A DNA stretch of 64,000 nucleotides from Liquorilactobacillus nagelii DSM 13675 (GTDB taxonomy: Bacteria > Bacillota > Bacilli > Lactobacillales > Lactobacillaceae). Positions 1 through 64,000 of the stretch are shown here, in pieces. The notes under the pieces are model-generated. The model made no database searches. It saw nothing but the letters and a program-made list of their open reading frames with translations, and was not told where the DNA came from. The position numbers and the translations under genes are program-made. The DNA lies in contig NZ_CP049304.1 of assembly GCF_019444005.1 (NCBI RefSeq), positions 1,860,001 through 1,924,000 on the forward strand, written 5' to 3'. The first letter of the stretch is position 1. Each line of letters starts with the position of its first letter.

Positions 1-1436
1 GCTTTTTTAAGAGCTAATTTAGTTTCATCATCCAAATGATTTGTTGGTTCATCCATAATTAGAAAATTACATGGTTTTAACTCAAGTAAACACAGCTTAA
101 CTTTAGTTTGTTCTCCACCACTCAGTAATTTAATTGGCTTCATAATATTACTGGCTGTTAGTCCTACTCGCGCCAACCGCTGACGAATTAATTTTGCTTC
201 AAGCTTTGGATATTGATCATGCACAATTTTTAATGGTGTTTGATCAGAATGATCCCAAGTTAAATCTTGACTGAAATAATTTACAACCACTGCATCTGTA
301 AAATTTGCTTGACCGCCGAAAACTTTAATTTTGCCCAAAATTGATTTAATTAAAGTTGATTTACCAACACCATTAAATCCTTGCAATACCATTTTTTCTC
401 CATGGCTTAAAGTAAAAGTTACCGGTTCTAATAGTGGTCGCTGATACCCAACAGACAAATCTTTAACAACTAGTGTTTCGGCTGACATGATTTCCAAATA
501 CGGAAATTTAAAGTTAGCCTGTTTGGCCGTTTCCGGTGGATCAACTAACTCCAATTTATCAAGCCTTTTTTGACGAGACTTAGCCAAAGTTGAACGCGAA
601 CCAGCTTTATTTTTTCGAATATAGGCTTCATCTTTTTCTATCTGCCGCTGCTGTTTAGCATAAGCCTTTTGTTGTGTTTCCAATTTTTGCTTTTTTTGTT
701 TCAAAGCTGATCGAAAACTGCCGGTGTACTTAGTAATTTTTCCTAGTGATACATCAATAATTGTATTGGTAATTCGTTCCAAAAAATTATAGTCATGAGA
801 AACCACCATAAAGCTACCACTAAAAGCATTTAAATAATTAATCAACCATTCAATGTGCTGAACATCTAAATAATTGGTTGGTTCATCTAGGAGTAACATA
901 TCAGGCTGCTCCAATAATAGCTTCGCTAAAATTATTTTTGACCGCTGACCACCACTGCATTCAGCAACTTGGCGTTCTTTTCCCAGTGCATCAATTCCTA
1001 AACCTGTCATTACTTGATCAATCTGCGTTTCCAATTCATAAAAATTGCCAGCTTCTAGCTGTTCTTGATAACGACCAGCCTTAGTCAATAACTCATCATC
1101 AGCTGTCTTGGCATATTTTTCATAACAAGCTACCTGAGCTTCACTAATCCGGTAGAGTTCAGCAAAGGCCGATTTCAGAAAATCAAAAATCGTTAAATCA
1201 TGCGCTGTTTGAGCATACTGATCTAAGTAACCGATTCTAATTCCATTTTGCCATTTAATCTGTCCGTCATCAGGAAGTTGCTGTCCAGTAATGATTTTGA
1301 TTAAAGTGCTTTTACCCGCACCGTTTTGGCCAATCACTCCCATGTGATCTTCTTTATTTACCCGAAAACTCGCCCGGTGATACAATTGCTTATCAGCAAA
1401 TGATTGCGACAAGTTTTCAACTTCTAAAATACTCAT
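1..1436 (-). CDS. ABC-F family ATP-binding protein (3' end beyond window)
   Basis: This is a soluble protein with two ABC ATPase domains and no membrane segments, typical of ABC-F translation factors and ribosome-protection proteins. The first domain has Walker A GQNGAGKST, signature CSGGQ and Walker B LLLDEPTNYLD. The second has GFNGVGKST, LSGGEQ and LIMDEPTNHLD. Between them lies a charged Lys/Gln/Arg-rich linker, the P-site tRNA interaction motif region in this family. The ATG at 1434-1436 follows AGAGGAAGAG. The C-terminus runs off the left edge. Whether it is a housekeeping factor (EttA/YbiT/YkpA type) or an antibiotic-resistance factor cannot be told from sequence alone. Confidence 0.93.
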   Translation of the reverse strand, partial: MSILEVENLSQSFADKQLYHRASFRVNKEDHMGVIGQNGAGKSTLIKIITGQQLPDDGQIKWQNGIRIGYLDQYAQTAHDLTIFDFLKSAFAELYRISEAQVACYEKYAKTADDELLTKAGRYQEQLEAGNFYELETQIDQVMTGLGIDALGKERQVAECSGGQRSKIILAKLLLEQPDMLLLDEPTNYLDVQHIEWLINYLNAFSGSFMVVSHDYNFLERITNTIIDVSLGKITKYTGSFRSALKQKKQKLETQQKAYAKQQRQIEKDEAYIRKNKAGSRSTLAKSRQKRLDKLELVDPPETAKQANFKFPYLEIMSAETLVVKDLSVGYQRPLLEPVTFTLSHGEKMVLQGFNGVGKSTLIKSILGKIKVFGGQANFTDAVVVNYFSQDLTWDHSDQTPLKIVHDQYPKLEAKLIRQRLARVGLTASNIMKPIKLLSGGEQTKVKLCLLELKPCNFLIMDEPTNHLDDETKLALKK

Positions 1437-1453
1437 TTTCTCTTCCTCTCAAA

Positions 1454-1476
1454 CTGAAAGTATATCATACTTTCAG
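1454..1476 (-). promoter_or_regulatory. Perfect 9-bp dyad upstream of the ABC-F gene
   Basis: CTGAAAGTA and TACTTTCAG form a perfect inverted repeat with a 5-nt loop, 18 bp upstream of the ABC-F start codon. On the minus strand it contains TATGATATACT, which could serve as a -10, so it may be an operator overlapping the promoter or a 5'-leader hairpin. No T-run follows, so it is not a terminator. Confidence 0.4.
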
Positions 1477-1497
1477 CTATGGCTCGCAATTTCATGC

Positions 1498-1537
1498 AAA
1501 AAAAACCAGCATAAAACGTCGAGATGTCTTATGCTGG
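1498..1537 (-). terminator. Intrinsic terminator after the 46-residue gene
   Basis: The arms CCAGCATAA (1506-1514) and TTATGCTGG (1529-1537) form a hairpin followed on the minus strand by eight T. It lies just past the stop codon of the small gene at 1559. Confidence 0.85.
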
Positions 1538-1558
1538 CAAGTTTAACTTAATCGATCT

Positions 1559-1699
1559 TTAGTTGGTTTTTTCTTCTAATTCGGCACGACTCTTTAAGAA
1601 TTCTAAAACCGCCTGATGCTGTGCACGACGTTTTTTAATGTTCTTCTGATTGACCGGGCGACGATCATTAGCAACACCTACGTGGGTATTTTGTGACAT
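1559..1699 (-). CDS. Small basic hypothetical protein, 46 aa
   Basis: A short frame from ATG (1697-1699) to TAA, preceded by a strong GGGAGGGG ribosome site and followed at once by an intrinsic terminator, so it looks like a genuine monocistronic gene. The protein is hydrophilic: an N-terminal part ending in a run of basic residues (NIKKRRAQHQ, around residues 20-29), then a predicted helix rich in Glu and Leu. There is no signal peptide, membrane segment or Cys pair. I do not recognise the family. Its size and charge would fit a nucleic-acid or ribosome-associated protein, but that is only a guess. Confidence 0.7.
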   Translation of the reverse strand: MSQNTHVGVANDRRPVNQKNIKKRRAQHQAVLEFLKSRAELEEKTN

Positions 1700-1788
1700 G
1701 CTGCGCCCCTCCCTTCAAATTTAACTTATGCATTTTTCAATTCTATACTGAAATGCAATTTTTTTCAAGTAATCTCCAACAAATATCA

Positions 1789-2688
1789 CTAGGCCTTCCG
1801 TTGACGATGGCTAGTACTTTCTTGCAGTCGGAATTTTAACAACGCTTGCAAAATATCAACCTGTTCGCGATATAATTCTTCCATTCCTAATTTTTGATAT
1901 AGAGCAAAAGCGGCTGAAACCATTTTGATTCCCTGTTCATAATCGCCATCTTCAATTACCTTAAGTCCCTTAAAGAAGTCTTTGCAGCCATTAGCATAAA
2001 CATTGTCAGCTGCCACCTCGATATGATCTAAAATACTAAAGTAAAGTGATGCTTGAGTCTCACGACCTGTTTTAATAAACAGCAAAATCGCTTCGCAGAG
2101 AACTTTAACCTTTAAATTCTCCATTCGTATATCCTGAGCGTCATCATTGTTAAACCATTCATGATCACTTAATAATTTATCAAGTGATGAACCATCAAAC
2201 ATAAAAATTGAGTCAGCCAATAATTCATATTCATAATGACTCCAATATTTGCTACGTGAAAGATAGTGAACTACTTCCCGTCTTTCTGGAAGGATACTCT
2301 CATGATGACCAAAATGTTTTTTCATCGCCAATGCTACCAATTTTAAATTATAAAAGCGTACCAATTGATTGCTTTGATAGTCGCGTTCAATTTTTTTCTC
2401 TAATAAACGAACTTCATTAAGATTTTTTTGTTTGAAAGCAGTCATCAAGTTCTCACGATATTCTTCATAATGAGTTCGTTCATTGTTTTGTTTCTCAAAA
2501 AGTGCAATAAATTCTGTTGAATCCACATTCAAACGATCAAGGATGTGTAAAAATGTATCAGCTGTCGTCTCAACTAAACCACTTTCATACTTGTAGTACA
2601 TCGATCGTGATAACAACCCATCGTAAATTGTTTTAGCTTTAATCCCCTTTGATGTTCGAATGCTTCTAATTAGTTCTCCCGTCTTCAT
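1789..2688 (-). CDS. Rgg/GadR/MutR family transcriptional regulator
   Basis: This 299-residue protein has an N-terminal XRE-type helix-turn-helix (about residues 5-60) with the YYKYESG segment typical of Rgg proteins, followed by a long all-helical C-terminal part resembling the TPR-like peptide-binding domain of the family. Rgg proteins act in the cytoplasm as peptide-responsive activators or repressors, often of a neighbouring gene. Here the gene is monocistronic and faces away from mscL. I found no convincing short hydrophobic peptide (SHP) gene with a ribosome site beside it. GGAGG lies unusually far (13 nt) from the ATG. Confidence 0.85.
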   Translation of the reverse strand: MKTGELIRSIRTSKGIKAKTIYDGLLSRSMYYKYESGLVETTADTFLHILDRLNVDSTEFIALFEKQNNERTHYEEYRENLMTAFKQKNLNEVRLLEKKIERDYQSNQLVRFYNLKLVALAMKKHFGHHESILPERREVVHYLSRSKYWSHYEYELLADSIFMFDGSSLDKLLSDHEWFNNDDAQDIRMENLKVKVLCEAILLFIKTGRETQASLYFSILDHIEVAADNVYANGCKDFFKGLKVIEDGDYEQGIKMVSAAFALYQKLGMEELYREQVDILQALLKFRLQESTSHRQRKA

Positions 2689-3079
2689 GATCTTTTAAAT
2701 TCCTCCACTCTTCGCGTTATAAAATATACAATCGTCTAAAAAATAAATTATTGAATACTGTAGTACCCTAAAATTGAAAACTTTTTAATGCGTTTAAAAA
2801 TTACCAATTTTAAGCCAATACAGTCTGATATTTTTTGGAGCTTCCCCATTTTTTTTATACTAAACTTCTCTTTTGGGAAACTATCGTTTTGATTAAGTAC
2901 CAAACTCTTACTTAAATATAGTACCAAAGAAGTCCAAAAAAGTAACCAATTATTTCCAATATTAGCAATTATTATGGAAACTAATAAAAATTGTAATTAT
3001 CTAAACTAACAAATTTGCTCATTAAGACGTTAAAAAGAATAGTTTTTGGAACACCAAAAAAAAATGGCTTTATTTCGCT
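2689..3079. other. AT-rich intergenic region upstream of rgg
   Basis: About 390 bp with no gene. It contains AGTACCAAA twice (2896-2904 and 2920-2928, 24 bp apart) and a related TAGTACC at 2761, which could be regulator sites for the adjacent Rgg. Nothing else is recognised. Confidence 0.35.
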
Positions 3080-3116
3080 AAAAAATCGGCAACAAAAACA
3101 GCAGTTTTTGTTGCCG
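3080..3116 (-). terminator. Intrinsic terminator after mscL
   Basis: A perfect 13-bp stem (3087-3099 with 3104-3116) with a 4-nt loop, followed on the minus strand by ATTTTTTAG. Confidence 0.9.
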
Positions 3117-3184
3117 ACTAGATATTATTTATATTGAAATAATAGTAATTCAAAAATAATAGCTATTACTATAATCGCTATCGA

Positions 3185-3553
3185 CTATTTTTTTTCCTTG
3201 AGCAAGTCACGAATTTCTTCTAACAATTTAACCTCGGGTGCAACAACCACCGGAGCTACTTCTTTTTTAGGAGTAAGCTTGTTGACTAATTTAACAATTA
3301 AGAAAACAACAAAGGCAATAATTAAGAAGTTAATAACTGAATTCAAAAAACTTCCAAATTTAAAAGTTGCATCACCAACTTTAAAAACCCAGTCCGAAAA
3401 ATCAATTCCGCCAATAAATAGACCAATAAACGGATTAATCAAATAATTAACTAATGATTTGACAATCGCTGTAAAAGCACTCCCAATAATTACCCCAACA
3501 GCTAAATCAATAACATTTCCACGTGAAATGAACTCTTTGAATTCTTTTATCAA
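3185..3553 (-). CDS. mscL: Large-conductance mechanosensitive channel MscL
   Basis: The 122-residue protein has the MscL layout: a short amphipathic N-terminus ([20 protein letters not shown]), TM1 with the Gly/Ala-rich pore segment [13 protein letters not shown], a periplasmic loop, TM2 (about residues 65-87) and a cytoplasmic helix ending [14 protein letters not shown]. MscL opens under membrane tension to release solutes during hypo-osmotic shock. The start is TTG (3551-3553) after GGGGAC. It is a single gene with its own terminator. Confidence 0.95.
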
Positions 3554-3723
3554 AATTGCACGTCCCCTTTTTATATATTAAGAACACTTTAGCAATCCAC
3601 AAAAACATTTTCAAGTATTAACAACTAATAAATCAAAATTAATTTGCTAAACGAGTCAAAAACTTTCCGTTATAGTTGCAGTTATGCTAACTTTAAATAA
3701 ACACGTGAAAGGAATAACCTACA

Positions 3724-6375
3724 ATGGCAAAAAAATATCACCAACTTACCGTCAAAGAAGCTCTTGCTGTGCTAGCCTCAACATCCTCTGGTTTAACACC
3801 GATTGAAGTTAACAAGCGACTTACTAAATTTGGGTCAAACACTTTAAATACTCAAAAAAATGCTTCTTTGTTGGAAAAATTCTTTAATCAATTTAAGAAT
3901 CTGATGATCATTATTTTACTGATTGCAGCTATTATTGCCTTGTTTGCCGGCGATTTATCTGATGCTATCATTATTTTCCTAGTTGTAATTTTGAATGCTG
4001 TTTTTGGAGTCTTTCAGGAAGCCAAGGCCGAAAATGCCATTAACGCACTTAAAAAAATGACTACTACTACTTCTCGCGTTAAGCGAGCGGGAAAAATTAT
4101 GATTATTAAGAGTGCCGACCTTGTTCCTGGAGACATCGTGTTATTAGAAGCTGGAGAGATCATTCCAGCTGATTTGCGATTACTGAAAACCAATAATTTA
4201 AAAATCGAAGAAGCTGCTTTGACAGGTGAGTCAGTTCCCGTTGAAAAATCAGCGGCAGTTTTAACGGCTAGCGAGCTGCCCCTAGGCGATCGTCATAATT
4301 TAGCCTATATGAATACTAACGTTACTTACGGAACGGCTGAAGGAGTCGTGATCGCGATTGGCATGCAAACTGAGGTTGGTAAAATTGCTACGATGCTTAA
4401 TAAAGCTGAATCAGCGACCACTCCCTTACAAAAAAACATTACCCATCTTAGCAAATTACTAAGTATTTTAATTTTAGTAATTGCTGCCTTAGTTTTTATT
4501 ATCGGAATTGCTTTACACCGTTCAAGTGTTTTAAATATGCTTTTAACCTCAATCTCGCTAGCTGTTGCTGCAATTCCGGAGGGTTTACCGGCAATTGTAA
4601 CCATAACTTTAGCTTTAGGCACTCAAGTTATGGCTAAGAAGAAAGCCTTGATTCGTAAATTACCAGCAGTTGAATCCTTAGGAGCAACTCAAATTATTGC
4701 TTCTGACAAAACTGGAACCCTAACACAAAATAAAATGTCTGTTGAAAAAATTTACCGCAATTTGAAATTATCAACCGTTGCAACCTACTCAACTAACTTG
4801 AATGATCCCTTGGTTCAAGCAATGGTTTTAGCTAATGATAGCCAACAAACCGAGCAAGGTTTAAGTGGTGATCCAACCGAAACAGCTTTAATCCAATTTG
4901 CTTTGGATCAAAATTTAAATGTTGCTAAATTAAAACAAGACTTCAGCCGGCAAGCTTCAATTCCATTTGATTCAGAACGAAAACTAATGTCAGCTGTTAC
5001 AAACATCCCTAATTCGACAAAAAAACAATTATTTACCAAAGGCGCTTTAGATGAATTACTCCAACGTTCAAGCAAAATTCTAGATAATAACCAAGTTAGA
5101 GAATTAACCATTGCCGACAAAAAAACTATTTTAGCAGCAAATCATCAGCTAGCAACTCAAGCCTTACGTGTATTGGCATTCGCCTATGCGCCTTTCAATC
5201 AACCAGCAACTACTGACATATCATCGCAAAGTGCTGAAAGAGACCTGATTTTTATCGGAATGGTTGGAATGATTGATCCGCAACGTCCTGAAGTCAAACA
5301 AGCCATTGCTGAAGCTAAGAGTGCTGGAATTAGGACCTTAATGATTACAGGTGATCATCGTGACACTGCAACTGCCATTGCCCAAAGATTGGAAATTATT
5401 CAACCAGCTGATCAAGCAGGTGTCATTACTGGCCATGAATTAGATCAATTACCAACTGCTGAGTTAGAAAAACAAATTGAGCAATGGTCCGTTTATGCAC
5501 GCGTTGCTCCTGAACACAAAGTGAAAATTGTTAAGGCTTGGCAGAAAAAAGGCAAAATTGTCGCAATGACCGGTGATGGGGTTAATGATGCTCCCGCTTT
5601 AAAGACTGCTGATATTGGAGTTGGAATGGGAATTACCGGTACCGAAGTCGCCAAAAATGCTAGTGATATCATCTTATCTGATGATAATTTTGCAACAATT
5701 ATTGCTGCCGTTCGTGAAGGACGACGCGTCTTTGCCAACATTCAAAAATCACTTCAATACTTACTGTCAGCTAACTTAGGGGAAGTTCTAACACTCTTTT
5801 TAATGACCATGCTTGGTTGGGACATTTTCGCACCGGCACAAATTTTATGGATTAATCTAGTAACTGATACTTTTCCCGCAATTGCTTTAGGAGTTGAAAA
5901 AGCTGAAGCGGATATTATGAAGCGAACACCGCGCGGCTCAAAAGCTACTTTCTTCTCCGATGGGGTCATGTCCAGTATCCTTTACCAAGGTTTACTCGAA
6001 GGTGGATTGACTCTTGGTGTCTATTGGCTTGCTTTAACATTTCCTTTCCATCATTCAAGTAGTTTAATTCATGCTGACGCCTTGACGATGGCTTTTGCAA
6101 CCTTAGGCTTAATTCAGTTGCTCCATGCATTCAACTCGAAGTCGTTACATGGAACAATCTTTACCAGCAAATTATTTAACAATCGTACCTTTAATTGGTC
6201 GATTATCTTGGCGAGTGTTTTAATGTTTGCTACAATTTTGATTCCAGCTTTCAATGACACCTTCAAAGTAACCGGCTTAGCTTGGCAGCAATGGCTAGTT
6301 GTTTTGATTGGTGGCAGTTTGATGCTAGTAATCGTTGAACTTGTGAAACTCATTCAACGAATTCTGAAAAAATAA
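3724..6375 (+). CDS. Calcium-type (P2A) P-type ATPase
   Basis: An 883-residue P-type ATPase. In order: cation_ATPase_N domain, TM1-2, actuator domain with LTGESVPVEK, TM3-4 with PEGLP, phosphorylation motif DKTGTLTQN (Asp328), nucleotide-binding region, the hinge TGDGVNDAPAL, then six C-terminal TM segments. TM4 PEGLP, TM5 NLGE and TM6 NLVTD preserve the Ca2+ ligands of SERCA-type pumps, so Ca2+ export from the cytoplasm is the likely role; some bacterial members also affect Mn2+. ATG follows AAAGGA. It is monocistronic and ends at a terminator shared with the convergent gene. Confidence 0.92.
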   Translation: MAKKYHQLTVKEALAVLASTSSGLTPIEVNKRLTKFGSNTLNTQKNASLLEKFFNQFKNLMIIILLIAAIIALFAGDLSDAIIIFLVVILNAVFGVFQEAKAENAINALKKMTTTTSRVKRAGKIMIIKSADLVPGDIVLLEAGEIIPADLRLLKTNNLKIEEAALTGESVPVEKSAAVLTASELPLGDRHNLAYMNTNVTYGTAEGVVIAIGMQTEVGKIATMLNKAESATTPLQKNITHLSKLLSILILVIAALVFIIGIALHRSSVLNMLLTSISLAVAAIPEGLPAIVTITLALGTQVMAKKKALIRKLPAVESLGATQIIASDKTGTLTQNKMSVEKIYRNLKLSTVATYSTNLNDPLVQAMVLANDSQQTEQGLSGDPTETALIQFALDQNLNVAKLKQDFSRQASIPFDSERKLMSAVTNIPNSTKKQLFTKGALDELLQRSSKILDNNQVRELTIADKKTILAANHQLATQALRVLAFAYAPFNQPATTDISSQSAERDLIFIGMVGMIDPQRPEVKQAIAEAKSAGIRTLMITGDHRDTATAIAQRLEIIQPADQAGVITGHELDQLPTAELEKQIEQWSVYARVAPEHKVKIVKAWQKKGKIVAMTGDGVNDAPALKTADIGVGMGITGTEVAKNASDIILSDDNFATIIAAVREGRRVFANIQKSLQYLLSANLGEVLTLFLMTMLGWDIFAPAQILWINLVTDTFPAIALGVEKAEADIMKRTPRGSKATFFSDGVMSSILYQGLLEGGLTLGVYWLALTFPFHHSSSLIHADALTMAFATLGLIQLLHAFNSKSLHGTIFTSKLFNNRTFNWSIILASVLMFATILIPAFNDTFKVTGLAWQQWLVVLIGGSLMLVIVELVKLIQRILKK

Positions 6376-6384
6376 CGATTAACT

Positions 6385-6430
6385 AAATAAATGCCCTCTA
6401 ATTTTTTAAATTGAGAGGCATTTATTTTTA
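6385..6430. terminator. Bidirectional terminator between the Ca2+ ATPase and the XRE gene
   Basis: An imperfect long stem, AAATAAATGCC paired with GGCATTTATTT plus inner pairs, with T-runs on both sides. It lies between convergent genes. Confidence 0.8.
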
Positions 6431-7039
6431 TTTATTAACTTTTTTCCTCAGGATAAGGGTAAATAATAATCCTACTCCGACTACGGTTAGAGCAACACCT
6501 ATCGAAATTGTTTTGAATGATAGTGCGATCATTCCTGAAATTATGAGAAAAGCTGGTAAGATGACTGCATATTTTAATCCATTGTCACCCGATAGATACT
6601 TTTGCCATTGATACTTCAAGCCCAATAAACGAGTCTGATTAAAATTATTTAGATCGAAAATCGCCGAAAAGGTTAGCAGTACCATCAGTAAAATTGGCAA
6701 AATAAATGCACCTAAGTGAATTAAATTAAAGACATCACCTAATAATAGGCTACATAAAAGTAAATCAATTAGAATTAAATTTCGATAAATCGGCTTAAGT
6801 TCTTTGCTTACTTCTCTTTTTTCTAAATACTCTCGCATTCCAACATCTTCTTTTAATAAAGTATCGAGTGAAATATGATAATAATCACTTAGTTTAATCA
6901 AACTGGCCACATCAGGGTAAGTTTTTTCGTTTTCCCAATTTGAAATTGTTTGCCGGGTAATAAAAAATTTCTGAGCAACTGCTCCTTGCGTTAAATTCAT
7001 TTCTGTCCTAGCTTTTTGTAACCGCTCGCCAAATCTCAT
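6428..7039 (-). CDS. XRE-type membrane-anchored regulator
   Basis: A 203-residue protein with an N-terminal XRE helix-turn-helix (about residues 2-60, motif TRQTISNWENEKTYPD) and four predicted TM segments in two pairs. This HTH-plus-membrane architecture is common in Lactobacillales but its targets are mostly unknown. The start chosen is ATG at 7037-7039 because GAGGAGGG lies 6 nt upstream; an in-frame extension to 7105 has no ribosome site and would add an unlikely hydrophobic stretch before the HTH. A related, frameshifted gene lies at 24841-25472. Confidence 0.82.
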   Translation of the reverse strand: MRFGERLQKARTEMNLTQGAVAQKFFITRQTISNWENEKTYPDVASLIKLSDYYHISLDTLLKEDVGMREYLEKREVSKELKPIYRNLILIDLLLCSLLLGDVFNLIHLGAFILPILLMVLLTFSAIFDLNNFNQTRLLGLKYQWQKYLSGDNGLKYAVILPAFLIISGMIALSFKTISIGVALTVVGVGLLFTLILRKKVNK

Positions 7040-7085
7040 CAGAGCCCTCCTCACTTGCAAGTTAATTGTGACTAAAAAAAGCAAA

Positions 7086-7118
7086 AAGAGCAAGCAAAGA
7101 ATCATTGCTTGCCCTTTT
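7086..7118 (-). terminator. Intrinsic terminator after the aldo/keto reductase
   Basis: GCAAGCAA (7090-7097) pairs with TTGCTTGC (7105-7112). On the minus strand it is followed by TCTTTTTGCTTTTTTT. Confidence 0.85.
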
Positions 7119-7168
7119 CTAAGGGTTTCTTCAGCTAAACTGCTTAGTAAACAAATATAATCGACCGC

Positions 7169-8083
7169 TTAAACTTCTTTGAACAATTGATCAATTTGCT
7201 GATACTCATCCATCGTCAACTTAACCGTCAACGCTTTGACATTACTACGAACTTGTTCAGGTTTACGAGCACCAGGAATCACAACTCCAATTGCTGGATT
7301 AGCTAAATACCAGGCTAGAATCGTTTGAGCAACCGTTGCATCATGTTGTTTAGCAATTGTTCTAACTTGATCAACATTAGCGATAATCTGCTTAAATTCC
7401 TCAGTAGTAAACTGCTTAAATTTTGTTGCATCATTTTCCTGATATTTACCAGTTAACAATCCAGCTGCCAATGGAAAATATGGGACGAAGGTAATATTGT
7501 TAGCCTTTAAGTACGGGAACAACTCTTTTTCTGCTTGACGATGAACCAAACTATAGTGATCCTCAACAATGTCTACACCGCCTGCTTGGTTAGCTTCTTT
7601 AACTTGATCCAAAGTAAAATTCGAAATTCCAACCGCCTTAATCTTCCCAGCTTTTTTCAAATCATTTAAGGCCGCAACGGCTTCTGCTTTTGGTGTCTGA
7701 TCATCTGGAAAATGAATATAGAAAATATCAATATAGTCAGTTTTCAGGCGCTTCAGCGCATCATCGACAGCTTGCTTCAGAAAAGCTGGTTGGTTATTTA
7801 TTTTCAAATCATGCTGCGGATCTTGAGCTGCTTTGGTGGCAATTACAACCTTCTCACGATCATATTTTTGAATAACATCTCCAATAATTTCTTCAGAGCG
7901 CCCCAAACCATACATGTAAGCAGTGTCTAGTAGTTGAATTCCTTGTTCTAAAGCTTCTTTAACAACAGCATAACCATCTTGATCTTGCAAGTTCTTGAAC
8001 AAATTATGCCCGCCAACTTTATTCGTTCCTAAACCTAGTTTAGTTGTAACTACCGAACTATTTCCAATATTAATTGTTGTCAT
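7169..8083 (-). CDS. Aldo/keto reductase
   Basis: A 304-residue NADP-dependent aldo/keto reductase (TIM barrel). The catalytic tetrad is visible: Asp53 and Tyr58 (LLDTAYMYG), Lys84 (ATKAA) and His124 (YIHFPDD). The cofactor-binding end has VIPGARKPEQV. It probably reduces small aldehydes or ketones; the substrate cannot be inferred. The start is ATG 8081-8083 with GGAG 8 nt upstream; the reading frame stays open further upstream but without a ribosome site. It lies downstream of the lipid kinase gene with a 74-bp gap, so the two could be cotranscribed. Confidence 0.9.
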   Translation of the reverse strand: MTTINIGNSSVVTTKLGLGTNKVGGHNLFKNLQDQDGYAVVKEALEQGIQLLDTAYMYGLGRSEEIIGDVIQKYDREKVVIATKAAQDPQHDLKINNQPAFLKQAVDDALKRLKTDYIDIFYIHFPDDQTPKAEAVAALNDLKKAGKIKAVGISNFTLDQVKEANQAGGVDIVEDHYSLVHRQAEKELFPYLKANNITFVPYFPLAAGLLTGKYQENDATKFKQFTTEEFKQIIANVDQVRTIAKQHDATVAQTILAWYLANPAIGVVIPGARKPEQVRSNVKALTVKLTMDEYQQIDQLFKEV

Positions 8084-8157
8084 AAAAGCACTCCTTTTTA
8101 TCAATGTAACTTCATTATAAAAGCACTTACAAATAAAAAGTACAACTTTGCTCAACA

Positions 8158-9045
8158 TTAAAAGATTTTTTCAGTAACACAACATTCAATAAAATTAGGA
8201 TGCCAACTTAACTGTAATGGCAAATACGGTCCTGGATCACCATCAATTCGAGTTGAAATTCTTTTATCAGATAAAGTTCGGACGTTTAATTTTTTAAAAT
8301 CAAAAGAAGTTAGCGTTGTCGAGCGCCGTAAATTACCTGTCAAAGCAAAATAACCATAATTCAGCAGTTTATTGATTTTCATGTTATTCAGCATTGTTAG
8401 ATGCAGACTATTGCTATCTTCTTCCAAGTAACGTCGACCAGCAATATAATTTGAAGTGGAAATTAAGCAGACCCAAACCTTGGCATCCATTGCAACTAAC
8501 GAATTGTAAAACTCAATTGGATAAGAACGCTGTTTCGGTAATTGCTTAATTGCTTGCCAAGGATATACCAAAAGACCATATTTTTGTTTATCTTGTTGGC
8601 GAACTCGATTAGATACCTCGGCTAAACTACCAAACATCAGTGAACTAACAATTGCCTGTCCATTACACTCGCCAATGCCAATTGAACGATGACTTTCAGC
8701 TAAAATTACTTTCAATGCCTCATGATACTCTAACGGTAAATTCCATTTTTGAGCAAAATTATTCACGGTTCCTGCGGGGATTACACCTAGAACTGGTCGT
8801 TGTTTAACATGCAACAATCCGGTTAAAGCAACATTTAAAGTTCCATCTCCTCCAATACAAATTAATCGCTGATAGCCAGCTGACTGTGTACGAATCTTTT
8901 CTATTGCTTCTTCTTTAGAGGAAGTCAATAACTTCTCTGCTTGTTGACCATTCTTTTCTAATTGTTCAACTACATAGTCGGCAATTTCAGCAGATTTGCC
9001 CTCACCAGATTTACTATTGAAAAAAATCAAATTTTTTTTGGTCAT
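8158..9045 (-). CDS. Diacylglycerol-kinase-family lipid kinase
   Basis: A 295-residue protein of the DagK/YegS/BmrU family. The nucleotide-binding motif GGDGT lies at residues 65-69 and the second conserved block GVIPAGTVNNFA follows; the C-terminal half is the beta-sandwich domain. Members phosphorylate diacylglycerol or related lipids at the cytoplasmic membrane face, recycling DAG released by lipoteichoic acid synthesis. The start is ATG 9043-9045, preceded by AAAGGAGCTGAGAAA; an upstream ATG at 9061 lacks a good ribosome site. The exact lipid substrate is not known. Confidence 0.87.
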   Translation of the reverse strand: MTKKNLIFFNSKSGEGKSAEIADYVVEQLEKNGQQAEKLLTSSKEEAIEKIRTQSAGYQRLICIGGDGTLNVALTGLLHVKQRPVLGVIPAGTVNNFAQKWNLPLEYHEALKVILAESHRSIGIGECNGQAIVSSLMFGSLAEVSNRVRQQDKQKYGLLVYPWQAIKQLPKQRSYPIEFYNSLVAMDAKVWVCLISTSNYIAGRRYLEEDSNSLHLTMLNNMKINKLLNYGYFALTGNLRRSTTLTSFDFKKLNVRTLSDKRISTRIDGDPGPYLPLQLSWHPNFIECCVTEKIF

Positions 9046-9147
9046 TTTCTCAGCTCCTTTCATTTCTTTTCAATCATTTCCATCCAATTTAATTATACTA
9101 TAAAGTCTGGTGCAATCAGTATCTTAAAGGCTCGATTGATTTTTTTA

Positions 9148-9161
9148 TAAGGCTCACCTAA
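9148..9161. promoter_or_regulatory. Candidate MntR-type operator of mntH
   Basis: TAAGGCTCACCTAA is an inverted repeat (TaAGG-N4-CCTaA) resembling DtxR/MntR-family operators. It sits 6 bp upstream of the -35 of the mntH promoter. The assignment is inference from motif shape and gene function. Confidence 0.45.
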
Positions 9162-9167
9162 AAAATG

Positions 9168-9196
9168 TTTTCATCGCAGTAAATTTGGTGTACAAT
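9168..9196 (+). promoter_or_regulatory. mntH promoter
   Basis: TTTTCA (9168-9173) and TACAAT (9191-9196) are separated by 17 bp, with the mntH ribosome site 20 bp downstream. Confidence 0.6.
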
Positions 9197-9233
9197 TAAT
9201 TCAGCTCAGGAATATTGAAAGGTGGTTATCATT

Positions 9234-10808
9234 TTGAGCGAAGAAAAATCTAAGCATCAACGGCATAAGCTAATTGAATATGCCAATGGCCCTTCACTAG
9301 AAGAAATTAATGGAACAGTTTCAGTTCCCCACGGTAAAGGCTTTTGGAAAACTTTATTTGCTTATTCCGGCCCAGGCGCTTTAGTTGCGGTTGGTTATAT
9401 GGATCCCGGTAACTGGTCAACTTCCATCACAGGTGGACAAAATTTCCAATATTTACTAATGTCCGTCATCTTAATGTCAAGCTTGATTGCGATGTTATTA
9501 CAATACATGGCAGCCAAACTTGGAATTGTGAGCCAAATGGATCTTGCCCAAGCTATTCGCGCTAGAACTGGAAAAGCTTTAGGAATTGTTTTGTGGATTT
9601 TAACTGAACTTGCAATTATGGCAACTGATATCGCTGAAGTTATCGGTGCCGCTATTGCTCTTTATTTATTGTTCCACATCCCATTAGTTATTGCGGTCTT
9701 TATCACCGTATTCGATGTTTTGCTCTTATTATTACTGACAAAAATTGGTTTCCGTAAAATTGAAGCAATTGTTGTTTGCCTAATTTTAGTTATTTTATTT
9801 GTTTTTGTTTATCAAGTTGCTTTATCTGACCCATCTTGGGGAAGCGTCTTTAAGGGTTTAATCCCAACAAGTCAAACTTTCTCATCATCAGTTAAGGTTG
9901 GTGGTGAAACTCCGTTAAATGGCGCTTTAGGAATTATCGGGGCAACTGTTATGCCGCATAATCTGTACTTGCACTCAGCTATTTCACAGACTCGTAAAAT
10001 TGACCATAACGATGAAGAAGACGTGGCTCAAGCTGTTCGCTTTTCTGCTTGGGATTCTAATATCCAGCTAACAGCTGCTTTCTTTGTTAATGCTTTGTTG
10101 TTAATCATGGGAGTTGCAGTTTTCAAGACTGGTGCCGTAAAAGATCCTTCATTCTTCGGACTGTTCCAAGCTTTATCTGATACCTCAACATTGAGCAATG
10201 GAGTTTTGATCAGTGTTGCGCGTTCTGGAATCCTTTCAACTTTGTTTGCGGTTGCTTTGTTAGCATCTGGTCAAAATTCGACTATTACCGGAACTTTAAC
10301 TGGTCAGGTCATCATGGAAGGTTTCGTTCATATGCGGATGCCATTATGGTTACGTCGTTTGGTAACTCGATTGATTTCAGTTATCCCTGTTTTAATCTGT
10401 GTTTCGATGACAGGTGGTCAAACAGCTATCCAACAACATGAAGCTTTAAATGATTTGATGAATAATTCACAGGTTTTCTTAGCTTTCGCGTTGCCATTTT
10501 CAATGTTACCGCTATTGATGATGACTGATAGTCGTTTAGAGATGGGTAAATTTAAAAATGCGCTTTGGATTAAAGTTCTTGGCTGGCTATCGGTTGTTGG
10601 TTTAACCTACTTGAACTTAATTGGTCTGCCAGGTCAGTTTGAAGGCTTCTTGGGTAGCAATGCCTCGAAGAGTGCTTTAGCTATGGCTGATACTTTATCC
10701 TATATTGTAATTTTCGCTGTTTTAGCCTTATTAGTTTGGACAGTTGTTGAACTTTATTTAGGCAACAAACGGGTTGAACGTGAGCAAGCAGCTGCAGTAG
10801 CTAAATAA
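9234..10808 (+). CDS. mntH: NRAMP manganese/proton symporter MntH
   Basis: A 524-residue NRAMP-family transporter importing Mn2+ (and other divalent metals) with protons. The family motifs are visible: GYMDPGNW in TM1 (metal-binding Asp and Asn) and GATVMPHNLYLHSA in TM6 (metal-site Met and His), with eleven or so TM segments. The chosen start is TTG 9234 because AAAGGTGG ends 8 nt upstream; a GTG at 9222 lies inside that ribosome site. A universal stress protein follows 22 bp downstream, probably in the same transcript. A putative MntR operator upstream suggests repression by manganese. Confidence 0.95.
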   Translation: MSEEKSKHQRHKLIEYANGPSLEEINGTVSVPHGKGFWKTLFAYSGPGALVAVGYMDPGNWSTSITGGQNFQYLLMSVILMSSLIAMLLQYMAAKLGIVSQMDLAQAIRARTGKALGIVLWILTELAIMATDIAEVIGAAIALYLLFHIPLVIAVFITVFDVLLLLLLTKIGFRKIEAIVVCLILVILFVFVYQVALSDPSWGSVFKGLIPTSQTFSSSVKVGGETPLNGALGIIGATVMPHNLYLHSAISQTRKIDHNDEEDVAQAVRFSAWDSNIQLTAAFFVNALLLIMGVAVFKTGAVKDPSFFGLFQALSDTSTLSNGVLISVARSGILSTLFAVALLASGQNSTITGTLTGQVIMEGFVHMRMPLWLRRLVTRLISVIPVLICVSMTGGQTAIQQHEALNDLMNNSQVFLAFALPFSMLPLLMMTDSRLEMGKFKNALWIKVLGWLSVVGLTYLNLIGLPGQFEGFLGSNASKSALAMADTLSYIVIFAVLALLVWTVVELYLGNKRVEREQAAAVAK

Positions 10809-10830
10809 TCTGCCAAGGGAGTGTATACAA

Positions 10831-11262
10831 ATGAATGATGATTTTAAACGAATCTTAGTTGGCGTTGATGATTCAGGAGATGCCCTACTAGCCTTTAATT
10901 ATGCTATTAAGCGAGCAAAAATCAGTAATGCTGAGTTAGTTATCGTTTCAGTGCTTGAAAGCAATGAAATGAGTGTTTATCAAGCTTTAAGTAAAGATTA
11001 CATTCATGGTGAACGTGAAGAGCTTGAACAACACATTCTCAAATACCAAAAACAAGCTCAAGATGCCGGAGTCAAAAAAGTACGTTCGATTGTTGCAGAA
11101 GGTAACGCTGGTGAAACAATCGTCAAAGATGTGATTCCGCATGTTGAACCTGATTTACTGATTATCGGTTCTTGTGCTAAAAAAGGACTTGCACGGCGCT
11201 TTGGTAGTCAAGCTGCTTATATGGCTAAGTACTCACCGATTTCCGTCCTAGTAATTCGTTAA
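10831..11262 (+). CDS. Universal stress protein UspA family
   Basis: A 143-residue single-domain UspA protein: N-terminal ILVGVDDSGDALLAF and the ATP-loop-type C-terminal segment IIGSCAKKGLARRFGS...ISVLVIR. The glycine pattern G-x2-G-x9-G(S/T) is only partly kept, so ATP binding is uncertain. It is cotranscribed with mntH (22 bp gap, own AGGGAG ribosome site), an arrangement seen in many lactobacilli. It may help in stress adaptation linked to metal status; no specific activity can be assigned. Confidence 0.9.
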   Translation: MNDDFKRILVGVDDSGDALLAFNYAIKRAKISNAELVIVSVLESNEMSVYQALSKDYIHGEREELEQHILKYQKQAQDAGVKKVRSIVAEGNAGETIVKDVIPHVEPDLLIIGSCAKKGLARRFGSQAAYMAKYSPISVLVIR

Positions 11263-11304
11263 AAGCATTGAAGTGTGGTAATATCTTAGACCGATCATCT
11301 AAGC

Positions 11305-11347
11305 AAATAAGGAGCAAGTTCATAAGATATGAACTTGCTCCTTATTT
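11305..11347. terminator. Bidirectional terminator between uspA and the GlsB-like gene
   Basis: A perfect 19-bp stem (11305-11323 with 11329-11347) with a 5-nt loop, flanked by A- and T-rich tracts. Confidence 0.92.
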
Positions 11348-11371
11348 AATTTGATGAATTTTTAAATTAAC

Positions 11372-11617
11372 TTATCTCTTGGAAAGAACCCAAGAAACAA
11401 TCCAAACCAGCACAACTGCACCGATGATTGAAGGAATAACTGCCATTCCTGCTAACTGTGGTCCCCAGGAGCCCAAAACAGCCTCACCAATTGCTGAACC
11501 GACTAATCCAGCAATAATATTGCTAATCCACCCCATCGATTTACCCTTGCTAGTAATCGCACCTGCAATTGCACCGATAACTGCACCAATAATTAAAACC
11601 CATAACCAATGAAACAT
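11372..11617 (-). CDS. GlsB/YeaQ/YmgE family stress membrane protein
   Basis: An 81-residue protein with three hydrophobic Gly/Ala-rich segments (about 5-22, 30-50 and 55-77) and the family segments GAVIGAIAG and NIIAGLVGS. Members of this transglycosylase-associated (PF04226) family are small inner-membrane proteins induced by general stress in Gram-positives. The downstream side ends at the terminator shared with uspA. It follows the CsbD-like gene on the same strand with a 37-bp gap, so the two stress genes may be cotranscribed. Confidence 0.88.
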   Translation of the reverse strand: MFHWLWVLIIGAVIGAIAGAITSKGKSMGWISNIIAGLVGSAIGEAVLGSWGPQLAGMAVIPSIIGAVVLVWIVSWVLSKR

Positions 11618-11654
11618 ATGTCATTTCCCCTTTCTAACTTAGGCCTTGATTAAG

Positions 11655-11849
11655 CTAATCTTTATGTTGATCAATTTTTTCTTTAATTGTATCAGCGGCT
11701 TCATCCAACTTCTCTTTAGCCTTACCAAAAAGATTTTGGCCTTTGCCTTGTGCTTCGCGAGCTTTGTCACCAGTAACTTTACCTTCAGTTTCTTTGGCTT
11801 TACCAGCAACTTTATCTTTGGTATTCTTCATTTTATCTTCAAATGACAT
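11655..11849 (-). CDS. CsbD family stress protein
   Basis: A 64-residue, very hydrophilic Lys/Glu/Gly/Ala-rich protein matching the CsbD/YjbJ pattern (repeated KxKxxxGKxxx helices). Such proteins are small, abundant and general-stress induced, with no known biochemical activity. The start is ATG 11847-11849 after GGGAGGGG; an upstream in-frame start would place the ribosome site inside the coding region. It is upstream of the GlsB-like gene, consistent with a joint stress unit. Confidence 0.88.
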   Translation of the reverse strand: MSFEDKMKNTKDKVAGKAKETEGKVTGDKAREAQGKGQNLFGKAKEKLDEAADTIKEKIDQHKD

Positions 11850-12100
11850 AATTAGCCCCTCCCTCAAGTCTATTATAGTGGTTTAAAAATAAACTAATTC
11901 TCAATTAGTTCCATATAAATGTTATCATGTCACAAAATTTTATTCAAATTTTACGCTTTATTAAACAATTTTTACCGTCTAATAACAAATAACTTAACCA
12001 GGTCAAACAATTCAATTAACACACTTATGATAAAATCAATAAGGAGTTATTTAAACTGATTTCAGCTTTTAATAAAAAATTATCAAAGGAGAATTATTAC

Positions 12101-13543
12101 ATGAAAAAGTTCAGCCGATCATGGATTATGGCGGCAATTTTCATCGCAACTTTTATGACTTCGGTTGAGGTAACAATTGTCACAACCGCTTTACCAGAAA
12201 TCATCAGTGCATTGCACGGACTGCGATTTCAGAGTTGGATTATGAGTTCTTATTTATTAACAACCGCTATCTCAACCCTAATTTATGGAAAATTAGCCGA
12301 TACTTACGGTAGAAAAATATTATTTCAATTGGGCGTAATCTTATTTACCCTTGGTTCATTTCTTAGTGGCATTTCCGTTAATATTTTTTGGTTAATTGCT
12401 GCTCGAGCACTCCAAGGATGTGGTGCCGGAGCAGTTATTCCGCTAACATTCACAATTATCGCTGATGTCTACACATTTAAAGAACGTGCCCGCATTATGG
12501 CTTTCACTAATACAGCTTGGGGACTCTCAGCTTTAATCGGTCCCCTTTTAGGTGGCCTTCTAGTAGAAAACTTATCATGGCACTGGGTATTTTTTGTCAA
12601 TGTACCCTTAGGAATCCTCGTCTGGTTAATTATGCATTTCCGCTATATAGAAGCACCGATCCCACACAGTCAAATGAAAATTGATAGTTGGGGCTGTTGG
12701 TGGTTGGCAAGTGGTCTGACAGCGCTGCTAATCGGCATTCAACTGTTACAACAAATTCCTTTAGTCGGTTGGTTGCTGATAATTGTTTCTCTAGGCTTGT
12801 TAGTTGTTTTTCTTTTTCATGAACAGCGCAGTGGCTATCCATTATTACCACTAACCATCTTTAAAAACAAAACTTTTAATGTTCAAATTATCACTGCCAC
12901 TATTTTAAGCGGCATTTTAATTGGCTATCAAATCTATTTTCCAATTTGGTTACAATCTTTATATCATATTGGCGCAACAGAGGCCGGCTTAGTAGTTACA
13001 TCTAGCTCTGTTTGCTGGCTAGCCGCCTCGTTTGCTATTGGCCGACTATTGAGTAATTTTGCTCCACGGAAAATTGCATTGGTAGTAATTGCAGTTCAAG
13101 CTACCGCATATCTCGGACTATTATTGGCTGGAAGTCATTTCCCTTATTGGCTGTTTTATTTTGTAGCAGCTGTTAGTGGGGGCGGGATGGGTATTGTGAT
13201 TACAATGAATATCATGTTAAGCCAGCAGTTGGTTCCAACCAAATTAATTGCTTCAGCCAGTGCAGTTGTCACTCTTGGTCGTTCACTAGGGCAAACGCTA
13301 TTTACAGGTGTTTACGGATCAATTTTTAACTTGGTATTAGCATTTCATTTACCAAAAAGTTTACAGAAATCGATCAATCAAGTCATTACCGGAAAAAGCG
13401 CTGGTCTAACCAGCAAAGACTTATCGCTCGTTAAATCAGCACTTTTAAGTGGTTTACATTCAGTTTTCTTTTTAGTAATTGGTTTGTTCATTCTAGTATT
13501 ATTGTGTAATTGGTTTGATCCCAATCGCAAAATTATCAGCTGA
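12101..13543 (+). CDS. DHA2-type MFS multidrug efflux transporter
   Basis: A 480-residue major facilitator with about 14 TM segments, as in the EmrB/QacA (DHA2) group. Motif D1-like FMTSVEVTIVTTALP lies in TM1, motif A GKLADTYGRK in loop 2-3, and motif C-like WGLSALIGPLLGG in TM5. It is expected to export drugs or amphiphiles by proton antiport. ATG follows AAAGGAG. The 3' end overlaps the convergent oxidoreductase gene by 8 bp. No dedicated regulator is adjacent. Confidence 0.9.
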   Translation: MKKFSRSWIMAAIFIATFMTSVEVTIVTTALPEIISALHGLRFQSWIMSSYLLTTAISTLIYGKLADTYGRKILFQLGVILFTLGSFLSGISVNIFWLIAARALQGCGAGAVIPLTFTIIADVYTFKERARIMAFTNTAWGLSALIGPLLGGLLVENLSWHWVFFVNVPLGILVWLIMHFRYIEAPIPHSQMKIDSWGCWWLASGLTALLIGIQLLQQIPLVGWLLIIVSLGLLVVFLFHEQRSGYPLLPLTIFKNKTFNVQIITATILSGILIGYQIYFPIWLQSLYHIGATEAGLVVTSSSVCWLAASFAIGRLLSNFAPRKIALVVIAVQATAYLGLLLAGSHFPYWLFYFVAAVSGGGMGIVITMNIMLSQQLVPTKLIASASAVVTLGRSLGQTLFTGVYGSIFNLVLAFHLPKSLQKSINQVITGKSAGLTSKDLSLVKSALLSGLHSVFFLVIGLFILVLLCNWFDPNRKIIS

Positions 13544-14645
13544 AATCCATTGTTTCTGCGAAATTAGTTTCTAAAAAATATTGCATAGCTTTCGGAATGT
13601 CAAGTTCATCCATTTCTTGACGATCGAGCTGATAACGAAGATGCTCCGTTTGACCAGCTCGAATTTTTTCCAGCCATTCCGGTTCTCTTAATAGTTCTCG
13701 TCCCATAGCAGCAAAGGTTGCACCTTGTGAAATAGTTTTGCTAACTTCAATTGGAGTAGCTAAGCTTCCAACCACAATTAATGGCTTACGTTGCTGTAAA
13801 ACAGTTAAAATCTGTTGATTAATCGGCAAAGGACTTTCTTTCGATTGTAGAGCTGGCCGCCAAGCTGATCCTAATGAAGTATGCAGATAATCAAGTGGAC
13901 TGCTTGCTAAAGCCTCAACTAACTCCAGAGTATCAGTTAACCTGATCCCTGGAGTTTCGATTTCTTCTGGCGAAAAACGATAACCTAATAAAAATGGATG
14001 GCGAGCATAGCGACGGATTACTTGATGTGCTTCTTCAACAACTGCTAAGGGTAAGCGCAACCGATTTTTTAAATTTCCACCCCATTTGTCGTGGCGCCGA
14101 TTACTATGAGGAGAGAAAAATTGCTGCAATAAATAAGTATTAGCGCCATGCAGTTCAACTCCATCAAAACCCGCTAGAATTGCCCTTCGAGTTGCTTTAC
14201 CAAAATCAACAATTAACTGTTCAATCTCAGCATTAGTCATTTCAGCTGGTATTTCTGCTTGTGGACGAACTGCAGCGATAGCGCTAGCACTTTGAGGCTG
14301 TACTCCACGTAAAATTTTTGAATTCGTCATTCGTCCGGCACTGAATAACTGCAAAATTGCTTTGCTGCCTCGAGTTTTTATAGCTCCTGCCAATTCTGTT
14401 AAGCTCGGCAGCAATCGATCGTCAGCCGCTGAGAGTTCACCTTCAAAGCCTTTACCACGTGAATTTACATTGGCGACCGCAGTAATAATCATTCCAACTC
14501 CTGAACGCCGCCGATAAAATTGCAATTCATCTGTAGTTACACTTCCATCAAAAAAACTGGATTGAGTCGTCATCGGAGCCATTACAATCCGATTATTTAT
14601 TTGCATGCCATTTGAAAAATGATACGGTTCTAAAAATTTCTCCAT
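13536..14645 (-). CDS. Old Yellow Enzyme family NADH:flavin oxidoreductase
   Basis: A 369-residue FMN-binding TIM-barrel enzyme. It shows the OYE start NRIVMAPMTT, the active-site region GFDGVELHGANTYLLQQFFSPHSNRRHDKWGG (His, Asn and the YLLQQF block) and the late phosphate-binding segment. OYE-like enzymes reduce activated double bonds or oxidise NADH; the physiological substrate is unknown. GGAGG lies 11 nt before the ATG. Its stop overlaps the efflux pump gene tail to tail. Confidence 0.9.
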   Translation of the reverse strand: MEKFLEPYHFSNGMQINNRIVMAPMTTQSSFFDGSVTTDELQFYRRRSGVGMIITAVANVNSRGKGFEGELSAADDRLLPSLTELAGAIKTRGSKAILQLFSAGRMTNSKILRGVQPQSASAIAAVRPQAEIPAEMTNAEIEQLIVDFGKATRRAILAGFDGVELHGANTYLLQQFFSPHSNRRHDKWGGNLKNRLRLPLAVVEEAHQVIRRYARHPFLLGYRFSPEEIETPGIRLTDTLELVEALASSPLDYLHTSLGSAWRPALQSKESPLPINQQILTVLQQRKPLIVVGSLATPIEVSKTISQGATFAAMGRELLREPEWLEKIRAGQTEHLRYQLDRQEMDELDIPKAMQYFLETNFAETMDFS

Positions 14646-14956
14646 CTTGTATCAGCCTCCGTTTATAAAAACGCTATCAATCATTATAGTTAATTAACAT
14701 CATATCTGCAATTCCCGTTAAACTTATCTAACTAACATTTACTAGATCTTTACTAATTCACAGCCAAAAAGTTACTTACTTGTTTTATATTGATTATAGC
14801 GTGTTGTTTGTTTGAAATTCAGTTGTTTTTTTTATTTAGATGACTATAATTAATGGCTGGAATTGAACTATGACATCAAAAACTATCATATCAAAAAATT
14901 ATTTTTGGTTTAAAATCAAATATCTGCAAAAATTATATATTATGAGGAGATCTAGT
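14646..14956. other. Intergenic region with a forward promoter
   Basis: About 310 bp between divergent genes. For the forward gene I see TTGTTT (14823-14828), a 16-bp spacer and TATAAT (14845-14850). No terminator, structured leader or small gene is evident in the rest. Confidence 0.5.
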
Positions 14957-15652
14957 ATGTTACCACAAACACTTATTTTCGGACATCGCGGCTATCCAAA
15001 AAAATTCCCAGAAAACTCTCTGGCTGGGTTTCGTTATGCTGTCCAACAAGAAATTGACGGTCTGGAGTTTGATGTTCATCTGACCAAAGATCAAGTTCCA
15101 ATTGTTATGCACGATGAAAAAATTGATCGGACCAGTAATGGACATGGGCAAATTAATCAATTAACTTTAAATGAAATCCGCCAGTATCACCTTAGCAATG
15201 GAGAAAAGATTCCAACTCTAAGCGAATTTTTGCATGTAGTTGCTGAGAACCCAGTTCAACTTAACCTGGAATTAAAAACCGACAAAATTCATTACGCTGG
15301 AATCGAGCAATTAGTCTTAAAAATGATTGCCCAGGCCCCCTTAGCTAAACCGGTAATTTTCTCATCTTTTAATCTGCCTACCTTGAAAATTTGTCAAGAA
15401 TTGGTACCCCAAGGTCAATATTGCTGGTTAACTAAACATCGGGTTGACAATCCACAAAAATTCATTCAACAAGAACATTTGGCTGGCTTGCACCTACACC
15501 ATTATCAAGCCGGCATTGCCTGTCAGCGAATCTGGACAATTGACAATACATTAATTGCCCGGCGTCTATTAAAAAACCAAGTTGCTGGTATTATTACAAA
15601 TGATTTTGAAAAAATTCGACATCTCAGAGATACGGCTGTCACTACAAATTAA
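14957..15652 (+). CDS. Glycerophosphodiester phosphodiesterase (GDPD)
   Basis: A 231-residue cytoplasmic GDPD of the UgpQ/YqiK type. HRG at 10-12, PENS at 18-21, acidic metal ligands ExD (Glu37, Asp39) and HDE at 52-54 are all present. It hydrolyses glycerophosphodiesters to glycerol-3-phosphate and an alcohol, feeding the G3P pool used by the glp genes. The start is ATG 14957 after GAGGAG; the frame is open further upstream but without a ribosome site. No signal peptide, so it acts on internalised substrate. Confidence 0.9.
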   Translation: MLPQTLIFGHRGYPKKFPENSLAGFRYAVQQEIDGLEFDVHLTKDQVPIVMHDEKIDRTSNGHGQINQLTLNEIRQYHLSNGEKIPTLSEFLHVVAENPVQLNLELKTDKIHYAGIEQLVLKMIAQAPLAKPVIFSSFNLPTLKICQELVPQGQYCWLTKHRVDNPQKFIQQEHLAGLHLHHYQAGIACQRIWTIDNTLIARRLLKNQVAGIITNDFEKIRHLRDTAVTTN

Positions 15653-15690
15653 TAAAAACGACATTGTTTGTTTCTTTAATTTTTGTTTTG

Positions 15691-15703
15691 CACAACTTTT
15701 GTG
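15691..15703. promoter_or_regulatory. Inverted repeat in the rrf2 promoter region
   Basis: CACAA-CTT-TTGTG is a perfect short dyad just upstream of the TATAAC-like -10 of the Rrf2-family gene; it could be an autoregulatory operator. The evidence is position and symmetry only. Confidence 0.35.
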
Positions 15704-15746
15704 TTATTATAACATTAAAAGTAACAGCAGAAAGGAGAAATATTCA

Positions 15747-16190
15747 ATGGCTAATAATCGGTTAAGCGATTTATTGCATATTTTGGTTTATGTTCAATTA
15801 CATCAAAATCAAAAATTAACTAGTGATTTAATTGCTAGCAGTTTGAACACTAACCCCAGCTTAGCACGACGCATGATGGGACAATTGCGCAAAGCAGATT
15901 TACTCGAAACCACACAAGGATCAGCATCGCCTAAATTGACCAAGAATCCTGAAAATATTACGATCTTTGATGTTTATTTAGCAACTTGTCCTGATTCCCC
16001 ATTGCTTAAAGTTGACCACAATACTTCTAAAAAATGTCAGGTTGGTAATGCAATTCCCGGTGTTTTAAATAAGTATTATTTAGACATTCAAAGTGCAGCT
16101 GAAGCTAAAATGCGCCATGTAACAATTCAGGATTTAATTAATGATGTTGAGATGAGCATTCGCCATCATCAAATTGCAGTTGAACAATAA
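15747..16190 (+). CDS. Rrf2 family transcriptional regulator
   Basis: A 147-residue winged-helix protein of the Rrf2 family, YwnA-like subgroup: N-terminal LSDLLHILVYVQLHQ, recognition helix NPSLARRMMGQLRKADLLET, then a dimerisation helix. The Cys positions are not the CX2-8CX5-7C cluster of IscR/NsrR, so an Fe-S cofactor is unlikely. ATG 15747 follows GAAAGGAG. The gene stands alone after GDPD with its own promoter, and ends just upstream of the Trp-transporter promoter, but there is no evidence that it controls either. Confidence 0.86.
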   Translation: MANNRLSDLLHILVYVQLHQNQKLTSDLIASSLNTNPSLARRMMGQLRKADLLETTQGSASPKLTKNPENITIFDVYLATCPDSPLLKVDHNTSKKCQVGNAIPGVLNKYYLDIQSAAEAKMRHVTIQDLINDVEMSIRHHQIAVEQ

Positions 16191-16224
16191 TTAATTTTTA
16201 GCAACAACTTTATTATTCAAAGGG

Positions 16225-16253
16225 TTGACAAATAATTCTTTCTTTTCTATACT
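16225..16253 (+). promoter_or_regulatory. Strong promoter of the trpXYZ-like operon
   Basis: Consensus TTGACA (16225-16230), a 17-bp spacer and TATACT (16248-16253). Transcription should start near 16260, giving a leader of about 270 nt before the first transporter gene. Confidence 0.8.
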
Positions 16254-16286
16254 GAAAAGCAATTAATCACGAAGGGACGAAAAACT

Positions 16287-16349
16287 ATGGTAGAAATCAG
16301 CTTAAACAATTTGCATACCGCTTGGCAAAGCCGGCTGAGCAGATTGTAA
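16287..16349 (+). CDS. Putative 20-aa leader peptide with a Trp codon
   Basis: A short frame ATG 16287 to TAA 16347-16349, preceded by GAAGGGA at a good distance. It lies in the first 90 nt of the transporter transcript. The peptide has a single Trp at codon 13 (16323-16325) and ends SRLSRL. Its stop codon overlaps the 5' arm of the first leader hairpin, the usual arrangement in translation-coupled attenuators. The role is inferred; there is no sequence family to compare with. Confidence 0.55.
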   Translation: MVEISLNNLHTAWQSRLSRL

Positions 16350-16487
16350 TTCGAAACTCACGGATACAATCTGGCAAACAGTTTGTATCTGTGCCGGCTG
16401 ATTTTTCGTAGTTACAAAAGCCTGCATGGACAAAACAGCAGGCTTGGTTAAGGGCAAACCAGGGCATGCTGGTTTGCCTTTTTTGTT
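16329..16487 (+). promoter_or_regulatory. Transcription attenuator with competing hairpins and terminator
   Basis: Hairpin A pairs 16340-16348 with 16365-16373. Hairpin B pairs 16359-16369 with 16383-16393 and excludes A. Hairpin C pairs 16418-16425 with 16438-16445. The final terminator D pairs 16453-16462 with 16469-16478 and is followed by six T. GCAAAC at 16374-16379 repeats the left arm of D, so when B cannot form it could pair with the right arm of D and prevent termination. GCCGGCTGA is repeated at 16330 and 16393. There is no T-box GGTGG core, so this is not a T-box. Confidence 0.65.
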
Positions 16488-16527
16488 TATTTCAGCCCAA
16501 ACAAATTATTTTTTGGGGGAATCATTT

Positions 16528-17529
16528 ATGAAAAGAATGTCAGCACTAATTGCCGCTTTAGCTATTTTTCTAGGATTTGCTTTTTTCATGACTAAAAATA
16601 CATCTTCAAGCAGTAGTAAAAAAAAGATGCCAACTATTGGAATCCTACAGTTGATGACTCATCCAGCCCTTAATCAAATCCATCATGGATTTATTGCTGG
16701 ATTAAAAGAATATGGTTATGTACCAGGCAAAAATATAAAAATTGATTTTCAAAATGCACAAGGTGATCAAAGTAACTTGAAAACTATGAGTACTAAATTT
16801 GCTAACGAAAATGTCAGCTTAATGGCTGGAATTGCAACTCCAGCTGCGCAAGCTTTAGCTAATGCAGCCGGTAAGTCTACCCCAGTCATCTTGGCTGGAA
16901 TTACTGATCCGGCCGGTGGCGGCTTAGTTAAATCTGATCGTCATCCTGGCGCAAATATTACCGGGACCTCTGGCGAATCACCTTTAAAAAAACAATTACA
17001 GTTAATCCGAACAGTTCTTCCAACTGCTAAAACTATCGGAATTATCTACACTTCTTCTGATCATGGCGGATCATATAACGCAAAAAAGTTTGCCAGAATC
17101 TGCAAAGCTGAAGGTATTAATTACAAATTATATACAATTGCCAGCACCAATGATATGCAGCAAGTTGCTGAACAAATGGTTTCTCAAGTTGATGCTGTCT
17201 ACGCCCCACAAGATAATGGTGTTGCTTCTGCTATGAAAACTTTAACCAACGTTGCCAATCAGTCCAAAATTCCTGTTTTTCCCTCGGCTGACACGATGGT
17301 CAAGGATGGCGGTTTAGCATCATATGCCATCAGTCAATATGACTTGGGCAAGGTTGCTGGTGAAATGGCTGCTCAAGTCTTACGCGGCCGTAAAACCACG
17401 AATTTTCCGGTAGCCTACATTACCAAAGGAAAATATGTTATCAATACAAAAGAAGCTAAAATTTTAGGCATTCAACTGCCAGATAACATTGTAAAACAAG
17501 CAGAGACGAAAGGAGAAGTGTTCAAATGA
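16528..17529 (+). CDS. trpX: ABC transporter substrate-binding protein, TrpX type
   Basis: A 333-residue binding protein of family PF04392. It has an N-terminal hydrophobic segment (about residues 4-20) without a lipobox Cys, then a Ser/Lys linker and a two-lobed periplasmic-binding fold starting TIGILQLMTHPALNQI. Streptococcal TrpX proteins of this family bind tryptophan, and the Trp codon in the leader supports the same here, but the ligand is inferred. The start is ATG 16528 after GGGGGA; the frame is open back to 16426, through the terminator, but that is unlikely to be used. The stop overlaps trpY by ATGA. Confidence 0.85.
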   Translation: MKRMSALIAALAIFLGFAFFMTKNTSSSSSKKKMPTIGILQLMTHPALNQIHHGFIAGLKEYGYVPGKNIKIDFQNAQGDQSNLKTMSTKFANENVSLMAGIATPAAQALANAAGKSTPVILAGITDPAGGGLVKSDRHPGANITGTSGESPLKKQLQLIRTVLPTAKTIGIIYTSSDHGGSYNAKKFARICKAEGINYKLYTIASTNDMQQVAEQMVSQVDAVYAPQDNGVASAMKTLTNVANQSKIPVFPSADTMVKDGGLASYAISQYDLGKVAGEMAAQVLRGRKTTNFPVAYITKGKYVINTKEAKILGIQLPDNIVKQAETKGEVFK

Positions 17530-18431
17530 GTATGATTGTTTCAAGTATCGGTCAGGGTCTGCTTTGGGCCATTTTAGGAATTGCATTGTTTCTGACTTTT
17601 CGCATTTTGAATTTCGCTGATATGACGGTTGAAGGCACCTTTCCTTTAGGTGCAGCAGCTGCCGTTGCCGCTCTCAGTCATGGCGTCAGTCCATGGCTGG
17701 CAACCTTATTGGGGTTTGCTGCAGGTGCAGTTGCCGGTTTGATCACCGGTTTGCTCTACACTAAGGGAAAAATTCCGATTCTGCTAGCCGGAATTTTAGT
17801 TATGACTGCCTGCTTATCAATTAACTTAAGGATTATGGGTGGGTCGAACATTTCTCTTTTAGGTAAAAAAACGGTTTTCAGCAATCATTTTCTTGAAAGC
17901 CTACCGAAATACTTCGATAGTGTTTTTCTGGGACTAACGGTCATCGCAATCGCTACAATACTACTAATTATCTTTTTACAAACTGATCTCGGACAGGCAT
18001 TCATCGTAACCGGAGACAATCCATTCATGGCTCAATCCATGGGAATTAATCCTGATCGCATGATTATGATGGGACTTGCGCTATCAAACGGAATGATTGG
18101 TCTAGGTGGAGCTTTAATTGCCCAAAGTAACGGTTATGCTGATGTTAACATGGGAATTGGTATCATCGTAATTGCCTTAGCTTCAATTATTATTGGTGAA
18201 GTTGTCTTTGGTGAACTAACTCTAAATCAGCGTTTAGTTGCCGTAACCCTTGGTAGTATTTTGTATCGTTTCGTCTTGTTAATCGTCTTACAACTAGGTT
18301 TCAGTACTAATGACTTAAACCTGTTATCCGCGATTATCTTAGCCGTCTGCTTAATGCTGCCAAATCTAAGCAAAGCTCTTAATCTTGATCATATTTTACA
18401 GAGAGGAGCCACTAAAAATGATCTCAACTAA
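17526..18431 (+). CDS. trpY: ABC transporter permease, TrpY type
   Basis: A 301-residue permease of the BPD_transp_2 family (branched-chain-amino-acid/LivH-like fold) with about eight TM segments; GITLFLTFRILNFADMTVEG-like N-terminal sequence is characteristic of permeases paired with PF04392 binding proteins. It forms the membrane channel with the binding protein and ATPase. Its start overlaps the trpX stop by 4 bp and its 3' end overlaps the ATPase gene by 14 bp, so the operon is translationally coupled. Confidence 0.85.
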   Translation: MSMIVSSIGQGLLWAILGIALFLTFRILNFADMTVEGTFPLGAAAAVAALSHGVSPWLATLLGFAAGAVAGLITGLLYTKGKIPILLAGILVMTACLSINLRIMGGSNISLLGKKTVFSNHFLESLPKYFDSVFLGLTVIAIATILLIIFLQTDLGQAFIVTGDNPFMAQSMGINPDRMIMMGLALSNGMIGLGGALIAQSNGYADVNMGIGIIVIALASIIIGEVVFGELTLNQRLVAVTLGSILYRFVLLIVLQLGFSTNDLNLLSAIILAVCLMLPNLSKALNLDHILQRGATKNDLN

Positions 18432-19194
18432 ACCAATTTTAGAATTAAAAAATGTCACCACAATTGTTAATGCTCATACTCCAGCAGCTAAGGCAATTTT
18501 AAAACAATTGAATTTAAAAATTTATCCCGGAGACTTCATCACCGTTTTAGGCCCAAACGGTGCCGGAAAATCAACTTTTTTTAACTCAATCGCTGGCACA
18601 CTGCCGGTTGACAGTGGACAAGTGCTCTTGCAAGGAAAAGACATTACTCGTCTGTCGGTTGAAAAAAGAGCCAAATTTATTAGTCGTGTCTTTCAAGATC
18701 CTAAAATGGGAACTGCTCCCCGAATGACCGTAGCTGAAAATTTACTTCTAGCTACTAAACGTGGAAAAGCACGTGGCTTAAAACTCCGTGGGTTAAAAGC
18801 TAAACTAGCAACGCTCCAAGCACAAGTTTCTTCGATGAATAATGGTTTGGCTGAAAGAATGCAAACTGCTACTGAAAGTTTATCTGGTGGGCAACGGCAA
18901 GCTCTTAGCTTCTTAATGGCAACAATTGAACGTCCAGACTTATTGTTGCTTGATGAACATACCGCGGCGCTAGATCCCAAAACTAGTGCCCAGTTAATGC
19001 AGCAGACTAATGAACGGATTTTACAAGAAAAATTAACTTGTTTGATGATTACTCATCATTTAGATGATGCCTTACGTTACGGAAATCGTTTGTTAGTCTT
19101 GGATGCTGGCAAAATTGTTTTTGATGTACGTGATGAACAAAAACAGCAATTAACCAAACAAAAACTGCTGGAATTTTTTGGGAATATTGAATAA
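18418..19194 (+). CDS. trpZ: ABC transporter ATP-binding protein, TrpZ type
   Basis: A 258-residue ABC ATPase with Walker A GPNGAGKST, Q-loop VFQDPKMGT, signature LSGGQRQA, Walker B LLLLDEHTAALDP and the switch His in MITHHLDDA. The Walker B segment has DEHTA instead of the usual DEPTA. It energises uptake by the two upstream gene products. The start is ATG 18418, with GAGAGGAG upstream and overlapping the permease gene. The operon ends at the terminator at 19217. Confidence 0.88.
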   Translation: MISTKPILELKNVTTIVNAHTPAAKAILKQLNLKIYPGDFITVLGPNGAGKSTFFNSIAGTLPVDSGQVLLQGKDITRLSVEKRAKFISRVFQDPKMGTAPRMTVAENLLLATKRGKARGLKLRGLKAKLATLQAQVSSMNNGLAERMQTATESLSGGQRQALSFLMATIERPDLLLLDEHTAALDPKTSAQLMQQTNERILQEKLTCLMITHHLDDALRYGNRLLVLDAGKIVFDVRDEQKQQLTKQKLLEFFGNIE

Positions 19195-19216
19195 AGCTTG
19201 ACTTGAATACAAATAA

Positions 19217-19258
19217 AGCCGAAGACAATCGTTTTATAAGCTGTCTTCGACTTTTTTA
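19217..19258 (+). terminator. Terminator of the trpXYZ-like operon
   Basis: AGCCGAAGACA and TGTCTTCGACT pair with one mismatch and are followed by six T. It lies between convergent genes. Confidence 0.85.
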
Positions 19259-19275
19259 TATGGATTTATTTAAGA

Positions 19276-19899
19276 TTATTTGAATTTCTGTGCTAATTCA
19301 GCATGATTTCCAGCAAACAAAAACAAATTAGTGTCTGCTTGAAATTTTTTACTACCAGCCAAGTCGCCAGCGTCATAAGGTACAAAGCCGATTTCTTTCA
19401 TTAGTTCAGCGACCTCCAGTTTAACTCCAGCATCTCCCGCCAAAGGCAAGGCAATCTTTTTTGCAAGAGTGGCAGTGCGACTTTGCTGAGCTAGATTAGC
19501 TAAATTAGCAACTGGTAATGTATTAAATGCTTTAACTACCCGAGCTCCCGGAAAATGCTGAGCTACTAACTCACTACTAGCTGCTTGATGAGTTTGAACT
19601 TCAGTTAACTCACCGTCACGATGCGGAAAATAATTAGTCGCGTCAACAATCGCACTGTCGGCAAACATTTTAGGTTCAAGATCAAAAACTGCTTTAAATG
19701 GAAGTGCTAAAATTATTAGTTCTTGCTGAGCAACTTGTTCCAAGTTTCCGGCACTTGCCTTCGATCCCAATTTTTCAACAATCGGACGTAAGCGTGTTAA
19801 TCCATGACGATTGGTCAAAATCACCGAATTGCCCGCCTTTATAAAAAGTTCGCTCAACACCTGTGCAACATGACCAGCACCAATAAAACCAATTTTCAT
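19276..19899 (-). CDS. NADP-binding oxidoreductase, F420-dependent-reductase-like
   Basis: A 207-residue Rossmann protein of the PF03807 family (F420:NADP oxidoreductase-like). It has an N-terminal GFIGAGHVAQ dinucleotide motif, ILTNRHG giving NADP-type selectivity, VDATNYFPHRDG and a C-terminal DAGDLAGSKKF segment. Lactobacilli lack coenzyme F420, so the real partner is probably a flavin or small carbonyl compound. A paralogue is at 43019. GGAGG precedes the ATG. It is downstream of the dehydrogenase at 19982 and may be read through from its T-box-controlled transcript (82 bp gap, no terminator seen between them). Confidence 0.8.
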   Translation of the reverse strand: MKIGFIGAGHVAQVLSELFIKAGNSVILTNRHGLTRLRPIVEKLGSKASAGNLEQVAQQELIILALPFKAVFDLEPKMFADSAIVDATNYFPHRDGELTEVQTHQAASSELVAQHFPGARVVKAFNTLPVANLANLAQQSRTATLAKKIALPLAGDAGVKLEVAELMKEIGFVPYDAGDLAGSKKFQADTNLFLFAGNHAELAQKFK

Positions 19900-19981
19900 C
19901 CTAACACCTCCATAAAATTATTAATACTTCAGCGTTATTTTAACCCATTAATTGTCCAACTGACAACTTAAGCTACTTAAA

Positions 19982-20938
19982 TTAATGAAATTGACGCATC
20001 TTTTCTGCTAAATGAACTTCGTGAGTTACAAATTCATGCGTACGACAAATGTAATCATGTTGTCTTCCTAACTTGGCAATGTAACCATTAATATAGTCAA
20101 CTTCTGTTGGACGCCCCTTCGAAAAATCTTGATACATTGATGGGTAGTGATATTTCAATGCATGACTTTCAATCGTGACAGAATCAATCATTTCCTGTCG
20201 CGTTTGCAGTAAATGAATTCCAGCTCTTTCACAAGCATCATAGGCCTCATTTAACAACTGAGCAGCCATTTCTGGAACTCCCTCGTATTCAATAAATTGA
20301 CCCATTTGAACCTCAAACATGGTACATAACGTATTAACAACCGCATTAAAGACAACTTTTGACATACACATTCCCAGATAATCTTCCGTAAAAACTGGAT
20401 TCAGCGATGCTTGTTTTAAATCTATCATGAATTGTTTTGTTACTGAAGCCAGTTCGCCACCTGCATACTGAGCAAGATGCATTTCTTCAGCTCCTTTAGC
20501 GCCCATAAAGTCAACATCAGCTGGCCCATCTAAACGAGTCGCAATCATTGCTGTTCCGCAAAGAATTTTTTCAGCTGAAAAATATTGTGCCAGCTTTTCA
20601 AAATGTCCCATTCCATTCATTGCTGAAAAAACATACTGGTCTGCCTGAAATAAGCCAGCTTTAGCATCACGTTTTAATTCCTCTTCTAACTGCATTTGCT
20701 TTTTAAAGACAATCCACACATCTGGATGTCCCTGATACTCTTCTGGATAAAAAATATTAATCGGAATAATTCGTCGATTTTGATGATCACGTGCAACCGA
20801 TACGCCACCTTGCTGGCGTACCTTTTCAACGTTTGGTTCCCAAGTATCAATAAAGTCAACTGAAACTTTAGCATTTTCCTGCAACATCACACCATAACGA
20901 TACCCCATTGCACCAGCACCAATAATTCCGTATTTCAT
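19982..20938 (-). CDS. Ketopantoate-reductase-family (PanE-like) D-2-hydroxyacid dehydrogenase
   Basis: A 318-residue ApbA/PanE-fold protein: N-terminal GIIGAGAMGYRYG, a mid-protein catalytic block around the conserved Lys (CMSKVVFNAVVNTLC) and the C-terminal helical domain with YHYPSMYQD. In lactic acid bacteria such proteins often reduce branched-chain or aromatic 2-keto acids to D-2-hydroxy acids rather than making pantoate. T-box control of this gene points to amino-acid-derived substrates. It is a close paralogue of the divergent gene at 21731. ATG follows AGGAGG. Confidence 0.85.
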   Translation of the reverse strand: MKYGIIGAGAMGYRYGVMLQENAKVSVDFIDTWEPNVEKVRQQGGVSVARDHQNRRIIPINIFYPEEYQGHPDVWIVFKKQMQLEEELKRDAKAGLFQADQYVFSAMNGMGHFEKLAQYFSAEKILCGTAMIATRLDGPADVDFMGAKGAEEMHLAQYAGGELASVTKQFMIDLKQASLNPVFTEDYLGMCMSKVVFNAVVNTLCTMFEVQMGQFIEYEGVPEMAAQLLNEAYDACERAGIHLLQTRQEMIDSVTIESHALKYHYPSMYQDFSKGRPTEVDYINGYIAKLGRQHDYICRTHEFVTHEVHLAEKMRQFH

Positions 20939-20949
20939 TTAGATCTCCT

Positions 20950-21246
20950 CCTAGCAAAATTAACTTTCCAAACTGAACAAAAACACCCTTTAACCAGTCT
21001 TCTAACCAGTTAAAGGGTGTCATTGCGGCACGGTACCACCTTTTTTCAAGCTGTATAATTACAGCCACTCATTCAGCTTAACAAGCTGTCCGTGATAATG
21101 GTCGGAATCCATTCAGCCTCTAAAAACTGTCCATCACCTTAAACAAAGATTTTTTATTCCAGTTGAGCTGTCGTTTCAGCAAATTCGACATTTTCTAGAT
21201 TCAGCTGAGATAATACTCTTTTTGTTAAATCAGTTTGATAATTATT
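20950..21246 (-). promoter_or_regulatory. T-box leader upstream of the 19982 dehydrogenase
   Basis: Read on the minus strand: promoter TTGACT-N18-TAAAAT (21282 down to 21253), a stem I with AGAGTA S-turn and an AG-bulge/distal loop containing TTTGCTGAAA, the T-box core AAGGTGGTACCGTG (21029-21042), then a 12-bp terminator stem (20983-20994 with 21009-21020) with T5. The TGGT bulge predicts a tRNA with A73. The specifier is not clear in an A-rich loop: AAA or ATC are possible. TGG nearby fits poorly, because tRNA-Trp has G73. Confidence 0.88.
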
Positions 21247-21364
21247 AATAAGATTTTAACCTGCAAATCATTAAAAAGTCAAGTCCAAATATAATTTAAT
21301 TTTAATCTTTAAGTGAATTGCACCCAAAAAACTTTGTAAAATCAAAAAAATATGCTAAAAAACA

Positions 21365-21687
21365 TTGACATCCAAAAAAACATAATTTAAAATACCTCAT
21401 GCAATTAAAATTAAATGAGAACATTAAATCGAACATAAACGCCTTGATAAGAAACGACTACTAACATTTTGGATAAGCGAACCTGGTTTGATGAGAGCAG
21501 GGACCAAAAGTAAGCTAGTCAATCATCTTTGAGCGCCGTGGTCAACGCAAGCAATTGTTAGTAAATCACAGTGGTAGCATCCATTAACATGCTGACGGAT
21601 CATCCAATAATCCGAATAAGTTCTAAAAAAGGTGGTACCGCGCGCGAGCGCCCTTTAAGCAGGTAACTGTTTAAAGGGTGTTTTTTG
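21365..21687 (+). promoter_or_regulatory. T-box leader upstream of the 21731 dehydrogenase (candidate Ile specifier)
   Basis: Promoter TTGACA-N17-TAAAAT (21365-21393); the transcript starts near 21400. Stem I has the distal loop GATGAGAG and a base helix around AAG/CTT. The T-box core is AAGGTGGTACCGCG (21629-21642), followed by a terminator stem CGCCCTTTAA/TTAAAGGGTG (21649-21680) and T6. Aligning the specifier loop puts ATC (isoleucine) followed by A in the reading position at about 21523-21525, and TGGT in the core fits A73 of tRNA-Ile. The usual AGTA/GAA loop E appears replaced by a GACTA/TAGTC helix. Confidence 0.88.
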
Positions 21688-21730
21688 TTTTATTCGATTA
21701 ATTGTTTCAAATCCATAGGGGGATATAATT

Positions 21731-22723
21731 ATGAAATTTACAGTTTTAGGTGCCGGTGCAATGGGATACCGTTACGGCGTTTTACTTCAAGAAGCAGGCA
21801 ATGAGGTTGAATTTGTTGATACTTGGAAACCAAATGTTGAAAAAGTTCGCCAACAAGGCGGTGTTCTCGTTTCTCGTGACCATCAAGATACCCATTTAGT
21901 TCCAGTAAAAATGTTTTATCCGGAAGAATATCAGGGCAATCCTGACGTTTGGGTTGTTTTTACTAAACAAATGCAGTTAGCCGACTTTTTAAAACGAACA
22001 GCTCATTGCTTTAATGAGCAACAATATGTTTTAACTTGTATGAATGGCATGGGCCATGTTGAAAAATTGCTACAATACTTCAAACCAGAAAAGCTTTTAG
22101 CCGGAACTGCCTTAGTTGCAACCGTCTTGAACGGACCAGGTAATGTCGACTTTATCGGGGCACGCGGAGCAGGTACCATGAACTTAGCAAATTATACGGA
22201 AAAGCCCGATGAAATGACCCATAAAATCGTTACTGAATTAGAAAAAGCACAATTCAATCCAAACCTGACAACTAACTATCAAGGTACGCTCTTAGCTAAA
22301 GTTGTTTTCAATTCTGTTGTTAACACCTTGTGTACTTTGTTTGAAATCACCATGGGCGAATTTGCTAGCTATCCGGGAGCTGATCAACTCAGCCGCCAAT
22401 TAATTGATGAAGCTTATGATGTTTGTGAACGTGCAGGTGTCCAAATGTTAAATACCCGTCAACAAGAACTTGATAGTGTCAACTATGTTTCCAAAGTAGC
22501 TAATCCATTGCACTATCCATCAATGTATCAGGATATGTCGCATGACCGTCCAACTGAAGTTGATTATATCAATGGTTATTTAGTTAAACTAGGGCGGAAA
22601 TATCGTTATGAAGCTAAAACTCATGCTTTCTTGACTCATTTAGTTCACTTAGCAGAACATACTCGTCAACAGAATCTGCAAGCTAAAACTCAAACCAAAA
22701 GCTCAGCTGTTACAGAAGCTTAA
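21731..22723 (+). CDS. Ketopantoate-reductase-family (PanE-like) D-2-hydroxyacid dehydrogenase, paralogue
   Basis: A 330-residue paralogue of the product of 19982: same N-terminal VLGAGAMGYRYGV, same TWxPNVEKVRQQGGV block, same AKVVFNSVVNTLC catalytic-Lys helix and the same C-terminal domain, plus about 15 extra polar C-terminal residues. The likely activity is NAD(P)H-dependent reduction of branched-chain 2-keto acids; pantoate synthesis is possible but less consistent with an amino-acid-sensing T-box. The ribosome site CCATAGGGGGA is exactly complementary over 11 nt to the loop of the small RNA at 61103. Confidence 0.85.
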   Translation: MKFTVLGAGAMGYRYGVLLQEAGNEVEFVDTWKPNVEKVRQQGGVLVSRDHQDTHLVPVKMFYPEEYQGNPDVWVVFTKQMQLADFLKRTAHCFNEQQYVLTCMNGMGHVEKLLQYFKPEKLLAGTALVATVLNGPGNVDFIGARGAGTMNLANYTEKPDEMTHKIVTELEKAQFNPNLTTNYQGTLLAKVVFNSVVNTLCTLFEITMGEFASYPGADQLSRQLIDEAYDVCERAGVQMLNTRQQELDSVNYVSKVANPLHYPSMYQDMSHDRPTEVDYINGYLVKLGRKYRYEAKTHAFLTHLVHLAEHTRQQNLQAKTQTKSSAVTEA

Positions 22724-22737
22724 AAATAAAAATTGAA

Positions 22738-22803
22738 CCTTTAATCTAATTATCTATAAGCTGCCTATTATTCGTAATAACACTGTTTAAACAAGTTAAG
22801 TAG
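22738..22803 (+). pseudogene. Decayed duplicate of the 3' end of the gene at 23044
   Basis: ATCTATAAGCTG and a second block TTTAAACAAGTTAAGTAG match, with changes and an internal deletion, ATCTATAAGCTG (23208) and TTCAAACAATTTAAGTAG (23272-23289) at the end of the small membrane protein gene. There is no open frame, so it looks like a remnant of tandem duplication. Confidence 0.5.
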
Positions 22804-22840
22804 CCTCCAGTATCTTTTTTATAGATATTGGAGGCTATTT
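22802..22840 (+). terminator. Terminator after the 21731 dehydrogenase
   Basis: A 14-bp stem (22802-22815 with 22823-22836) containing AGCCTCCA/TGGAGGCT, followed by a short T-tract. Confidence 0.75.
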
Positions 22841-23043
22841 AACTATCCTTATTAATAATTAACGCTTATTTTTGAGAAAAATTATTAGCTCCACCAATAC
22901 ACTTAACAAGGATCCCAAGATTGATTAAATAACTTTTTAGTAGAGCTGTTCTTGTAACAAATTAATTTATATTGTTTTATATCTTGTTTTAATAGCTAAA
23001 AATGATAAAATAAAAAATAAATCTAAGAAAGGAAACAACTTTT

Positions 23044-23289
23044 ATGTTCAATCGAAAAATCATTCTATTTATCTTATCAGTAATCTTTTCAATTTTTACT
23101 TTTTTTGCTTATCATTCAGACGAAAACTCTACCCATACTTTACTTAATACCATCATTGACAATCATAGCATTGATATTAATGGCTCATTTGAATTCAATT
23201 TACTATCTATAAGCTGGTTGTTCTTTTTATTAGTTAGCTGTTTATTATGGTTACTATTCATAATAACCTTGTTCAAACAATTTAAGTAG
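23044..23289 (+). CDS. Small hypothetical membrane protein, 81 aa
   Basis: The protein has two hydrophobic segments, residues about 5-22 and 53-76, separated by a polar loop rich in Asp, Asn, Ser and His (DENSTHTLLN...NHSIDINGS), and a basic tail. I do not recognise the family. AAGAAAGGAAAC precedes the ATG. It is AT-richer than the surrounding genes, stands beside an immunity-like gene and a CPBP protease, and has a decayed copy of its 3' end just upstream, all of which suggest an accessory locus. Confidence 0.6.
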   Translation: MFNRKIILFILSVIFSIFTFFAYHSDENSTHTLLNTIIDNHSIDINGSFEFNLLSISWLFFLLVSCLLWLLFIITLFKQFK

Positions 23290-23314
23290 TTAACTGTTAT
23301 TAATTACTTCCCTT

Positions 23315-23623
23315 TTAGTCATCTAAATAGCTGTTAATAACTTGGACTGCTCCACGATTAGTACCCCATGGTGTAATTTCATTTGCAATTGACTCTAACA
23401 TATGATAAAACTCTGCAGCTCTCGGAGTTAGGCTCTTGTTGATAGCCTCTTGTTGCAAACTGACAATTGACTGATTAACAACTGCAACATTATAGCGGCC
23501 TCTTTCTAAATCATTTTTTGCCATTAGACCAATTTTTCGCTCACGTTCCGAAAGAGTTGGTTCAAGGACAAAGTCATAAAACTTGCTCAGTATTTCTTGT
23601 TCAGTTATCTTTTTTGCAAACAT
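23315..23623 (-). CDS. Putative bacteriocin-immunity-like small protein
   Basis: A 102-residue soluble helical protein. Its size, the helix-rich composition and the pattern LTPRAAEFYHMLESIANE followed by a short hydrophilic C-terminus resemble class II bacteriocin immunity proteins of lactic acid bacteria (EntA-immunity-like four-helix bundles). No bacteriocin precursor with a double-glycine leader is visible nearby, so it may be an orphan immunity gene. GGGG lies just before the ATG. The assignment is tentative: I see no diagnostic motif. Confidence 0.5.
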   Translation of the reverse strand: MFAKKITEQEILSKFYDFVLEPTLSERERKIGLMAKNDLERGRYNVAVVNQSIVSLQQEAINKSLTPRAAEFYHMLESIANEITPWGTNRGAVQVINSYLDD

Positions 23624-23713
23624 TTTTCCAGCCCCTTCACATTGCCTTTACACACCAGTTCATGAAAAAGAAAAACTGGTGACCCCAAAACACATTTGGA
23701 GTTATTGTTAATA

Positions 23714-24460
23714 CTACTTCTTAATTTTTAAACTACCTTCCGTCAATACCGGAACTAAAATTATACTGCCTAATATTAAGTAAATCAGGATTGGGACAAT
23801 AGAGTATGTCATTGAAGCACCTGGATCATTTTTTATCCCCCAAAAAATTGTCACTATAAAATCCAAACTAAAATGACAAATCATTGAGAAAAGTAAATTT
23901 TTTGTGCGTAGAAAAATACTAGCAAATATATACCCCATAGCCATAGTTTGACAAACCTGGATGATTGTTAGATTTAAATTTTGCGCATATAAATTTAAAA
24001 AATGTTCTAATCCAAATAACATACTGGAAATTATAACCGGAATTAAAATGCGCATATAAGCTTTTTTTGTTTGATAAGACAACTTTAACAAAGCAACTAA
24101 CACTATCCCACGAAAAAGATATTCTTCAGTTGTACTAGCAATTAGTCCAATTGTAATAGCCATTAAGATATTTTTTTTATTTATCAAACCAATTAAAACT
24201 AACCCAGCTATGAGAACTCCTATTAATTTTTGTTGTTCTCTGTTTAATTTTAGTGAAAAGGGTATTTGTTGTCGAGTCAACTTTTTATTCAGGATAATTA
24301 ACAAAATTAGAAATAGACTTTTACTAAGCGCTAAAAAAATCAAATTATTATATTCACTAATTGCTTTTAAAAAATTAATTGCTAGCAGTTCGAACAAAAG
24401 TTCAAAAAAAATTACCAAACAGAGTTTATTAACTAGCTTTTGATCAGTTGTTTTGTTCAT
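23714..24460 (-). CDS. CPBP family intramembrane glutamic endopeptidase
   Basis: A 248-residue multi-spanning protein of the CAAX protease/bacteriocin-processing (Abi, PF02517) family. Motif 1 EExxxR is E112-E113...R117 (TEEYLFRG), motif 2 is FGLEHFLN, and motif 3 is HFSLD. Such proteins are intramembrane proteases; in lactobacilli they are often found with bacteriocin genes and can confer self-immunity. It overlaps no neighbour but begins 5 bp after the small membrane gene at 24466, so the two form an operon. The substrate is unknown. Confidence 0.85.
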   Translation of the reverse strand: MNKTTDQKLVNKLCLVIFFELLFELLAINFLKAISEYNNLIFLALSKSLFLILLIILNKKLTRQQIPFSLKLNREQQKLIGVLIAGLVLIGLINKKNILMAITIGLIASTTEEYLFRGIVLVALLKLSYQTKKAYMRILIPVIISSMLFGLEHFLNLYAQNLNLTIIQVCQTMAMGYIFASIFLRTKNLLFSMICHFSLDFIVTIFWGIKNDPGASMTYSIVPILIYLILGSIILVPVLTEGSLKIKK

Positions 24461-24465
24461 TTTAT

Positions 24466-24669
24466 CTACTCACCACAATCAATCTTATCGCATATAATTA
24501 ATTTTTTCTTGTCTTGGACAATACTCATAGCAATTATTATACATAAAACCAAAACGATTAATGCATCAAAAAAAGGACCATAAATAAAATCCTCAGTAAA
24601 TTCTTCTACTAACCAAAAAAGCAACAAAACAAACATTGGCTTAACTTTATTGTCAAATCTAAATTTCAA
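24466..24669 (-). CDS. Small hypothetical membrane protein, 67 aa
   Basis: A short protein with a basic N-terminus, two hydrophobic stretches (about residues 12-20 and 34-46) and a polar, Lys-rich tail containing two Cys. The start chosen is TTG 24669 because AAAAGGAGAG is correctly placed before it; an upstream TTG start at 24711 would put that site inside the gene. It directly precedes the CPBP protease gene on the same strand (5 bp gap). I do not recognise the family. Confidence 0.55.
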   Translation of the reverse strand: MKFRFDNKVKPMFVLLLFWLVEEFTEDFIYGPFFDALIVLVLCIIIAMSIVQDKKKLIICDKIDCGE

Positions 24670-24840
24670 TTTTTTCTCTCCTTTTACATAACTCAACAAA
24701 GATTTTCCCAATTAAAGGCAATTACTATTTTCCTAAATTCTCAGGGTAATACAAGCTAAGAATCATAGACATCGCCTTGAAAAGGAGCTTTTCAGTGTCT
24801 TTAATATAATTGCAAAGAAGAGATAGCTATATGAAATTTA

Positions 24841-25472
24841 CTAAAGATCAACAATACTATTCATTGGCTTAAAAAATAAAATTACTACCAAACTAACCGT
24901 TGCTAACCAGGACAATAAAACTTTCCCTAGTGAAAATCCTAAAATAAAGTAAATATCAGTCTGACTGGAAAAATTTGAAAATCCAGTTAGCCACATATTT
25001 AAAAAATATATATCGTAAACATTAAAAAGAAGGTGACCAGTAACCTCAAAACATAATCAACACGTTTAAACTTAACCCAGTTTGAAAAATGTGTTAGATA
25101 TACAATTAAGTTAATAATTAATAACAAAGGAATAGTAGGAAAATGAGCCGATTTATCATTGAAAAACTCTACATAACTAAGTAGCCAAAAAATTATATTT
25201 AAATTGTAGGAGAGTTTCGCAATCTTAATCATTACCGACGAATTTTTAATTTGAATGTCATAGCTTTTAAGTAACCGCTCATCTCTCAGCAAGTCATATA
25301 GTGAAATTTTGTATAAATCACTTAACCTAACTAAACTAGACACATCAGGAAAACTATGTGAATTTTCCCAGCTGGAAATAGTTTTTCTTGAAATATGCAA
25401 TTTCTCAGCAACTTGTGCTTGAGTCATTCTGTTTTTGAGCCTGCAGTGCTTTAATTTCTCTGATAAATTCAT
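24841..25472 (-). pseudogene. XRE-type membrane regulator split by a frameshift in a T6 run
   Basis: The first 157 codons encode an XRE HTH (motif SRKTISSWENSHSFPD) and two or three TM segments, ending at a stop at 24999-25001. The stop lies in a run of six T (coding strand; 25001-25006). Adding one T would continue the frame for about 53 more codons of hydrophobic protein, starting FLNMWLTGFSNFSS and ending at a stop at 24841. The restored protein of about 210 residues would match the 203 residues of the related gene at 6428. It could be a pseudogene, a phase-variable gene or a sequencing error. Confidence 0.7.
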
Positions 25473-25661
25473 AACACCATCCTATTAATTAATATTTATG
25501 TATTTAAAATAATATTAAAATTTAAGCTTTTTACTATAATAACATATTAGATTCATCAATTCACACTATTCTTTTGAAATTAAAATAGCCCATAAAACTA
25601 CAAACTAATTAGATAATAGTTTACAAATTCAACGTTCTTAAGCAATTTATCTTTTCAACCA

Positions 25662-26621
25662 TCAATGATCTTCAGGTAATAGTAAAACTTTGCCAATGCT
25701 TTTACCGGATTCAAGATATTCATAAGCTTCTTTCCCTTTAGCTAAAGGAAATACGGTGGGTTCACTAATTTTGATTTTATCATTAACAAAATAACTAAAT
25801 AACCGCTCACTGCGATGTTTGCGTTCAGCTGCACTATTTAAATAATCCCATAAATCACCGGTTAGAAGGCTCTTCGATTGTCCCAAGAGATCTAAAGGAT
25901 TAACTAATGGGGGATTTCCTCCAGCCATCCCAAAGAAAATTACTTTTCCTTTGTTAGTAGCTAGTTCCAAACTTTGCTTCAATGTAATACCAACACCATC
26001 ATAAACGGTAGCAAAGTTTGCAAAACTTGCATCTTTCCAGTCAGTATTACGTAAAAAAACTTTCTTAGCTCCTTGACTCAGTGCTAATTGTTGTTTTTGG
26101 ATCGTCGAAGTTGTCCCATAAACATTCATTCCGTCAGCTGTTAACATTTGTGCCAGAATTTGTCCAACTCCGCCACTGATTCCATGGATAAAAACATTCT
26201 CTCCAATTTGATTGTTTCCTAAATCATGAGCTAGGAAATCAGCGGTCAAGCCCTGCAATCCGATTGCAGCAACTGTTTTGGAATCAAGTCCAACTGGGAC
26301 CTTAATTGCTTTTTCTGCAGGGACACAGACATACTCAGCTTCAGCGAATGGAACATCAACAAAAAATACTCGATCTTTCAATTTGAAATTCTTGACATTT
26401 TCACCACATTGTACAACTTGCCCTAAGGCCTCATATCCATTAATATAGGGTGAACGTTTTTCAATATGATATGTACCACGTCGTCGATAAATATCAGCAA
26501 AATTTAAGCCGATATAGCTTGTCTTAATTAGTAATTGATCTCGGGAAATTTTCGGTATCTCAACTTCACCATACTGTAATACCGAATTATCACCAAATTC
26601 ATCAAAATATAAGGCCTTCAT
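25662..26621 (-). CDS. Zinc-type alcohol dehydrogenase / quinone oxidoreductase (Qor-like)
   Basis: A 319-residue MDR-superfamily protein. The N-terminal GroES-like domain has NFADIYRRRGTY and GYEALGQVV; the Rossmann domain has HGISGGVGQILAQ for NADPH. Zinc ligands of alcohol dehydrogenases are missing, as expected for quinone oxidoreductases (QOR). It likely reduces quinones or unsaturated carbonyls. ATG follows GGGGAGGAAG. It stands downstream of the metal ATPase gene but behind that gene's terminator, so it is probably transcribed on its own. Confidence 0.85.
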   Translation of the reverse strand: MKALYFDEFGDNSVLQYGEVEIPKISRDQLLIKTSYIGLNFADIYRRRGTYHIEKRSPYINGYEALGQVVQCGENVKNFKLKDRVFFVDVPFAEAEYVCVPAEKAIKVPVGLDSKTVAAIGLQGLTADFLAHDLGNNQIGENVFIHGISGGVGQILAQMLTADGMNVYGTTSTIQKQQLALSQGAKKVFLRNTDWKDASFANFATVYDGVGITLKQSLELATNKGKVIFFGMAGGNPPLVNPLDLLGQSKSLLTGDLWDYLNSAAERKHRSERLFSYFVNDKIKISEPTVFPLAKGKEAYEYLESGKSIGKVLLLPEDH

Positions 26622-26653
26622 TTTTTATCTTCCTCCCCATTAAACGAATAAAC

Positions 26654-26685
26654 CAAAAAAGAACACGAATATTAATTCATGTTCC
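26654..26685 (-). terminator. Terminator after the P1B ATPase
   Basis: GAACACGAAT (26661-26670) pairs with ATTCATGTTC (26675-26684) with one mismatch; on the minus strand it is followed by six T. Confidence 0.8.
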
Positions 26686-26764
26686 CTCAAGCATAGCATT
26701 ATTTTTTGCTCTGATTCGAATAACTAAATAACTTTTAGATTTCTAGCCTAATATTCAGTAAAAA

Positions 26765-28663
26765 TCAAGCTGATCTTTGCCATTGCAAACGCAAAGCATT
26801 GAATACCGCCAGCAAGGTTACTCCAACATCGGCAAAAACAGCTTCCCATAAAGTTGCCAGTCCAAAAGCCCCTAGTAAAAGCAACGCGAATTTAATTATC
26901 AACGCTAATCCAATATTCTCCCAAACAATTTTCTTCGTTTTATCGGCTAATTCAAATACCTGCTGTAATTGCTGCGGTTGGTCTTTTAATAACACGATAT
27001 CAGCTAATTCAATGGCTGCTGCAGCCCCACCTTGACCCATTGCGACACTGACATCTGCACTCTCTAAAACTGGTGCATCATTGACACCGTCACCTACGAA
27101 CATAACTTGGTGCTTTTGTCTATGAGCTATTTGCCGATAATTTTCCATAATCTTCAACTTATCAGCTGGCAATAAACCAGCCTTGACGTCATCTAAATTC
27201 AACGATGCCACTGTCTGTTGAGCATTCTTTAAACTGTCTCCTGTCAATAAAATTAAATGTTTAACTCGACGTTGACGTAAAAACTTTATTAAAGACTCAG
27301 TAGTGGGTTTCAAACTATCTGCTAGCAAGATTCGACCAGCATATTGGTCTCCGATCTGAACATATATTTCAGTCATTCCAGTGTTCACCAATCCTGCTGG
27401 CAAATCGCACGTCAGCCAGGATCGCTTGCCAGCTCGGACTACATGCCCTGCTATTGTCCCACTAATACCTTTACCGGCAGTTTCACGCAAATCAGACGCT
27501 GTTAATAGCTCTTGCTTAGCAGCTTGGCTAGCTAATGTAATTGAGCGTGCTAACGGATGATTTGATTGACGTTCTAAAGTTGCTGCAAATCTTAAAATTT
27601 GTTCACTAGCGAACTCAGCTGTAGTTTCAATTTTGACTATCTGAAACTTTCCCTGCGTCAAAGTTCCTGTCTTATCAAAAGCTACTGTTTGAATCCGACT
27701 TAGCTTATCCAGTGAATCACTGCCGCGAACCAGAATCTGCTGTTTGGCAGCTGCTCCCAATGCACTAAAATAACTCAACGGAACCGATAAAACTAATGCG
27801 CATGGACAAGCAATTACCAAAAAAACCAGTGCTCGACGAAACCATTCTTGAGAATCAGCTGCTCCAAAAAGCAGCGGTACCAATGCAATTATAATCGCAC
27901 CTAAAACAACTAATGGTGTATATTTACTAGCAAAACGCGTAATGAATTTTTCAGTCGTCGTTTTTTTGTTACTTGCTTCAGTAACTAGTTTCAAAATCTT
28001 CGTTAAGGTCGAGTCGGCATAATCTTGTGTTGTTTCAATTTCAAAAGCATTTTCTTGATTAAGACTGCCACTTAAAACCTGACTTCCGCGCTTAATTGGT
28101 TGCAATTTTGCTTCTCCAGTTAGAGCTGCTGTATTTAAAAATGAATTTCCCGCAACTACAATGCCATCTAATGGAATTTTTTCTCCTGGTTTAATCAGCA
28201 AGCGACTGCCTTTACGTACTTCGGCAGGGACTACCTCAATCCAATTACTATCTCTTTTAAGCCAAGCTCGCTCCGGTTGTAATTGCAGCAACTGTGATAA
28301 AGAACTTTTCGAACGTTCAATTGCATAATCTTCAAAAAATTCTCCAATCCGATAAAAAACCATAACTGCAATTGCCTCTGGATACTCACCAATCAAAATC
28401 GCTCCGAGTGTAGCAATCGTCATCAAAAAATTCTCATCAAAAATTTTCCCTCGAAAAATATTTTTGCCAGCTTGGACCAAAACTGGGTAGCTCGCTAAAA
28501 GATAAGCCGTTAAATAAACTAGTGTTTCAATTTCTGCAAAATCAGCAAAGAAAACAAGTGCCGTTAACAAAATTGCTCCTGCTAAGGTCCCAATAGCAAC
28601 CTTATTAGCACCAGCAAACTTAATTATCAACTGAAATTTTTCATGTCGTTTAATGGTAATCAT
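26765..28663 (-). CDS. Zn/Cd-type P1B ATPase
   Basis: A 632-residue heavy-metal P-type ATPase. It has the intramembrane CPC motif (VIACPCALV), DKTGTLTQG, the HP locus SNHPLA, GDGVNDAPVL and a C-terminal DVGVTLLAVFNALRL segment whose Asp is typical of the Zn2+/Cd2+/Pb2+ (P1B-2) group. There is no N-terminal heavy-metal-binding domain. The start is ATG 28661-28663 after AAAGGAG. The operator at 28682 is shared with the CDF exporter at 33348, so both are likely induced by excess zinc or cadmium. Confidence 0.92.
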   Translation of the reverse strand: MITIKRHEKFQLIIKFAGANKVAIGTLAGAILLTALVFFADFAEIETLVYLTAYLLASYPVLVQAGKNIFRGKIFDENFLMTIATLGAILIGEYPEAIAVMVFYRIGEFFEDYAIERSKSSLSQLLQLQPERAWLKRDSNWIEVVPAEVRKGSRLLIKPGEKIPLDGIVVAGNSFLNTAALTGEAKLQPIKRGSQVLSGSLNQENAFEIETTQDYADSTLTKILKLVTEASNKKTTTEKFITRFASKYTPLVVLGAIIIALVPLLFGAADSQEWFRRALVFLVIACPCALVLSVPLSYFSALGAAAKQQILVRGSDSLDKLSRIQTVAFDKTGTLTQGKFQIVKIETTAEFASEQILRFAATLERQSNHPLARSITLASQAAKQELLTASDLRETAGKGISGTIAGHVVRAGKRSWLTCDLPAGLVNTGMTEIYVQIGDQYAGRILLADSLKPTTESLIKFLRQRRVKHLILLTGDSLKNAQQTVASLNLDDVKAGLLPADKLKIMENYRQIAHRQKHQVMFVGDGVNDAPVLESADVSVAMGQGGAAAAIELADIVLLKDQPQQLQQVFELADKTKKIVWENIGLALIIKFALLLLGAFGLATLWEAVFADVGVTLLAVFNALRLQWQRSA

Positions 28664-28681
28664 AGCTTTCACTCCTTTATA

Positions 28682-28699
28682 TATGAGCATATGTTCATA
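28682..28699 (-). promoter_or_regulatory. ArsR/CzrA-type metal operator upstream of the P1B ATPase
   Basis: Minus-strand TATGAACATATGCTCATA, an imperfect palindrome resembling operators of zinc-responsive ArsR-family repressors (CzrA/CadC). It lies 19 bp before the ATPase start. The first 17 bases are identical to the site at 33306. Confidence 0.65.
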
Positions 28700-28739
28700 T
28701 ATAATATAACAAACTACATTAAATTAAACAACCCTTCTA

Positions 28740-28780
28740 CAAAAAAGCCACTTGATTCACGCTAACACTAAATCAAGTGG
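28740..28780 (-). terminator. Terminator of the mmuP-mmuM operon
   Basis: CCACTTGATT (28748-28757) pairs with AATCAAGTGG (28771-28780); the minus strand then has six T. Confidence 0.88.
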
Positions 28781-28824
28781 TTAAACTAAAGATAATTCAC
28801 CAAAATCTTTTTTGGCCGTAATAA

Positions 28825-28840
28825 TGTTTCCCGTGAAACA
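28825..28840. other. Candidate parS chromosome-partitioning site
   Basis: TGTTTCCCGTGAAACA differs at one position (A to C at base 7) from the ParB-binding consensus TGTTTCACGTGAAACA of Firmicutes. It lies between the mmuM stop codon and its terminator, so it does not alter a protein. parS sites cluster near oriC, so this may mean an origin-proximal location. ParB binding to this variant is unproven. Confidence 0.5.
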
Positions 28841-28843
28841 ATT

Positions 28844-29773
28844 TCATTTTGCCAGTTCAGACTTAACCGTGGTGGCTATTTCTTGAATGTCTGCTGGACT
28901 AGTTCGACAACAGCCGCCAATAATTTTTGCTCCCGCAGCTATCCAGCGTGGAACCAGATCGCTAAATGAATCAGCTTGCGGGTTAACTTGCCATTTTTTA
29001 GTTTGTGGATTATATCGATCACCATTGTTTGGATAAACAATCAGTGGTTTAGAAACCGTCGTCTGTAACTGGTGCAATGCCGGTTCAATATTTTCTAAAG
29101 CTGTACAGTTAACTCCGATCGCGCTAATTTGGGGAAGTTTCGCTGCATACTGAGCAGCTGCGATTAAGTCCGTCCCATCGCATAGATGTCCTTCATCTTT
29201 AATACTGAACGATACCCAGGCTGTCAATTGTGGAAATTTATCCTTTAACAAACTAATTAGAGCTTGGGTCTCAGCAAAGTTTGGCTGCGTTTCAAAGGCA
29301 AGTAAATCAACCCCAGCAGCAACTAAAGCTGCCATTCGTGGATAATGAAAGGCTTGATACTCAGCTTGCGTCTTTTGATAAGCACCCGTATATTCACTTC
29401 CATCCGCTAAATAGGCACCGTAAGGTCCAATGCTGCCAGCAATTAATAAATTTGTGTCATCAGAGCTTTTAACTGCCGTTTGCGCGCATTGAACAGCTTG
29501 CTTGATTAATTGTCGAGCAGAAGCTTCACTAAGACCAATTTTAGTGAACGCTGGCAAGTTAGCTTGATAAGTATTGGTGGTGGCAATCTGTGACCCGGCC
29601 GCAAAATATGAAGCATGCACTGCCGTGATTTTTTCTGGCTCAGCCAACAATGCCGTTGCTGACCAAAGTTCATTAGCTGTATCAACACCTGCTTTCTCTA
29701 ATTCAGTTGCCATTGCACCATCTAAAACCAAAACTTTTTGTTTTTCTAATAAAGCATTAAGGGGTGATTTCAT
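28844..29773 (-). CDS. mmuM: Homocysteine S-methyltransferase MmuM
   Basis: A 309-residue enzyme transferring a methyl group from S-methylmethionine (or SAM) to homocysteine to give methionine. It has the N-terminal LVLDGAMATELE, the Cys near residue 220 (GVNCTALEN) and the C-terminal zinc-ligand pair in GGCCRTSP; these three Cys bind Zn2+. The start is ATG 29773; a TTG two codons upstream would be too close to GGGAGG. It follows the S-methylmethionine permease gene by 18 bp and so is under the same methionine T-box. Confidence 0.92.
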   Translation of the reverse strand: MKSPLNALLEKQKVLVLDGAMATELEKAGVDTANELWSATALLAEPEKITAVHASYFAAGSQIATTNTYQANLPAFTKIGLSEASARQLIKQAVQCAQTAVKSSDDTNLLIAGSIGPYGAYLADGSEYTGAYQKTQAEYQAFHYPRMAALVAAGVDLLAFETQPNFAETQALISLLKDKFPQLTAWVSFSIKDEGHLCDGTDLIAAAQYAAKLPQISAIGVNCTALENIEPALHQLQTTVSKPLIVYPNNGDRYNPQTKKWQVNPQADSFSDLVPRWIAAGAKIIGGCCRTSPADIQEIATTVKSELAK

Positions 29774-29791
29774 TTTCAAACTTCCTCCCTA

Positions 29792-31180
29792 TCATAAATT
29801 TTTATTTACGTTTTTACGAATTGCCTTCTTGACATAATAAAGAACATAGCAACCAATCACAAAAGGTATCATATAAAACAAAGCTGGTCGTTGTGTTGGA
29901 TCAAAAATGATTAGAACACAAGAAAGCAGGCTAGTTAAAAATGCAATCCAAGGAACTATTGGATACCATGGAGTCCTAAATTTCAATTCTTTTACTGAAT
30001 GACCCGCTTTAAGCCAAGCTTTTCGAAAGTTAATTTCACTTAAAGCAATCGCCATCCAAACTAAGACCACCGCCAGACCGGAAATTGAAACCAAAACCAG
30101 ATAAACAGTTGAAGCAGCTATCACACTAGATAACAGTGCCAAAATTCCTCCCAGCATGCTGGCAATCAGTGCAAATAGCGGAACTCCATTCGTCGTTGTT
30201 CTTCCAAAAATTGGACTAATTGTTTTTTCATGTGCTAGTGACCAAAGCATCCGCGTTGAGGCATATAATCCAGAATTAGCAGCTGATAAAATTGCGGTTA
30301 AAATAACAAAATTCATTAAATCACCCGCGAACGGTAAACCAATGCTTTTAAAAACTAATACAAATGGACTTTGAATGACACCAGCTTGTTTCCAAGGTAT
30401 CAAAGTTGCCATCACCGTAATGCTGCCAATAAAGAAAATAATTAATCGCCAAAGCGTTGTATGAATTGCCTTCGGAATTGTTCTGGCGGGATCTTTTACT
30501 TCCCCAGCAGTGACTCCAATCAGTTCTGTTCCTGAAAAAGCAAAATTAACTGTCAGCATTGTGGTAAAGACACCCTTAAAACCAGTTGGAAATAATCCGT
30601 TAGCATATAAATTATGAAATAGTGGTTGTGGATTATAGCCAGTTACAGGAAAAACTCCCAAAATGGCTAATAAACCAATTACAATAAAGAAGACAATTGC
30701 TAAAACTTTAATACTGGCAAACCAAAATTCAGTTTCCGCAAAAAAGCGGACTGAAAAAGCATTTGAAACAAAAATTACGATCATAAACAACAAGCTCCAA
30801 ATCCAAGTTGGTGACTGAGGAAACCAGTTGCGCATAATCAGCCCAGCAGCAGTAAATTCTGATCCTAAAGCTACCGTCCAAGTAAACCAATACAAAATAG
30901 CTACCGTAAAACCGGTGCCGGGACCAATAAAGCGATTAGCATAAACATGAAATGAACCAGTTTGTGGCATTGCAACCGATAATTCACCTAAACAAAGCAT
31001 TACCAAATAAACAATTATTGCCCCAATTGCATAAGCTAAGATTGTTCCAACCGGCCCTGCTTGATGGATTGTATACCCCGAACTTAAAAAAAGCCCCGTT
31101 CCAATTACACCGCCTAATGAAATCATCAATAAATGACGAGCTTCCATTTTTCTTTTTAAAGCTTGGTGTTCAGTTTTCAT
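29792..31180 (-). CDS. mmuP: APC-family permease, probable S-methylmethionine transporter MmuP
   Basis: A 462-residue amino acid permease (AAT family) with twelve TM segments; TM1 [21 protein letters not shown] and TM3 [17 protein letters not shown] are typical. Its closest functional guess is MmuP because it is cotranscribed with mmuM and sits behind a leader whose specifier codon reads methionine. The substrate remains inferred: methionine is also possible. ATG follows GGGGTGG. Confidence 0.85.
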
Positions 31181-31194
31181 TATTTACCACCCCT

Positions 31195-31483
31195 TGTCGT
31201 ATTTTCTTGTTAAACAAAAAAACCGCCCCAATCTTGGGACGATTTATCGTGGTACCACCCGTTTTTATCGCAAAATGCGACCTCAAAAAAACACCGAGAG
31301 ATAACGGTCTCGCCGTTTTGCCAGCTTGCACTAACAGAAAAAAATTTGAGTTCATCTTCACTTGATATTTTAGCCGTTCTTCCACTGTCAACGTTCGCTT
31401 ATCTGAAATAATCAGGTTACTCTTCTCAGCTATTTTTATATTAAGTTATCAAGAAGCATAAATTATAATTTCATTAATGTCAA
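31195..31483 (-). promoter_or_regulatory. Methionine T-box leader of mmuP-mmuM
   Basis: Minus strand. Promoter TTGACA-N17-TATGCT (31483 down to 31455). Stem I has lower helix TGAG/CTCA, the S-turn AGTA and opposite it GAA-G-ATG-A, the canonical GAAN-specifier-A pattern, so the specifier is ATG (Met). The T-box core GGGTGGTACCACG (31248-31260) with TGGT matches A73. A terminator stem CGTCCCAA/TTGGGGCG (about 31223-31241) is followed by T7. Uncharged tRNA-Met should antiterminate and turn on the operon. Confidence 0.9.
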
Positions 31484-31492
31484 CATTCTCTA

Positions 31493-33157
31493 CTAAATTC
31501 GCATGGTAGTATTTCCCAACTTGGCAATCAACTTCATATTTTCCCGATAATCAACTGGGACCGCAATTACATAGACACCTGTTTTTGCTGCCACCGCTTC
31601 TTGCAAAAACTTAGCGTACTCTCCTAATTGCGTTACTTGCCGGCCAATTGCTCCAAAACTTTCAGCATATTTAACAAAATCTGGATTATCGAAGTCAACG
31701 CCATTGTGATGTTGAATTTCCATATCCATTTTCCATTTAATCAAACCATAAGAATGATCTTCCCAGATAACAATTATTAGATGTAAATTTTCACGAACAG
31801 CTGTTTCGATTTCTTGGGAATTCATTAAAAAGCTGCCATCACCCATAACGGCGACTACTACCTTATCTGGACGAGCAAGTTTAGCTCCAATTGCTCCGGG
31901 CAGCGTCCAAGACATGGTTGATAAACCATTATCAATTAAACAAGTATTTGACAAATAGGTTTGGTATAACCGCGCCATCCACATTTTAACTGCGCCAGTA
32001 TCAACTAAAACAACCGCATCATCTGGCAACTGTTTGCGTGTTTGATAGACAACGGTCTGTGGCTTTAATGGTAATTGCTGGCTATTAGCACCATTGACTA
32101 ATTCATCATGAATCAACTGCTTAATTTCCGAAATTTGATGTGAAAAATGAATTTCCTGTAACCGCAGTGCCTGAATCAGAGTTTGTAAACTTGCCCGAAT
32201 GTTTGCGATAATATTGACAGTGACTGGATAATGATTATCGACATCTTGGCGGAACATATTAATATGAATAATCTTTTTATCACGTTTAGGATTTATTTTT
32301 TGCGGATCAAACTGCTGAATCGAAAAACCAATTGAAATAATCAAATCCGCATCATCAATCGCAAAATTTTCATAATCTTTGCGCATAAATCCAACGACAC
32401 CTAGGGAATTTTTGTGCCGATCAGAAATAACCCCTTTACTCATAAAAGTTGTTACAACTGGGATATTTAATAGTTCACTTAGTTCACGAACCTCTTGTTC
32501 GGCATGTTTCCATAAAACACCATCACCAGCTAAAATAATTGGATGTTTCGCTGCAGCAATCAATTCAACCGCTTTTTCAATATCACTAGCTGTCGGTTGC
32601 GTAACGGATAATGGATCAATCGCTAAAGGATGGCTTTCTTCCGGAGCTGACTCAGCTTCAATATCTTGCGGCAAAGCCAAATATGAAGCTCCCGGCCGAT
32701 CACGCTTAGCGGTTGAAAAAGCTTTGCGCACCATTTCTGGTACCGCTCGAGGTGTCAATACCATATCTGCATATTGTGTAATTGGTTTGAACATGCTGAC
32801 TAAATCAATTACTTGATGCGATTCTTTATGCAAACGAGTCAACCCTCCTTGAGCGCTAATTGCTACTAAGGGAGTTGAATTGGTTTCAGCATCAGCCACC
32901 CCTAGCATTAGATTAATTGCGCCCGGCCCCAAGGTTGCAATACAAACTCCAGGCATCCCCATTAATCGGCCGTAAGTGCTGGCCATAAAAGAAGCTCCCT
33001 GCTCATGACGAGTCAAAACAAAGTGAATTTTCTCAGATTTGTTTAATTCATCAACTAAATTAATATTTTCTTCACCAGGAATTCCAAAAACATATTTAAC
33101 ATTTTCATTTTCCAGACATTCAACTAATAAACGTGCCGTTGTTTTTTTCTCAGTCAC
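31493..33157 (-). CDS. alsS: Acetolactate synthase, catabolic type
   Basis: A 554-residue thiamine-diphosphate enzyme condensing two pyruvates to 2-acetolactate. The catalytic Glu is in TRHEQGASFMA, the central domain has IILAGDGVLW, and the ThDP/Mg motif is GDGSFLMNSQEIETAVRE. There is no small subunit or ilvC next to it, and no alsD, so it probably serves acetoin/pH homeostasis rather than valine synthesis. The start chosen is GTG 33157 with TGAGGAA upstream; a TTG six codons earlier has no ribosome site. Confidence 0.9.
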   Translation of the reverse strand: MTEKKTTARLLVECLENENVKYVFGIPGEENINLVDELNKSEKIHFVLTRHEQGASFMASTYGRLMGMPGVCIATLGPGAINLMLGVADAETNSTPLVAISAQGGLTRLHKESHQVIDLVSMFKPITQYADMVLTPRAVPEMVRKAFSTAKRDRPGASYLALPQDIEAESAPEESHPLAIDPLSVTQPTASDIEKAVELIAAAKHPIILAGDGVLWKHAEQEVRELSELLNIPVVTTFMSKGVISDRHKNSLGVVGFMRKDYENFAIDDADLIISIGFSIQQFDPQKINPKRDKKIIHINMFRQDVDNHYPVTVNIIANIRASLQTLIQALRLQEIHFSHQISEIKQLIHDELVNGANSQQLPLKPQTVVYQTRKQLPDDAVVLVDTGAVKMWMARLYQTYLSNTCLIDNGLSTMSWTLPGAIGAKLARPDKVVVAVMGDGSFLMNSQEIETAVRENLHLIIVIWEDHSYGLIKWKMDMEIQHHNGVDFDNPDFVKYAESFGAIGRQVTQLGEYAKFLQEAVAAKTGVYVIAVPVDYRENMKLIAKLGNTTMRI

Positions 33158-33305
33158 TTTTAATTCCTCACTCAATCATTATTCAAATTTAAATAAGCAC
33201 TGCTCATTTTGCCTTTTATCTTATCATTTTTGGCTGAATAAATTAATAATTTTTTGGCATAAGTTTCTTGTTTTTTTGCCAAAAAAGGCTTATGCTGTAT
33301 TTGAA

Positions 33306-33323
33306 TATGAACATATGCTCATT
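33306..33323 (+). promoter_or_regulatory. ArsR/CzrA-type metal operator upstream of the CDF exporter
   Basis: TATGAACATATGCTCATT; its first 17 bases are identical to the site upstream of the Zn/Cd ATPase (28682-28699, opposite strand). It lies just before the GGAGG of the exporter gene. No ArsR-family gene is in the window. Confidence 0.68.
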
Positions 33324-33347
33324 TTTTAATTGAAAGGAGGGATGATA

Positions 33348-34241
33348 ATGGAACAACAAACCAGCGGTCGCCGTTTCTTTATCGTAACCTTATTAAATGT
33401 CATAATTACTTTTTTTGAATTAGTTGGCGGATTACTGTCTGGTAGTTTAGCCTTACTCTCGGATGCGTTTCATAACTTTGGTGATGCTTTTTCTGTAATT
33501 TTAAGCTACGTAGCTAATAAAATTGGCAAGCGTTCACCAAACTCAAGTAACACTTATGGTTACCGACGAATTGAGATTTTGACAGCCTTGCTTAACTCAG
33601 TTTTACTGATCGGCGTGTCTATTTTCTTACTAATTGAAGCTGTTCGGCGACTGCTTCATCCGCAAAACGTTGCTGGCGGAATTATGTTTTGGGTAGCCGT
33701 AATCAGTTTTTTGGCCAACACCTTAGCAACCTTATTATTAAATCATGATTCAAAACACAATTTAAACATTCGGGCAACCTACTTACATTTGTTGAGTGAT
33801 GCCCTTGCTTCAATTGGGGTTATTATCAGTGCCGGATTGATTTTTTTCTTTAAAGCCAACTGGATTGATCCTTTAATGACTTTATTAGTCTCAGGCTATA
33901 TTATTTATGAGTCCTTACCGATTGTCCGACAAACTTTTGTTATTTTAATGGAAGGTGCACCAAAAATTGACTTTGATGCTGTTGAACAAGACTTGTTGCA
34001 AATACCAGCAATTAAGGGGGTCCATCATTGCCATGCTTGGCAAATTGATGAAAATCAAATCGTTGTTTCTTTGCATTTAAACTTGGAAGACTTACCGTTA
34101 AGTCAGACTGAGAAAATTTATACTCAAGTCGAACAGATCTTAAAAACTAAGTATCAAATTGCTCATGTTACTATCCAAGCTGAGTGTGATCGTGGCAAGG
34201 GAGAAAAACTATTTTTAACAAACCAAACTGACCATCAATGA
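33348..34241 (+). CDS. Cation diffusion facilitator (zinc exporter, CzcD-like)
   Basis: A 297-residue CDF protein with six TM segments and a cytoplasmic C-terminal domain. The metal-site motifs are SDAFHNFGD in TM2 and HLLSDALAS in TM5 (both HxxxD), as in Zn2+/H+ antiporters. A DSKHN loop follows TM3-4. The chosen start is ATG 33348, 7 nt after GGAGG. With the P1B ATPase at 26765 it would form a zinc/cadmium resistance regulon under a common repressor. Confidence 0.92.
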   Translation: MEQQTSGRRFFIVTLLNVIITFFELVGGLLSGSLALLSDAFHNFGDAFSVILSYVANKIGKRSPNSSNTYGYRRIEILTALLNSVLLIGVSIFLLIEAVRRLLHPQNVAGGIMFWVAVISFLANTLATLLLNHDSKHNLNIRATYLHLLSDALASIGVIISAGLIFFFKANWIDPLMTLLVSGYIIYESLPIVRQTFVILMEGAPKIDFDAVEQDLLQIPAIKGVHHCHAWQIDENQIVVSLHLNLEDLPLSQTEKIYTQVEQILKTKYQIAHVTIQAECDRGKGEKLFLTNQTDHQ

Positions 34242-34260
34242 CCCATAATAAATGGACGCA

Positions 34261-34315
34261 AAAACAGGAATTGTGACAAGACATACCGTTTTATCACAGT
34301 CCCTGTTTTCTTTTA
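34261..34315. terminator. Bidirectional terminator between the CDF exporter and tpx
   Basis: A long imperfect stem with AAAACAGG/CCTGTTTT at the base and TGTGA/TCACA inside, followed by a T-rich stretch on both strands; it sits between convergent genes. Confidence 0.8.
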
Positions 34316-34321
34316 CCTTAA

Positions 34322-34819
34322 TTATAAAACTGCTTTGACTTTAGCTAAAACTTGTTCATAATTCGGTTCGTGAGTCATTTCTGTAACTAATTCACGATAA
34401 ATGATTGTTCCATTTTGGTCTAAGAGCCAAATACTGCGAGCATCAATTTTAGCTGCAGCAATGTAAATTCCTAAAGCGGAACCAAATTGATGGTCTTGGT
34501 CAGACAATAATTGAATTTTGCTGACACCTTCAGCAGCACACCAATTTTTTTGCTCTTCAAGTGTATTAGTCGAGACCGTCAAAAAATTGATTGCTGGGAA
34601 ATTATCAACTTGCTGATTAAATTTTTTCGTTGATAAACTACAAACTCGTGTATCAATATCAGGAACAACACTAATTAAAGTATATTTTCCCTTAACATCA
34701 TCCAAACTAATTGTTTGATCCTTTGCTGCAATAAGTTTAAATTCCGGAAAAGTTGCTCCAACAGCAGGTGGCTCGCCATTAGTTACTACTGGTTTCTCAT
34801 GCATTGTAAACTCCACCAT
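34322..34819 (-). CDS. tpx: Thiol peroxidase Tpx
   Basis: A 165-residue atypical 2-Cys peroxiredoxin. The peroxidatic Cys60 is in PDIDTRVCSLSTKKFN and the resolving Cys94 in KNWCAAEG, both at the standard Tpx positions. It reduces hydrogen peroxide and lipid hydroperoxides using thioredoxin, important for catalase-negative lactobacilli. It is monocistronic and convergent with the CDF exporter gene. Confidence 0.95.
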   Translation of the reverse strand: MVEFTMHEKPVVTNGEPPAVGATFPEFKLIAAKDQTISLDDVKGKYTLISVVPDIDTRVCSLSTKKFNQQVDNFPAINFLTVSTNTLEEQKNWCAAEGVSKIQLLSDQDHQFGSALGIYIAAAKIDARSIWLLDQNGTIIYRELVTEMTHEPNYEQVLAKVKAVL

Positions 34820-34933
34820 ATCACTCTCCTATTAATTTTTTAAAACTGACTTAATTATACAATAAATTTACTAATTTTAAGCCAGTAACGCCTTAAAACA
34901 AGCAACTCTTAAAAAGCTTTACTATTTAGTAAA

Positions 34934-34978
34934 TTAATAAAGACCAGAACAAAATTATTTTTTGTCTGGCCTATTAAT
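34934..34978 (-). terminator. Probable terminator of the glpK-glpD operon
   Basis: CCAGA-A-CAAAA and TTTTTGTCTGG form an imperfect stem just past the glpD stop; the T-tract on the minus strand is interrupted, so efficiency is uncertain. Confidence 0.55.
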
Positions 34979-35001
34979 TCAAACCTTACTTATTAACCAA
35001 C

Positions 35002-36675
35002 TTAAATAACTTTCTCTTTGAACGCTTGACGCAATTCAATTTGTTGCTGTAGTTCATGTACCATTTGATTTTCAGTTTTTTCATCCCAATCAAAATAATC
35101 AGCCATTTCTGCGATAATTTGATCCTTAACCTCCATAACATGACTGAAATTAAACAACAACTGGCTACTACGGCGAAGCAAATAATCAATTGGATGAACA
35201 ACCATTTCATATTCTAGGCCATAGTATAGCTGAGCATAGTCAACTGGTTCTAGGCGGCTATCCGTGGGATATTCAGCTAAGAAATTATATAATTGTTCAA
35301 CGTTTCGTCCATAACGATGAACTAATTTTTCAGCCGCTTCATGATCTAATCCCGCAGCTACCCCGCGTTCAACAGCTGGCTCAAAGAACTCTTTAAAGCC
35401 TTGACTGCCACTTTGATCAGCACCTGACAATGGTAAATGCAACGTCTGAGTTTCAACATAATGATAATCACCATATGTTTGAGCAATATCCTTAGCTACC
35501 TGATTAACGATTTTTTCAGCCATCTTCCGATAACCAGTTAGTTTTCCACCAGCAATTGAATAGAGTCCTGATTCTGAATGAAAAATCTCATCTTTCCGTG
35601 AGATTTCTGAAGGATCCTTCCCTTCTTCTTGAATCAATGGGCGAACCCCAGACCAAGCCGATTCAACATCAGCAAAATGCAACGGCTCAATATCAAACAT
35701 TTTATTAACTGCCTCTAAAATATAGTGAACATCTTTAGGTGTTACCGTTGGTTCGGCTGGATCCTTAGTCCAAGTTGTATCAGTTGTTCCAAAATACGTT
35801 TTACCTTCGCGCGGAATAACGAACATCATTCGTTTATCATTAAATGGTGTATCAAAGAAAATTGCATTTTTAACGGGGAACTTGGAATTGTCAACTACTA
35901 AGTGCACTCCCTTGGTCAAATGCAGATGCTTTCCTTTGTTAGATCCATCCATCTCACGAATTGTATCGACCCAAGGACCAGCTGCATTAACCACTCGTTT
36001 AGCATAAATCGTAATTTCTTCACCACTAATTTGATCACGAACTTTGGCACCAGCTACTTGGCCTTTGCTATTATAAATTAAATCAATTGCTTTAACATAA
36101 TTAGCCAACAAAGTTCCCTCTTGATGAGCTCGTTTGACAACTTCCATTACCAAACGGGCATCATCAGTTCGGTACTCCACATAGACCCCCGTACCTTTTA
36201 ATCCAGCAGCTTTTAAATATGGTTCGCGCTGAAGTGAAGCTTGTTTGTCCAACATGAATTTACGTTCACTTTTTTTAACATGTGCTAGGCGATCATAAAC
36301 ATCTAAAGCAGCTGCTGTAGTAAATTTACCTAAGGTTCCACCTTGATAAAATGGCAACATCATTTTCAGCGGTGTGGTAACATGTGGAGCATTCTCATAA
36401 ACGATTGCCCGCTCAGTCCCAACTTCAGCTACTTCATGAAAAGCCAACTGCTTCAAATATCGCAATCCACCATGAACCAATTTGGTTGATCTGCTGGAAG
36501 TTCCGGAGGCAAAATCGCGCATCTCGATCAGCCCCGTCTGTAACCCTCGTGTCTGAGCATCTAGAGCAATGCCAGCACCAGTAATTCCGCCGCCAATTAC
36601 TAACAAATCTAGTGGATGTTCTGCCATTGCCTCTAAGTCATGCTTACGTGTCGCAAAACTTAATTTATTTTTCAT
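35002..36675 (-). CDS. glpD: FAD-dependent glycerol-3-phosphate dehydrogenase/oxidase
   Basis: A 557-residue flavoprotein oxidising glycerol-3-phosphate to dihydroxyacetone phosphate. The FAD fold begins LLVIGGGITGAGIALDA; RSTKLVHGGLRYL and GGKLTGYRKMAE are conserved GlpD/GlpO blocks. At 557 residues it lacks the roughly 50-residue insert that lengthens the H2O2-forming GlpO of streptococci and enterococci, so a dehydrogenase role is possible; sequence alone does not settle oxidase versus dehydrogenase. It follows glpK by 20 bp in the same operon. Confidence 0.9.
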   Translation of the reverse strand: MKNKLSFATRKHDLEAMAEHPLDLLVIGGGITGAGIALDAQTRGLQTGLIEMRDFASGTSSRSTKLVHGGLRYLKQLAFHEVAEVGTERAIVYENAPHVTTPLKMMLPFYQGGTLGKFTTAAALDVYDRLAHVKKSERKFMLDKQASLQREPYLKAAGLKGTGVYVEYRTDDARLVMEVVKRAHQEGTLLANYVKAIDLIYNSKGQVAGAKVRDQISGEEITIYAKRVVNAAGPWVDTIREMDGSNKGKHLHLTKGVHLVVDNSKFPVKNAIFFDTPFNDKRMMFVIPREGKTYFGTTDTTWTKDPAEPTVTPKDVHYILEAVNKMFDIEPLHFADVESAWSGVRPLIQEEGKDPSEISRKDEIFHSESGLYSIAGGKLTGYRKMAEKIVNQVAKDIAQTYGDYHYVETQTLHLPLSGADQSGSQGFKEFFEPAVERGVAAGLDHEAAEKLVHRYGRNVEQLYNFLAEYPTDSRLEPVDYAQLYYGLEYEMVVHPIDYLLRRSSQLLFNFSHVMEVKDQIIAEMADYFDWDEKTENQMVHELQQQIELRQAFKEKVI

Positions 36676-36695
36676 TCTCTTATCCCTCCGTTAGG

Positions 36696-38213
<1,518 letters not shown>

Positions 38214-38227
38214 TCAGCTCTCCTTTT

Positions 38228-38241
38228 TGTTAGCGTTTACA
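38228..38241 (-). promoter_or_regulatory. CcpA cre site of the glpK operon
   Basis: TGTTAGCGTTTACA matches the cre consensus TGWNANCGNTNWCA at every position and lies 18 bp before the glpK start codon, downstream of the likely promoter, a roadblock position for catabolite repression. Confidence 0.8.
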
Positions 38242-38552
38242 TTAATATCGTATACCAATAAAAATATTTTGCAAGATATTTGTCCTCTTCAAACAACTTT
38301 CCCGCTGTTTTTATAGATATATAGTCTTTTTTTGTTTTTTTATTCACAATAAAAATTAATTCACAATATATACCAATCAATATGGTTCTTAAAAAAAACT
38401 GATTTAAAAAGCTTTTTACTTTAAACCAATTTAGCTAATCACCCGATAAAAATTAACCCCTGCAACCTAATTGTTGAGAACTACACACATTTTAATTTAA
38501 CAACCAACAAGTATATAATGATAATTATTATTTTCAGATAGGGGCCTTAATT
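38242..38552. other. AT-rich intergenic region between glpK and the racemase gene
   Basis: The region carries divergent promoters. TTCACA occurs twice (38343 and 38360, 17 bp apart) followed by TATATA, but the spacing differs from the small-RNA promoters in this window. No open frame or terminator is supported. Confidence 0.4.
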
Positions 38553-39242
38553 ATGAAAAAACTTGGACTAGTTGGCGGGATGGGGCCAATATCAACTATT
38601 GATTATTATCGTAAGTTAACTGCTGGTTTCCAAAAAATCCGACCTAATTCCTGCCCACCAATTATAATTGATAGCTTAGATGTTTTTCAGCTCTTGAAAT
38701 TAGAAGAAGCTAATCAATCCGAACAATTAATTAGCTTACTGAATTATAGTTTAAATAACTTAGCTGCAGCTGGAGCCGAATATGCTGCTCTAACAGCAAA
38801 TACGCCGCACATGGTATTTAAAGAATTAGCAGCACTATCCCCAATTCCCTTAATTAGTATTTTGGATCCAGTTTGCCAAGCAATTCAACTAAAACGGCAA
38901 AAAAGAGTGGCGCTTTTAGGAACTAAAATGACTATGGAATTGTCCTTTTATCCAGACAAATTAGCATCATGCGGGATTGAGGTAATTGTGCCTGAGCCTA
39001 GCCAGATTGCCGTCATTCAAGAAATTATTACTACAGAGTTAGAACAAGGAATTGTTAAGTCACAAAGCAAGAAAAAAATTCTAGAGATAATTAATCATTT
39101 ATCGAAACACTTCGGCATTGAAGGTGTTATTCTCGGCTGTACTGAACTTCCTTTAATCTTGCAACAAACTGATTGTCGATTAACCCTTTATGATACTGTT
39201 GAATTACATACCAACGCGTTACTCACCGAAATGTTTAAGTAA
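38553..39242 (+). CDS. Aspartate/glutamate racemase family protein
   Basis: A 229-residue protein of the Asp/Glu racemase superfamily, with LGLVGGMGPISTIDYY at the N-terminus and the second catalytic Cys196 in GCTELP. The first active-site motif is TANTPH (81-86) without Cys, so the two-Cys racemase pair is incomplete, as in some YgeA/RacX relatives that use a single Cys. Substrate and direction of racemisation cannot be inferred. ATG follows AGGGG. It is convergent with the TetR gene. Confidence 0.82.
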   Translation: MKKLGLVGGMGPISTIDYYRKLTAGFQKIRPNSCPPIIIDSLDVFQLLKLEEANQSEQLISLLNYSLNNLAAAGAEYAALTANTPHMVFKELAALSPIPLISILDPVCQAIQLKRQKRVALLGTKMTMELSFYPDKLASCGIEVIVPEPSQIAVIQEIITTELEQGIVKSQSKKKILEIINHLSKHFGIEGVILGCTELPLILQQTDCRLTLYDTVELHTNALLTEMFK

Positions 39243-39249
39243 ACTAAAA

Positions 39250-39825
39250 TTAATACAAAATTCCTTCCAACAAAAGCTTATTCAATGCTAGAATAGCATC
39301 ATGGAAGTTTAATTCACACTGCTCCAAAAAATCTCCTTGCACTAGTTTGCGAATTGATTGTTGTAAAGAAATTAATAAAACCTTTTTTTCAGTCACCGTC
39401 AAAATTCGCACACGTGGATTACTTAACAACATTTGAAAAACGCGCGATCCCAACTGATCAAGCCGACGATTGACTCGTCCCCACTGCTCGGGGTAATTTG
39501 TACTGAAAGCCTTTGAACTACGTAATAACTTGTCTAAATCATAAACATCTGGTAACTTTTGTAATTGAAGTTGTAAAATTTCTAAAGGTGAAGGATGCAA
39601 ATTTTTAGTTAAAACTGGTTTCTCTGACCTATCATTCAACAAATCATCAAAAACATAGTCAATGGTCTGATTTAACAAATCCGCTTTGCTGGTAAAACTT
39701 TGATAGATCGTCCGCTTGCTAACTTTCAATCGTTCAGCTAATTCAGCCATGGTAAAATTAGGGCCTTTTTCTTCAATCAAATGTAACGCGGCTACATAAG
39801 CTTCCTGTCTTTCCATTTTTGACAC
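39250..39825 (-). CDS. TetR/AcrR family transcriptional regulator
   Basis: A 191-residue regulator with an N-terminal TetR HTH (FTMAELAERLKVSKRTIYQSFTSK, about residues 24-47) and a helical ligand/dimerisation domain. It is divergent from the phosphatase at 39943, and a dyad at 39890 between the two genes is a plausible operator. The start may be GTG 39825 or ATG 39816 (GGTG 7 nt upstream); neither has a strong ribosome site. The ligand is unknown. Confidence 0.85.
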   Translation of the reverse strand: MSKMERQEAYVAALHLIEEKGPNFTMAELAERLKVSKRTIYQSFTSKADLLNQTIDYVFDDLLNDRSEKPVLTKNLHPSPLEILQLQLQKLPDVYDLDKLLRSSKAFSTNYPEQWGRVNRRLDQLGSRVFQMLLSNPRVRILTVTEKKVLLISLQQSIRKLVQGDFLEQCELNFHDAILALNKLLLEGILY

Positions 39826-39889
39826 CAGCCCATTCTTATTTTGAGATTTAAAATTTAAAGATCTCGTTTATTCCAATTCAGATTTTAGC

Positions 39890-39909
39890 ACCATATGCCC
39901 CCCTATGGT
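39890..39909. promoter_or_regulatory. Dyad between the TetR gene and the phosphatase gene
   Basis: ACCATA-N8-TATGGT (centre TGCCCCCC) lies between the divergent starts, a position and spacing typical of TetR-family operators. The segment CCCCCTATGG is also found in the loop of the small RNA at 61103, probably by chance. Confidence 0.45.
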
Positions 39910-39942
39910 AATATTTTCACTTAATGATTAGGAGTTGATCAA

Positions 39943-40701
39943 TTGAAATTGCAAAAACTATCACAATTAGGAATTACTAATTTGCGCGATATTGGCGGAT
40001 ACGCAACCACTGACGGTCATCTAAAAACTGGAATCTTTTTTAGAAGTGGCGAATTATATGACTTGACTTCCTCTACAACAACAGCCCTAAACAAACAATT
40101 AACTGTTAAAAAAATCTTTGATTTCAGACGACCAGCAGAAATTAACAACCGACCTGACACTCCTATTCCGAGTGCAGAATATGAAAATATTAATCTACTA
40201 GCTACCCCAGCTCAGGCCAATCCAAGTTTAAAAAATATGGTTATTAATCCACAAATGGATAGCTATATGTTTACTGTCTATGAAGAATTAGCTTTAAGTA
40301 AGTCTGCCCGAAATGGTTACCAGCTTTTTTTGAATGAGATTCTAGCTTTGAAAAAACCACTTATTTTTCATTGCTTTGCTGGTAAAGACCGAACTGGTTT
40401 TGCAGCCGCGTTACTATTGAAGCTCGCTGGTGTAAACGACGATGATATTTTCGATGACTACCTAGCAACTAATCAAGCACGCCAAAAAGCAAATCAAAAA
40501 ATTTTAGCTGAGTTTGCTGAAAAACTTAGTGCTGCTAATCTGGCAGCCTTAAAAGTTTCTTTGAATGTCAGAGCCGAATACTTGCAACATGCTTTTGCTG
40601 AAATCAGCCAACATTATGGTAGCTTTGATAACTACTTAACAGCTGGTTTGCAGCTCGCACCTGACTATATAACCAAATTTCGGCACCAATTTATTGAATA
40701 A
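39943..40701 (+). CDS. Tyrosine-protein phosphatase (Y_phosphatase3 family)
   Basis: A 252-residue dual-specificity-type phosphatase. The P-loop is HCFAGKDRTG with nucleophile Cys144; N-terminal NLRDIGGY and FFRSGELYDL are the conserved lead-in blocks of this family (MptpB-like, also active on phosphoinositides in mycobacteria). The start is TTG 39943, 8 nt after TAGGAG. It is transcribed divergently from the TetR regulator, which may control it. Substrates are unknown. Confidence 0.88.
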   Translation: MKLQKLSQLGITNLRDIGGYATTDGHLKTGIFFRSGELYDLTSSTTTALNKQLTVKKIFDFRRPAEINNRPDTPIPSAEYENINLLATPAQANPSLKNMVINPQMDSYMFTVYEELALSKSARNGYQLFLNEILALKKPLIFHCFAGKDRTGFAAALLLKLAGVNDDDIFDDYLATNQARQKANQKILAEFAEKLSAANLAALKVSLNVRAEYLQHAFAEISQHYGSFDNYLTAGLQLAPDYITKFRHQFIE

Positions 40702-40706
40702 TAACA

Positions 40707-40746
40707 AAAAAGGAGTTTACCGATATTTAGTTGGCAAACTCCTTTT
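40707..40746. terminator. Bidirectional terminator between phosphatase and nitroreductase
   Basis: AAAAGGAGTTT pairs with AAACTCCTTTT at the base of an imperfect hairpin between convergent genes. Confidence 0.85.
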
Positions 40747-40755
40747 GCTTAAGCA

Positions 40756-41361
40756 TTAATTATCAAAAACTTTGAAACGTTGATCATCAGCTAAAAATTG
40801 CTTTTCTCCAGCAGGAGCTTCAATCGAACCAAATGGCATCTCTGCACGCAATACCCAGCCAGTTGGAACATCAAAAGCTTGCCGAATTTGATCATCAATC
40901 AATGGATTATAGTGCTGCAAACTTGCACCCAAACCATTGGCAGCTAAAGCTAACCAAATATTTTGCTGTGCACCACCAAGCCCTTGCTCTGACCAATCTT
41001 GGAAATTATCAGCATATAAAGTGAACTTTTCCTCATGATCCTTAACTGTTGGCTGATCTGTGAATAACAAAACAGTCCCGAAGCCCGCTTTAAAAGTTGC
41101 AATTTTTTGTTTAGTTTTAGTATAAGCTTCCTCATTTGGTACTTCCGTCTTTAATCGATCAGCAACAATGTTCCAAACTTTTTCAGAAGCTGCACCATAT
41201 ACAATAATCGCACGAGTTGACTGGTTATTAAAAGCCGTTGGTGATTGACGAACAGCTTCTTTAATCAAAGCTGTTAATTCAGTTTTGTTTACCGTGACAT
41301 TTCGACCTAGACCATAAATAGTTCGGCGTTTTTTTAATAAATCTAAAAATGGTTGACTCAT
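40756..41361 (-). CDS. Nitroreductase family protein (Frm2/Hbn1-like)
   Basis: A 201-residue FMN-dependent oxidoreductase. The N-terminal LLKKRRTIYGLG FMN-binding arginines, SPTAFNNQSTRAIIV and the late GLGASLQHYNP block place it in the fungal Frm2-like nitroreductase branch common in Lactobacillales. It reduces nitroaromatics or quinones in vitro in relatives; the natural role may be lipid or redox signalling. It is a single gene, convergent with the phosphatase. Confidence 0.88.
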   Translation of the reverse strand: MSQPFLDLLKKRRTIYGLGRNVTVNKTELTALIKEAVRQSPTAFNNQSTRAIIVYGAASEKVWNIVADRLKTEVPNEEAYTKTKQKIATFKAGFGTVLLFTDQPTVKDHEEKFTLYADNFQDWSEQGLGGAQQNIWLALAANGLGASLQHYNPLIDDQIRQAFDVPTGWVLRAEMPFGSIEAPAGEKQFLADDQRFKVFDN

Positions 41362-41449
41362 TTCAAAATCGACTCCTTAATAATCGTTATTTAATATAGC
41401 GATTATTTTACAGACATTTTGTAAGTATGTCAACCAACTTTAGTAAATT

Positions 41450-42166
41450 TTAAAGTAAGATCCCAACGCTATAATGAATAATCATTGTCACAATACCCAC
41501 AATTAAGTTACGATAAATTGCCACTTTCACCAGTCCGTCGCCTAAACGCGCACTTAAATAGCCAGTTAATGAAACTGATAAGCAAACTGCTAAAATCGTA
41601 GCTGGCCACTGAAATGCTACTGGTGATAAAGTCATCGCTGCTAAAGGAAAAATTCCACCAGCTGCCGCTGAAAATAATGATGAAAAAGCCGCACTCCATG
41701 GATTCATGTAACGATCCAACTTTAATCCATATTTGACATTAATTACTGTTTCTAGCGGCTTTTTGCTCATCAAATCCGTTGCTATTTCGATAGCCGTAGC
41801 TTTAGTGACTCCTTTTTCTTCATAATAAGCAGCTACTGCCACCAGTTCTTGTTCATAGTTAGTTTTTAATAATTGACGTTCAGTTGCAACAGCTGCTTTT
41901 TCCGTATCTTTTTGTGTGCTAACTGAAGCATACTCTCCAGATGCCATTGAAAATGCACAAGCTAATAAATCTGCTAGACCTGCAATAAAAATCGTAAATT
42001 GGTTGGTCGTTGCAACGGCCACACTGAACAAAACACCAACAACTGTCAAAATACCATCATTTGAGCCCAAAACTCCAGCTCGTAAAGTATTTAGCTTTTC
42101 CTCCATTGTAGCTTGCGTCTTTTTTCTCCCTTTAAATGGAATAACTCTTTTTTGTGTAGATTCCAT
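41450..42166 (-). CDS. VIT1/CCC1 family metal transporter (second of pair)
   Basis: A 238-residue VIT-family protein with about five TM segments. The signature LRAGVLGSNDGILTVVGVLF and a charged mid-domain (helices with EKGVTKATAIEIA) match transporters that move Fe2+ or Mn2+. The start chosen is ATG 42166, with GGAAGG 8 nt upstream; GTG 42175 would overlap that site. It lies 5 bp after its paralogue, so both are translated from one message. Direction (export from the cytoplasm) is inferred from the family. Confidence 0.88.
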   Translation of the reverse strand: MESTQKRVIPFKGRKKTQATMEEKLNTLRAGVLGSNDGILTVVGVLFSVAVATTNQFTIFIAGLADLLACAFSMASGEYASVSTQKDTEKAAVATERQLLKTNYEQELVAVAAYYEEKGVTKATAIEIATDLMSKKPLETVINVKYGLKLDRYMNPWSAAFSSLFSAAAGGIFPLAAMTLSPVAFQWPATILAVCLSVSLTGYLSARLGDGLVKVAIYRNLIVGIVTMIIHYSVGILL

Positions 42167-42171
42167 CTTTT

Positions 42172-42852
42172 TCACCTTCCAATCAATGTCCCAATTGCAT
42201 ACGTAACCACCATAGTCAACATTCCAGATAAGACGTTACGCAAAATACCATGTTTCGGATCTGCTCCGCCTAAAACGGCTGCTCCGTACCCAGTAATTGT
42301 TAGTGCCAAAATAACTGCCAAAAAAGTGGCTGCAATTCGTGTGGCTGGAGAAAAAACTAAGATTCCCACTAAGGGTAAAATTGAACCTAGAGGAAACGAA
42401 ATCATTGAAGCAAATGCTGCAGCATACGGACTAGTAAATTCTTGCGGATTAAACCCATAATGTTCGCGAACAGTCGTAACTAATGGAGCGTGTTCCATCA
42501 TTTCTCGAGTGGCTTTTTCAGCTAATTCTTCTTTAATTCCTTGTTCTAAATAACGCTTTTTAACATAATTAAATTCTCCTTGATAATCAAGGCTTAAGGC
42601 CGACTTTTGTTCAATAACTGCTCTTTTTTGAGCATCTTTTTGTGTATTGACAGAAACATACTCGCCCATCGCCATTGAAACAGTTCCAGCTAACATTCCA
42701 GCAATTCCTGAAATAAAAACACCATAACTGCTAGCATTTGCTCCTGCTACGCCAATAACGATTCCAGCAACTGATAGGATGCCATCATTTGCGCCCATAA
42801 CCGCAGCACGCATGATGTTGACCTTTTGGGCCAAAGATTTTTTTTGCTGCAT
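42172..42852 (-). CDS. VIT1/CCC1 family metal transporter (first of pair)
   Basis: A 226-residue paralogue of the downstream gene, with IMRAAVMGANDGILSVAGIVIG, MAMGEYVSVNTQKDAQK and the same TM pattern. Tandem VIT genes are frequent in lactobacilli, where they are thought to handle manganese or iron, fitting the Mn-centred physiology indicated by mntH here. ATG follows GGGGAG. Together the pair could form a heteromeric transporter; that is not shown by the sequence. Confidence 0.88.
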   Translation of the reverse strand: MQQKKSLAQKVNIMRAAVMGANDGILSVAGIVIGVAGANASSYGVFISGIAGMLAGTVSMAMGEYVSVNTQKDAQKRAVIEQKSALSLDYQGEFNYVKKRYLEQGIKEELAEKATREMMEHAPLVTTVREHYGFNPQEFTSPYAAAFASMISFPLGSILPLVGILVFSPATRIAATFLAVILALTITGYGAAVLGGADPKHGILRNVLSGMLTMVVTYAIGTLIGR

Positions 42853-42931
42853 GGCTTTTCTCCCCTAGTTTAGAATATTTATAATCTAGTAATTATTATA
42901 TTCTTGTAAGTTAGAAAAGTAAACCAGGAAA

Positions 42932-42967
42932 CAAAAAAACACCCCGATTCGAAAAATCTGAGTGTTT
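42932..42967 (-). terminator. Terminator after the 43019 gene
   Basis: Minus-strand AAACACTCAGATT pairs imperfectly with AATCGGGGTGTTT and is followed by seven T. Confidence 0.75.
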
Positions 42968-43018
42968 GCCCACCAATGCCAAAACAAAACTAAAGAAATC
43001 TTCATACTCCAAATCTTA

Positions 43019-43666
43019 CTAATCTGTTTTGCTGTCGACAGCGTATTTTTGAATTAAAAACTGTAGTTTAGTACGAGAAACACTGGCACCAAAGGCTGGA
43101 CTACCCGGTTCCAATAATTTTCCAGCTGCTAAGGGTCCAATATCAAGCGGATCAAATCCCATTTGATTGATAATAGTAGCAACTTGATTTTTAGCAGCAA
43201 GCTGATCACCAGCTAAGGCAACTGATTTTCGGCCTGAGCTTCCAACTGGCGCAGCCAAGTCTAATAAATTATGATACCCGATATGATTAAAAGCCTTAAT
43301 TACTTGACTGCTTTTCAACTGCTGCTGGATCATTTCGCTGCTAGAAGTCCCGGATATCAATAAATCGGCTGCCGGTCCATCGGTCGGCTCCCAATAGTTC
43401 GTGGCATCAATAACAATTTTGTCAGCAAAATCAGCGGCAGCTAACATTCGATACCGGTGCAATGGCAAAGCTAATATCACTAAATCCGCCTGTTGAGCAA
43501 CGGCAGTACTTGTTAAGGACTGGGCTTGTGGTAAAAGTGTTGCGACGATCAATTCAATTCTACTCGGATCACCTGAACCAGCAATTAAAACTTGATAACC
43601 CGCTTGTTGGGCTAATTGACCTAAAACCATCCCCAACTTCCCAGCCCCGATAATTCCGAGCTTCAT
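43019..43666 (-). CDS. NADP-binding oxidoreductase, F420-dependent-reductase-like
   Basis: A 215-residue Rossmann protein (PF03807) with GIIGAGKLGMVLG, IAGSGDPSR at the NADP-phosphate site, VIDATNYWEPTDG and a C-terminal GPLAAGKLLEPGSP segment. It is related to the protein at 19276. Its ATG lies 1 bp beyond the stop of the luciferase-like gene, so the two are translationally coupled. Coenzyme F420 is not made by lactobacilli, so this pair most likely uses FMN and NADPH. Confidence 0.82.
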   Translation of the reverse strand: MKLGIIGAGKLGMVLGQLAQQAGYQVLIAGSGDPSRIELIVATLLPQAQSLTSTAVAQQADLVILALPLHRYRMLAAADFADKIVIDATNYWEPTDGPAADLLISGTSSSEMIQQQLKSSQVIKAFNHIGYHNLLDLAAPVGSSGRKSVALAGDQLAAKNQVATIINQMGFDPLDIGPLAAGKLLEPGSPAFGASVSRTKLQFLIQKYAVDSKTD

Positions 43667-43667
43667 T

Positions 43668-44723
43668 TTATTCCTCCTCTGCTAGAATCTCACGCACTCG
43701 TGGAACAACTTGGTGAGCGTATAATTCAATTAGCTTCATTCGTTGAGGAACAGGTAGACCACCAGCGCCATAAGCTAACTCAAAGCGGCTGATTCCTAAC
43801 TTTTTAATCGTCCTTGCTAACCGTTGGGCAACAGTTTCCGGTGACCCAACATAAAATGACCCCTCTTTGATTTCAAAGTTAAATTGTTCTTGAGTCATTG
43901 GTGCCCAACCACGTTCATTTCCTAGCTTGACAAAACTTGCCCGTAAATATTTCCAAGCTAATTCGCGTGCTTGCTCATCGGTAGCTGCTATTAAGCTATG
44001 AGAATGAACTGCTAGTGGTTGAAGTGGTTTTTGATATTGGTTAGCTGCCTTACGATAAAGTTCAATATATGGCAAAAAGCGTTCAGCTCGACCACCAATG
44101 ATTGCCAAGGTTAATGGAAAACCATATTTAGCTGTTCGAACTACTGACGCAGGTGTTCCGCCAACTGCTATTCGGACTGGCAAACCCTTTTCTGTTTTTG
44201 GAAAAACTTCCATGTCTTCTAAGGAAGGGCGAGTTTTACCAGACCAAGTCACTCGTTCTTCTTTTAATAATTCAGCAAATAGACTCAACTTATCTTCAAA
44301 TAATAAATCATAATCACGTAAGTCGTAGCCATACAATGGAAAAGATTCAAGAAATGAACCACGTCCCAAAACAACTTCAGCTCGATTATTTGATAATGCC
44401 GCTAAAGTTGCAAATCGTTCATAGACACGAACTGGATCATCTGAACTTAAAACTGTAACTCCTGAAGCTAATGTTATTTGCTTAGTCTTAGCTGCTAATG
44501 CAGCCAAAACGATATCTGGACTGGAAATTGCATAATCTGCTCGATGATGTTCTCCTAAGGCGATGACCTTCAAGCCCAACTCATCAGCCAAAATCCCCTC
44601 AGCAACCACTTGACGAATTGCCGCAGCTTGTGAGAGCGGTTGATCAGAAACTGATAATGGAATATCACCGAAAGAATCAAGCCCAAAAACAACTTTAGAA
44701 GGGTCAAAATTTTGTTTTGTCAT
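43668..44723 (-). CDS. LLM-class flavin-dependent oxidoreductase
   Basis: A 351-residue luciferase-like monooxygenase-fold (TIM barrel) protein. ALGEHHRADYAISSPDIVLAA and the SGVTVLSSDDPVRVYERFATLA block are typical of the bacterial luciferase/alkanal monooxygenase family in Firmicutes. Such proteins bind FMN and may oxidise or reduce unknown substrates. The start is ATG 44723 after AGGAG; an upstream in-frame ATG has no ribosome site. It is the first gene of a two-gene operon with the NADP-binding protein at 43019. Confidence 0.87.
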   Translation of the reverse strand: MTKQNFDPSKVVFGLDSFGDIPLSVSDQPLSQAAAIRQVVAEGILADELGLKVIALGEHHRADYAISSPDIVLAALAAKTKQITLASGVTVLSSDDPVRVYERFATLAALSNNRAEVVLGRGSFLESFPLYGYDLRDYDLLFEDKLSLFAELLKEERVTWSGKTRPSLEDMEVFPKTEKGLPVRIAVGGTPASVVRTAKYGFPLTLAIIGGRAERFLPYIELYRKAANQYQKPLQPLAVHSHSLIAATDEQARELAWKYLRASFVKLGNERGWAPMTQEQFNFEIKEGSFYVGSPETVAQRLARTIKKLGISRFELAYGAGGLPVPQRMKLIELYAHQVVPRVREILAEEE

Positions 44724-44834
44724 TTTTTCTCCTAGCTTATTTTTAATAAGCAAAATATACTTGAAGATTAGTGCTTTTGTCAAAAAAAATACTTACAATG
44801 ATTTTTTAAAAAGTCATTCAACCATAAAATTTTA

Positions 44835-44866
44835 TTCACACTTTCTTCAAAAAGTCAGGCTATATT
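44835..44866 (+). promoter_or_regulatory. Response-regulator-type promoter of small RNA A
   Basis: TTCACA (44835-44840), 5 bp, TTCAAA (44846-44851), 9 bp, TATATT (44861-44866). The hexamer spacing and distance to the -10 are the same as in the promoters at 57649 and 61065; there is no normal -35. Confidence 0.65.
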
Positions 44867-44872
44867 ATAACC

Positions 44873-44973
44873 ATAGTCTTGAAAAACAAAAACAAGCCAA
44901 GACTTAAATTCATATCTTTCTCTACTCCCTTTTTCTCTGCAGCCACTCCCCCAAGGACTGCAGAGTTTTTTTG
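44873..44973 (+). ncRNA. Putative C-rich small RNA A
   Basis: A predicted transcript of about 100 nt in the 334-bp gap between divergent genes. It has a 5' hairpin (AGTCTTG/CAAGACT, 44875-44904), a pyrimidine-rich single strand with CTACTCCC, and a terminator hairpin CTCTGCAG/CTGCAGAG (44935-44965) whose loop carries ACTCCCCCAAGGA, followed by seven T. No open frame with a ribosome site is present. The exposed C-rich segments could pair with Shine-Dalgarno sequences. It shares promoter architecture with two other loci in the window. Confidence 0.6.
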
Positions 44974-45057
44974 AGCAAAAATGTTGCTTTTTTTGTAACA
45001 AGTGTTATAGTTGAAACATAGAAATTAACTTACAAATAATAAGGAGTGACGTTTTCA

Positions 45058-45612
45058 ATGACAAAAACCGTTGGATTAATCGTTGGGAGTCTTAGAAAGA
45101 ATTCATTTACTCGGGCAGTAGCTGAACAGATGGCCGCACAATTACCAGATGGCTTTACTGTTAAACCAATCGATATTAGCAAATTGGATCTTTATAATCA
45201 GGACTTGGATGATGAGAATCGTGCACCACAGAGCTGGACAGATTTTCGTAATGAAATGAAAAATGTCGATGCAGTTATTTTTGCAACCCCAGAATATAAC
45301 CGTTCTGTTCCGGGAGCTTTGAAAAACGCTTTGGATGTTGGATCTCGTCCTTATGGTGAAAGTATCTGGGATCAAAAACCAGCAATTATCTTGAGTGTTT
45401 CGCCTGGTGCCATTAGTGGCTTTGGCGCTAACCATCACCTGCGTCAGTCATTAGTTTTCTTAAACATGCCAACAATTCAACAACCCGAGTTGTATATCGG
45501 TAATGTCACAAATATCTTAGATGACAATTTGAAGATTACAAACGAAGGCACTTTAAAATTCTTAGGTGGCGCAATGCAAACTTTCGCCGAATTTATTAAT
45601 AAATTAGCATAA
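45058..45612 (+). CDS. NADPH-dependent FMN reductase / quinone reductase
   Basis: A 184-residue flavodoxin-fold protein with the N-terminal phosphate loop GSLRKNSFTRAVA and the conserved TPEYNRSVPGALKNALD block of the NADPH-dependent FMN reductase family (azoreductase/chromate-reductase type). It reduces FMN or quinones with NADPH in the cytoplasm, and might supply flavin to the divergent luciferase-like gene, though this is only positional inference. ATG 45058 follows AAGGAG. Confidence 0.9.
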   Translation: MTKTVGLIVGSLRKNSFTRAVAEQMAAQLPDGFTVKPIDISKLDLYNQDLDDENRAPQSWTDFRNEMKNVDAVIFATPEYNRSVPGALKNALDVGSRPYGESIWDQKPAIILSVSPGAISGFGANHHLRQSLVFLNMPTIQQPELYIGNVTNILDDNLKITNEGTLKFLGGAMQTFAEFINKLA

Positions 45613-45645
45613 ATTAGTGGCATCACACCCTCTTAACTAAAAAAC

Positions 45646-45686
45646 GGGCAATTCACAGAACTAATTGTGAGTTGCCCATTTTTTTA
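45646..45686 (+). terminator. Terminator after the FMN reductase
   Basis: GGGCAATTCACA pairs with TGTGAGTTGCCC (one G-T pair) and is followed by seven T. Confidence 0.9.
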
Positions 45687-45841
45687 TATGAATTAACAAA
45701 TTATTAATGTTGTTTTAAAATTCCAAAAAACTTTCTTATTACATTATCGGCCGTAATAATTGTATTTTCAATCCACAAAAATCATTAACAGTTGGTTTTC
45801 CTAACTACACCAACTAATTTACAAAATTACAAGCGCTTTAA

Positions 45842-45870
45842 TTGAAGAAAAATCGCCTGTCACGTACAAT
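45842..45870 (+). promoter_or_regulatory. dps promoter
   Basis: TTGAAG (45842-45847), a 17-bp spacer and TACAAT (45865-45870), with GGAGG 11 bp downstream. Confidence 0.65.
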
Positions 45871-45894
45871 TAATAAAGAAGGAGGTTTCGTTAA

Positions 45895-46377
45895 ATGATG
45901 AAAAAAGAATATAACTTTCCAGTTACTTTGCAACACCTTAATCAGCTGGTAGCTGATTTAAGCCAGCTTCAGGTCAACATTCAACAAACTCATTGGTACA
46001 TGCGCGGACCTGAATTCTTCCACCTCCATCCTCTAATGGATGATTATAATGATCAATTAGCAGAACAATTAGATACTATTGCTGAACGTATTATTGCCCT
46101 AGGTGGTTCGCCGTTATCAACTACCCATGAATTTATTGAACATACAAAATTACCTGATGAAAAAATCACTTGGGGGCAATATAAGCTGCCCGAGTTGATG
46201 GAACGCTTATTGGATCAATTCAAATATTTACGCGATCAGTATCAACAAGGGATTAAAATTACCGATGAAGAAAAAGATTTCCCGACGCAAGATATTTTGA
46301 ATGGCTACAAGAGTGACTTAGATAAAATTATTTGGATGATTAGCGCTTATCTCGATCGTGCACCATTAGAAAATTAA
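45895..46377 (+). CDS. dps: Dps ferritin-like DNA-protection protein
   Basis: A 160-residue Dps. The inter-subunit ferroxidase ligands are at the standard places: His33 (QTHWYMRGP), His45, Asp60 and Glu64 (LDTIAER). It forms dodecamers that oxidise and store iron, detoxifying H2O2. The N-terminus is short and little charged, so DNA binding is uncertain. ATG follows GGAGG; a second ATG immediately after could also be used. It has its own promoter and terminator. Confidence 0.94.
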   Translation: MMKKEYNFPVTLQHLNQLVADLSQLQVNIQQTHWYMRGPEFFHLHPLMDDYNDQLAEQLDTIAERIIALGGSPLSTTHEFIEHTKLPDEKITWGQYKLPELMERLLDQFKYLRDQYQQGIKITDEEKDFPTQDILNGYKSDLDKIIWMISAYLDRAPLEN

Positions 46378-46389
46378 CATTTTTCAGTA

Positions 46390-46425
46390 AAAGGCTGTGA
46401 CAAAAACATTTGTCCGGCCTTTTTA
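46390..46425 (+). terminator. Terminator after dps
   Basis: AAAGGC and GCCTTT with inner GACAA/TTGTC form a stem, followed by five T. Confidence 0.82.
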
Positions 46426-46510
46426 GTTGTACATAATCAATGGCTAAATAATTGTCTTATTGAACGGCTCACAAAAAGTTTTAAGCGTTCTAATTTAGCA
46501 CAGATTGCGC

Positions 46511-46587
46511 TATAATAACTTTGAATTATTCTTTTCTAAGAACTATTTTATAAGTAAAGTCCGCCATGCCAATTGCGTTCAGCGGAC
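46511..46587 (+). promoter_or_regulatory. lutABC promoter and 5' hairpin
   Basis: TATAAT (46511-46516) has no recognisable -35, suggesting activator dependence. GTCCGC (46559-46564) pairs with GCGGAC (46582-46587) in the leader, 25 nt before the lutA start. Confidence 0.45.
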
Positions 46588-46612
46588 AATTATTTCCCTG
46601 GAGGTGTCTGTA

Positions 46613-47380
46613 ATGAAAGTTGCAATTTTTTCAACCTGTATTGTGGACTTAATGTTCCCTAATGTGGGGCAAGCGATGGTTGAAGTGCTTGAGAGATTTG
46701 GTTGTGAAACCAGCTTCCCTAACAAACAAATCTGTTGCGGCCAGCCTACATATAATAGCGGCTACCACAAAGAAACCCAGAAAGTTTTCCATAATGAGGT
46801 TGATGCTTTAATGAGTGCTGATGCTGACTATATTGTAGGACCAGCAGGATCTTGTGTGGCTATGTTGCGCGAGTATAAAAACTTGCTCAAAGATGATCCA
46901 AAATATGCTGATAAAGCGGCAGCAATGGCTGACAAAACATATGAATTTTCGCAATTTCTCTATCGCGTATTAGGTGTTCGCAATGCTGGTGCTCAATTAG
47001 ATGCTGTAGCAACTTATCACCGTTCCTGCCACATGACCCGCCTGTTACGAGAACGAGAAGCCCCTTATGAACTACTAGCTAATGTCAAAAATCTGCAAAT
47101 GGTTCCTTTACCGCGAGCGGAAAACTGTTGCGGTTTTGGTGGCACTTTCTCGGTTAAAGAACCCCAAATTTCTCGACAAATGGTCGATGAAAAAGTTAAC
47201 GATATCCTCAGTACCCAGGCCTCAGTTTTAATTAGCGCTGACCCTTCCTGCTTGATGAATATTGCCGGTCGTTTCAGCCGTCGAAATGAAAAAATCAAAA
47301 TTATGCATATTGCTGAAGTATTAAATCATAACGTTGACCCAGCTCGAATTCGCTTAGCTGATCAACCGGCAAATGTCTAA
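46613..47380 (+). CDS. lutA: L-lactate oxidation subunit LutA (Fe-S, CCG domain)
   Basis: A 255-residue protein of the LutA/LldE family, with two CCG domains: CCGQPTYNSGYHKE near residue 42 and ENCCGFGGTFSVKEP near residue 175, plus YHRSCHMTR. These bind non-cubane 4Fe-4S clusters and pass electrons in the LutABC complex, which oxidises L-lactate to pyruvate. The start is ATG 46613 after GGAGGTG; the frame is open further upstream without a ribosome site. It is first of three tightly spaced genes. Confidence 0.93.
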   Translation: MKVAIFSTCIVDLMFPNVGQAMVEVLERFGCETSFPNKQICCGQPTYNSGYHKETQKVFHNEVDALMSADADYIVGPAGSCVAMLREYKNLLKDDPKYADKAAAMADKTYEFSQFLYRVLGVRNAGAQLDAVATYHRSCHMTRLLREREAPYELLANVKNLQMVPLPRAENCCGFGGTFSVKEPQISRQMVDEKVNDILSTQASVLISADPSCLMNIAGRFSRRNEKIKIMHIAEVLNHNVDPARIRLADQPANV

Positions 47381-47392
47381 GGAGGCAGCAAA

Positions 47393-48886
47393 ATGGCAAC
47401 ACTTTCAACCAGTAATGAACCATTCTTAACTAGAATTAAAGAATCAGAAGATGACAAGTTCATGCAAAAGTCAGTCGCTAAAGCGCAAGATGCGCAATGG
47501 GAAAAGCGGCCAGCTTCACGCAAAGAACTTGGGCATTGGGAAGATTGGCGCAATTTAGGTGAACAAATTCGCCAACACGTCATTAAGTACTTGCCAGACT
47601 ATCTGGAAGAATTCAGCGACAATGTCGAAAAACGCGGCGGCCATGTTTTTTTTGCTCAAACAGACAAAGAAGCTGTTGACTACATTAAAAAAATTGCCCA
47701 GCAAAAAAAAGCTCACAAAATTGTTAAATCCAAATCGATGGTTACAACTGAAATTAATTTGGATAAAGAATTACTAAAGTTACCAGATACTTCAGTCTTA
47801 GAAACTGACTTAGCAGAATTTATCCTTGAAGAGGATAATTGGGATGAACCGACACATATTGTTTTTCCAACCTTGCATAAAAATCGTGATCAAATTCAAA
47901 AAATTTTTCAAAAACTTGGTTATAAGGGAAGCAATGAACCGGGGGAAATGGCCAAATTTGCTCGTCATTACTTACGACAATCCTTCTTAGAGGCAGACTT
48001 AGGCATTACCGGCTGCAACTTTGCAATTGCCGATCAGGGCATGATTAATTTAGTTACTAATGAGGGAAATGCTGACTTAACCATGGCCATCCCTGACACT
48101 CAAGTTGTCGTAATGGGAATGGAACGAATTGTCCCTAGTCTAAAAGAAGCCGAAGTTATGGATAACATGCTTTCGCGTAGTGCAGTAGGTCAAAAACTCA
48201 CTAGTTATTGTACTTTTGCCGGCCCACAAACAGCCGATGAAAGTGATGGTCCCAAAGATTTCTACGTTGTCATCTTAGATAATGGGCGTTCTAAAGCCTT
48301 GGGAACCGACTTTGAGCCAGCTCTTCAATGTATTCGTTGTGGTTCTTGTCTAAATGTCTGCCCTGTTTATCGACATATTGGCGGCCATGGCTATGGTTCA
48401 ATTTATCCCGGGCCAATCGGAGCTGTTTTATCACCAATTTTAGGTGGCTACGAAAAATTCAAAGATTTGCCGTTTGCTTGCAGTTTAAACGCTGCTTGTA
48501 CTGACACCTGCCCGGTAAAAATTCCGTTGCATAAACTACTAATCAAGCACCGAGAAGTTATGATGGATAAAATGAAACTTGACCATAGTTTTAATAATGT
48601 TTTGCTCAAAGGGGCCGGTGTTGCAACGGCTGCTCCAATCGTCTTTAACATCGCCTTAAAAGGTGCTTATCTCGGTTCAGCACCTTTAGCCAAAAAGAGC
48701 CAAACATCCGTTGATAACTTCTTCAATTTTGGTCATATTGAATGGGCTCCAAGCTTAGCAAAAGGGTGGACGGATGTTCGTTCTTTACCACGACCAGCTA
48801 AAAGTTCTGAAAATTTCCGCAGCTGGTATAAAAAGCATCAAGCTGCTAAAGAAGCTCAGGTAAAGGAGGAACATAACAATGGATAA
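47393..48886 (+). CDS. lutB: L-lactate oxidation subunit LutB
   Basis: A 497-residue iron-sulfur protein with an N-terminal LUD domain and a C-terminal ferredoxin part: CIRCGSCLNVCPVYRHIGGHGYG (4Fe-4S cluster 1) and CTDTCPVKIPLHKLL (second cluster), then an Arg/Lys-rich tail. It is the electron-transfer core of LutABC. ATG follows GGAGG, 12 bp after lutA, and the 3' end overlaps lutC by 8 bp. Confidence 0.95.
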   Translation: MATLSTSNEPFLTRIKESEDDKFMQKSVAKAQDAQWEKRPASRKELGHWEDWRNLGEQIRQHVIKYLPDYLEEFSDNVEKRGGHVFFAQTDKEAVDYIKKIAQQKKAHKIVKSKSMVTTEINLDKELLKLPDTSVLETDLAEFILEEDNWDEPTHIVFPTLHKNRDQIQKIFQKLGYKGSNEPGEMAKFARHYLRQSFLEADLGITGCNFAIADQGMINLVTNEGNADLTMAIPDTQVVVMGMERIVPSLKEAEVMDNMLSRSAVGQKLTSYCTFAGPQTADESDGPKDFYVVILDNGRSKALGTDFEPALQCIRCGSCLNVCPVYRHIGGHGYGSIYPGPIGAVLSPILGGYEKFKDLPFACSLNAACTDTCPVKIPLHKLLIKHREVMMDKMKLDHSFNNVLLKGAGVATAAPIVFNIALKGAYLGSAPLAKKSQTSVDNFFNFGHIEWAPSLAKGWTDVRSLPRPAKSSENFRSWYKKHQAAKEAQVKEEHNNG

Positions 48887-49586
48887 GGCCAATCGCGAAG
48901 CTTTCTTAAATAACATTGCTACTCATGCTAATCGGCCACGTCACCAACTGGTTAATCATCCATTCAAGCCTTTAAATAATCTGCCCGAGTCAACACTCTC
49001 CGGCAAGACACAAGATCAACTGTTAGAAATTGCTCGTCAAAGTAGCGAAGAAGTTCACGTTGATTTTCGGACAACTACTAAAGCAGAATTGACCAATATG
49101 ATTAATAGTTATTTGCAGCATAAAAACATCCAACATTTGATTCTGCCAACTACCAATCTTTGGCAGCAATTCGGATTAACCGACTGGCAGCAACAACGAA
49201 CTACAGAACATACTAATTATTGGGAGCCCGGTGCTGACCGCCAGATCAATATCCAACGGGCCCAAAATGCTGATGGCGCAATTGGTTTTGCCGATTTTCT
49301 TTTAGCTGAATCAGGAACGATTGCTGTTGCCACCGTTCCTGGTCAGGGACGGGCGTTTCACTTTTTGCCAACACATTATCTCAGCATTATTCCTAAGAGT
49401 CGAATTGTTCCACGTAGTCGTCAAGCGATGGTTTATTATGAAGAAAAAATAAAAAATGGTGAACTATCAACATCCAATATCAATTTAATTACGGGTCCAT
49501 CTAACTCTGGTGATATTGAAATGGTGCTAGTTGTTGGTGTTCATGGGCCATTAGATATGACCTACGTTGTTGTTGAAGATTTGTAA
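48879..49586 (+). CDS. lutC: L-lactate oxidation subunit LutC
   Basis: A 235-residue LUD-domain protein, with GFADFLLAESGTIAVATVPGQGR and PRSRQAMVYYEEK blocks and the C-terminal TGPSNSGDIEMVLVVGVHGP motif of the LutC family. It has no cluster-binding Cys. Translationally coupled to lutB. With LutA and LutB it allows reuse of L-lactate, typically in the absence of preferred sugar. No lldP permease or lutR regulator is adjacent. Confidence 0.93.
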   Translation: MDKANREAFLNNIATHANRPRHQLVNHPFKPLNNLPESTLSGKTQDQLLEIARQSSEEVHVDFRTTTKAELTNMINSYLQHKNIQHLILPTTNLWQQFGLTDWQQQRTTEHTNYWEPGADRQINIQRAQNADGAIGFADFLLAESGTIAVATVPGQGRAFHFLPTHYLSIIPKSRIVPRSRQAMVYYEEKIKNGELSTSNINLITGPSNSGDIEMVLVVGVHGPLDMTYVVVEDL

Positions 49587-49636
49587 TTTAATTAATTAAA
49601 CACATAAGACAAGTTGTGAAATTAATGAATACCTCC

Positions 49637-49677
49637 AAAAAGAGCAAGCTAATTGAAAACTTAGCTTGCTCTTTTTG
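49637..49677. terminator. Bidirectional terminator between lutC and the PNAG operon
   Basis: A perfect stem AAAAAGAGCAAGCTAA / TTAGCTTGCTCTTTTT with an 8-nt loop; serves convergent transcripts. Confidence 0.92.
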
Positions 49678-49751
49678 TGTAACAATTAAACTAATTACTT
49701 TTTTTTACACCTTGCCGCGTTTATTAACCAAGAAGGATCATCTTACAGCAT

Positions 49752-51203
49752 TTACTTAACCAATAAAAGATTAAATGCTGACCATCCCTTCTTAACAAAA
49801 TTTTCTGCCAGCTGGTCCAGTGGATCTCTTTTGAAATGTTTAACCGGTACTGTCAAATCTAAAATAACACCTTCACTGTGATAATATTTCGCCATCCAAG
49901 CATTTTCCCAGTGTTCATTAGGTCGGTTGCCGCTCTCTAGGTAGGCTGTTCCCTTATAGGGATTATACTCTGTTACAACGCCTTTAATTCCAGGAACTTT
50001 TACCACTTTATGGGGGTTAGCCTCGATAATCTCAATTTCCGTTTTAAAACTATCAGCAGCGGCTAAAAATTCATTCGTCAATTTTAAGTATCCTGGAACT
50101 GTCACTGCCAAGCAAACCAGATTCAATCCAATAATTACTGTCAGTGTCAATTTGGGCAAATACTCCCGTAAAAATGCCAGCAGCGTTACCACACAAATTA
50201 TTCCAAAAATTGTAGCGCCATACCAAGTTCTGCCTGGTAATTGTGGTGATAATACGAGAGCCCCAACTGAAAGTCCAGCTGCACCAAAAGCCAATAGGCT
50301 AGTTAACAGTAAATCATTAGTTTTAAATGAAAATTGATGCTTTTTTATCAAATAACCGCTAATTAAAAATAAAATAGCGATTAAACCTAATAAATAACCA
50401 CTATAATTAATCGTCTTCCACAAGATATTTAAAAATTGAAAGGAGTGACCTTTTTGATTCAATGCTTCACCACTATTGTTCAACAGCATGATTAGCATGC
50501 CTAAAATTGCTGCTAAAAGGCCCCAATACTTATAACTTTGCCGGTGATTTAAATCGTTTGCTAGATAACTTACATAAGCCAAAATTACCACAACCGGACC
50601 AATATTTTCATTAGTAGCACCTGATAAAAAGCCTAAGAAAATCATCAAAGCTGTAAAAAATCGCGGCATCTGGAGCTGATGTTCTTTAATGTTCCAGCGA
50701 AAGGGCCATAGAAAAGCCAGATAAATTGGTGTCATCCAAAGATAATTACATGCACCTGACATCCAAAACATCGTATGACCAAAGTCTGGAATTAATAATC
50801 CCAGCAAAAGGTAAGTTAACAACAATGATAATGAGGAAATTTCCGTAAATTTTCTTACCACAAATAGATTGATTAGTAATCCAACGACAATAAAAACTAG
50901 ACTATTAGCAAAATTAAAAACTATTTTTGGAAACTGCATTAATGCCTGAATGAAAAAATCACCAACAAAACGACCATTCCAAGTTTGGGTATGCACTACA
51001 ACCGACACTAACAAATCCCAAATATTGTGAATACTTTTAAGCTGTGTTGCTGGCCACTCACCATTGTATTGAAAGTGATAAAGAAAATCATCGCCGATAA
51101 AACCAATTAATTTATTCAAGTGATAAAAAAAATAGCCAGTTAATAAACAAATCAACCACAGCAGTATAATTTTTACAGTTTTAAATAACCTTACTTTAAC
51201 CAT
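49752..51203 (-). CDS. Multi-spanning membrane protein of the polysaccharide operon (GT-C-like)
   Basis: A 483-residue protein with about eleven TM segments. After TM1 it has an extracytoplasmic loop with GDDFLYHFQYNGEWP, an acidic pattern like that of GT-C glycosyltransferases and DUF6056 proteins, and a C-terminal soluble tail. It is the last gene of the ica/pga-like operon, where staphylococci have the acyltransferase IcaC; no acyltransferase signature is seen here. ATG 51203 follows AAGGAG and overlaps the deacetylase gene by 13 bp. Function is inferred as polymer modification or export. Confidence 0.72.
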   Translation of the reverse strand: MVKVRLFKTVKIILLWLICLLTGYFFYHLNKLIGFIGDDFLYHFQYNGEWPATQLKSIHNIWDLLVSVVVHTQTWNGRFVGDFFIQALMQFPKIVFNFANSLVFIVVGLLINLFVVRKFTEISSLSLLLTYLLLGLLIPDFGHTMFWMSGACNYLWMTPIYLAFLWPFRWNIKEHQLQMPRFFTALMIFLGFLSGATNENIGPVVVILAYVSYLANDLNHRQSYKYWGLLAAILGMLIMLLNNSGEALNQKGHSFQFLNILWKTINYSGYLLGLIAILFLISGYLIKKHQFSFKTNDLLLTSLLAFGAAGLSVGALVLSPQLPGRTWYGATIFGIICVVTLLAFLREYLPKLTLTVIIGLNLVCLAVTVPGYLKLTNEFLAAADSFKTEIEIIEANPHKVVKVPGIKGVVTEYNPYKGTAYLESGNRPNEHWENAWMAKYYHSEGVILDLTVPVKHFKRDPLDQLAENFVKKGWSAFNLLLVK

Positions 51204-52087
51204 TTTAGAACTCCTTGTTTCCAAGCTTTATCAGTGACCATAATTCGTGGAAGAGCTCCTTGCTTAGTAGCCGGATCATCATCGATAATTCCGGTATCCA
51301 GCGAAAATGTAAGATACCCATGCTTTTTTAAGTACTTTTGAATACGATTTGTTGCTTCCCCATAAGGATAAGCGTACAAATTAGACTTTAAATTTAATTC
51401 AGTACAAAATTTTTTCTGAGCTGTTCGCAAATCCTTTTTAAAAGCTTGGTAATTTTCTGGCAGCATCAAAGCTGGCTTATTTTCTACTAAATAGTGCAGA
51501 TTATTAGTATGTAATCCAAAAGTGACTAATTTCGATTTTTTCTTGAGTGCCTTAATTTCTGGCCAATCTTCCATCTGACTGCCACGATTATATTGATTAG
51601 TTTGTCCGGTAATAATAAATAAAGTATACGGCAGCTGCTCTTTTTCCAAATATGGAATTGCATTTTCAAAAACTGTTTGATCACAATCATCAAAAGTGAT
51701 GACAACATATTGGTGCGAAAACTTTTTATTAGTTTTAAGCATTTTTTCAGCTGTTTTCATTGAAATAATCCTGACATGATGTTTTTTTAAAGTTGCCAGC
51801 TGGTGTTTAAATGTTGGTAACGTTACACTATATTCATGAATCTGATTATTATTAGAGAGTCCTTTAGTAACAGTCGTTAACCAGTTACTCTTAATTACTC
51901 GGTGATAACACAAAATTTGAATTCCATTACGTTTTTCTTGGCTTTTTGCCAATTTTCCAGTTGAAATTTCTCTTTTACTTTCATTTTCAGCAATTTTTTG
52001 TGCGTAAGCCAATCGAACACTGATCAATACGGCAATGATAAAAATCAATATATAAACTAAATGCCAACTTTTTTTAATGTTTTTCAT
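51191..52087 (-). CDS. Polysaccharide deacetylase, IcaB/PgaB-like
   Basis: A 298-residue membrane-anchored NodB-family deacetylase. It has an N-terminal TM anchor (residues 9-28), ILCYHRV, then the metal-binding ITFDDCDQT and the later HTNNLHYL and YPYGEA motifs. In staphylococci IcaB removes some N-acetyl groups from poly-N-acetylglucosamine (PNAG) outside the cell, which the polymer needs for adhesion. Its position between IcaD-like and the multi-spanning protein gene supports the same job here. Confidence 0.87.
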   Translation of the reverse strand: MKNIKKSWHLVYILIFIIAVLISVRLAYAQKIAENESKREISTGKLAKSQEKRNGIQILCYHRVIKSNWLTTVTKGLSNNNQIHEYSVTLPTFKHQLATLKKHHVRIISMKTAEKMLKTNKKFSHQYVVITFDDCDQTVFENAIPYLEKEQLPYTLFIITGQTNQYNRGSQMEDWPEIKALKKKSKLVTFGLHTNNLHYLVENKPALMLPENYQAFKKDLRTAQKKFCTELNLKSNLYAYPYGEATNRIQKYLKKHGYLTFSLDTGIIDDDPATKQGALPRIMVTDKAWKQGVLKWLK

Positions 52088-52096
52088 GGACTTTTT

Positions 52097-52345
52097 TTAC
52101 CCGACTATCGTTCGGTTAATAACTGCTAAAAAATTAATGGCAATGATAATCAAACCTATTCCCTTGATTGTCTGAACTAAATTTCCCCAATTACAATTAA
52201 AAATTATATATTGGTCAACAAAGGTTTCATTATGAACATGCAACAAAAACAAACTCAACAAGCCAAATAACATGATTGGTGTAAGCGCCAAAATAAGATA
52301 ACCCAAAAATTTTAACGCAGTTTCCCACGATCTGAACTTTCCCAT
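52097..52345 (-). CDS. IcaD/PgaD-like small membrane subunit
   Basis: An 82-residue protein with two TM segments (about 14-35 and 60-78), the size and topology of IcaD, which assists the PNAG synthase. Sequence similarity is not obvious to me; the call rests on topology and on its place, overlapping the synthase gene by 34 bp and directly before the deacetylase gene. Confidence 0.65.
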   Translation of the reverse strand: MGKFRSWETALKFLGYLILALTPIMLFGLLSLFLLHVHNETFVDQYIIFNCNWGNLVQTIKGIGLIIIAINFLAVINRTIVG

Positions 52346-53514
52346 GAAGCTCGCTCCTTTCGATCAAAAAGATGATAAAATGCAGCTACTGTTGATACAA
52401 TATTGTTTAACCAATAAAAGAAAAAATAGATTGGAATTATCCCGATCAACTCCCAATGTTGACCCGCTAGACTGTGTTTATTAATTAAGTTAGCTGTCAA
52501 ATAAAACAGCAATGTTACCAAGTAATAAGCACAAAATGTATCAAGCCGCAAATTTAAGTTATGCAATAGTTGATAATCAAAAACTAGACTTAATAATGAT
52601 AGAGACACCAAAAAAATCCATAGATAGCTTAAGGTCATATCTAGCAACAGCCATCTTTTACTAGCCGATAAAAATGGTAATTTTAAAATATGACTTTGCC
52701 AGACTTCTAATCCACCACGTGCCCAACGAATACGTTGTCTAAAAAAACCTTTAACCGTCTCAGAAACTCGGATATAACACAATGCTTCTGGAATATAACC
52801 GCAACGATATTCTGAATCGTACAATTTCCAAGTAGCAGCTATGTCCTCGGTTAAAGCTTGTTCATTCCAACCACCAATCCCTCTAAGTGCCTCAGTTCGA
52901 TAAAGTGTTAAGACTCCAGAAACGGTAAGGATTAATCCACAAAAAAAATATTGCGCTCGTTTTATACAATCAATATTAAAAAAATATTCGATAAACTGTA
53001 ATTTAGCAATCAGTTTAGTTTTATTCAGCACCATTGGCCGGCCAGTTACAGCTGCCAAATCAGCTTTGCCTTGAATTCCCGTAACCAAACGACGCAAAGC
53101 CCCCTTTTCAAGGATTGAATCCGCATCGACACATAAGATAAATTCTGCTGTGCTGGCTTTCAATGCCATATTCAACGCATGTGCCTTTCCTTGATTGACA
53201 GTTAACTTGATTAATTCAATTTGCTGGTTAAAATCACGCTTGGCTAATACCATCTGTTTGAAGGTCTGATCATCACTACCGTCATCGACTAACACAATTC
53301 GAAAATTTTTATAGTTTTGCTGACAAAGAGACTTAACTGACTGATACAATAATTGTTCTTCGTTATGACATGCCATAAAAACATCAACAGCTGGTTCAGC
53401 AAGAAGTTTTTCTTTCTGAATATTTTTTTCTTTCCTCAATGCTAAATAGCTTGAACCCAATATCCAAACAAAGGACATAAATATCGGATAATAAAGTTCA
53501 AAAATCCCAATCAT
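52312..53514 (-). CDS. Poly-N-acetylglucosamine synthase, IcaA/PgaC-like (GT2)
   Basis: A 400-residue processive family 2 glycosyltransferase. N-terminal TM, then the catalytic domain with VDDGSDD, CVDADS, TEDIAATW and QRIRWARGG (the D, DxD, TED and QxxRW motifs of PNAG/hyaluronan/cellulose synthases), then three or four TM segments forming the export channel. It makes beta-1,6-GlcNAc polymer from UDP-GlcNAc and extrudes it. The start is ATG 53514 after AAAGGGGTGAG. First gene of the four-gene operon. Confidence 0.88.
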   Translation of the reverse strand: MIGIFELYYPIFMSFVWILGSSYLALRKEKNIQKEKLLAEPAVDVFMACHNEEQLLYQSVKSLCQQNYKNFRIVLVDDGSDDQTFKQMVLAKRDFNQQIELIKLTVNQGKAHALNMALKASTAEFILCVDADSILEKGALRRLVTGIQGKADLAAVTGRPMVLNKTKLIAKLQFIEYFFNIDCIKRAQYFFCGLILTVSGVLTLYRTEALRGIGGWNEQALTEDIAATWKLYDSEYRCGYIPEALCYIRVSETVKGFFRQRIRWARGGLEVWQSHILKLPFLSASKRWLLLDMTLSYLWIFLVSLSLLSLVFDYQLLHNLNLRLDTFCAYYLVTLLFYLTANLINKHSLAGQHWELIGIIPIYFFFYWLNNIVSTVAAFYHLFDRKERASWESSDRGKLR

Positions 53515-53748
53515 CAATCTCACCCCTTTTATACAAAGCGTCATTTATTATTCTTTTTAAATAGAAAACATTTAAAAAAATTGATAAGCAAACAGTTCGC
53601 TAACAAAAGCAACAATCAAAAGCTCATTTAGTTACGATTATTTTAATTACTCATTAGTAATAACCGTTTTAAGATACTTTTGTAACTTAAAACTGCCTTC
53701 GAAAAAAGTTTAACATATTACCCACATTTAATAAAGTATTTATTTCCA

Positions 53749-53783
53749 CAAAAAAATCGCTGAAAATATTAATCTTTTTCAGC
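53749..53783 (-). terminator. Terminator after the fructosamine-kinase-like gene
   Basis: GCTGAAAA pairs with TTTTCAGC; the minus strand then reads GATTTTTTT. It stands between the gene and the PNAG promoter region. Confidence 0.82.
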
Positions 53784-53815
53784 AATTATTTAGTAAAGCT
53801 CTTCAATTTTTCTAA

Positions 53816-54676
53816 TCAGTTATATGAACAAATTTTTTGCAATAATCGCTGGACACTTGCAGCATAACTGCTGCCAAATTTATTCAAATGAACCATTAAA
53901 TAGTACAATTGATAAAAATCCAACCGCTGGTGATATCCTGAATTCAATGGCAATACTTGTTGATATCCAGTATAAAACTCATTTGTAAAGCCGCCAAAAA
54001 CAGTTGATACTCCTAAGTCAAATTCGCGATCTCCGTATAAAGCAGCTGGATCAATTAATGCTGGCCGACCATCTGTTAAGAAAACAAAATTTCCTGCCCA
54101 AAGATCACCATGCAGTAAAACCGGCTGAGATTGATGCTGCTCTAAAGTGGTCATGATTATTTTTCGTGCCACGTTATACAACTGCTCTTCTGGATTACCC
54201 CACAACCGATCATGCTCCAATTGCCATGCCAACTTATCTAACCGTCGCTGAACAAAAAGTTCAATCCAACTTGCTGTCCAAGAATTATCAAAAGATATAC
54301 TCGTTCCGACATACGGGTAATCATACCCAAATTTACCATTAGGACTTAGGGTTTGATGAAGTTTAGCCACTAATTCACCTAGTTGAAATTGATTACCAGT
54401 TCGCTGGGTTGCTAAAAAGTCCAACAATAAATAAGCATCCCCTTGAATTCTCCCGCTAGCCAAGACGCGCGGTGCTAAAATTCCAGCTTGTTGAAAATCT
54501 CGCAAACCGGCTATTTCACCTTGATAGAAACTTTGTGGTTGCTGTGGTTGAACTAATAAAAAATAATCCTTACTACTAGTAGTTAGCCGATATGCCTGAT
54601 TAACATCGCCCCCACCTACTCGCTGACAGGAGACTATTTTTTTAATTGGTAATTTGCTTAACCATTTTCCATCCAT
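53816..54676 (-). CDS. Fructosamine kinase family protein
   Basis: A 286-residue APH-fold small-molecule kinase. The catalytic loop is HGDLWAGN and the metal-binding segment is LIDPAALYGDREFDLG, as in fructosamine-3-kinases; N-terminal GGGDVNQAYRL is the nucleotide loop. Bacterial members phosphorylate ribulosamines or fructosamines on glycated proteins or free ketosamines for their repair. It has its own terminator and no obvious partner genes. It is divergent from the aldehyde dehydrogenase. Confidence 0.87.
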   Translation of the reverse strand: MDGKWLSKLPIKKIVSCQRVGGGDVNQAYRLTTSSKDYFLLVQPQQPQSFYQGEIAGLRDFQQAGILAPRVLASGRIQGDAYLLLDFLATQRTGNQFQLGELVAKLHQTLSPNGKFGYDYPYVGTSISFDNSWTASWIELFVQRRLDKLAWQLEHDRLWGNPEEQLYNVARKIIMTTLEQHQSQPVLLHGDLWAGNFVFLTDGRPALIDPAALYGDREFDLGVSTVFGGFTNEFYTGYQQVLPLNSGYHQRLDFYQLYYLMVHLNKFGSSYAASVQRLLQKICSYN

Positions 54677-54819
54677 GAGATCGCTTCCTTTTTGATGAAA
54701 CTACTATTTATTTCATTAAATTCAAACTAATCAATTGCAATTAAAAAAGTTACGGATATATAATAAGTGCGTACCAATTAAATACTATGTGCGGACCAGT
54801 TAAGGAGGAACAAATTTTT

Positions 54820-56223
54820 ATGGCATACAAAACAATTAATCCATATAATAATGAATTAATCAAAGAATATCCTAACGCTACCGATGCTGAAATTTCAAAT
54901 GCTTTAGCTCTAGGAGACAAACTTTATCATCAGTGGAAAAAAGAACCTGTCAGTTCACGTCAGACTAAGCTTCATGAAATTGCTGATTTAATGCGGCAAA
55001 AAAGTGAAGAATTAGCCAAGGTCTTAACTGTTGAAATGGGTAAATTAATTGGTGAAGCTCGTGGAGAAGTTGAACTTTGTGCTTTGATTGCCGATTATTT
55101 TGCTGACCACAGTGAGACCGGCTTACAGCCAACAACGATCAAAACTTCAGCCGGCAATGCTCAAGTTGTTAATGAGGCCGTTGGTGTTTTGATGATGGTT
55201 GAACCATGGAACTTTCCTTATTACCAAATCATGCGAGTCTTTGCACCGAACTTTATGATTGGTAATCCAATGGTATTGAAACATTCTTCCAACACTCCAA
55301 CTTCAGCCGTTGAGTTTGAAAAAATTATTAAAGAAGCTGGCGCTCCTGATGGCAGTTTAACCAACCTATTCTTAAGTCATGATCAAGTTGACCAAGTTAT
55401 CGCTGATCCACGGATTCAAGGTGTGGCTTTAACCGGTTCTGAACGTGGTGGTAGCTCAGTTGCTCAAGCAGCTGGTAAATACTTGAAAAAATCTTCAATG
55501 GAATTAGGTGGCAGCGATGCTTTTGTCGTCTTAGGTGATGCTGACCTTGACCAAGTTATCAAGACAGCAGCACGGGCACGAGCTTATAACGCTGGACAAG
55601 TTTGCACTTCTTCCAAACGTTTTATCGTTGCTGATAATTTATATGATGAATTCTTGAAACGCTTAGCCGCTGAGTTTGCTAAATTAAAACCCGGCGATCC
55701 ATTAGATGAAAAAACAACTTTGGCACCATTATCTTCAGCTAAGGCAAAACAGACTCTGCAAAAACAAGTTGATGATGCAGTTACTGCTGGTGCTAAAGTT
55801 TATTTTGGCAATCAACCAATTAATTTGTCCGGCCAATTTTTCCAACCAACAATTTTAACTGATATTAAACATGATAATCCAGCTTTCTATCAAGAAATGT
55901 TTGGTCCAGTTGCTCAAGTTTACCGTGTAAGCTCCGAGTCAGCTGCGATTGAATTAGCCAACGATTCTCATTATGGTTTAGGTGGAATTGTCTTTAGCGG
56001 CGATGCAGCTCATGGTAAAAAAGTTGCTGAACAAATCGAAACCGGTATGGTTTTCGTTAATAGTCCATTATATACCTTACCAGAATTGCCATTTGGCGGC
56101 ATCAAGCGTTCTGGCTACGGCCGTGAAATGAGCAGCATTGGTTTGAAAGCTTTCGTCAATGAAAAGCTGATTGTAACTAATGATCACCCTGACTTTGAAA
56201 ATGTGAATGGTGGTTTATTCTAA
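54820..56223 (+). CDS. NAD(P)-dependent aldehyde dehydrogenase (succinate-semialdehyde-type)
   Basis: A 467-residue ALDH. Catalytic Cys262 is in GQVCTSSKR and the general base Glu228 in MELGGSDAF; PWNFPYYQ and GERG-like cofactor elements are present. The closest class is NAD(P)-dependent succinate-semialdehyde dehydrogenase, but substrates of these enzymes in lactobacilli are often different. The start is ATG 54820, after AAGGAGG; the frame is open upstream without a ribosome site. Single gene with a strong terminator. Confidence 0.9.
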   Translation: MAYKTINPYNNELIKEYPNATDAEISNALALGDKLYHQWKKEPVSSRQTKLHEIADLMRQKSEELAKVLTVEMGKLIGEARGEVELCALIADYFADHSETGLQPTTIKTSAGNAQVVNEAVGVLMMVEPWNFPYYQIMRVFAPNFMIGNPMVLKHSSNTPTSAVEFEKIIKEAGAPDGSLTNLFLSHDQVDQVIADPRIQGVALTGSERGGSSVAQAAGKYLKKSSMELGGSDAFVVLGDADLDQVIKTAARARAYNAGQVCTSSKRFIVADNLYDEFLKRLAAEFAKLKPGDPLDEKTTLAPLSSAKAKQTLQKQVDDAVTAGAKVYFGNQPINLSGQFFQPTILTDIKHDNPAFYQEMFGPVAQVYRVSSESAAIELANDSHYGLGGIVFSGDAAHGKKVAEQIETGMVFVNSPLYTLPELPFGGIKRSGYGREMSSIGLKAFVNEKLIVTNDHPDFENVNGGLF

Positions 56224-56245
56224 AACTAAAAATTATCAATTGAAA

Positions 56246-56284
56246 AACAGCATTGCAAGTCGTAATTGCAATGCTGTTTTTTTC
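56246..56284 (+). terminator. Terminator after the aldehyde dehydrogenase
   Basis: CAGCATTGCAA pairs with TTGCAATGCTG, flanked by A5 and followed by seven T. Confidence 0.92.
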
Positions 56285-56370
56285 TTGCTTGAACTTTTTT
56301 AAACAAAATCTTGGTAGCTAATCAATTTGAAGCATATAATAACAATATCTAATTGATTGGGGATGGTTTT

Positions 56371-57597
56371 TTGCTGGCAAAACTCAACTTGAAAAAACTA
56401 CCAGAATGGCAACGTAACTTAGCTGTTTTATGGTTAGGTTGCTTCGTAGCCGGGGTGGGGTTCAGCGAAATTGCTCCCTTCCTATCACTTTACGTCGAAC
56501 AATTAGGCAGCTTTGACAAAAGCACTCTTTCACTGTATAGCGGGATTACTTATGCTGTGACTTTTTTTGTTGTAGCAGTCGTTTCGCCTTTATGGGGAAA
56601 ATTAGCTGATCGACGTGGCCGCAAGTTAATGCTGCTGCGCTCTTCACTAGGACTGGCAATTGTGATTGGTGCTTGTGGATTTGTTCATCAAGTCTGGACT
56701 TTAATTTTGCTGCGATTCCTTCAGGGATTATGTGCTGGTTATATTCCAAACGCAACGGCTTTAATTGCAACTGAAACCCCTAAAGCTAAAAGTGGCTCTG
56801 CTCTGGGAATCCTAACAACGGGCTATGTTTCAGGAAATTTGATTGGACCAATTATCGGTGGTGTTTTAGCACAAGTCTTTTCAATTCGTATGACTTTTGT
56901 TCTAACTGGCGGCCTACTGCTGATAGTCTTTTTTCTTAGTTGGTTTGGAGTTCACGAAGATTTCAAACCAGCGGCTGTTCCTAAAACCCAGCATCAACCT
57001 TCATTATTACAACAAGTTGCTGATCCACGAACTATTATTGTTCTATTATTTTCAACAATGATTATTCAAATGGGCAACAATTCAATTACTCCAATTATCA
57101 GTTTGTTTGTCAAAGAACTAATGCATGGAGTCGGGCCCATTACAATTGCTGCTGGTGTAATTGCTGCTTTGCCTGGAATTTCCACCTTAATTTCGGCCCC
57201 CCGGCTGGGTGCTTGGGGGGATGAACATGGCCCAGGCAAAGTATTGTTATTTGGTTTTTTATTTGCCATCGTAATGTATATTCCACAAGGGTTAGTAACA
57301 AGCGTCTGGCTTCTTGGCATATTACGTTTCATGATTGGAATCTCTGATGGAGCTCTTTTTCCAACCGTTCAAACCTTGTTAGCTAAAGGTACTCCACAGC
57401 ATTTAACCGGAAGTATCTTCAGCTGGAACCAATCATTTCAAGCACTTGGCAGCATGCTAGGTTCCTTATTAGGTGGACTTGTCTCAAACTGGTTTGATTA
57501 TAATGGTGTTTTTAGTTTCACCGCCTTGTCCTTGACACTAAACTTATTGTTAATTCTTTGGCTAATCCCCGCTTTAAGGCCCAAGTTTCAGCATTAA
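56371..57597 (+). CDS. MFS multidrug efflux transporter (DHA1 type)
   Basis: A 408-residue MFS protein with twelve TM segments, DHA1/MdtG-like. Motif A is GKLADRRGRK (loop 2-3), with motif C-like LTTGYVSGNLIGPIIGG in TM5. It probably exports drugs or other amphiphiles. The start used is TTG 56371, 5 nt after GGGGATGG; another in-frame TTG at 56353 lies before that site. Single gene, followed by the small-RNA locus B. Confidence 0.88.
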   Translation: MLAKLNLKKLPEWQRNLAVLWLGCFVAGVGFSEIAPFLSLYVEQLGSFDKSTLSLYSGITYAVTFFVVAVVSPLWGKLADRRGRKLMLLRSSLGLAIVIGACGFVHQVWTLILLRFLQGLCAGYIPNATALIATETPKAKSGSALGILTTGYVSGNLIGPIIGGVLAQVFSIRMTFVLTGGLLLIVFFLSWFGVHEDFKPAAVPKTQHQPSLLQQVADPRTIIVLLFSTMIIQMGNNSITPIISLFVKELMHGVGPITIAAGVIAALPGISTLISAPRLGAWGDEHGPGKVLLFGFLFAIVMYIPQGLVTSVWLLGILRFMIGISDGALFPTVQTLLAKGTPQHLTGSIFSWNQSFQALGSMLGSLLGGLVSNWFDYNGVFSFTALSLTLNLLLILWLIPALRPKFQH

Positions 57598-57648
57598 TTG
57601 CGGAGTTTAATAATTTCTTGATAATTTTAAAAGAATTCCAAGTTTAAC

Positions 57649-57680
57649 ATCACACTTTATTCACATTTATCCAGTAAAGT
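57649..57680 (+). promoter_or_regulatory. Response-regulator-type promoter of small RNA B
   Basis: ATCACA (57649-57654), 5 bp, TTCACA (57660-57665), 9 bp, TAAAGT (57675-57680): same architecture as at 44835 and 61065. Confidence 0.6.
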
Positions 57681-57686
57681 AATCCT

Positions 57687-57843
57687 TGTAACCTGATAAA
57701 ACTTTTCATTTCTTTCCCTTTGATTTTTCGCTAAGATCTCCCCCCAAGCAGATCTTAGCGCTAGTCATATTACAGAAACTCCCCCCAGTTTCTGCAGTTA
57801 CAGTTGCGGATAAAATTTCAATTTTATCCGCAACTTTTTTTAT
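57687..57843 (+). ncRNA. Putative C-rich small RNA B with two C6-loop hairpins
   Basis: A predicted transcript of about 155 nt. It has a pyrimidine-rich leader, hairpin 1 with a perfect 10-bp stem (57729-57738 with 57751-57760) and a loop holding CCCCCC, hairpin 2 with a perfect 8-bp stem (57773-57780 with 57787-57794) whose loop is just CCCCCC, and a 14-bp terminator stem (57803-57816 with 57821-57834) with T7. No open frame is supported. The exposed C6 loops would suit pairing with Shine-Dalgarno sequences. The gap it occupies is 390 bp with no gene. Confidence 0.68.
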
Positions 57844-57989
57844 ATTTGAATACTTTCTTGTTATAATAGTTGTAGAGCTATTAGCACTTTGCTAGATTCG
57901 GAGTTTACCTATAATTGACTGTAAAACCATTAATAGTATAATGAAACTAGCTAATCTTTCCGGAAATGCAAATATAAGGAGTAAGTTAA

Positions 57990-58847
57990 ATGACAGCATC
58001 CATCAAAATCCTAACTGATTCTTCGGTACAATTAACTGCCGCGGAAATCAAAAAATATCAGATTGAAATTGTGCCGCTTTCTGTTGAAATCGACGGCCAA
58101 AGCTTTGTTGACGGCGAAAACATTTCACGACCTGAGTTAATTGATAATTTGCGGGCTGGAAAATATCCTAAAACTAGTCAACCACCTTTAGGACGTTTTG
58201 TCGAAGCTTATGATCGGTTGGGAGCTGATGGAAGCGAAGTTATCGCAATTGTTTTGTCTGATGTTCTAAGCGGTACTTTTACAACTGCTCAAACTGCAGC
58301 TACAATGAGTAATACCAAAGTTACTGTTATTAACAGCAAGTCAACTGATCGTGGGCAGGCTTTCCAAGTCTTAGCTGCCGCTCAGGATGCGCAAGCCGGT
58401 AAAACAGTAGCAGAGATTCAACAACATTGCCAAGAAGTTCATCAACGAACCCGTATTAATGTTTTGATTGATAATCTTGATTGTTTAGTTAAGGGTGGCC
58501 GACTGAGTCGCTTTGCCGGGGCAATCACTAAACTAATTAACTTAAAAGTAATTGTGCAGTTGAACGAAAATAGCCTAGATGTTGTCGTTAAAGGCCGTAG
58601 CCGCAAAACTTTTGTTAAGTTCTGCGAAGGACTTGCTGAGCGACATCAAAATAACCCGATTCAGGATCTTTCGTTATCAAATGTTGGTACTGATCCTGAA
58701 TTCCTAGAACGTTTAAAAAACCTGATCTTGCCAACAGCTAATCAGACTAACTACTTGGCTGAATTGACTAGCCCAATTATTATGACTCATACTGGCTTGA
58801 ATGCTGTCGGTGTGATTACTCTTTCAGAAAAACCTGATGTAGACTAA
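57990..58847 (+). CDS. DegV family fatty-acid-binding protein (FakB-like)
   Basis: A 285-residue DegV protein: ILTDSSVQL at the start, the conserved TSQPPLGRFVE lipid-binding segment, SGTFTTAQTA and the late VKGGRLSR block. DegV/FakB proteins bind a fatty acid and present it to the kinase FakA for phosphorylation and incorporation into phospholipids. No fakA is adjacent. ATG follows AAGGAG. Ends at a perfect terminator. Confidence 0.92.
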   Translation: MTASIKILTDSSVQLTAAEIKKYQIEIVPLSVEIDGQSFVDGENISRPELIDNLRAGKYPKTSQPPLGRFVEAYDRLGADGSEVIAIVLSDVLSGTFTTAQTAATMSNTKVTVINSKSTDRGQAFQVLAAAQDAQAGKTVAEIQQHCQEVHQRTRINVLIDNLDCLVKGGRLSRFAGAITKLINLKVIVQLNENSLDVVVKGRSRKTFVKFCEGLAERHQNNPIQDLSLSNVGTDPEFLERLKNLILPTANQTNYLAELTSPIIMTHTGLNAVGVITLSEKPDVD

Positions 58848-58858
58848 CTGAAATAACT

Positions 58859-58895
58859 AAAGGGAGCAAATCGTTAATTACGATTTGCTCCTTTA
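58859..58895 (+). terminator. Terminator after the DegV gene
   Basis: AAGGGAGCAAATCG and CGATTTGCTCCTTT form a near-perfect stem (one mismatch at the outer end); T-tract is short. Confidence 0.82.
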
Positions 58896-59127
58896 GTTAA
58901 ATTTTATTATTTTGCACCAGTTATTTGATTAAAGTAAAGTGCCCATACGTGTTATAGATTTAATATAAAAAAGATGAATAAAAGTTTCCAACCCTGTTAT
59001 ATCTAAAAATGAGCGCCCAAAGCATTTGATTGTGATTAACACCGCACCTGGATTTATTATCTTATCATAACACTTGCTGGCTAACCTTTTTTAGACCAAA
59101 TCAATTAAAAATATATTTTTTTATACT

Positions 59128-60747
59128 TTAATTTTTAACTTCCAGGTGCCGTCGACCTACTAACCAAATTAAAAATAAAGCTAATAACGCTTCAATTACA
59201 ATCAAGACTCCTCGATTTGCCAAAGCAGATCCGCCAAGATAAACCCCAACAATCACCGCGACAACAACTAAAGTAATCATTATTACCCACTGGCCACGAC
59301 TAAAGGCTTGACCATATTTGTTTTCACGACGAGTTATTAGTGGCAGAATAGCCCCCAAACCGATTAAAACAGTTATCGCAACAATATTAATGATCAATTC
59401 ATACCACCAAGTAGAACTAAATTCAGTCACATCCTGTGGGGCAATTCCAAAAGCAGTCGCGATCGCTGTCACTGCTAAAGCCCAAAAGCCAACTAACCAA
59501 GCTAATTTGTCATTTTTAATAAAAACGTAGCTTGAAGGATACTTAACTGGGTTTTTACGCACACGCATAAAAGCATAAAAGATCCAGCAAGTTACTCCCG
59601 GCGAAATAATTCCGTTTAAATTCAATAACCAATTAAAAATATCATTCATATCTGGTAGAAAAATTCCCAGCAACAAAATAAATCCCGATAAAACACAGGT
59701 CAGCAAGTAGCCATTAACTGGTAAACCGGCTGCATTAGTTTTGCGTAAGAACTTGGGCATATAATGCTCTCCGGTATCTGAAATCAGCATTCGTGTCATT
59801 GCATCTAGTAACACAGCTAATAAAGCAATCAAATAAAAGACTTCTGTCCACGCAAATAAGTACATAAACAAATTACCGACATGGTATTGCTGACCAAGGG
59901 CTTGGAAAGCATAGTACGAACCGTTCATTTTCAAATCATTGGGCAAATGGTGGGCATTAAAGAAAATTCCCAATGAAAACGAACCAAAAATTGTTAAAAA
60001 GGCGGTCATTCCAACCAACATCAGCATTGATTTAGGAAACTCAGTTTGCGGCTTCTTCATCTTCGTAACAAATGGTGCAATTAGCTCACAACCATTAACT
60101 GCATAAATCAGCAATCCTACTGTGGTCAGATACTTCAAATCAAATTTAGGTATGATCGCTCCTAAATTCATTGGTTGGGTTGCGATATGACCACCAAGCG
60201 CTAATGAAGAAATTGACATAATTACAAATAAAACGGTCATTCCAAACATTGCAATTCCGCCAATCATACTCAATAACTCTAATGATCGCTTAAAGCGTGA
60301 TTGAACTAAAATGAAAACAGCAAAAGTCAGTAACGTCCATAAAGCAAACTGACTGTTGGAAATTGCATCCTGAAACTTACTACTGCCAGTAATCGCCCAA
60401 CCAATACCAACAACAACCGAATTAGCTGTATCAACTACATACGGAATGGATGCTGCCCAGTAAGTCCAAGCAGTAAAGTAACCTAAGAACTCACCATTTG
60501 TTCCGCGGATCCAAGAACTCAAACCACCGCCTTCATGATTAAAAATCGAACCCAGTTGTCCAACCATTAAAGAGTAGGGAATTACATATAAGAACAACAT
60601 CAAAATCCAAGAAGTAATTACACCCATTCCTTGATTCTTAAAATTATAAATTAAATCATCAAAACCAATGACTGTTACAAAACACATTAATGCCAATATC
60701 GGCCAACTGATATAATGCTTGGTTTCTACAGTTGATAAATCATTCAT
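59128..60747 (-). CDS. APC superfamily amino acid permease (GadC/YjeM-like)
   Basis: A 539-residue transporter with about thirteen TM segments; TM1 FVTVIGFDDLIYNFKNQGMG and TM6 GLLIYAVNGCELIAPFVTKMKKP fit the glutamate:GABA antiporter branch of the APC family. The substrate is unknown: no decarboxylase gene lies nearby. It begins 4 bp after the stop of an 85-codon frame on the same strand, so translation may be coupled to it. ATG follows GAGGTG. Confidence 0.87.
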   Translation of the reverse strand: MNDLSTVETKHYISWPILALMCFVTVIGFDDLIYNFKNQGMGVITSWILMLFLYVIPYSLMVGQLGSIFNHEGGGLSSWIRGTNGEFLGYFTAWTYWAASIPYVVDTANSVVVGIGWAITGSSKFQDAISNSQFALWTLLTFAVFILVQSRFKRSLELLSMIGGIAMFGMTVLFVIMSISSLALGGHIATQPMNLGAIIPKFDLKYLTTVGLLIYAVNGCELIAPFVTKMKKPQTEFPKSMLMLVGMTAFLTIFGSFSLGIFFNAHHLPNDLKMNGSYYAFQALGQQYHVGNLFMYLFAWTEVFYLIALLAVLLDAMTRMLISDTGEHYMPKFLRKTNAAGLPVNGYLLTCVLSGFILLLGIFLPDMNDIFNWLLNLNGIISPGVTCWIFYAFMRVRKNPVKYPSSYVFIKNDKLAWLVGFWALAVTAIATAFGIAPQDVTEFSSTWWYELIINIVAITVLIGLGAILPLITRRENKYGQAFSRGQWVIMITLVVVAVIVGVYLGGSALANRGVLIVIEALLALFLIWLVGRRHLEVKN

Positions 60748-60751
60748 TTTT

Positions 60752-61009
60752 TCACCTCAAAGATTTATTTTTTTGCATATTAAATAAATCTTTTTCCGGT
60801 GGCTTTTCGACTTTTTTATTTCTCAGGTGAAATTGATCTAATTTAGTTAATTGCTCATAAAAAGTCCCGATCAACTCCACTAGCGAAAATCGCCAACTAG
60901 TAAAACTCGTTAAACAGTTTTTCAACCATATTGAAAAAAACGTTCTTAATTTTTTAAAATTAAGAGCGTACCACGATCTAACTCGTTTCCAATCGTTTAA
61001 CCGATTCAC
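60752..61009 (-). CDS. Small hypothetical protein, 85 aa, upstream of the permease
   Basis: A frame from GTG 61009, preceded by ACGGAGGAAAAA, ending 4 bp before the permease start. The product is rich in Lys, Arg, Trp and Phe (NDWKRVRSWYALNFKKLRTFF), amphipathic, with no clear TM segment. I do not recognise the family. It could be a real small protein or a translated leader of the permease. Its promoter must lie near 61010-61100, back to back with that of small RNA C. Confidence 0.5.
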   Translation of the reverse strand: MNRLNDWKRVRSWYALNFKKLRTFFSIWLKNCLTSFTSWRFSLVELIGTFYEQLTKLDQFHLRNKKVEKPPEKDLFNMQKNKSLR

Positions 61010-61064
61010 TTTTTCCTCCGTTAATCTACTAACCAATATCTCTTTACAAATTCTTAAGTAAATA

Positions 61065-61096
61065 TTCACATAAAATTCACAAGTGTCGTTTAAAAT
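61065..61096 (+). promoter_or_regulatory. Response-regulator-type promoter of small RNA C
   Basis: TTCACA (61065-61070), 5 bp, TTCACA (61076-61081), 9 bp, TAAAAT (61091-61096). This is the most regular of the three copies: two perfect hexamers in direct repeat with an 11-bp period. Confidence 0.68.
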
Positions 61097-61102
61097 ATCA
61101 AG

Positions 61103-61189
61103 ATGTAACCTGATATTAAACAATTTTTCATTTACTCCCCCTATGGTAAATGAATCTCTCCGAACTTTTAAAAGTTCGGAGTTTTTTTG
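61103..61189 (+). ncRNA. Putative C-rich small RNA C
   Basis: A predicted transcript of about 87 nt. It has a hairpin CATTTAC/GTAAATG (61129-61152) with loop TCCCCCTATG and a terminator CTCCGAAC.../...GTTCGGAG (61158-61181) with seven T. Its leader TGTAACCTGATA is shared with small RNA B. No open frame is supported. The loop plus the next base is complementary over 11 nt to the ribosome site of the dehydrogenase at 21731. Confidence 0.65.
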
Positions 61190-61198
61190 TGCTAATTG

Positions 61199-62398
61199 TT
61201 ATTCTTGTAACACTTTGATTTTATTACGCTGCCAATCACTCAAATCAGCAAAAGCACTTAGAAAAAGAATATTAAATGACAATTCCAACAAATGTTGATC
61301 AATGACTGAACTAAGAATCACTAACAATAAAGCAATCGTGAAAGAATGCAACTGTAACTGCTCATAGCGTTTGAATAAATACCATATAAAATACAACAGT
61401 ACTACAAAGCAAAAGAATCCTAACATCATTAAAACTCGAATAAATGAAACATCAATAAAAAAATAATCAAAAGCTCCGTGATGTACTCCACCATTACCAA
61501 CTTGAGGAATTATTTGACCAAACAAGGTCACGTTATAACGTTTGAAAGCCTCATGACCATAAGTTAATCTACCCGACAAAGCTTTATTTGCTAATCGTAA
61601 AATTGGATTAGTTGAATGATATAAATATGCCAAGACGATGTTCATCATAATAAAAGCAAATGTTAACACTGATATGCGCTGATAATTCAAAAAAGAAATG
61701 AAACGAAACACCTGAGATTTAACAGCAACCAAAATAATCAATAATAACATTAAAATAAAATCGACACGTGTGTCAGTTACAAAATACATTGTAAAGGTTA
61801 ATGCAATTGCCCCGATATATTCTGGCAAGTTAAATTTAAAATCTCGATATAACGCATAGGTTACTAACAAATAAAAAGCTCTAGCTGCAAAATCAGTCGG
61901 GTAAATCATTCCTAAAGCTAAACGAATTGTCGCTTCATCATGCCGTCCAATTGTCAAACTTGTAATCCACCCCGCCCAAGCAGCTATCAAAGTAATTATA
62001 ATCATACTGGTTTCTAAGTATAAAAACATTTTCAAAATTTTTTTGAAAGGAACATTTTTTGCGCCCATCACAAACACAAAATAATAAAAGAAACTTGGGT
62101 CCATTGAACGCTGGTAGACACCCCAAAAGAGTAAGCCAAACAATAAAATAATTATGGCTTTCTCCCAATTCCAGCGATCAACCACAAATATTTTAACGGC
62201 AACCAATGCACTAGCTAATTCAGCAATATTGGCCAATAACTCTTTTGAAACATAGACGCTGAACATTGTCCCACCAATAAAGTTGCTAATCAAATATGCG
62301 GCTAATGCCAACAAATAAACCATTTCCGCAATTTGCGGCCAATTGTATTTAGTTTCTAGTCTTTCTGCAAGACTATTCTTTTTTAAAAATTTCACCAT
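61199..62398 (-). CDS. Wzy-like polysaccharide polymerase
   Basis: A 399-residue protein with about eleven TM segments and a large external loop near residues 260-310 (LSGRLTYGHEAFKRYNVTLFGQIIPQVG), a pattern common in oligosaccharide-repeat polymerases of exopolysaccharide clusters. It lies downstream of glf and a glycosyltransferase on the same strand. Wzy proteins vary greatly in sequence, so the call rests on topology, the loop motif and context. ATG follows GGTGGAG. Confidence 0.8.
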   Translation of the reverse strand: MVKFLKKNSLAERLETKYNWPQIAEMVYLLALAAYLISNFIGGTMFSVYVSKELLANIAELASALVAVKIFVVDRWNWEKAIIILLFGLLFWGVYQRSMDPSFFYYFVFVMGAKNVPFKKILKMFLYLETSMIIITLIAAWAGWITSLTIGRHDEATIRLALGMIYPTDFAARAFYLLVTYALYRDFKFNLPEYIGAIALTFTMYFVTDTRVDFILMLLLIILVAVKSQVFRFISFLNYQRISVLTFAFIMMNIVLAYLYHSTNPILRLANKALSGRLTYGHEAFKRYNVTLFGQIIPQVGNGGVHHGAFDYFFIDVSFIRVLMMLGFFCFVVLLYFIWYLFKRYEQLQLHSFTIALLLVILSSVIDQHLLELSFNILFLSAFADLSDWQRNKIKVLQE

Positions 62399-62439
62399 TC
62401 AATAACTCCACCTTAATTAGAAAATCTTTGAATTATAGT

Positions 62440-63552
62440 TCAATCCAATTCTTTTTCAACCGTTACTAAAGCTGCACCAATCACTTGATCCATATTATAG
62501 TAACGATATTGTCCTAATCGACCACCGAAAATGATATTATCGGCTTTTGCATCGGCCAACTCTTTGTATTTTTTGTATAAAGCATTATTAGCGGAGTTAT
62601 TGACTGGATAATACGGTTCATCCCCGCGATGCCAAGTTTTAGGATACTCACGGGTAATAATTGTTTTGTTCTTATCGCCTTTACCAAACTCAAAATGTTT
62701 GTGCTCAATAATTCGAGTAAAAGGCGTTTTGGCATCGGTATAGTTCACGACTGCATTTCCTTGGAAATTATCTTGGTCAAGTTCTTCGGTTTCAAACTTC
62801 AAACTGCGGTATTCCAGTTCACCATAACAGTAATCAAAATACTGATCAATCATCCCGGTAAACACTACTTTATCATAATTTTTAAGATACTCATCCTGAT
62901 TGTTAAAGAAGTCGATGCCAGTCTCAACCGTGATTAAATCACTACTCAGCATCTTCTCAACAATTTGAGTATAACCGCCAATCGGAATTCCTTGATAAGG
63001 ATCATTAAAATAGTTATTATCATAGGTCAAACGCACCGGCAGGCGACGAATGATAAACGCTGGTAAATCTTTAGCTGAGCGACCCCACTGTTTTTCAGTA
63101 TAGCCCTTAATTAGTTTTTGATAAATATCAGTACCAACCAGTGAAATGGCTTGTTCTTCTAGATTTTCTGGCTTTTTCCCCTGTAAAACAGCTCGCTGTT
63201 CATCAATTTTAGCCAAAGCTTCTTGCGGCGTAACTACTCCCCAAAGTTTATTGAAAGTATTCATATTAAATGGTAAGTTATAAATTTCACCAAGATAGTT
63301 TGCAATGGGTGTATTGGTATACCGATTAAAGTCAGCAAACTGATGAACATAATCCCAAATTTTTTTATTAGCTGTATGGAAGATGTGTGCTCCATATTGA
63401 TGAACTTGAATTCCAGCAACTTCCTTAGTGTAAATATTACCGGCAATATGATTTCTTTTTTCAATTACCTTTACTTGATTGCCACGTTTAGCTGCCTCAT
63501 AAGCAAAAGTTGCGCCAAACAGGCCAGCACCTACTACTAAATATTTTTTCAT
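62440..63552 (-). CDS. glf: UDP-galactopyranose mutase Glf
   Basis: A 370-residue flavoenzyme interconverting UDP-galactopyranose and UDP-galactofuranose. FAD-binding VVGAGLFGATFAYEAAKRG at the start, QYGAHIFHT in the active site, YTEKQWGR and the C-terminal GRLGQYRYYNMDQVIG block are diagnostic. It implies that the encoded exopolysaccharide contains galactofuranose. ATG follows GAGGTG. It lies between a glycosyltransferase gene (upstream) and the polymerase gene. Confidence 0.97.
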   Translation of the reverse strand: MKKYLVVGAGLFGATFAYEAAKRGNQVKVIEKRNHIAGNIYTKEVAGIQVHQYGAHIFHTANKKIWDYVHQFADFNRYTNTPIANYLGEIYNLPFNMNTFNKLWGVVTPQEALAKIDEQRAVLQGKKPENLEEQAISLVGTDIYQKLIKGYTEKQWGRSAKDLPAFIIRRLPVRLTYDNNYFNDPYQGIPIGGYTQIVEKMLSSDLITVETGIDFFNNQDEYLKNYDKVVFTGMIDQYFDYCYGELEYRSLKFETEELDQDNFQGNAVVNYTDAKTPFTRIIEHKHFEFGKGDKNKTIITREYPKTWHRGDEPYYPVNNSANNALYKKYKELADAKADNIIFGGRLGQYRYYNMDQVIGAALVTVEKELD

Positions 63553-63593
63553 TTTTTCACCTCATTATAAAATTTAGGAGTTCAACCTGCTGG

Positions 63594-64000
63594 TTAAAAT
63601 CCTTTCCCACCTAAAATAAAAAATGTATCCGATAAAATTCTCCGACCTGTTGTTCCTTGATGCGGCAGATATCGCTTGACAAATTGCATTCGCTTTAATT
63701 TTGAACCATTTAATGCTTGATATACGGCCAATAACGACTGTTTAGATTGTCCATCATCAAGGTCATCAATAAACAGCCGATAGAGTTGGTTAATTTGTCT
63801 AACTGGCAATGATTTTATCGGCCAACTTTTATCAGACCATTTGCGCTGTAAATTTGCTATTTTCTTGTTCAACTTACTAGAACGCAAAACTGCAAAAAAA
63901 TCTTGTCCACCATATTGATTATTACCATGTTGCCGGTATTTAATCAGTGGCTCATTCACAAAAGCTATTTTTCCTAGTAATGCAGCTACTAAAGCTAGCC
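63594..64000 (-). CDS. Family 2 glycosyltransferase, C-terminal part (5' end beyond window)
   Basis: About 135 codons are in the window and the frame stays open to the right edge. The segment KIAFVNEPLIKYRQHGNNQYGG is the typical late motif of GT2 enzymes of the rhamnosyltransferase/WfgS type that add sugars to repeat units. It is the upstream partner of glf in the exopolysaccharide cluster. A GTG at 63959 lies within the gene and is not the start. Confidence 0.82.
   Translation of the reverse strand, partial: LALVAALLGKIAFVNEPLIKYRQHGNNQYGGQDFFAVLRSSKLNKKIANLQRKWSDKSWPIKSLPVRQINQLYRLFIDDLDDGQSKQSLLAVYQALNGSKLKRMQFVKRYLPHQGTTGRRILSDTFFILGGKGF

Follow-up and report, generated by a model that had tools for sequence, protein, structure and literature searches.

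C-rich small RNA candidates of Liquorilactobacillus nagelii: family relations, LhrC-like design and a likely PieR-type regulator

A 64,000-nt stretch of the Liquorilactobacillus nagelii DSM 13675 genome (the window) contains three plus-strand loci, here called A, B, and C, in which a pair of TTCACA-like hexamers precedes a -10 element and a terminator. What do these loci produce, what switches them on, and do they belong to any known RNA family? On comparative sequence evidence, A, B, and C are members of a real and large small RNA (sRNA) family of the Lactobacillaceae; their regulator and mode of action can be proposed with varying confidence.

Promoters and predicted transcripts

The promoter of sRNA A (44835..44866, + strand) consists of TTCACA (44835-44840), a 5-bp spacer, TTCAAA (44846-44851), a 9-bp spacer, and the -10 hexamer TATATT (44861-44866). 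At the same N5 and N9 spacings, that of B (57649..57680, +) has ATCACA (57649-57654), TTCACA (57660-57665), and TAAAGT (57675-57680), and that of C (61065..61096, +) has TTCACA (61065-61070), TTCACA (61076-61081), and TAAAAT (61091-61096). All three were read directly and recovered by a scan allowing up to three mismatches; those of A and B are kept in genome G004, whose orthologue of the C promoter reads TTCACA-N5-TTAACA-N9-TAAAAT. Common to the three is (T/A)TCACA-N5-TTCA(C/A)A-N9-(-10) plus a terminator, and the locus coordinates and box spacings reported in the first-pass annotation proved exact on re-reading. At ≤3 mismatches the window has exactly three matches to the box pattern, A, B, and C (the mean in shuffled sequence was 0.21, and three were never reached in 100 shuffles). 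Over the whole genome there are nine, against five for a reversed control. The idea that the pattern would pick out such loci genome-wide held in part: the two best matches are C and A, but the pattern also occurs elsewhere at three mismatches, where B ranks level with six others. The boxes alone are therefore insufficient to single out B, which is set apart by its transcript and its conservation.

From sequence and predicted fold, sRNA A (44873..44973, +) would start about 7 nt past the -10 and end at a T run. It has a CU-rich stretch, CTACTCCC, at 44922-44929, and a terminator stem (44935-44942/44958-44965) with the loop CCACTCCCCCAAGGA; a near-identical orthologue is present in G004. sRNA B (57687..57842, +), delimited by sequence, predicted fold, terminator scan, and orthologue, has TGTAACCTGATA at 57687-57698, then CTTTTCATTTCTTTCCC, a putative anti-Shine-Dalgarno/AUG element, two hairpins (57730-57759, 57773-57794) that place CTCCCCCC within the loop or at its edge, and a terminator (57802-57835) whose stem is altered on both sides in the G004 orthologue. 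sRNA C (61103..61188, +), for which sequence, predicted fold, terminator scan, and the covariance model R1 (below) were used, carries TGTAACCTGATA at 61104-61115, confirming that B and C share this element near the 5′ end. It continues with a hairpin of TTCATTTAC (61127-61135) and GTAAATGAA (61146-61154) around the loop TCCCCCTATG and a terminator (61158-61181), and scores 64.6 bits with R1, to whose training set it belongs.

The terminators of B and C come from the terminator scan; the hairpin and T run of A are a direct reading, absent from the scan list. The predicted folds leave the C runs largely unpaired; the exceptions are one C of the first loop of B, in an isolated pair, and a CUC of A, which pairs with bases past the T run. 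Where Listeria LhrC has three CU-rich motifs, in hairpin loop, single strand, and terminator loop, those of A lie in single strand and terminator loop, those of B in single strand and two loops, and that of C in one loop only. Among frames of at least 8 codons there is no convincing short ORF in A, B, or C: the sole frame, 31 codons in A, has a TTG start without a Shine-Dalgarno sequence and would be shifted by an indel that the orthologue of A in G004 carries. Terminators, exposed C-rich loops, and the lack of an open frame, all previously noted for these loci, stand with these qualifications.

Distribution and likeness to LhrC

Model R1, built from Lactobacillaceae transcripts only, with neither promoter boxes nor Listeria sequences, finds matches in 84 of 397 Lactobacillaceae genomes and 12 of 40 genera, making the family far larger than the three members first described. 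The 93 of 397 genomes from an earlier family scan are an upper figure, because several of those matches are coding (e.g., L035, L036, L044-L046, L048). Some R1 matches look false (L390, L399, L405), and L267 is the antisense of L256. Among 35 R1 matches missed by the box pattern, 12 show the exact N5/N9 box geometry, where 0.04 would be expected and other spacers give 0-3; another four are preceded by box arrays at a distance of 190-207 nt. The anticipated conservation of box spacing was found both in related genomes and, far above chance, in these transcript-only matches. The boxed promoter is not universal in the family: the main Levilactobacillus copies lack boxes. All ten Levilactobacillus R1 matches read (E ≤ 0.05) are without them, though the genus has a PieR-type regulator; a weaker L. 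brevis copy (L271) has kept them, and the second Lactiplantibacillus dongliensis copy (L268) has none.

Readings without an sRNA, in which the loci would be attenuators or leaders belonging to the genes that follow, or the boxes would cluster by chance, are extremely unlikely. Each locus does lie upstream of some gene (a degV-like frame follows the end of B at about 150 nt), but each unit is closed by a terminator, the RNA is conserved while the flanking DNA varies among genomes, and the box geometry given above is not that of chance.

The first-pass annotation had likened the loci to streptococcal csRNAs and Listeria LhrC, and a design of this kind is supported. With the csRNAs of the CiaRH system, according to the accessible text of PMC3091779, they share an N5 direct repeat immediately before the -10, the presence of more than one copy, and a terminator within 250 nt. 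The CiaR repeat, however, is TTTAAG-N5-TTTAAG at 10 nt from the -10, rather than TTCACA-type at N9, and the same text gives no CiaH in Lactobacillus; at E ≤ 0.01, every genome matched by R1 belongs either to the Lactobacillaceae or to the LhrC group. With LhrC (RF00616) they share multiple copies, a leader, a hairpin with a UUUUUCAU arm and CU-rich loop, and a further CU-rich stretch or terminator loop. Earlier no direct sequence match to LhrC had been seen; this is contradicted by a search of 295 Lactobacillales genomes (E ≤ 0.01), where R1 matches only seven places in three genomes outside the Lactobacillaceae, all seven overlapping Rfam LhrC, so that a Lactobacillaceae-only model recovers Listeria LhrC genes. 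The lactobacillus RNAs nonetheless score below the Rfam gathering threshold, have longer C runs, and are likely under another regulator. Neither the window nor 19 family loci gave an Rfam match at gathering score, and no report of such a family in lactobacilli was found in openly accessible papers; within that scope, the remark that none was known from lactobacilli holds.

The likeness to LhrC could also be convergent, the Lactobacillaceae and Listeria families being separate in origin; this would be compatible with the regulator and mechanism discussed below, and is possible but on balance doubtful. Masking of SD-AUG-AAA-AAG would by itself yield UUUUUCAU..CUCCC, the core shared with LhrC is this anti-start element, likeness outside it, in the leader, is weak (p 0.004-0.19), and a match at the Rfam gathering score is absent. 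On the other side are the common layout, the similar A/C-rich leaders, and the finding that R1, at E ≤ 0.01, retrieves LhrC and nothing else beyond the Lactobacillaceae.

The candidate regulator

That the direct repeat is of OmpR type, as originally suggested, is supported, and to judge from the promoters the likely activator of A, B, and C is an orthologue of Listeria PieR. The PieR-type response regulator gene of this genome (G000:C1:1360431-1361153) lies near genes for an L,D-transpeptidase and for a sulfatase-domain protein resembling lipoteichoic acid synthase. In four genomes, in-phase boxes (200 shuffles, p ≤ 0.025) occur at 4/4 PieR-type promoters vs. 2/21 other OmpR-type promoters; an equally good score is obtained for L162, a VanR-like promoter of G066. 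The Lactobacillaceae-type regulator has 52-57% identity to PieR of four Listeria-type genomes, and TTCAYR-N5-TTCAYA-N9-(-10) is found in 4/4 Listeria-type genomes at a permease gene of FtsX/MacB type that diverges from pieR and by type and place would be the Lmo1506 counterpart. Boxed FtsX-type permease genes lie about 3.5 kb (G040) and 6 kb (G023) from the pieR orthologue. The likeness to the PieRS regulon thus consists in an orthologous regulator and a neighboring permease promoter with the same N5/N9 boxes. Listeria PieRS controls PrsA1, PrsA2, Lmo1505, and Lmo1506, according to the accessible text of the regulon paper (PMC12234432), which mentions neither an sRNA nor a PieR binding site or consensus. 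At six Listeria-type rotamase loci the box array is clear in one, weak in two, and absent in three.

All 12 genera with R1 matches carry the regulator, and none of 13 regulator-less genera in the sample has a match (Fisher p 0.003, genera not being independent); g9, at the least, owes its place among the 12 to an R1 match that looks false, though it does have box-found members. G556 has LhrC and no close PieR orthologue (best 43%). Autoregulation of pieR as a general rule was rejected, boxes reaching p ≤ 0.01 at only 2 of 23 PieR-type promoters from Lactobacillales records and p < 0.05 at 1 of 16 further ones. So was prsA as a shared target in Lactobacillaceae, with boxes at none of seven prsA promoters (starts script-assigned).

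The same sRNAs and mechanism might instead depend on the LisR orthologue (L068), the boxes being a diverged LisR site, but this seems improbable. At the promoters of L068, L157, L158, and L159, which we take to be LisR orthologues in four Lactobacillaceae genomes, there are no in-phase boxes (p 0.175-0.995). LhrC expression in Listeria is LisR-dependent, as stated in the accessible text of PMC4132741, and Listeria-type LhrC promoters also have 11-bp-spaced hexamers, TTCTTA-N5-YTTTCA-N5-TYCACA; the mapped LisR element, however, lies upstream of -53, whereas the lactobacillus RNAs have TTCACA-N5-TTCACA 9 bp from the -10. Another reading, in which the hexamers serve PhoP as PHO boxes and the RNAs answer phosphate limitation, is very unlikely. 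The B. subtilis PHO box, TTHACA-N5-TTHACA, fits the hexamers of A, B, and C, but the 9-kb pst region has one box pair at ≤2 mismatches, inside a coding frame, and the phoP-like promoter gives p 0.42 for in-phase boxes; on these promoters the PhoP reading was rejected.

Proposed mechanism and its meaning

We consider it fairly probable that A, B, and C are paralogous trans-acting LhrC-like sRNAs, activated by the PieR-type regulator and blocking ribosome entry at mRNAs for envelope or secreted proteins. The PieR-type OmpR response regulator would be activated, probably by cell-envelope stress, bind the TTCACA repeats, which are 11 bp apart and have their proximal edge 9 bp from the -10, and drive transcription in place of a -35. 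The short terminated RNA would present C-rich loops and a 5′ hairpin arm, the arm pairing with the Shine-Dalgarno sequence, start codon, and first codons, GGGGGAGU-AA-AUG-AAA-AAG; Met-Lys-Lys starts are common in exported proteins. On such mRNAs the hairpin would open and ribosome entry be blocked, lowering, by analogy with LhrC, the output of selected envelope or secreted proteins, the putative targets.

Since the fixed 5′ arm and loop complement Shine-Dalgarno plus AUG AAA AAG, LhrC-like translation blocking is likely. In the 5′ stem, the 5′ arm hardly varies, and the 3′ arm shifts between U-A and U-G. No two-sided covariation was found there (0 pairs), and 93.6% of cells are paired vs. 42-52% when slid; the stem is thus supported by pairing consistency, not compensation. 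Pairing of the sRNA seeds is better at 51 translation starts of the window than in the interior of coding regions (p 1e-8 for B, 3e-8 for C). Composition accounts for part of this, because the starts had been selected by a motif resembling the Shine-Dalgarno sequence and are bound by shuffled seeds too. A search of six genomes of the genus for the 18-nt complement of sRNA C at ≤3 mismatches gave 47 places, including one self-match per genome, vs. 39 for the reversed sequence. Nine of 25 loci checked (one a self-match) begin frames of >100 codons, RelA/SpoT and DUF2207 among them in G000; no target is claimed, because there is no excess over the reversed control.

More broadly, and tentatively, one old anti-start-codon sRNA family may span Listeria and lactobacilli with its regulator exchanged. 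LisR controls it in Listeria; in most of the Lactobacillaceae genera that have matches a PieR-type regulator would do so, and the main copy of Levilactobacillus, which has no boxes, would answer to a different input. One PieR-type regulator would then drive a membrane transporter and, in addition, an sRNA arm of several copies. A sensor system for envelope stress probably induces the RNAs of A, B, and C. If the proposal is true, lactobacilli would possess an sRNA arm for envelope stress whose regulator, box, and mechanism can all be named. The boxes would be a candidate DNA site for PieR, where the accessible text of the regulon paper (PMC12234432) gives none, and the occurrence of LhrC-like RNAs in food bacteria, with another two-component system in control, would illustrate how the mechanism of an sRNA family can persist through a change of regulator.

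An sRNA family and its promoter boxes

The three plus-strand intergenic sRNA loci A (44835-44973), B (57649-57843) and C (61065-61189) are as the first-pass annotation described them: in each, two TTCACA-like hexamers 5 bp apart (N5) are followed 9 bp downstream (N9) by a -10. The combined pattern, with up to three mismatches, matches three times in the 64-kb window, vs. 0.21 expected from shuffles. Across the genome, where the annotation proposed to search for it, C and A rank as the top two, but with nine matches vs. five for the reversed pattern it is less exclusive. No Rfam family matched the window. In genome G004, orthologues of all three lie on one contig (at ~157.9, ~170.7, and ~179.5 kb), with boxes and stems kept. 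Elsewhere in the L. nagelii genome, ATCACA-N5-TTCAAA-N9-TATATT (L028, G000:C1:743404, minus strand) precedes a frame resembling, by eye, a membrane glycosyltransferase, a possible further regulon member; in G011, TTCACA-N5-TTCAAA-N9-TAAAGT (L016) is upstream of an acyltransferase-3-like, envelope-type gene, also named by eye.

An exact pattern of boxes plus C run matched 93 of 397 Lactobacillaceae genomes, in 22 of 40 genera, an upper bound because some of these matches are coding; by our own reading of the table, the reversed control matched in seven genomes. The RNA recurring at these loci has a short leader (GTAACCTGATA, GTACCTAATA, ATACCTAATAACAA, or similar), more C-rich loops, and a terminator, and many copies carry CTTTTTCATTTACTCCCCC within a hairpin. 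A covariance model (R1) was built from 21 aligned transcript parts, all from Lactobacillaceae loci first detected via the boxes, with the promoter left out so that the RNA could be judged apart from it. In the search of Lactobacillaceae that the annotation had suggested, R1 matched 84/397 genomes in 12/40 genera (E ≤ 0.05); a few matches (L390, L399, L405) look false. No report of the family was found in a search of a library of open papers: in the excerpts seen, PMC4627465 has unrelated mentions of LhrC and Lactobacillus, PMC13109727 lacks LhrC, and PMC4211561 covers only csRNAs.

Boxes were sought at 35 R1 matches unlisted by the boxes plus C run search. Outside this set are further Levilactobacillus copies (a genus label resting on records for L. 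brevis and L. suantsaii), a duplicate on the antisense strand in G005, and G215:C19, the same locus as the box-less L268 met in a separate search. With N5 and N9 fixed and up to two mismatches, 12 have the pair, vs. 0.04 expected by shuffling; other spacers from 4 to 15 yield zero to three, and other gaps from 2 to 9 zero to two. The ten Levilactobacillus copies read among these have none. The boxes are thus strongly associated with the family without being universal in it. L271 (L. brevis), a weak R1 match (E 0.5), has perfect TTCACA boxes at N9; its loop has lost the C run (TTCACC).

Four further matches in one genus (g4: L387, L392, L397, L398) have boxes 190-207 nt upstream; those at L387 are arrayed with an 11-bp period, and the array ends in TTCATA-N9-TATTAT. 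Between box array and R1 match, all four carry GAGGTG-AACGA-ATG AAA CGG/TGG and then TAA/TAG. This is a frame of three codons behind a strong Shine-Dalgarno, its stop kept despite letter changes; it may be a leader frame or act as a decoy for C-rich loops.

Likeness to LhrC

Among 295 Lactobacillales genomes, R1 matched eight (E ≤ 0.01), five Lactobacillaceae and three from another family. All seven matches in the latter three overlap Rfam LhrC (RF00616), four reaching the gathering score and three below it (E ≤ 7.3e-15). When the limit was relaxed to E 1 in 23 chosen genomes, R1 made 24 matches in the five genomes of the LhrC group; of 17 compared with Rfam, 15, spanning all five genomes, are LhrC, and L274 and L275 (R1 E 0.37 and 0.47) are not. 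The Lactobacillaceae family itself falls short of Rfam gathering scores, and is accordingly classed as LhrC-like rather than LhrC.

The LhrC promoters at L265 and L270 (G031, Listeria-type) read TTCTAA-N5-TTCACA-N5-TTCACG, which is close to the box of the lactobacilli and may point to an older control common to both groups. At L004 (G034, another Lactobacillales family), a terminated C-rich RNA (CTCCCCCT, CTTCCCC) downstream of TTCACA-N3-TTCAAA may be another LhrC-like RNA with different spacing.

A probable PieR-type regulator

The L. nagelii genome has eight OmpR-type response regulators. Promoters of 25 regulators from four genomes (one of which, G054, has no R1 match) were scored for hexamers in phase with the sRNA boxes, against 200 mononucleotide shuffles. 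One 241-aa regulator, the proposed sRNA activator, scores 0 of 200 in each of its four copies; among the other 21, L156 scores 0.025, and the VanR-like L162 (G066) has in-phase boxes in its promoter region (p 0 of 200), possibly reflecting cross-regulation by the PieR-type system. NCBIfam's top name for the 241-aa protein is PieR, at 292 bits where the cut-off is 450; among named relatives, the L. nagelii copy is nearest to one from Liquorilactobacillus mali (83%). Counting against the proposed role, two of 23 other Lactobacillales promoters of PieR-type regulators (L164-L186) reach p ≤ 0.01, and one (L287) of 16 additional ones p < 0.05.

In L. monocytogenes, PrsA1, PrsA2, Lmo0442, Lmo0881, Lmo1505, and Lmo1506 are under PieRS control (PMC12234432, in excerpt). 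Divergent from the pieR orthologue in four Listeria-type genomes lies a permease gene (with MacB/FtsX domains in L292), from its type and place inferred to be Lmo1506. Its promoters carry TTCATA-N5-TTCATA, TTCATA-N5-TTCACA, TTCATG-N5-TTCATA, and TTCACA-N5-TTCATA, each 9 nt ahead of TAATCT or TAAGAT. The G568 alignment from the pieR orthologue search contains one in-frame stop. Of six rotamase (PrsA-type) loci in Listeria-type genomes, one carries TTCATA-N5-TTCATA-N5-x-N5-TTCAAA-N9-TATACT at p 0 of 200, another two score 0.025, and three show nothing. None of seven Lactobacillaceae prsA promoters has boxes, which also counts against the proposed role. Boxed FtsX-type permease genes lie ~3.5 kb (G040) and ~6 kb (G023) from a PieR-type regulator.

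Probable mode of action

The 5′ arm of the hairpin stem is near-invariant, and its 3′ partner, where paired, varies only between U-A and U-G, with no two-sided change in the stem; this pattern would be expected if the 5′ arm doubles as the binding site. The complement of the 5′ arm is GGGGGAGU-AA-AUG-AAA-AAG, that is, Shine-Dalgarno, spacer, start, and Met-Lys-Lys. The B and C seeds pair better with 51 translation starts in the window than they do with stretches inside coding regions (p 1e-8 and 3e-8), these starts being selected for a Shine-Dalgarno-like motif and favored by shuffled seeds as well. In a target search no specific mRNA stood out. In LhrC, stem A reportedly opens, and its 5′ side and loop pair with lapB at its G-rich start region; the same source describes lactobacilli as without Hfq (PMC4132741, in excerpt). 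From the 5′ arm complement, the seed pairing, and the LhrC-lapB precedent, we infer that sRNAs of the A/B/C type would act by blocking translation, probably without Hfq.
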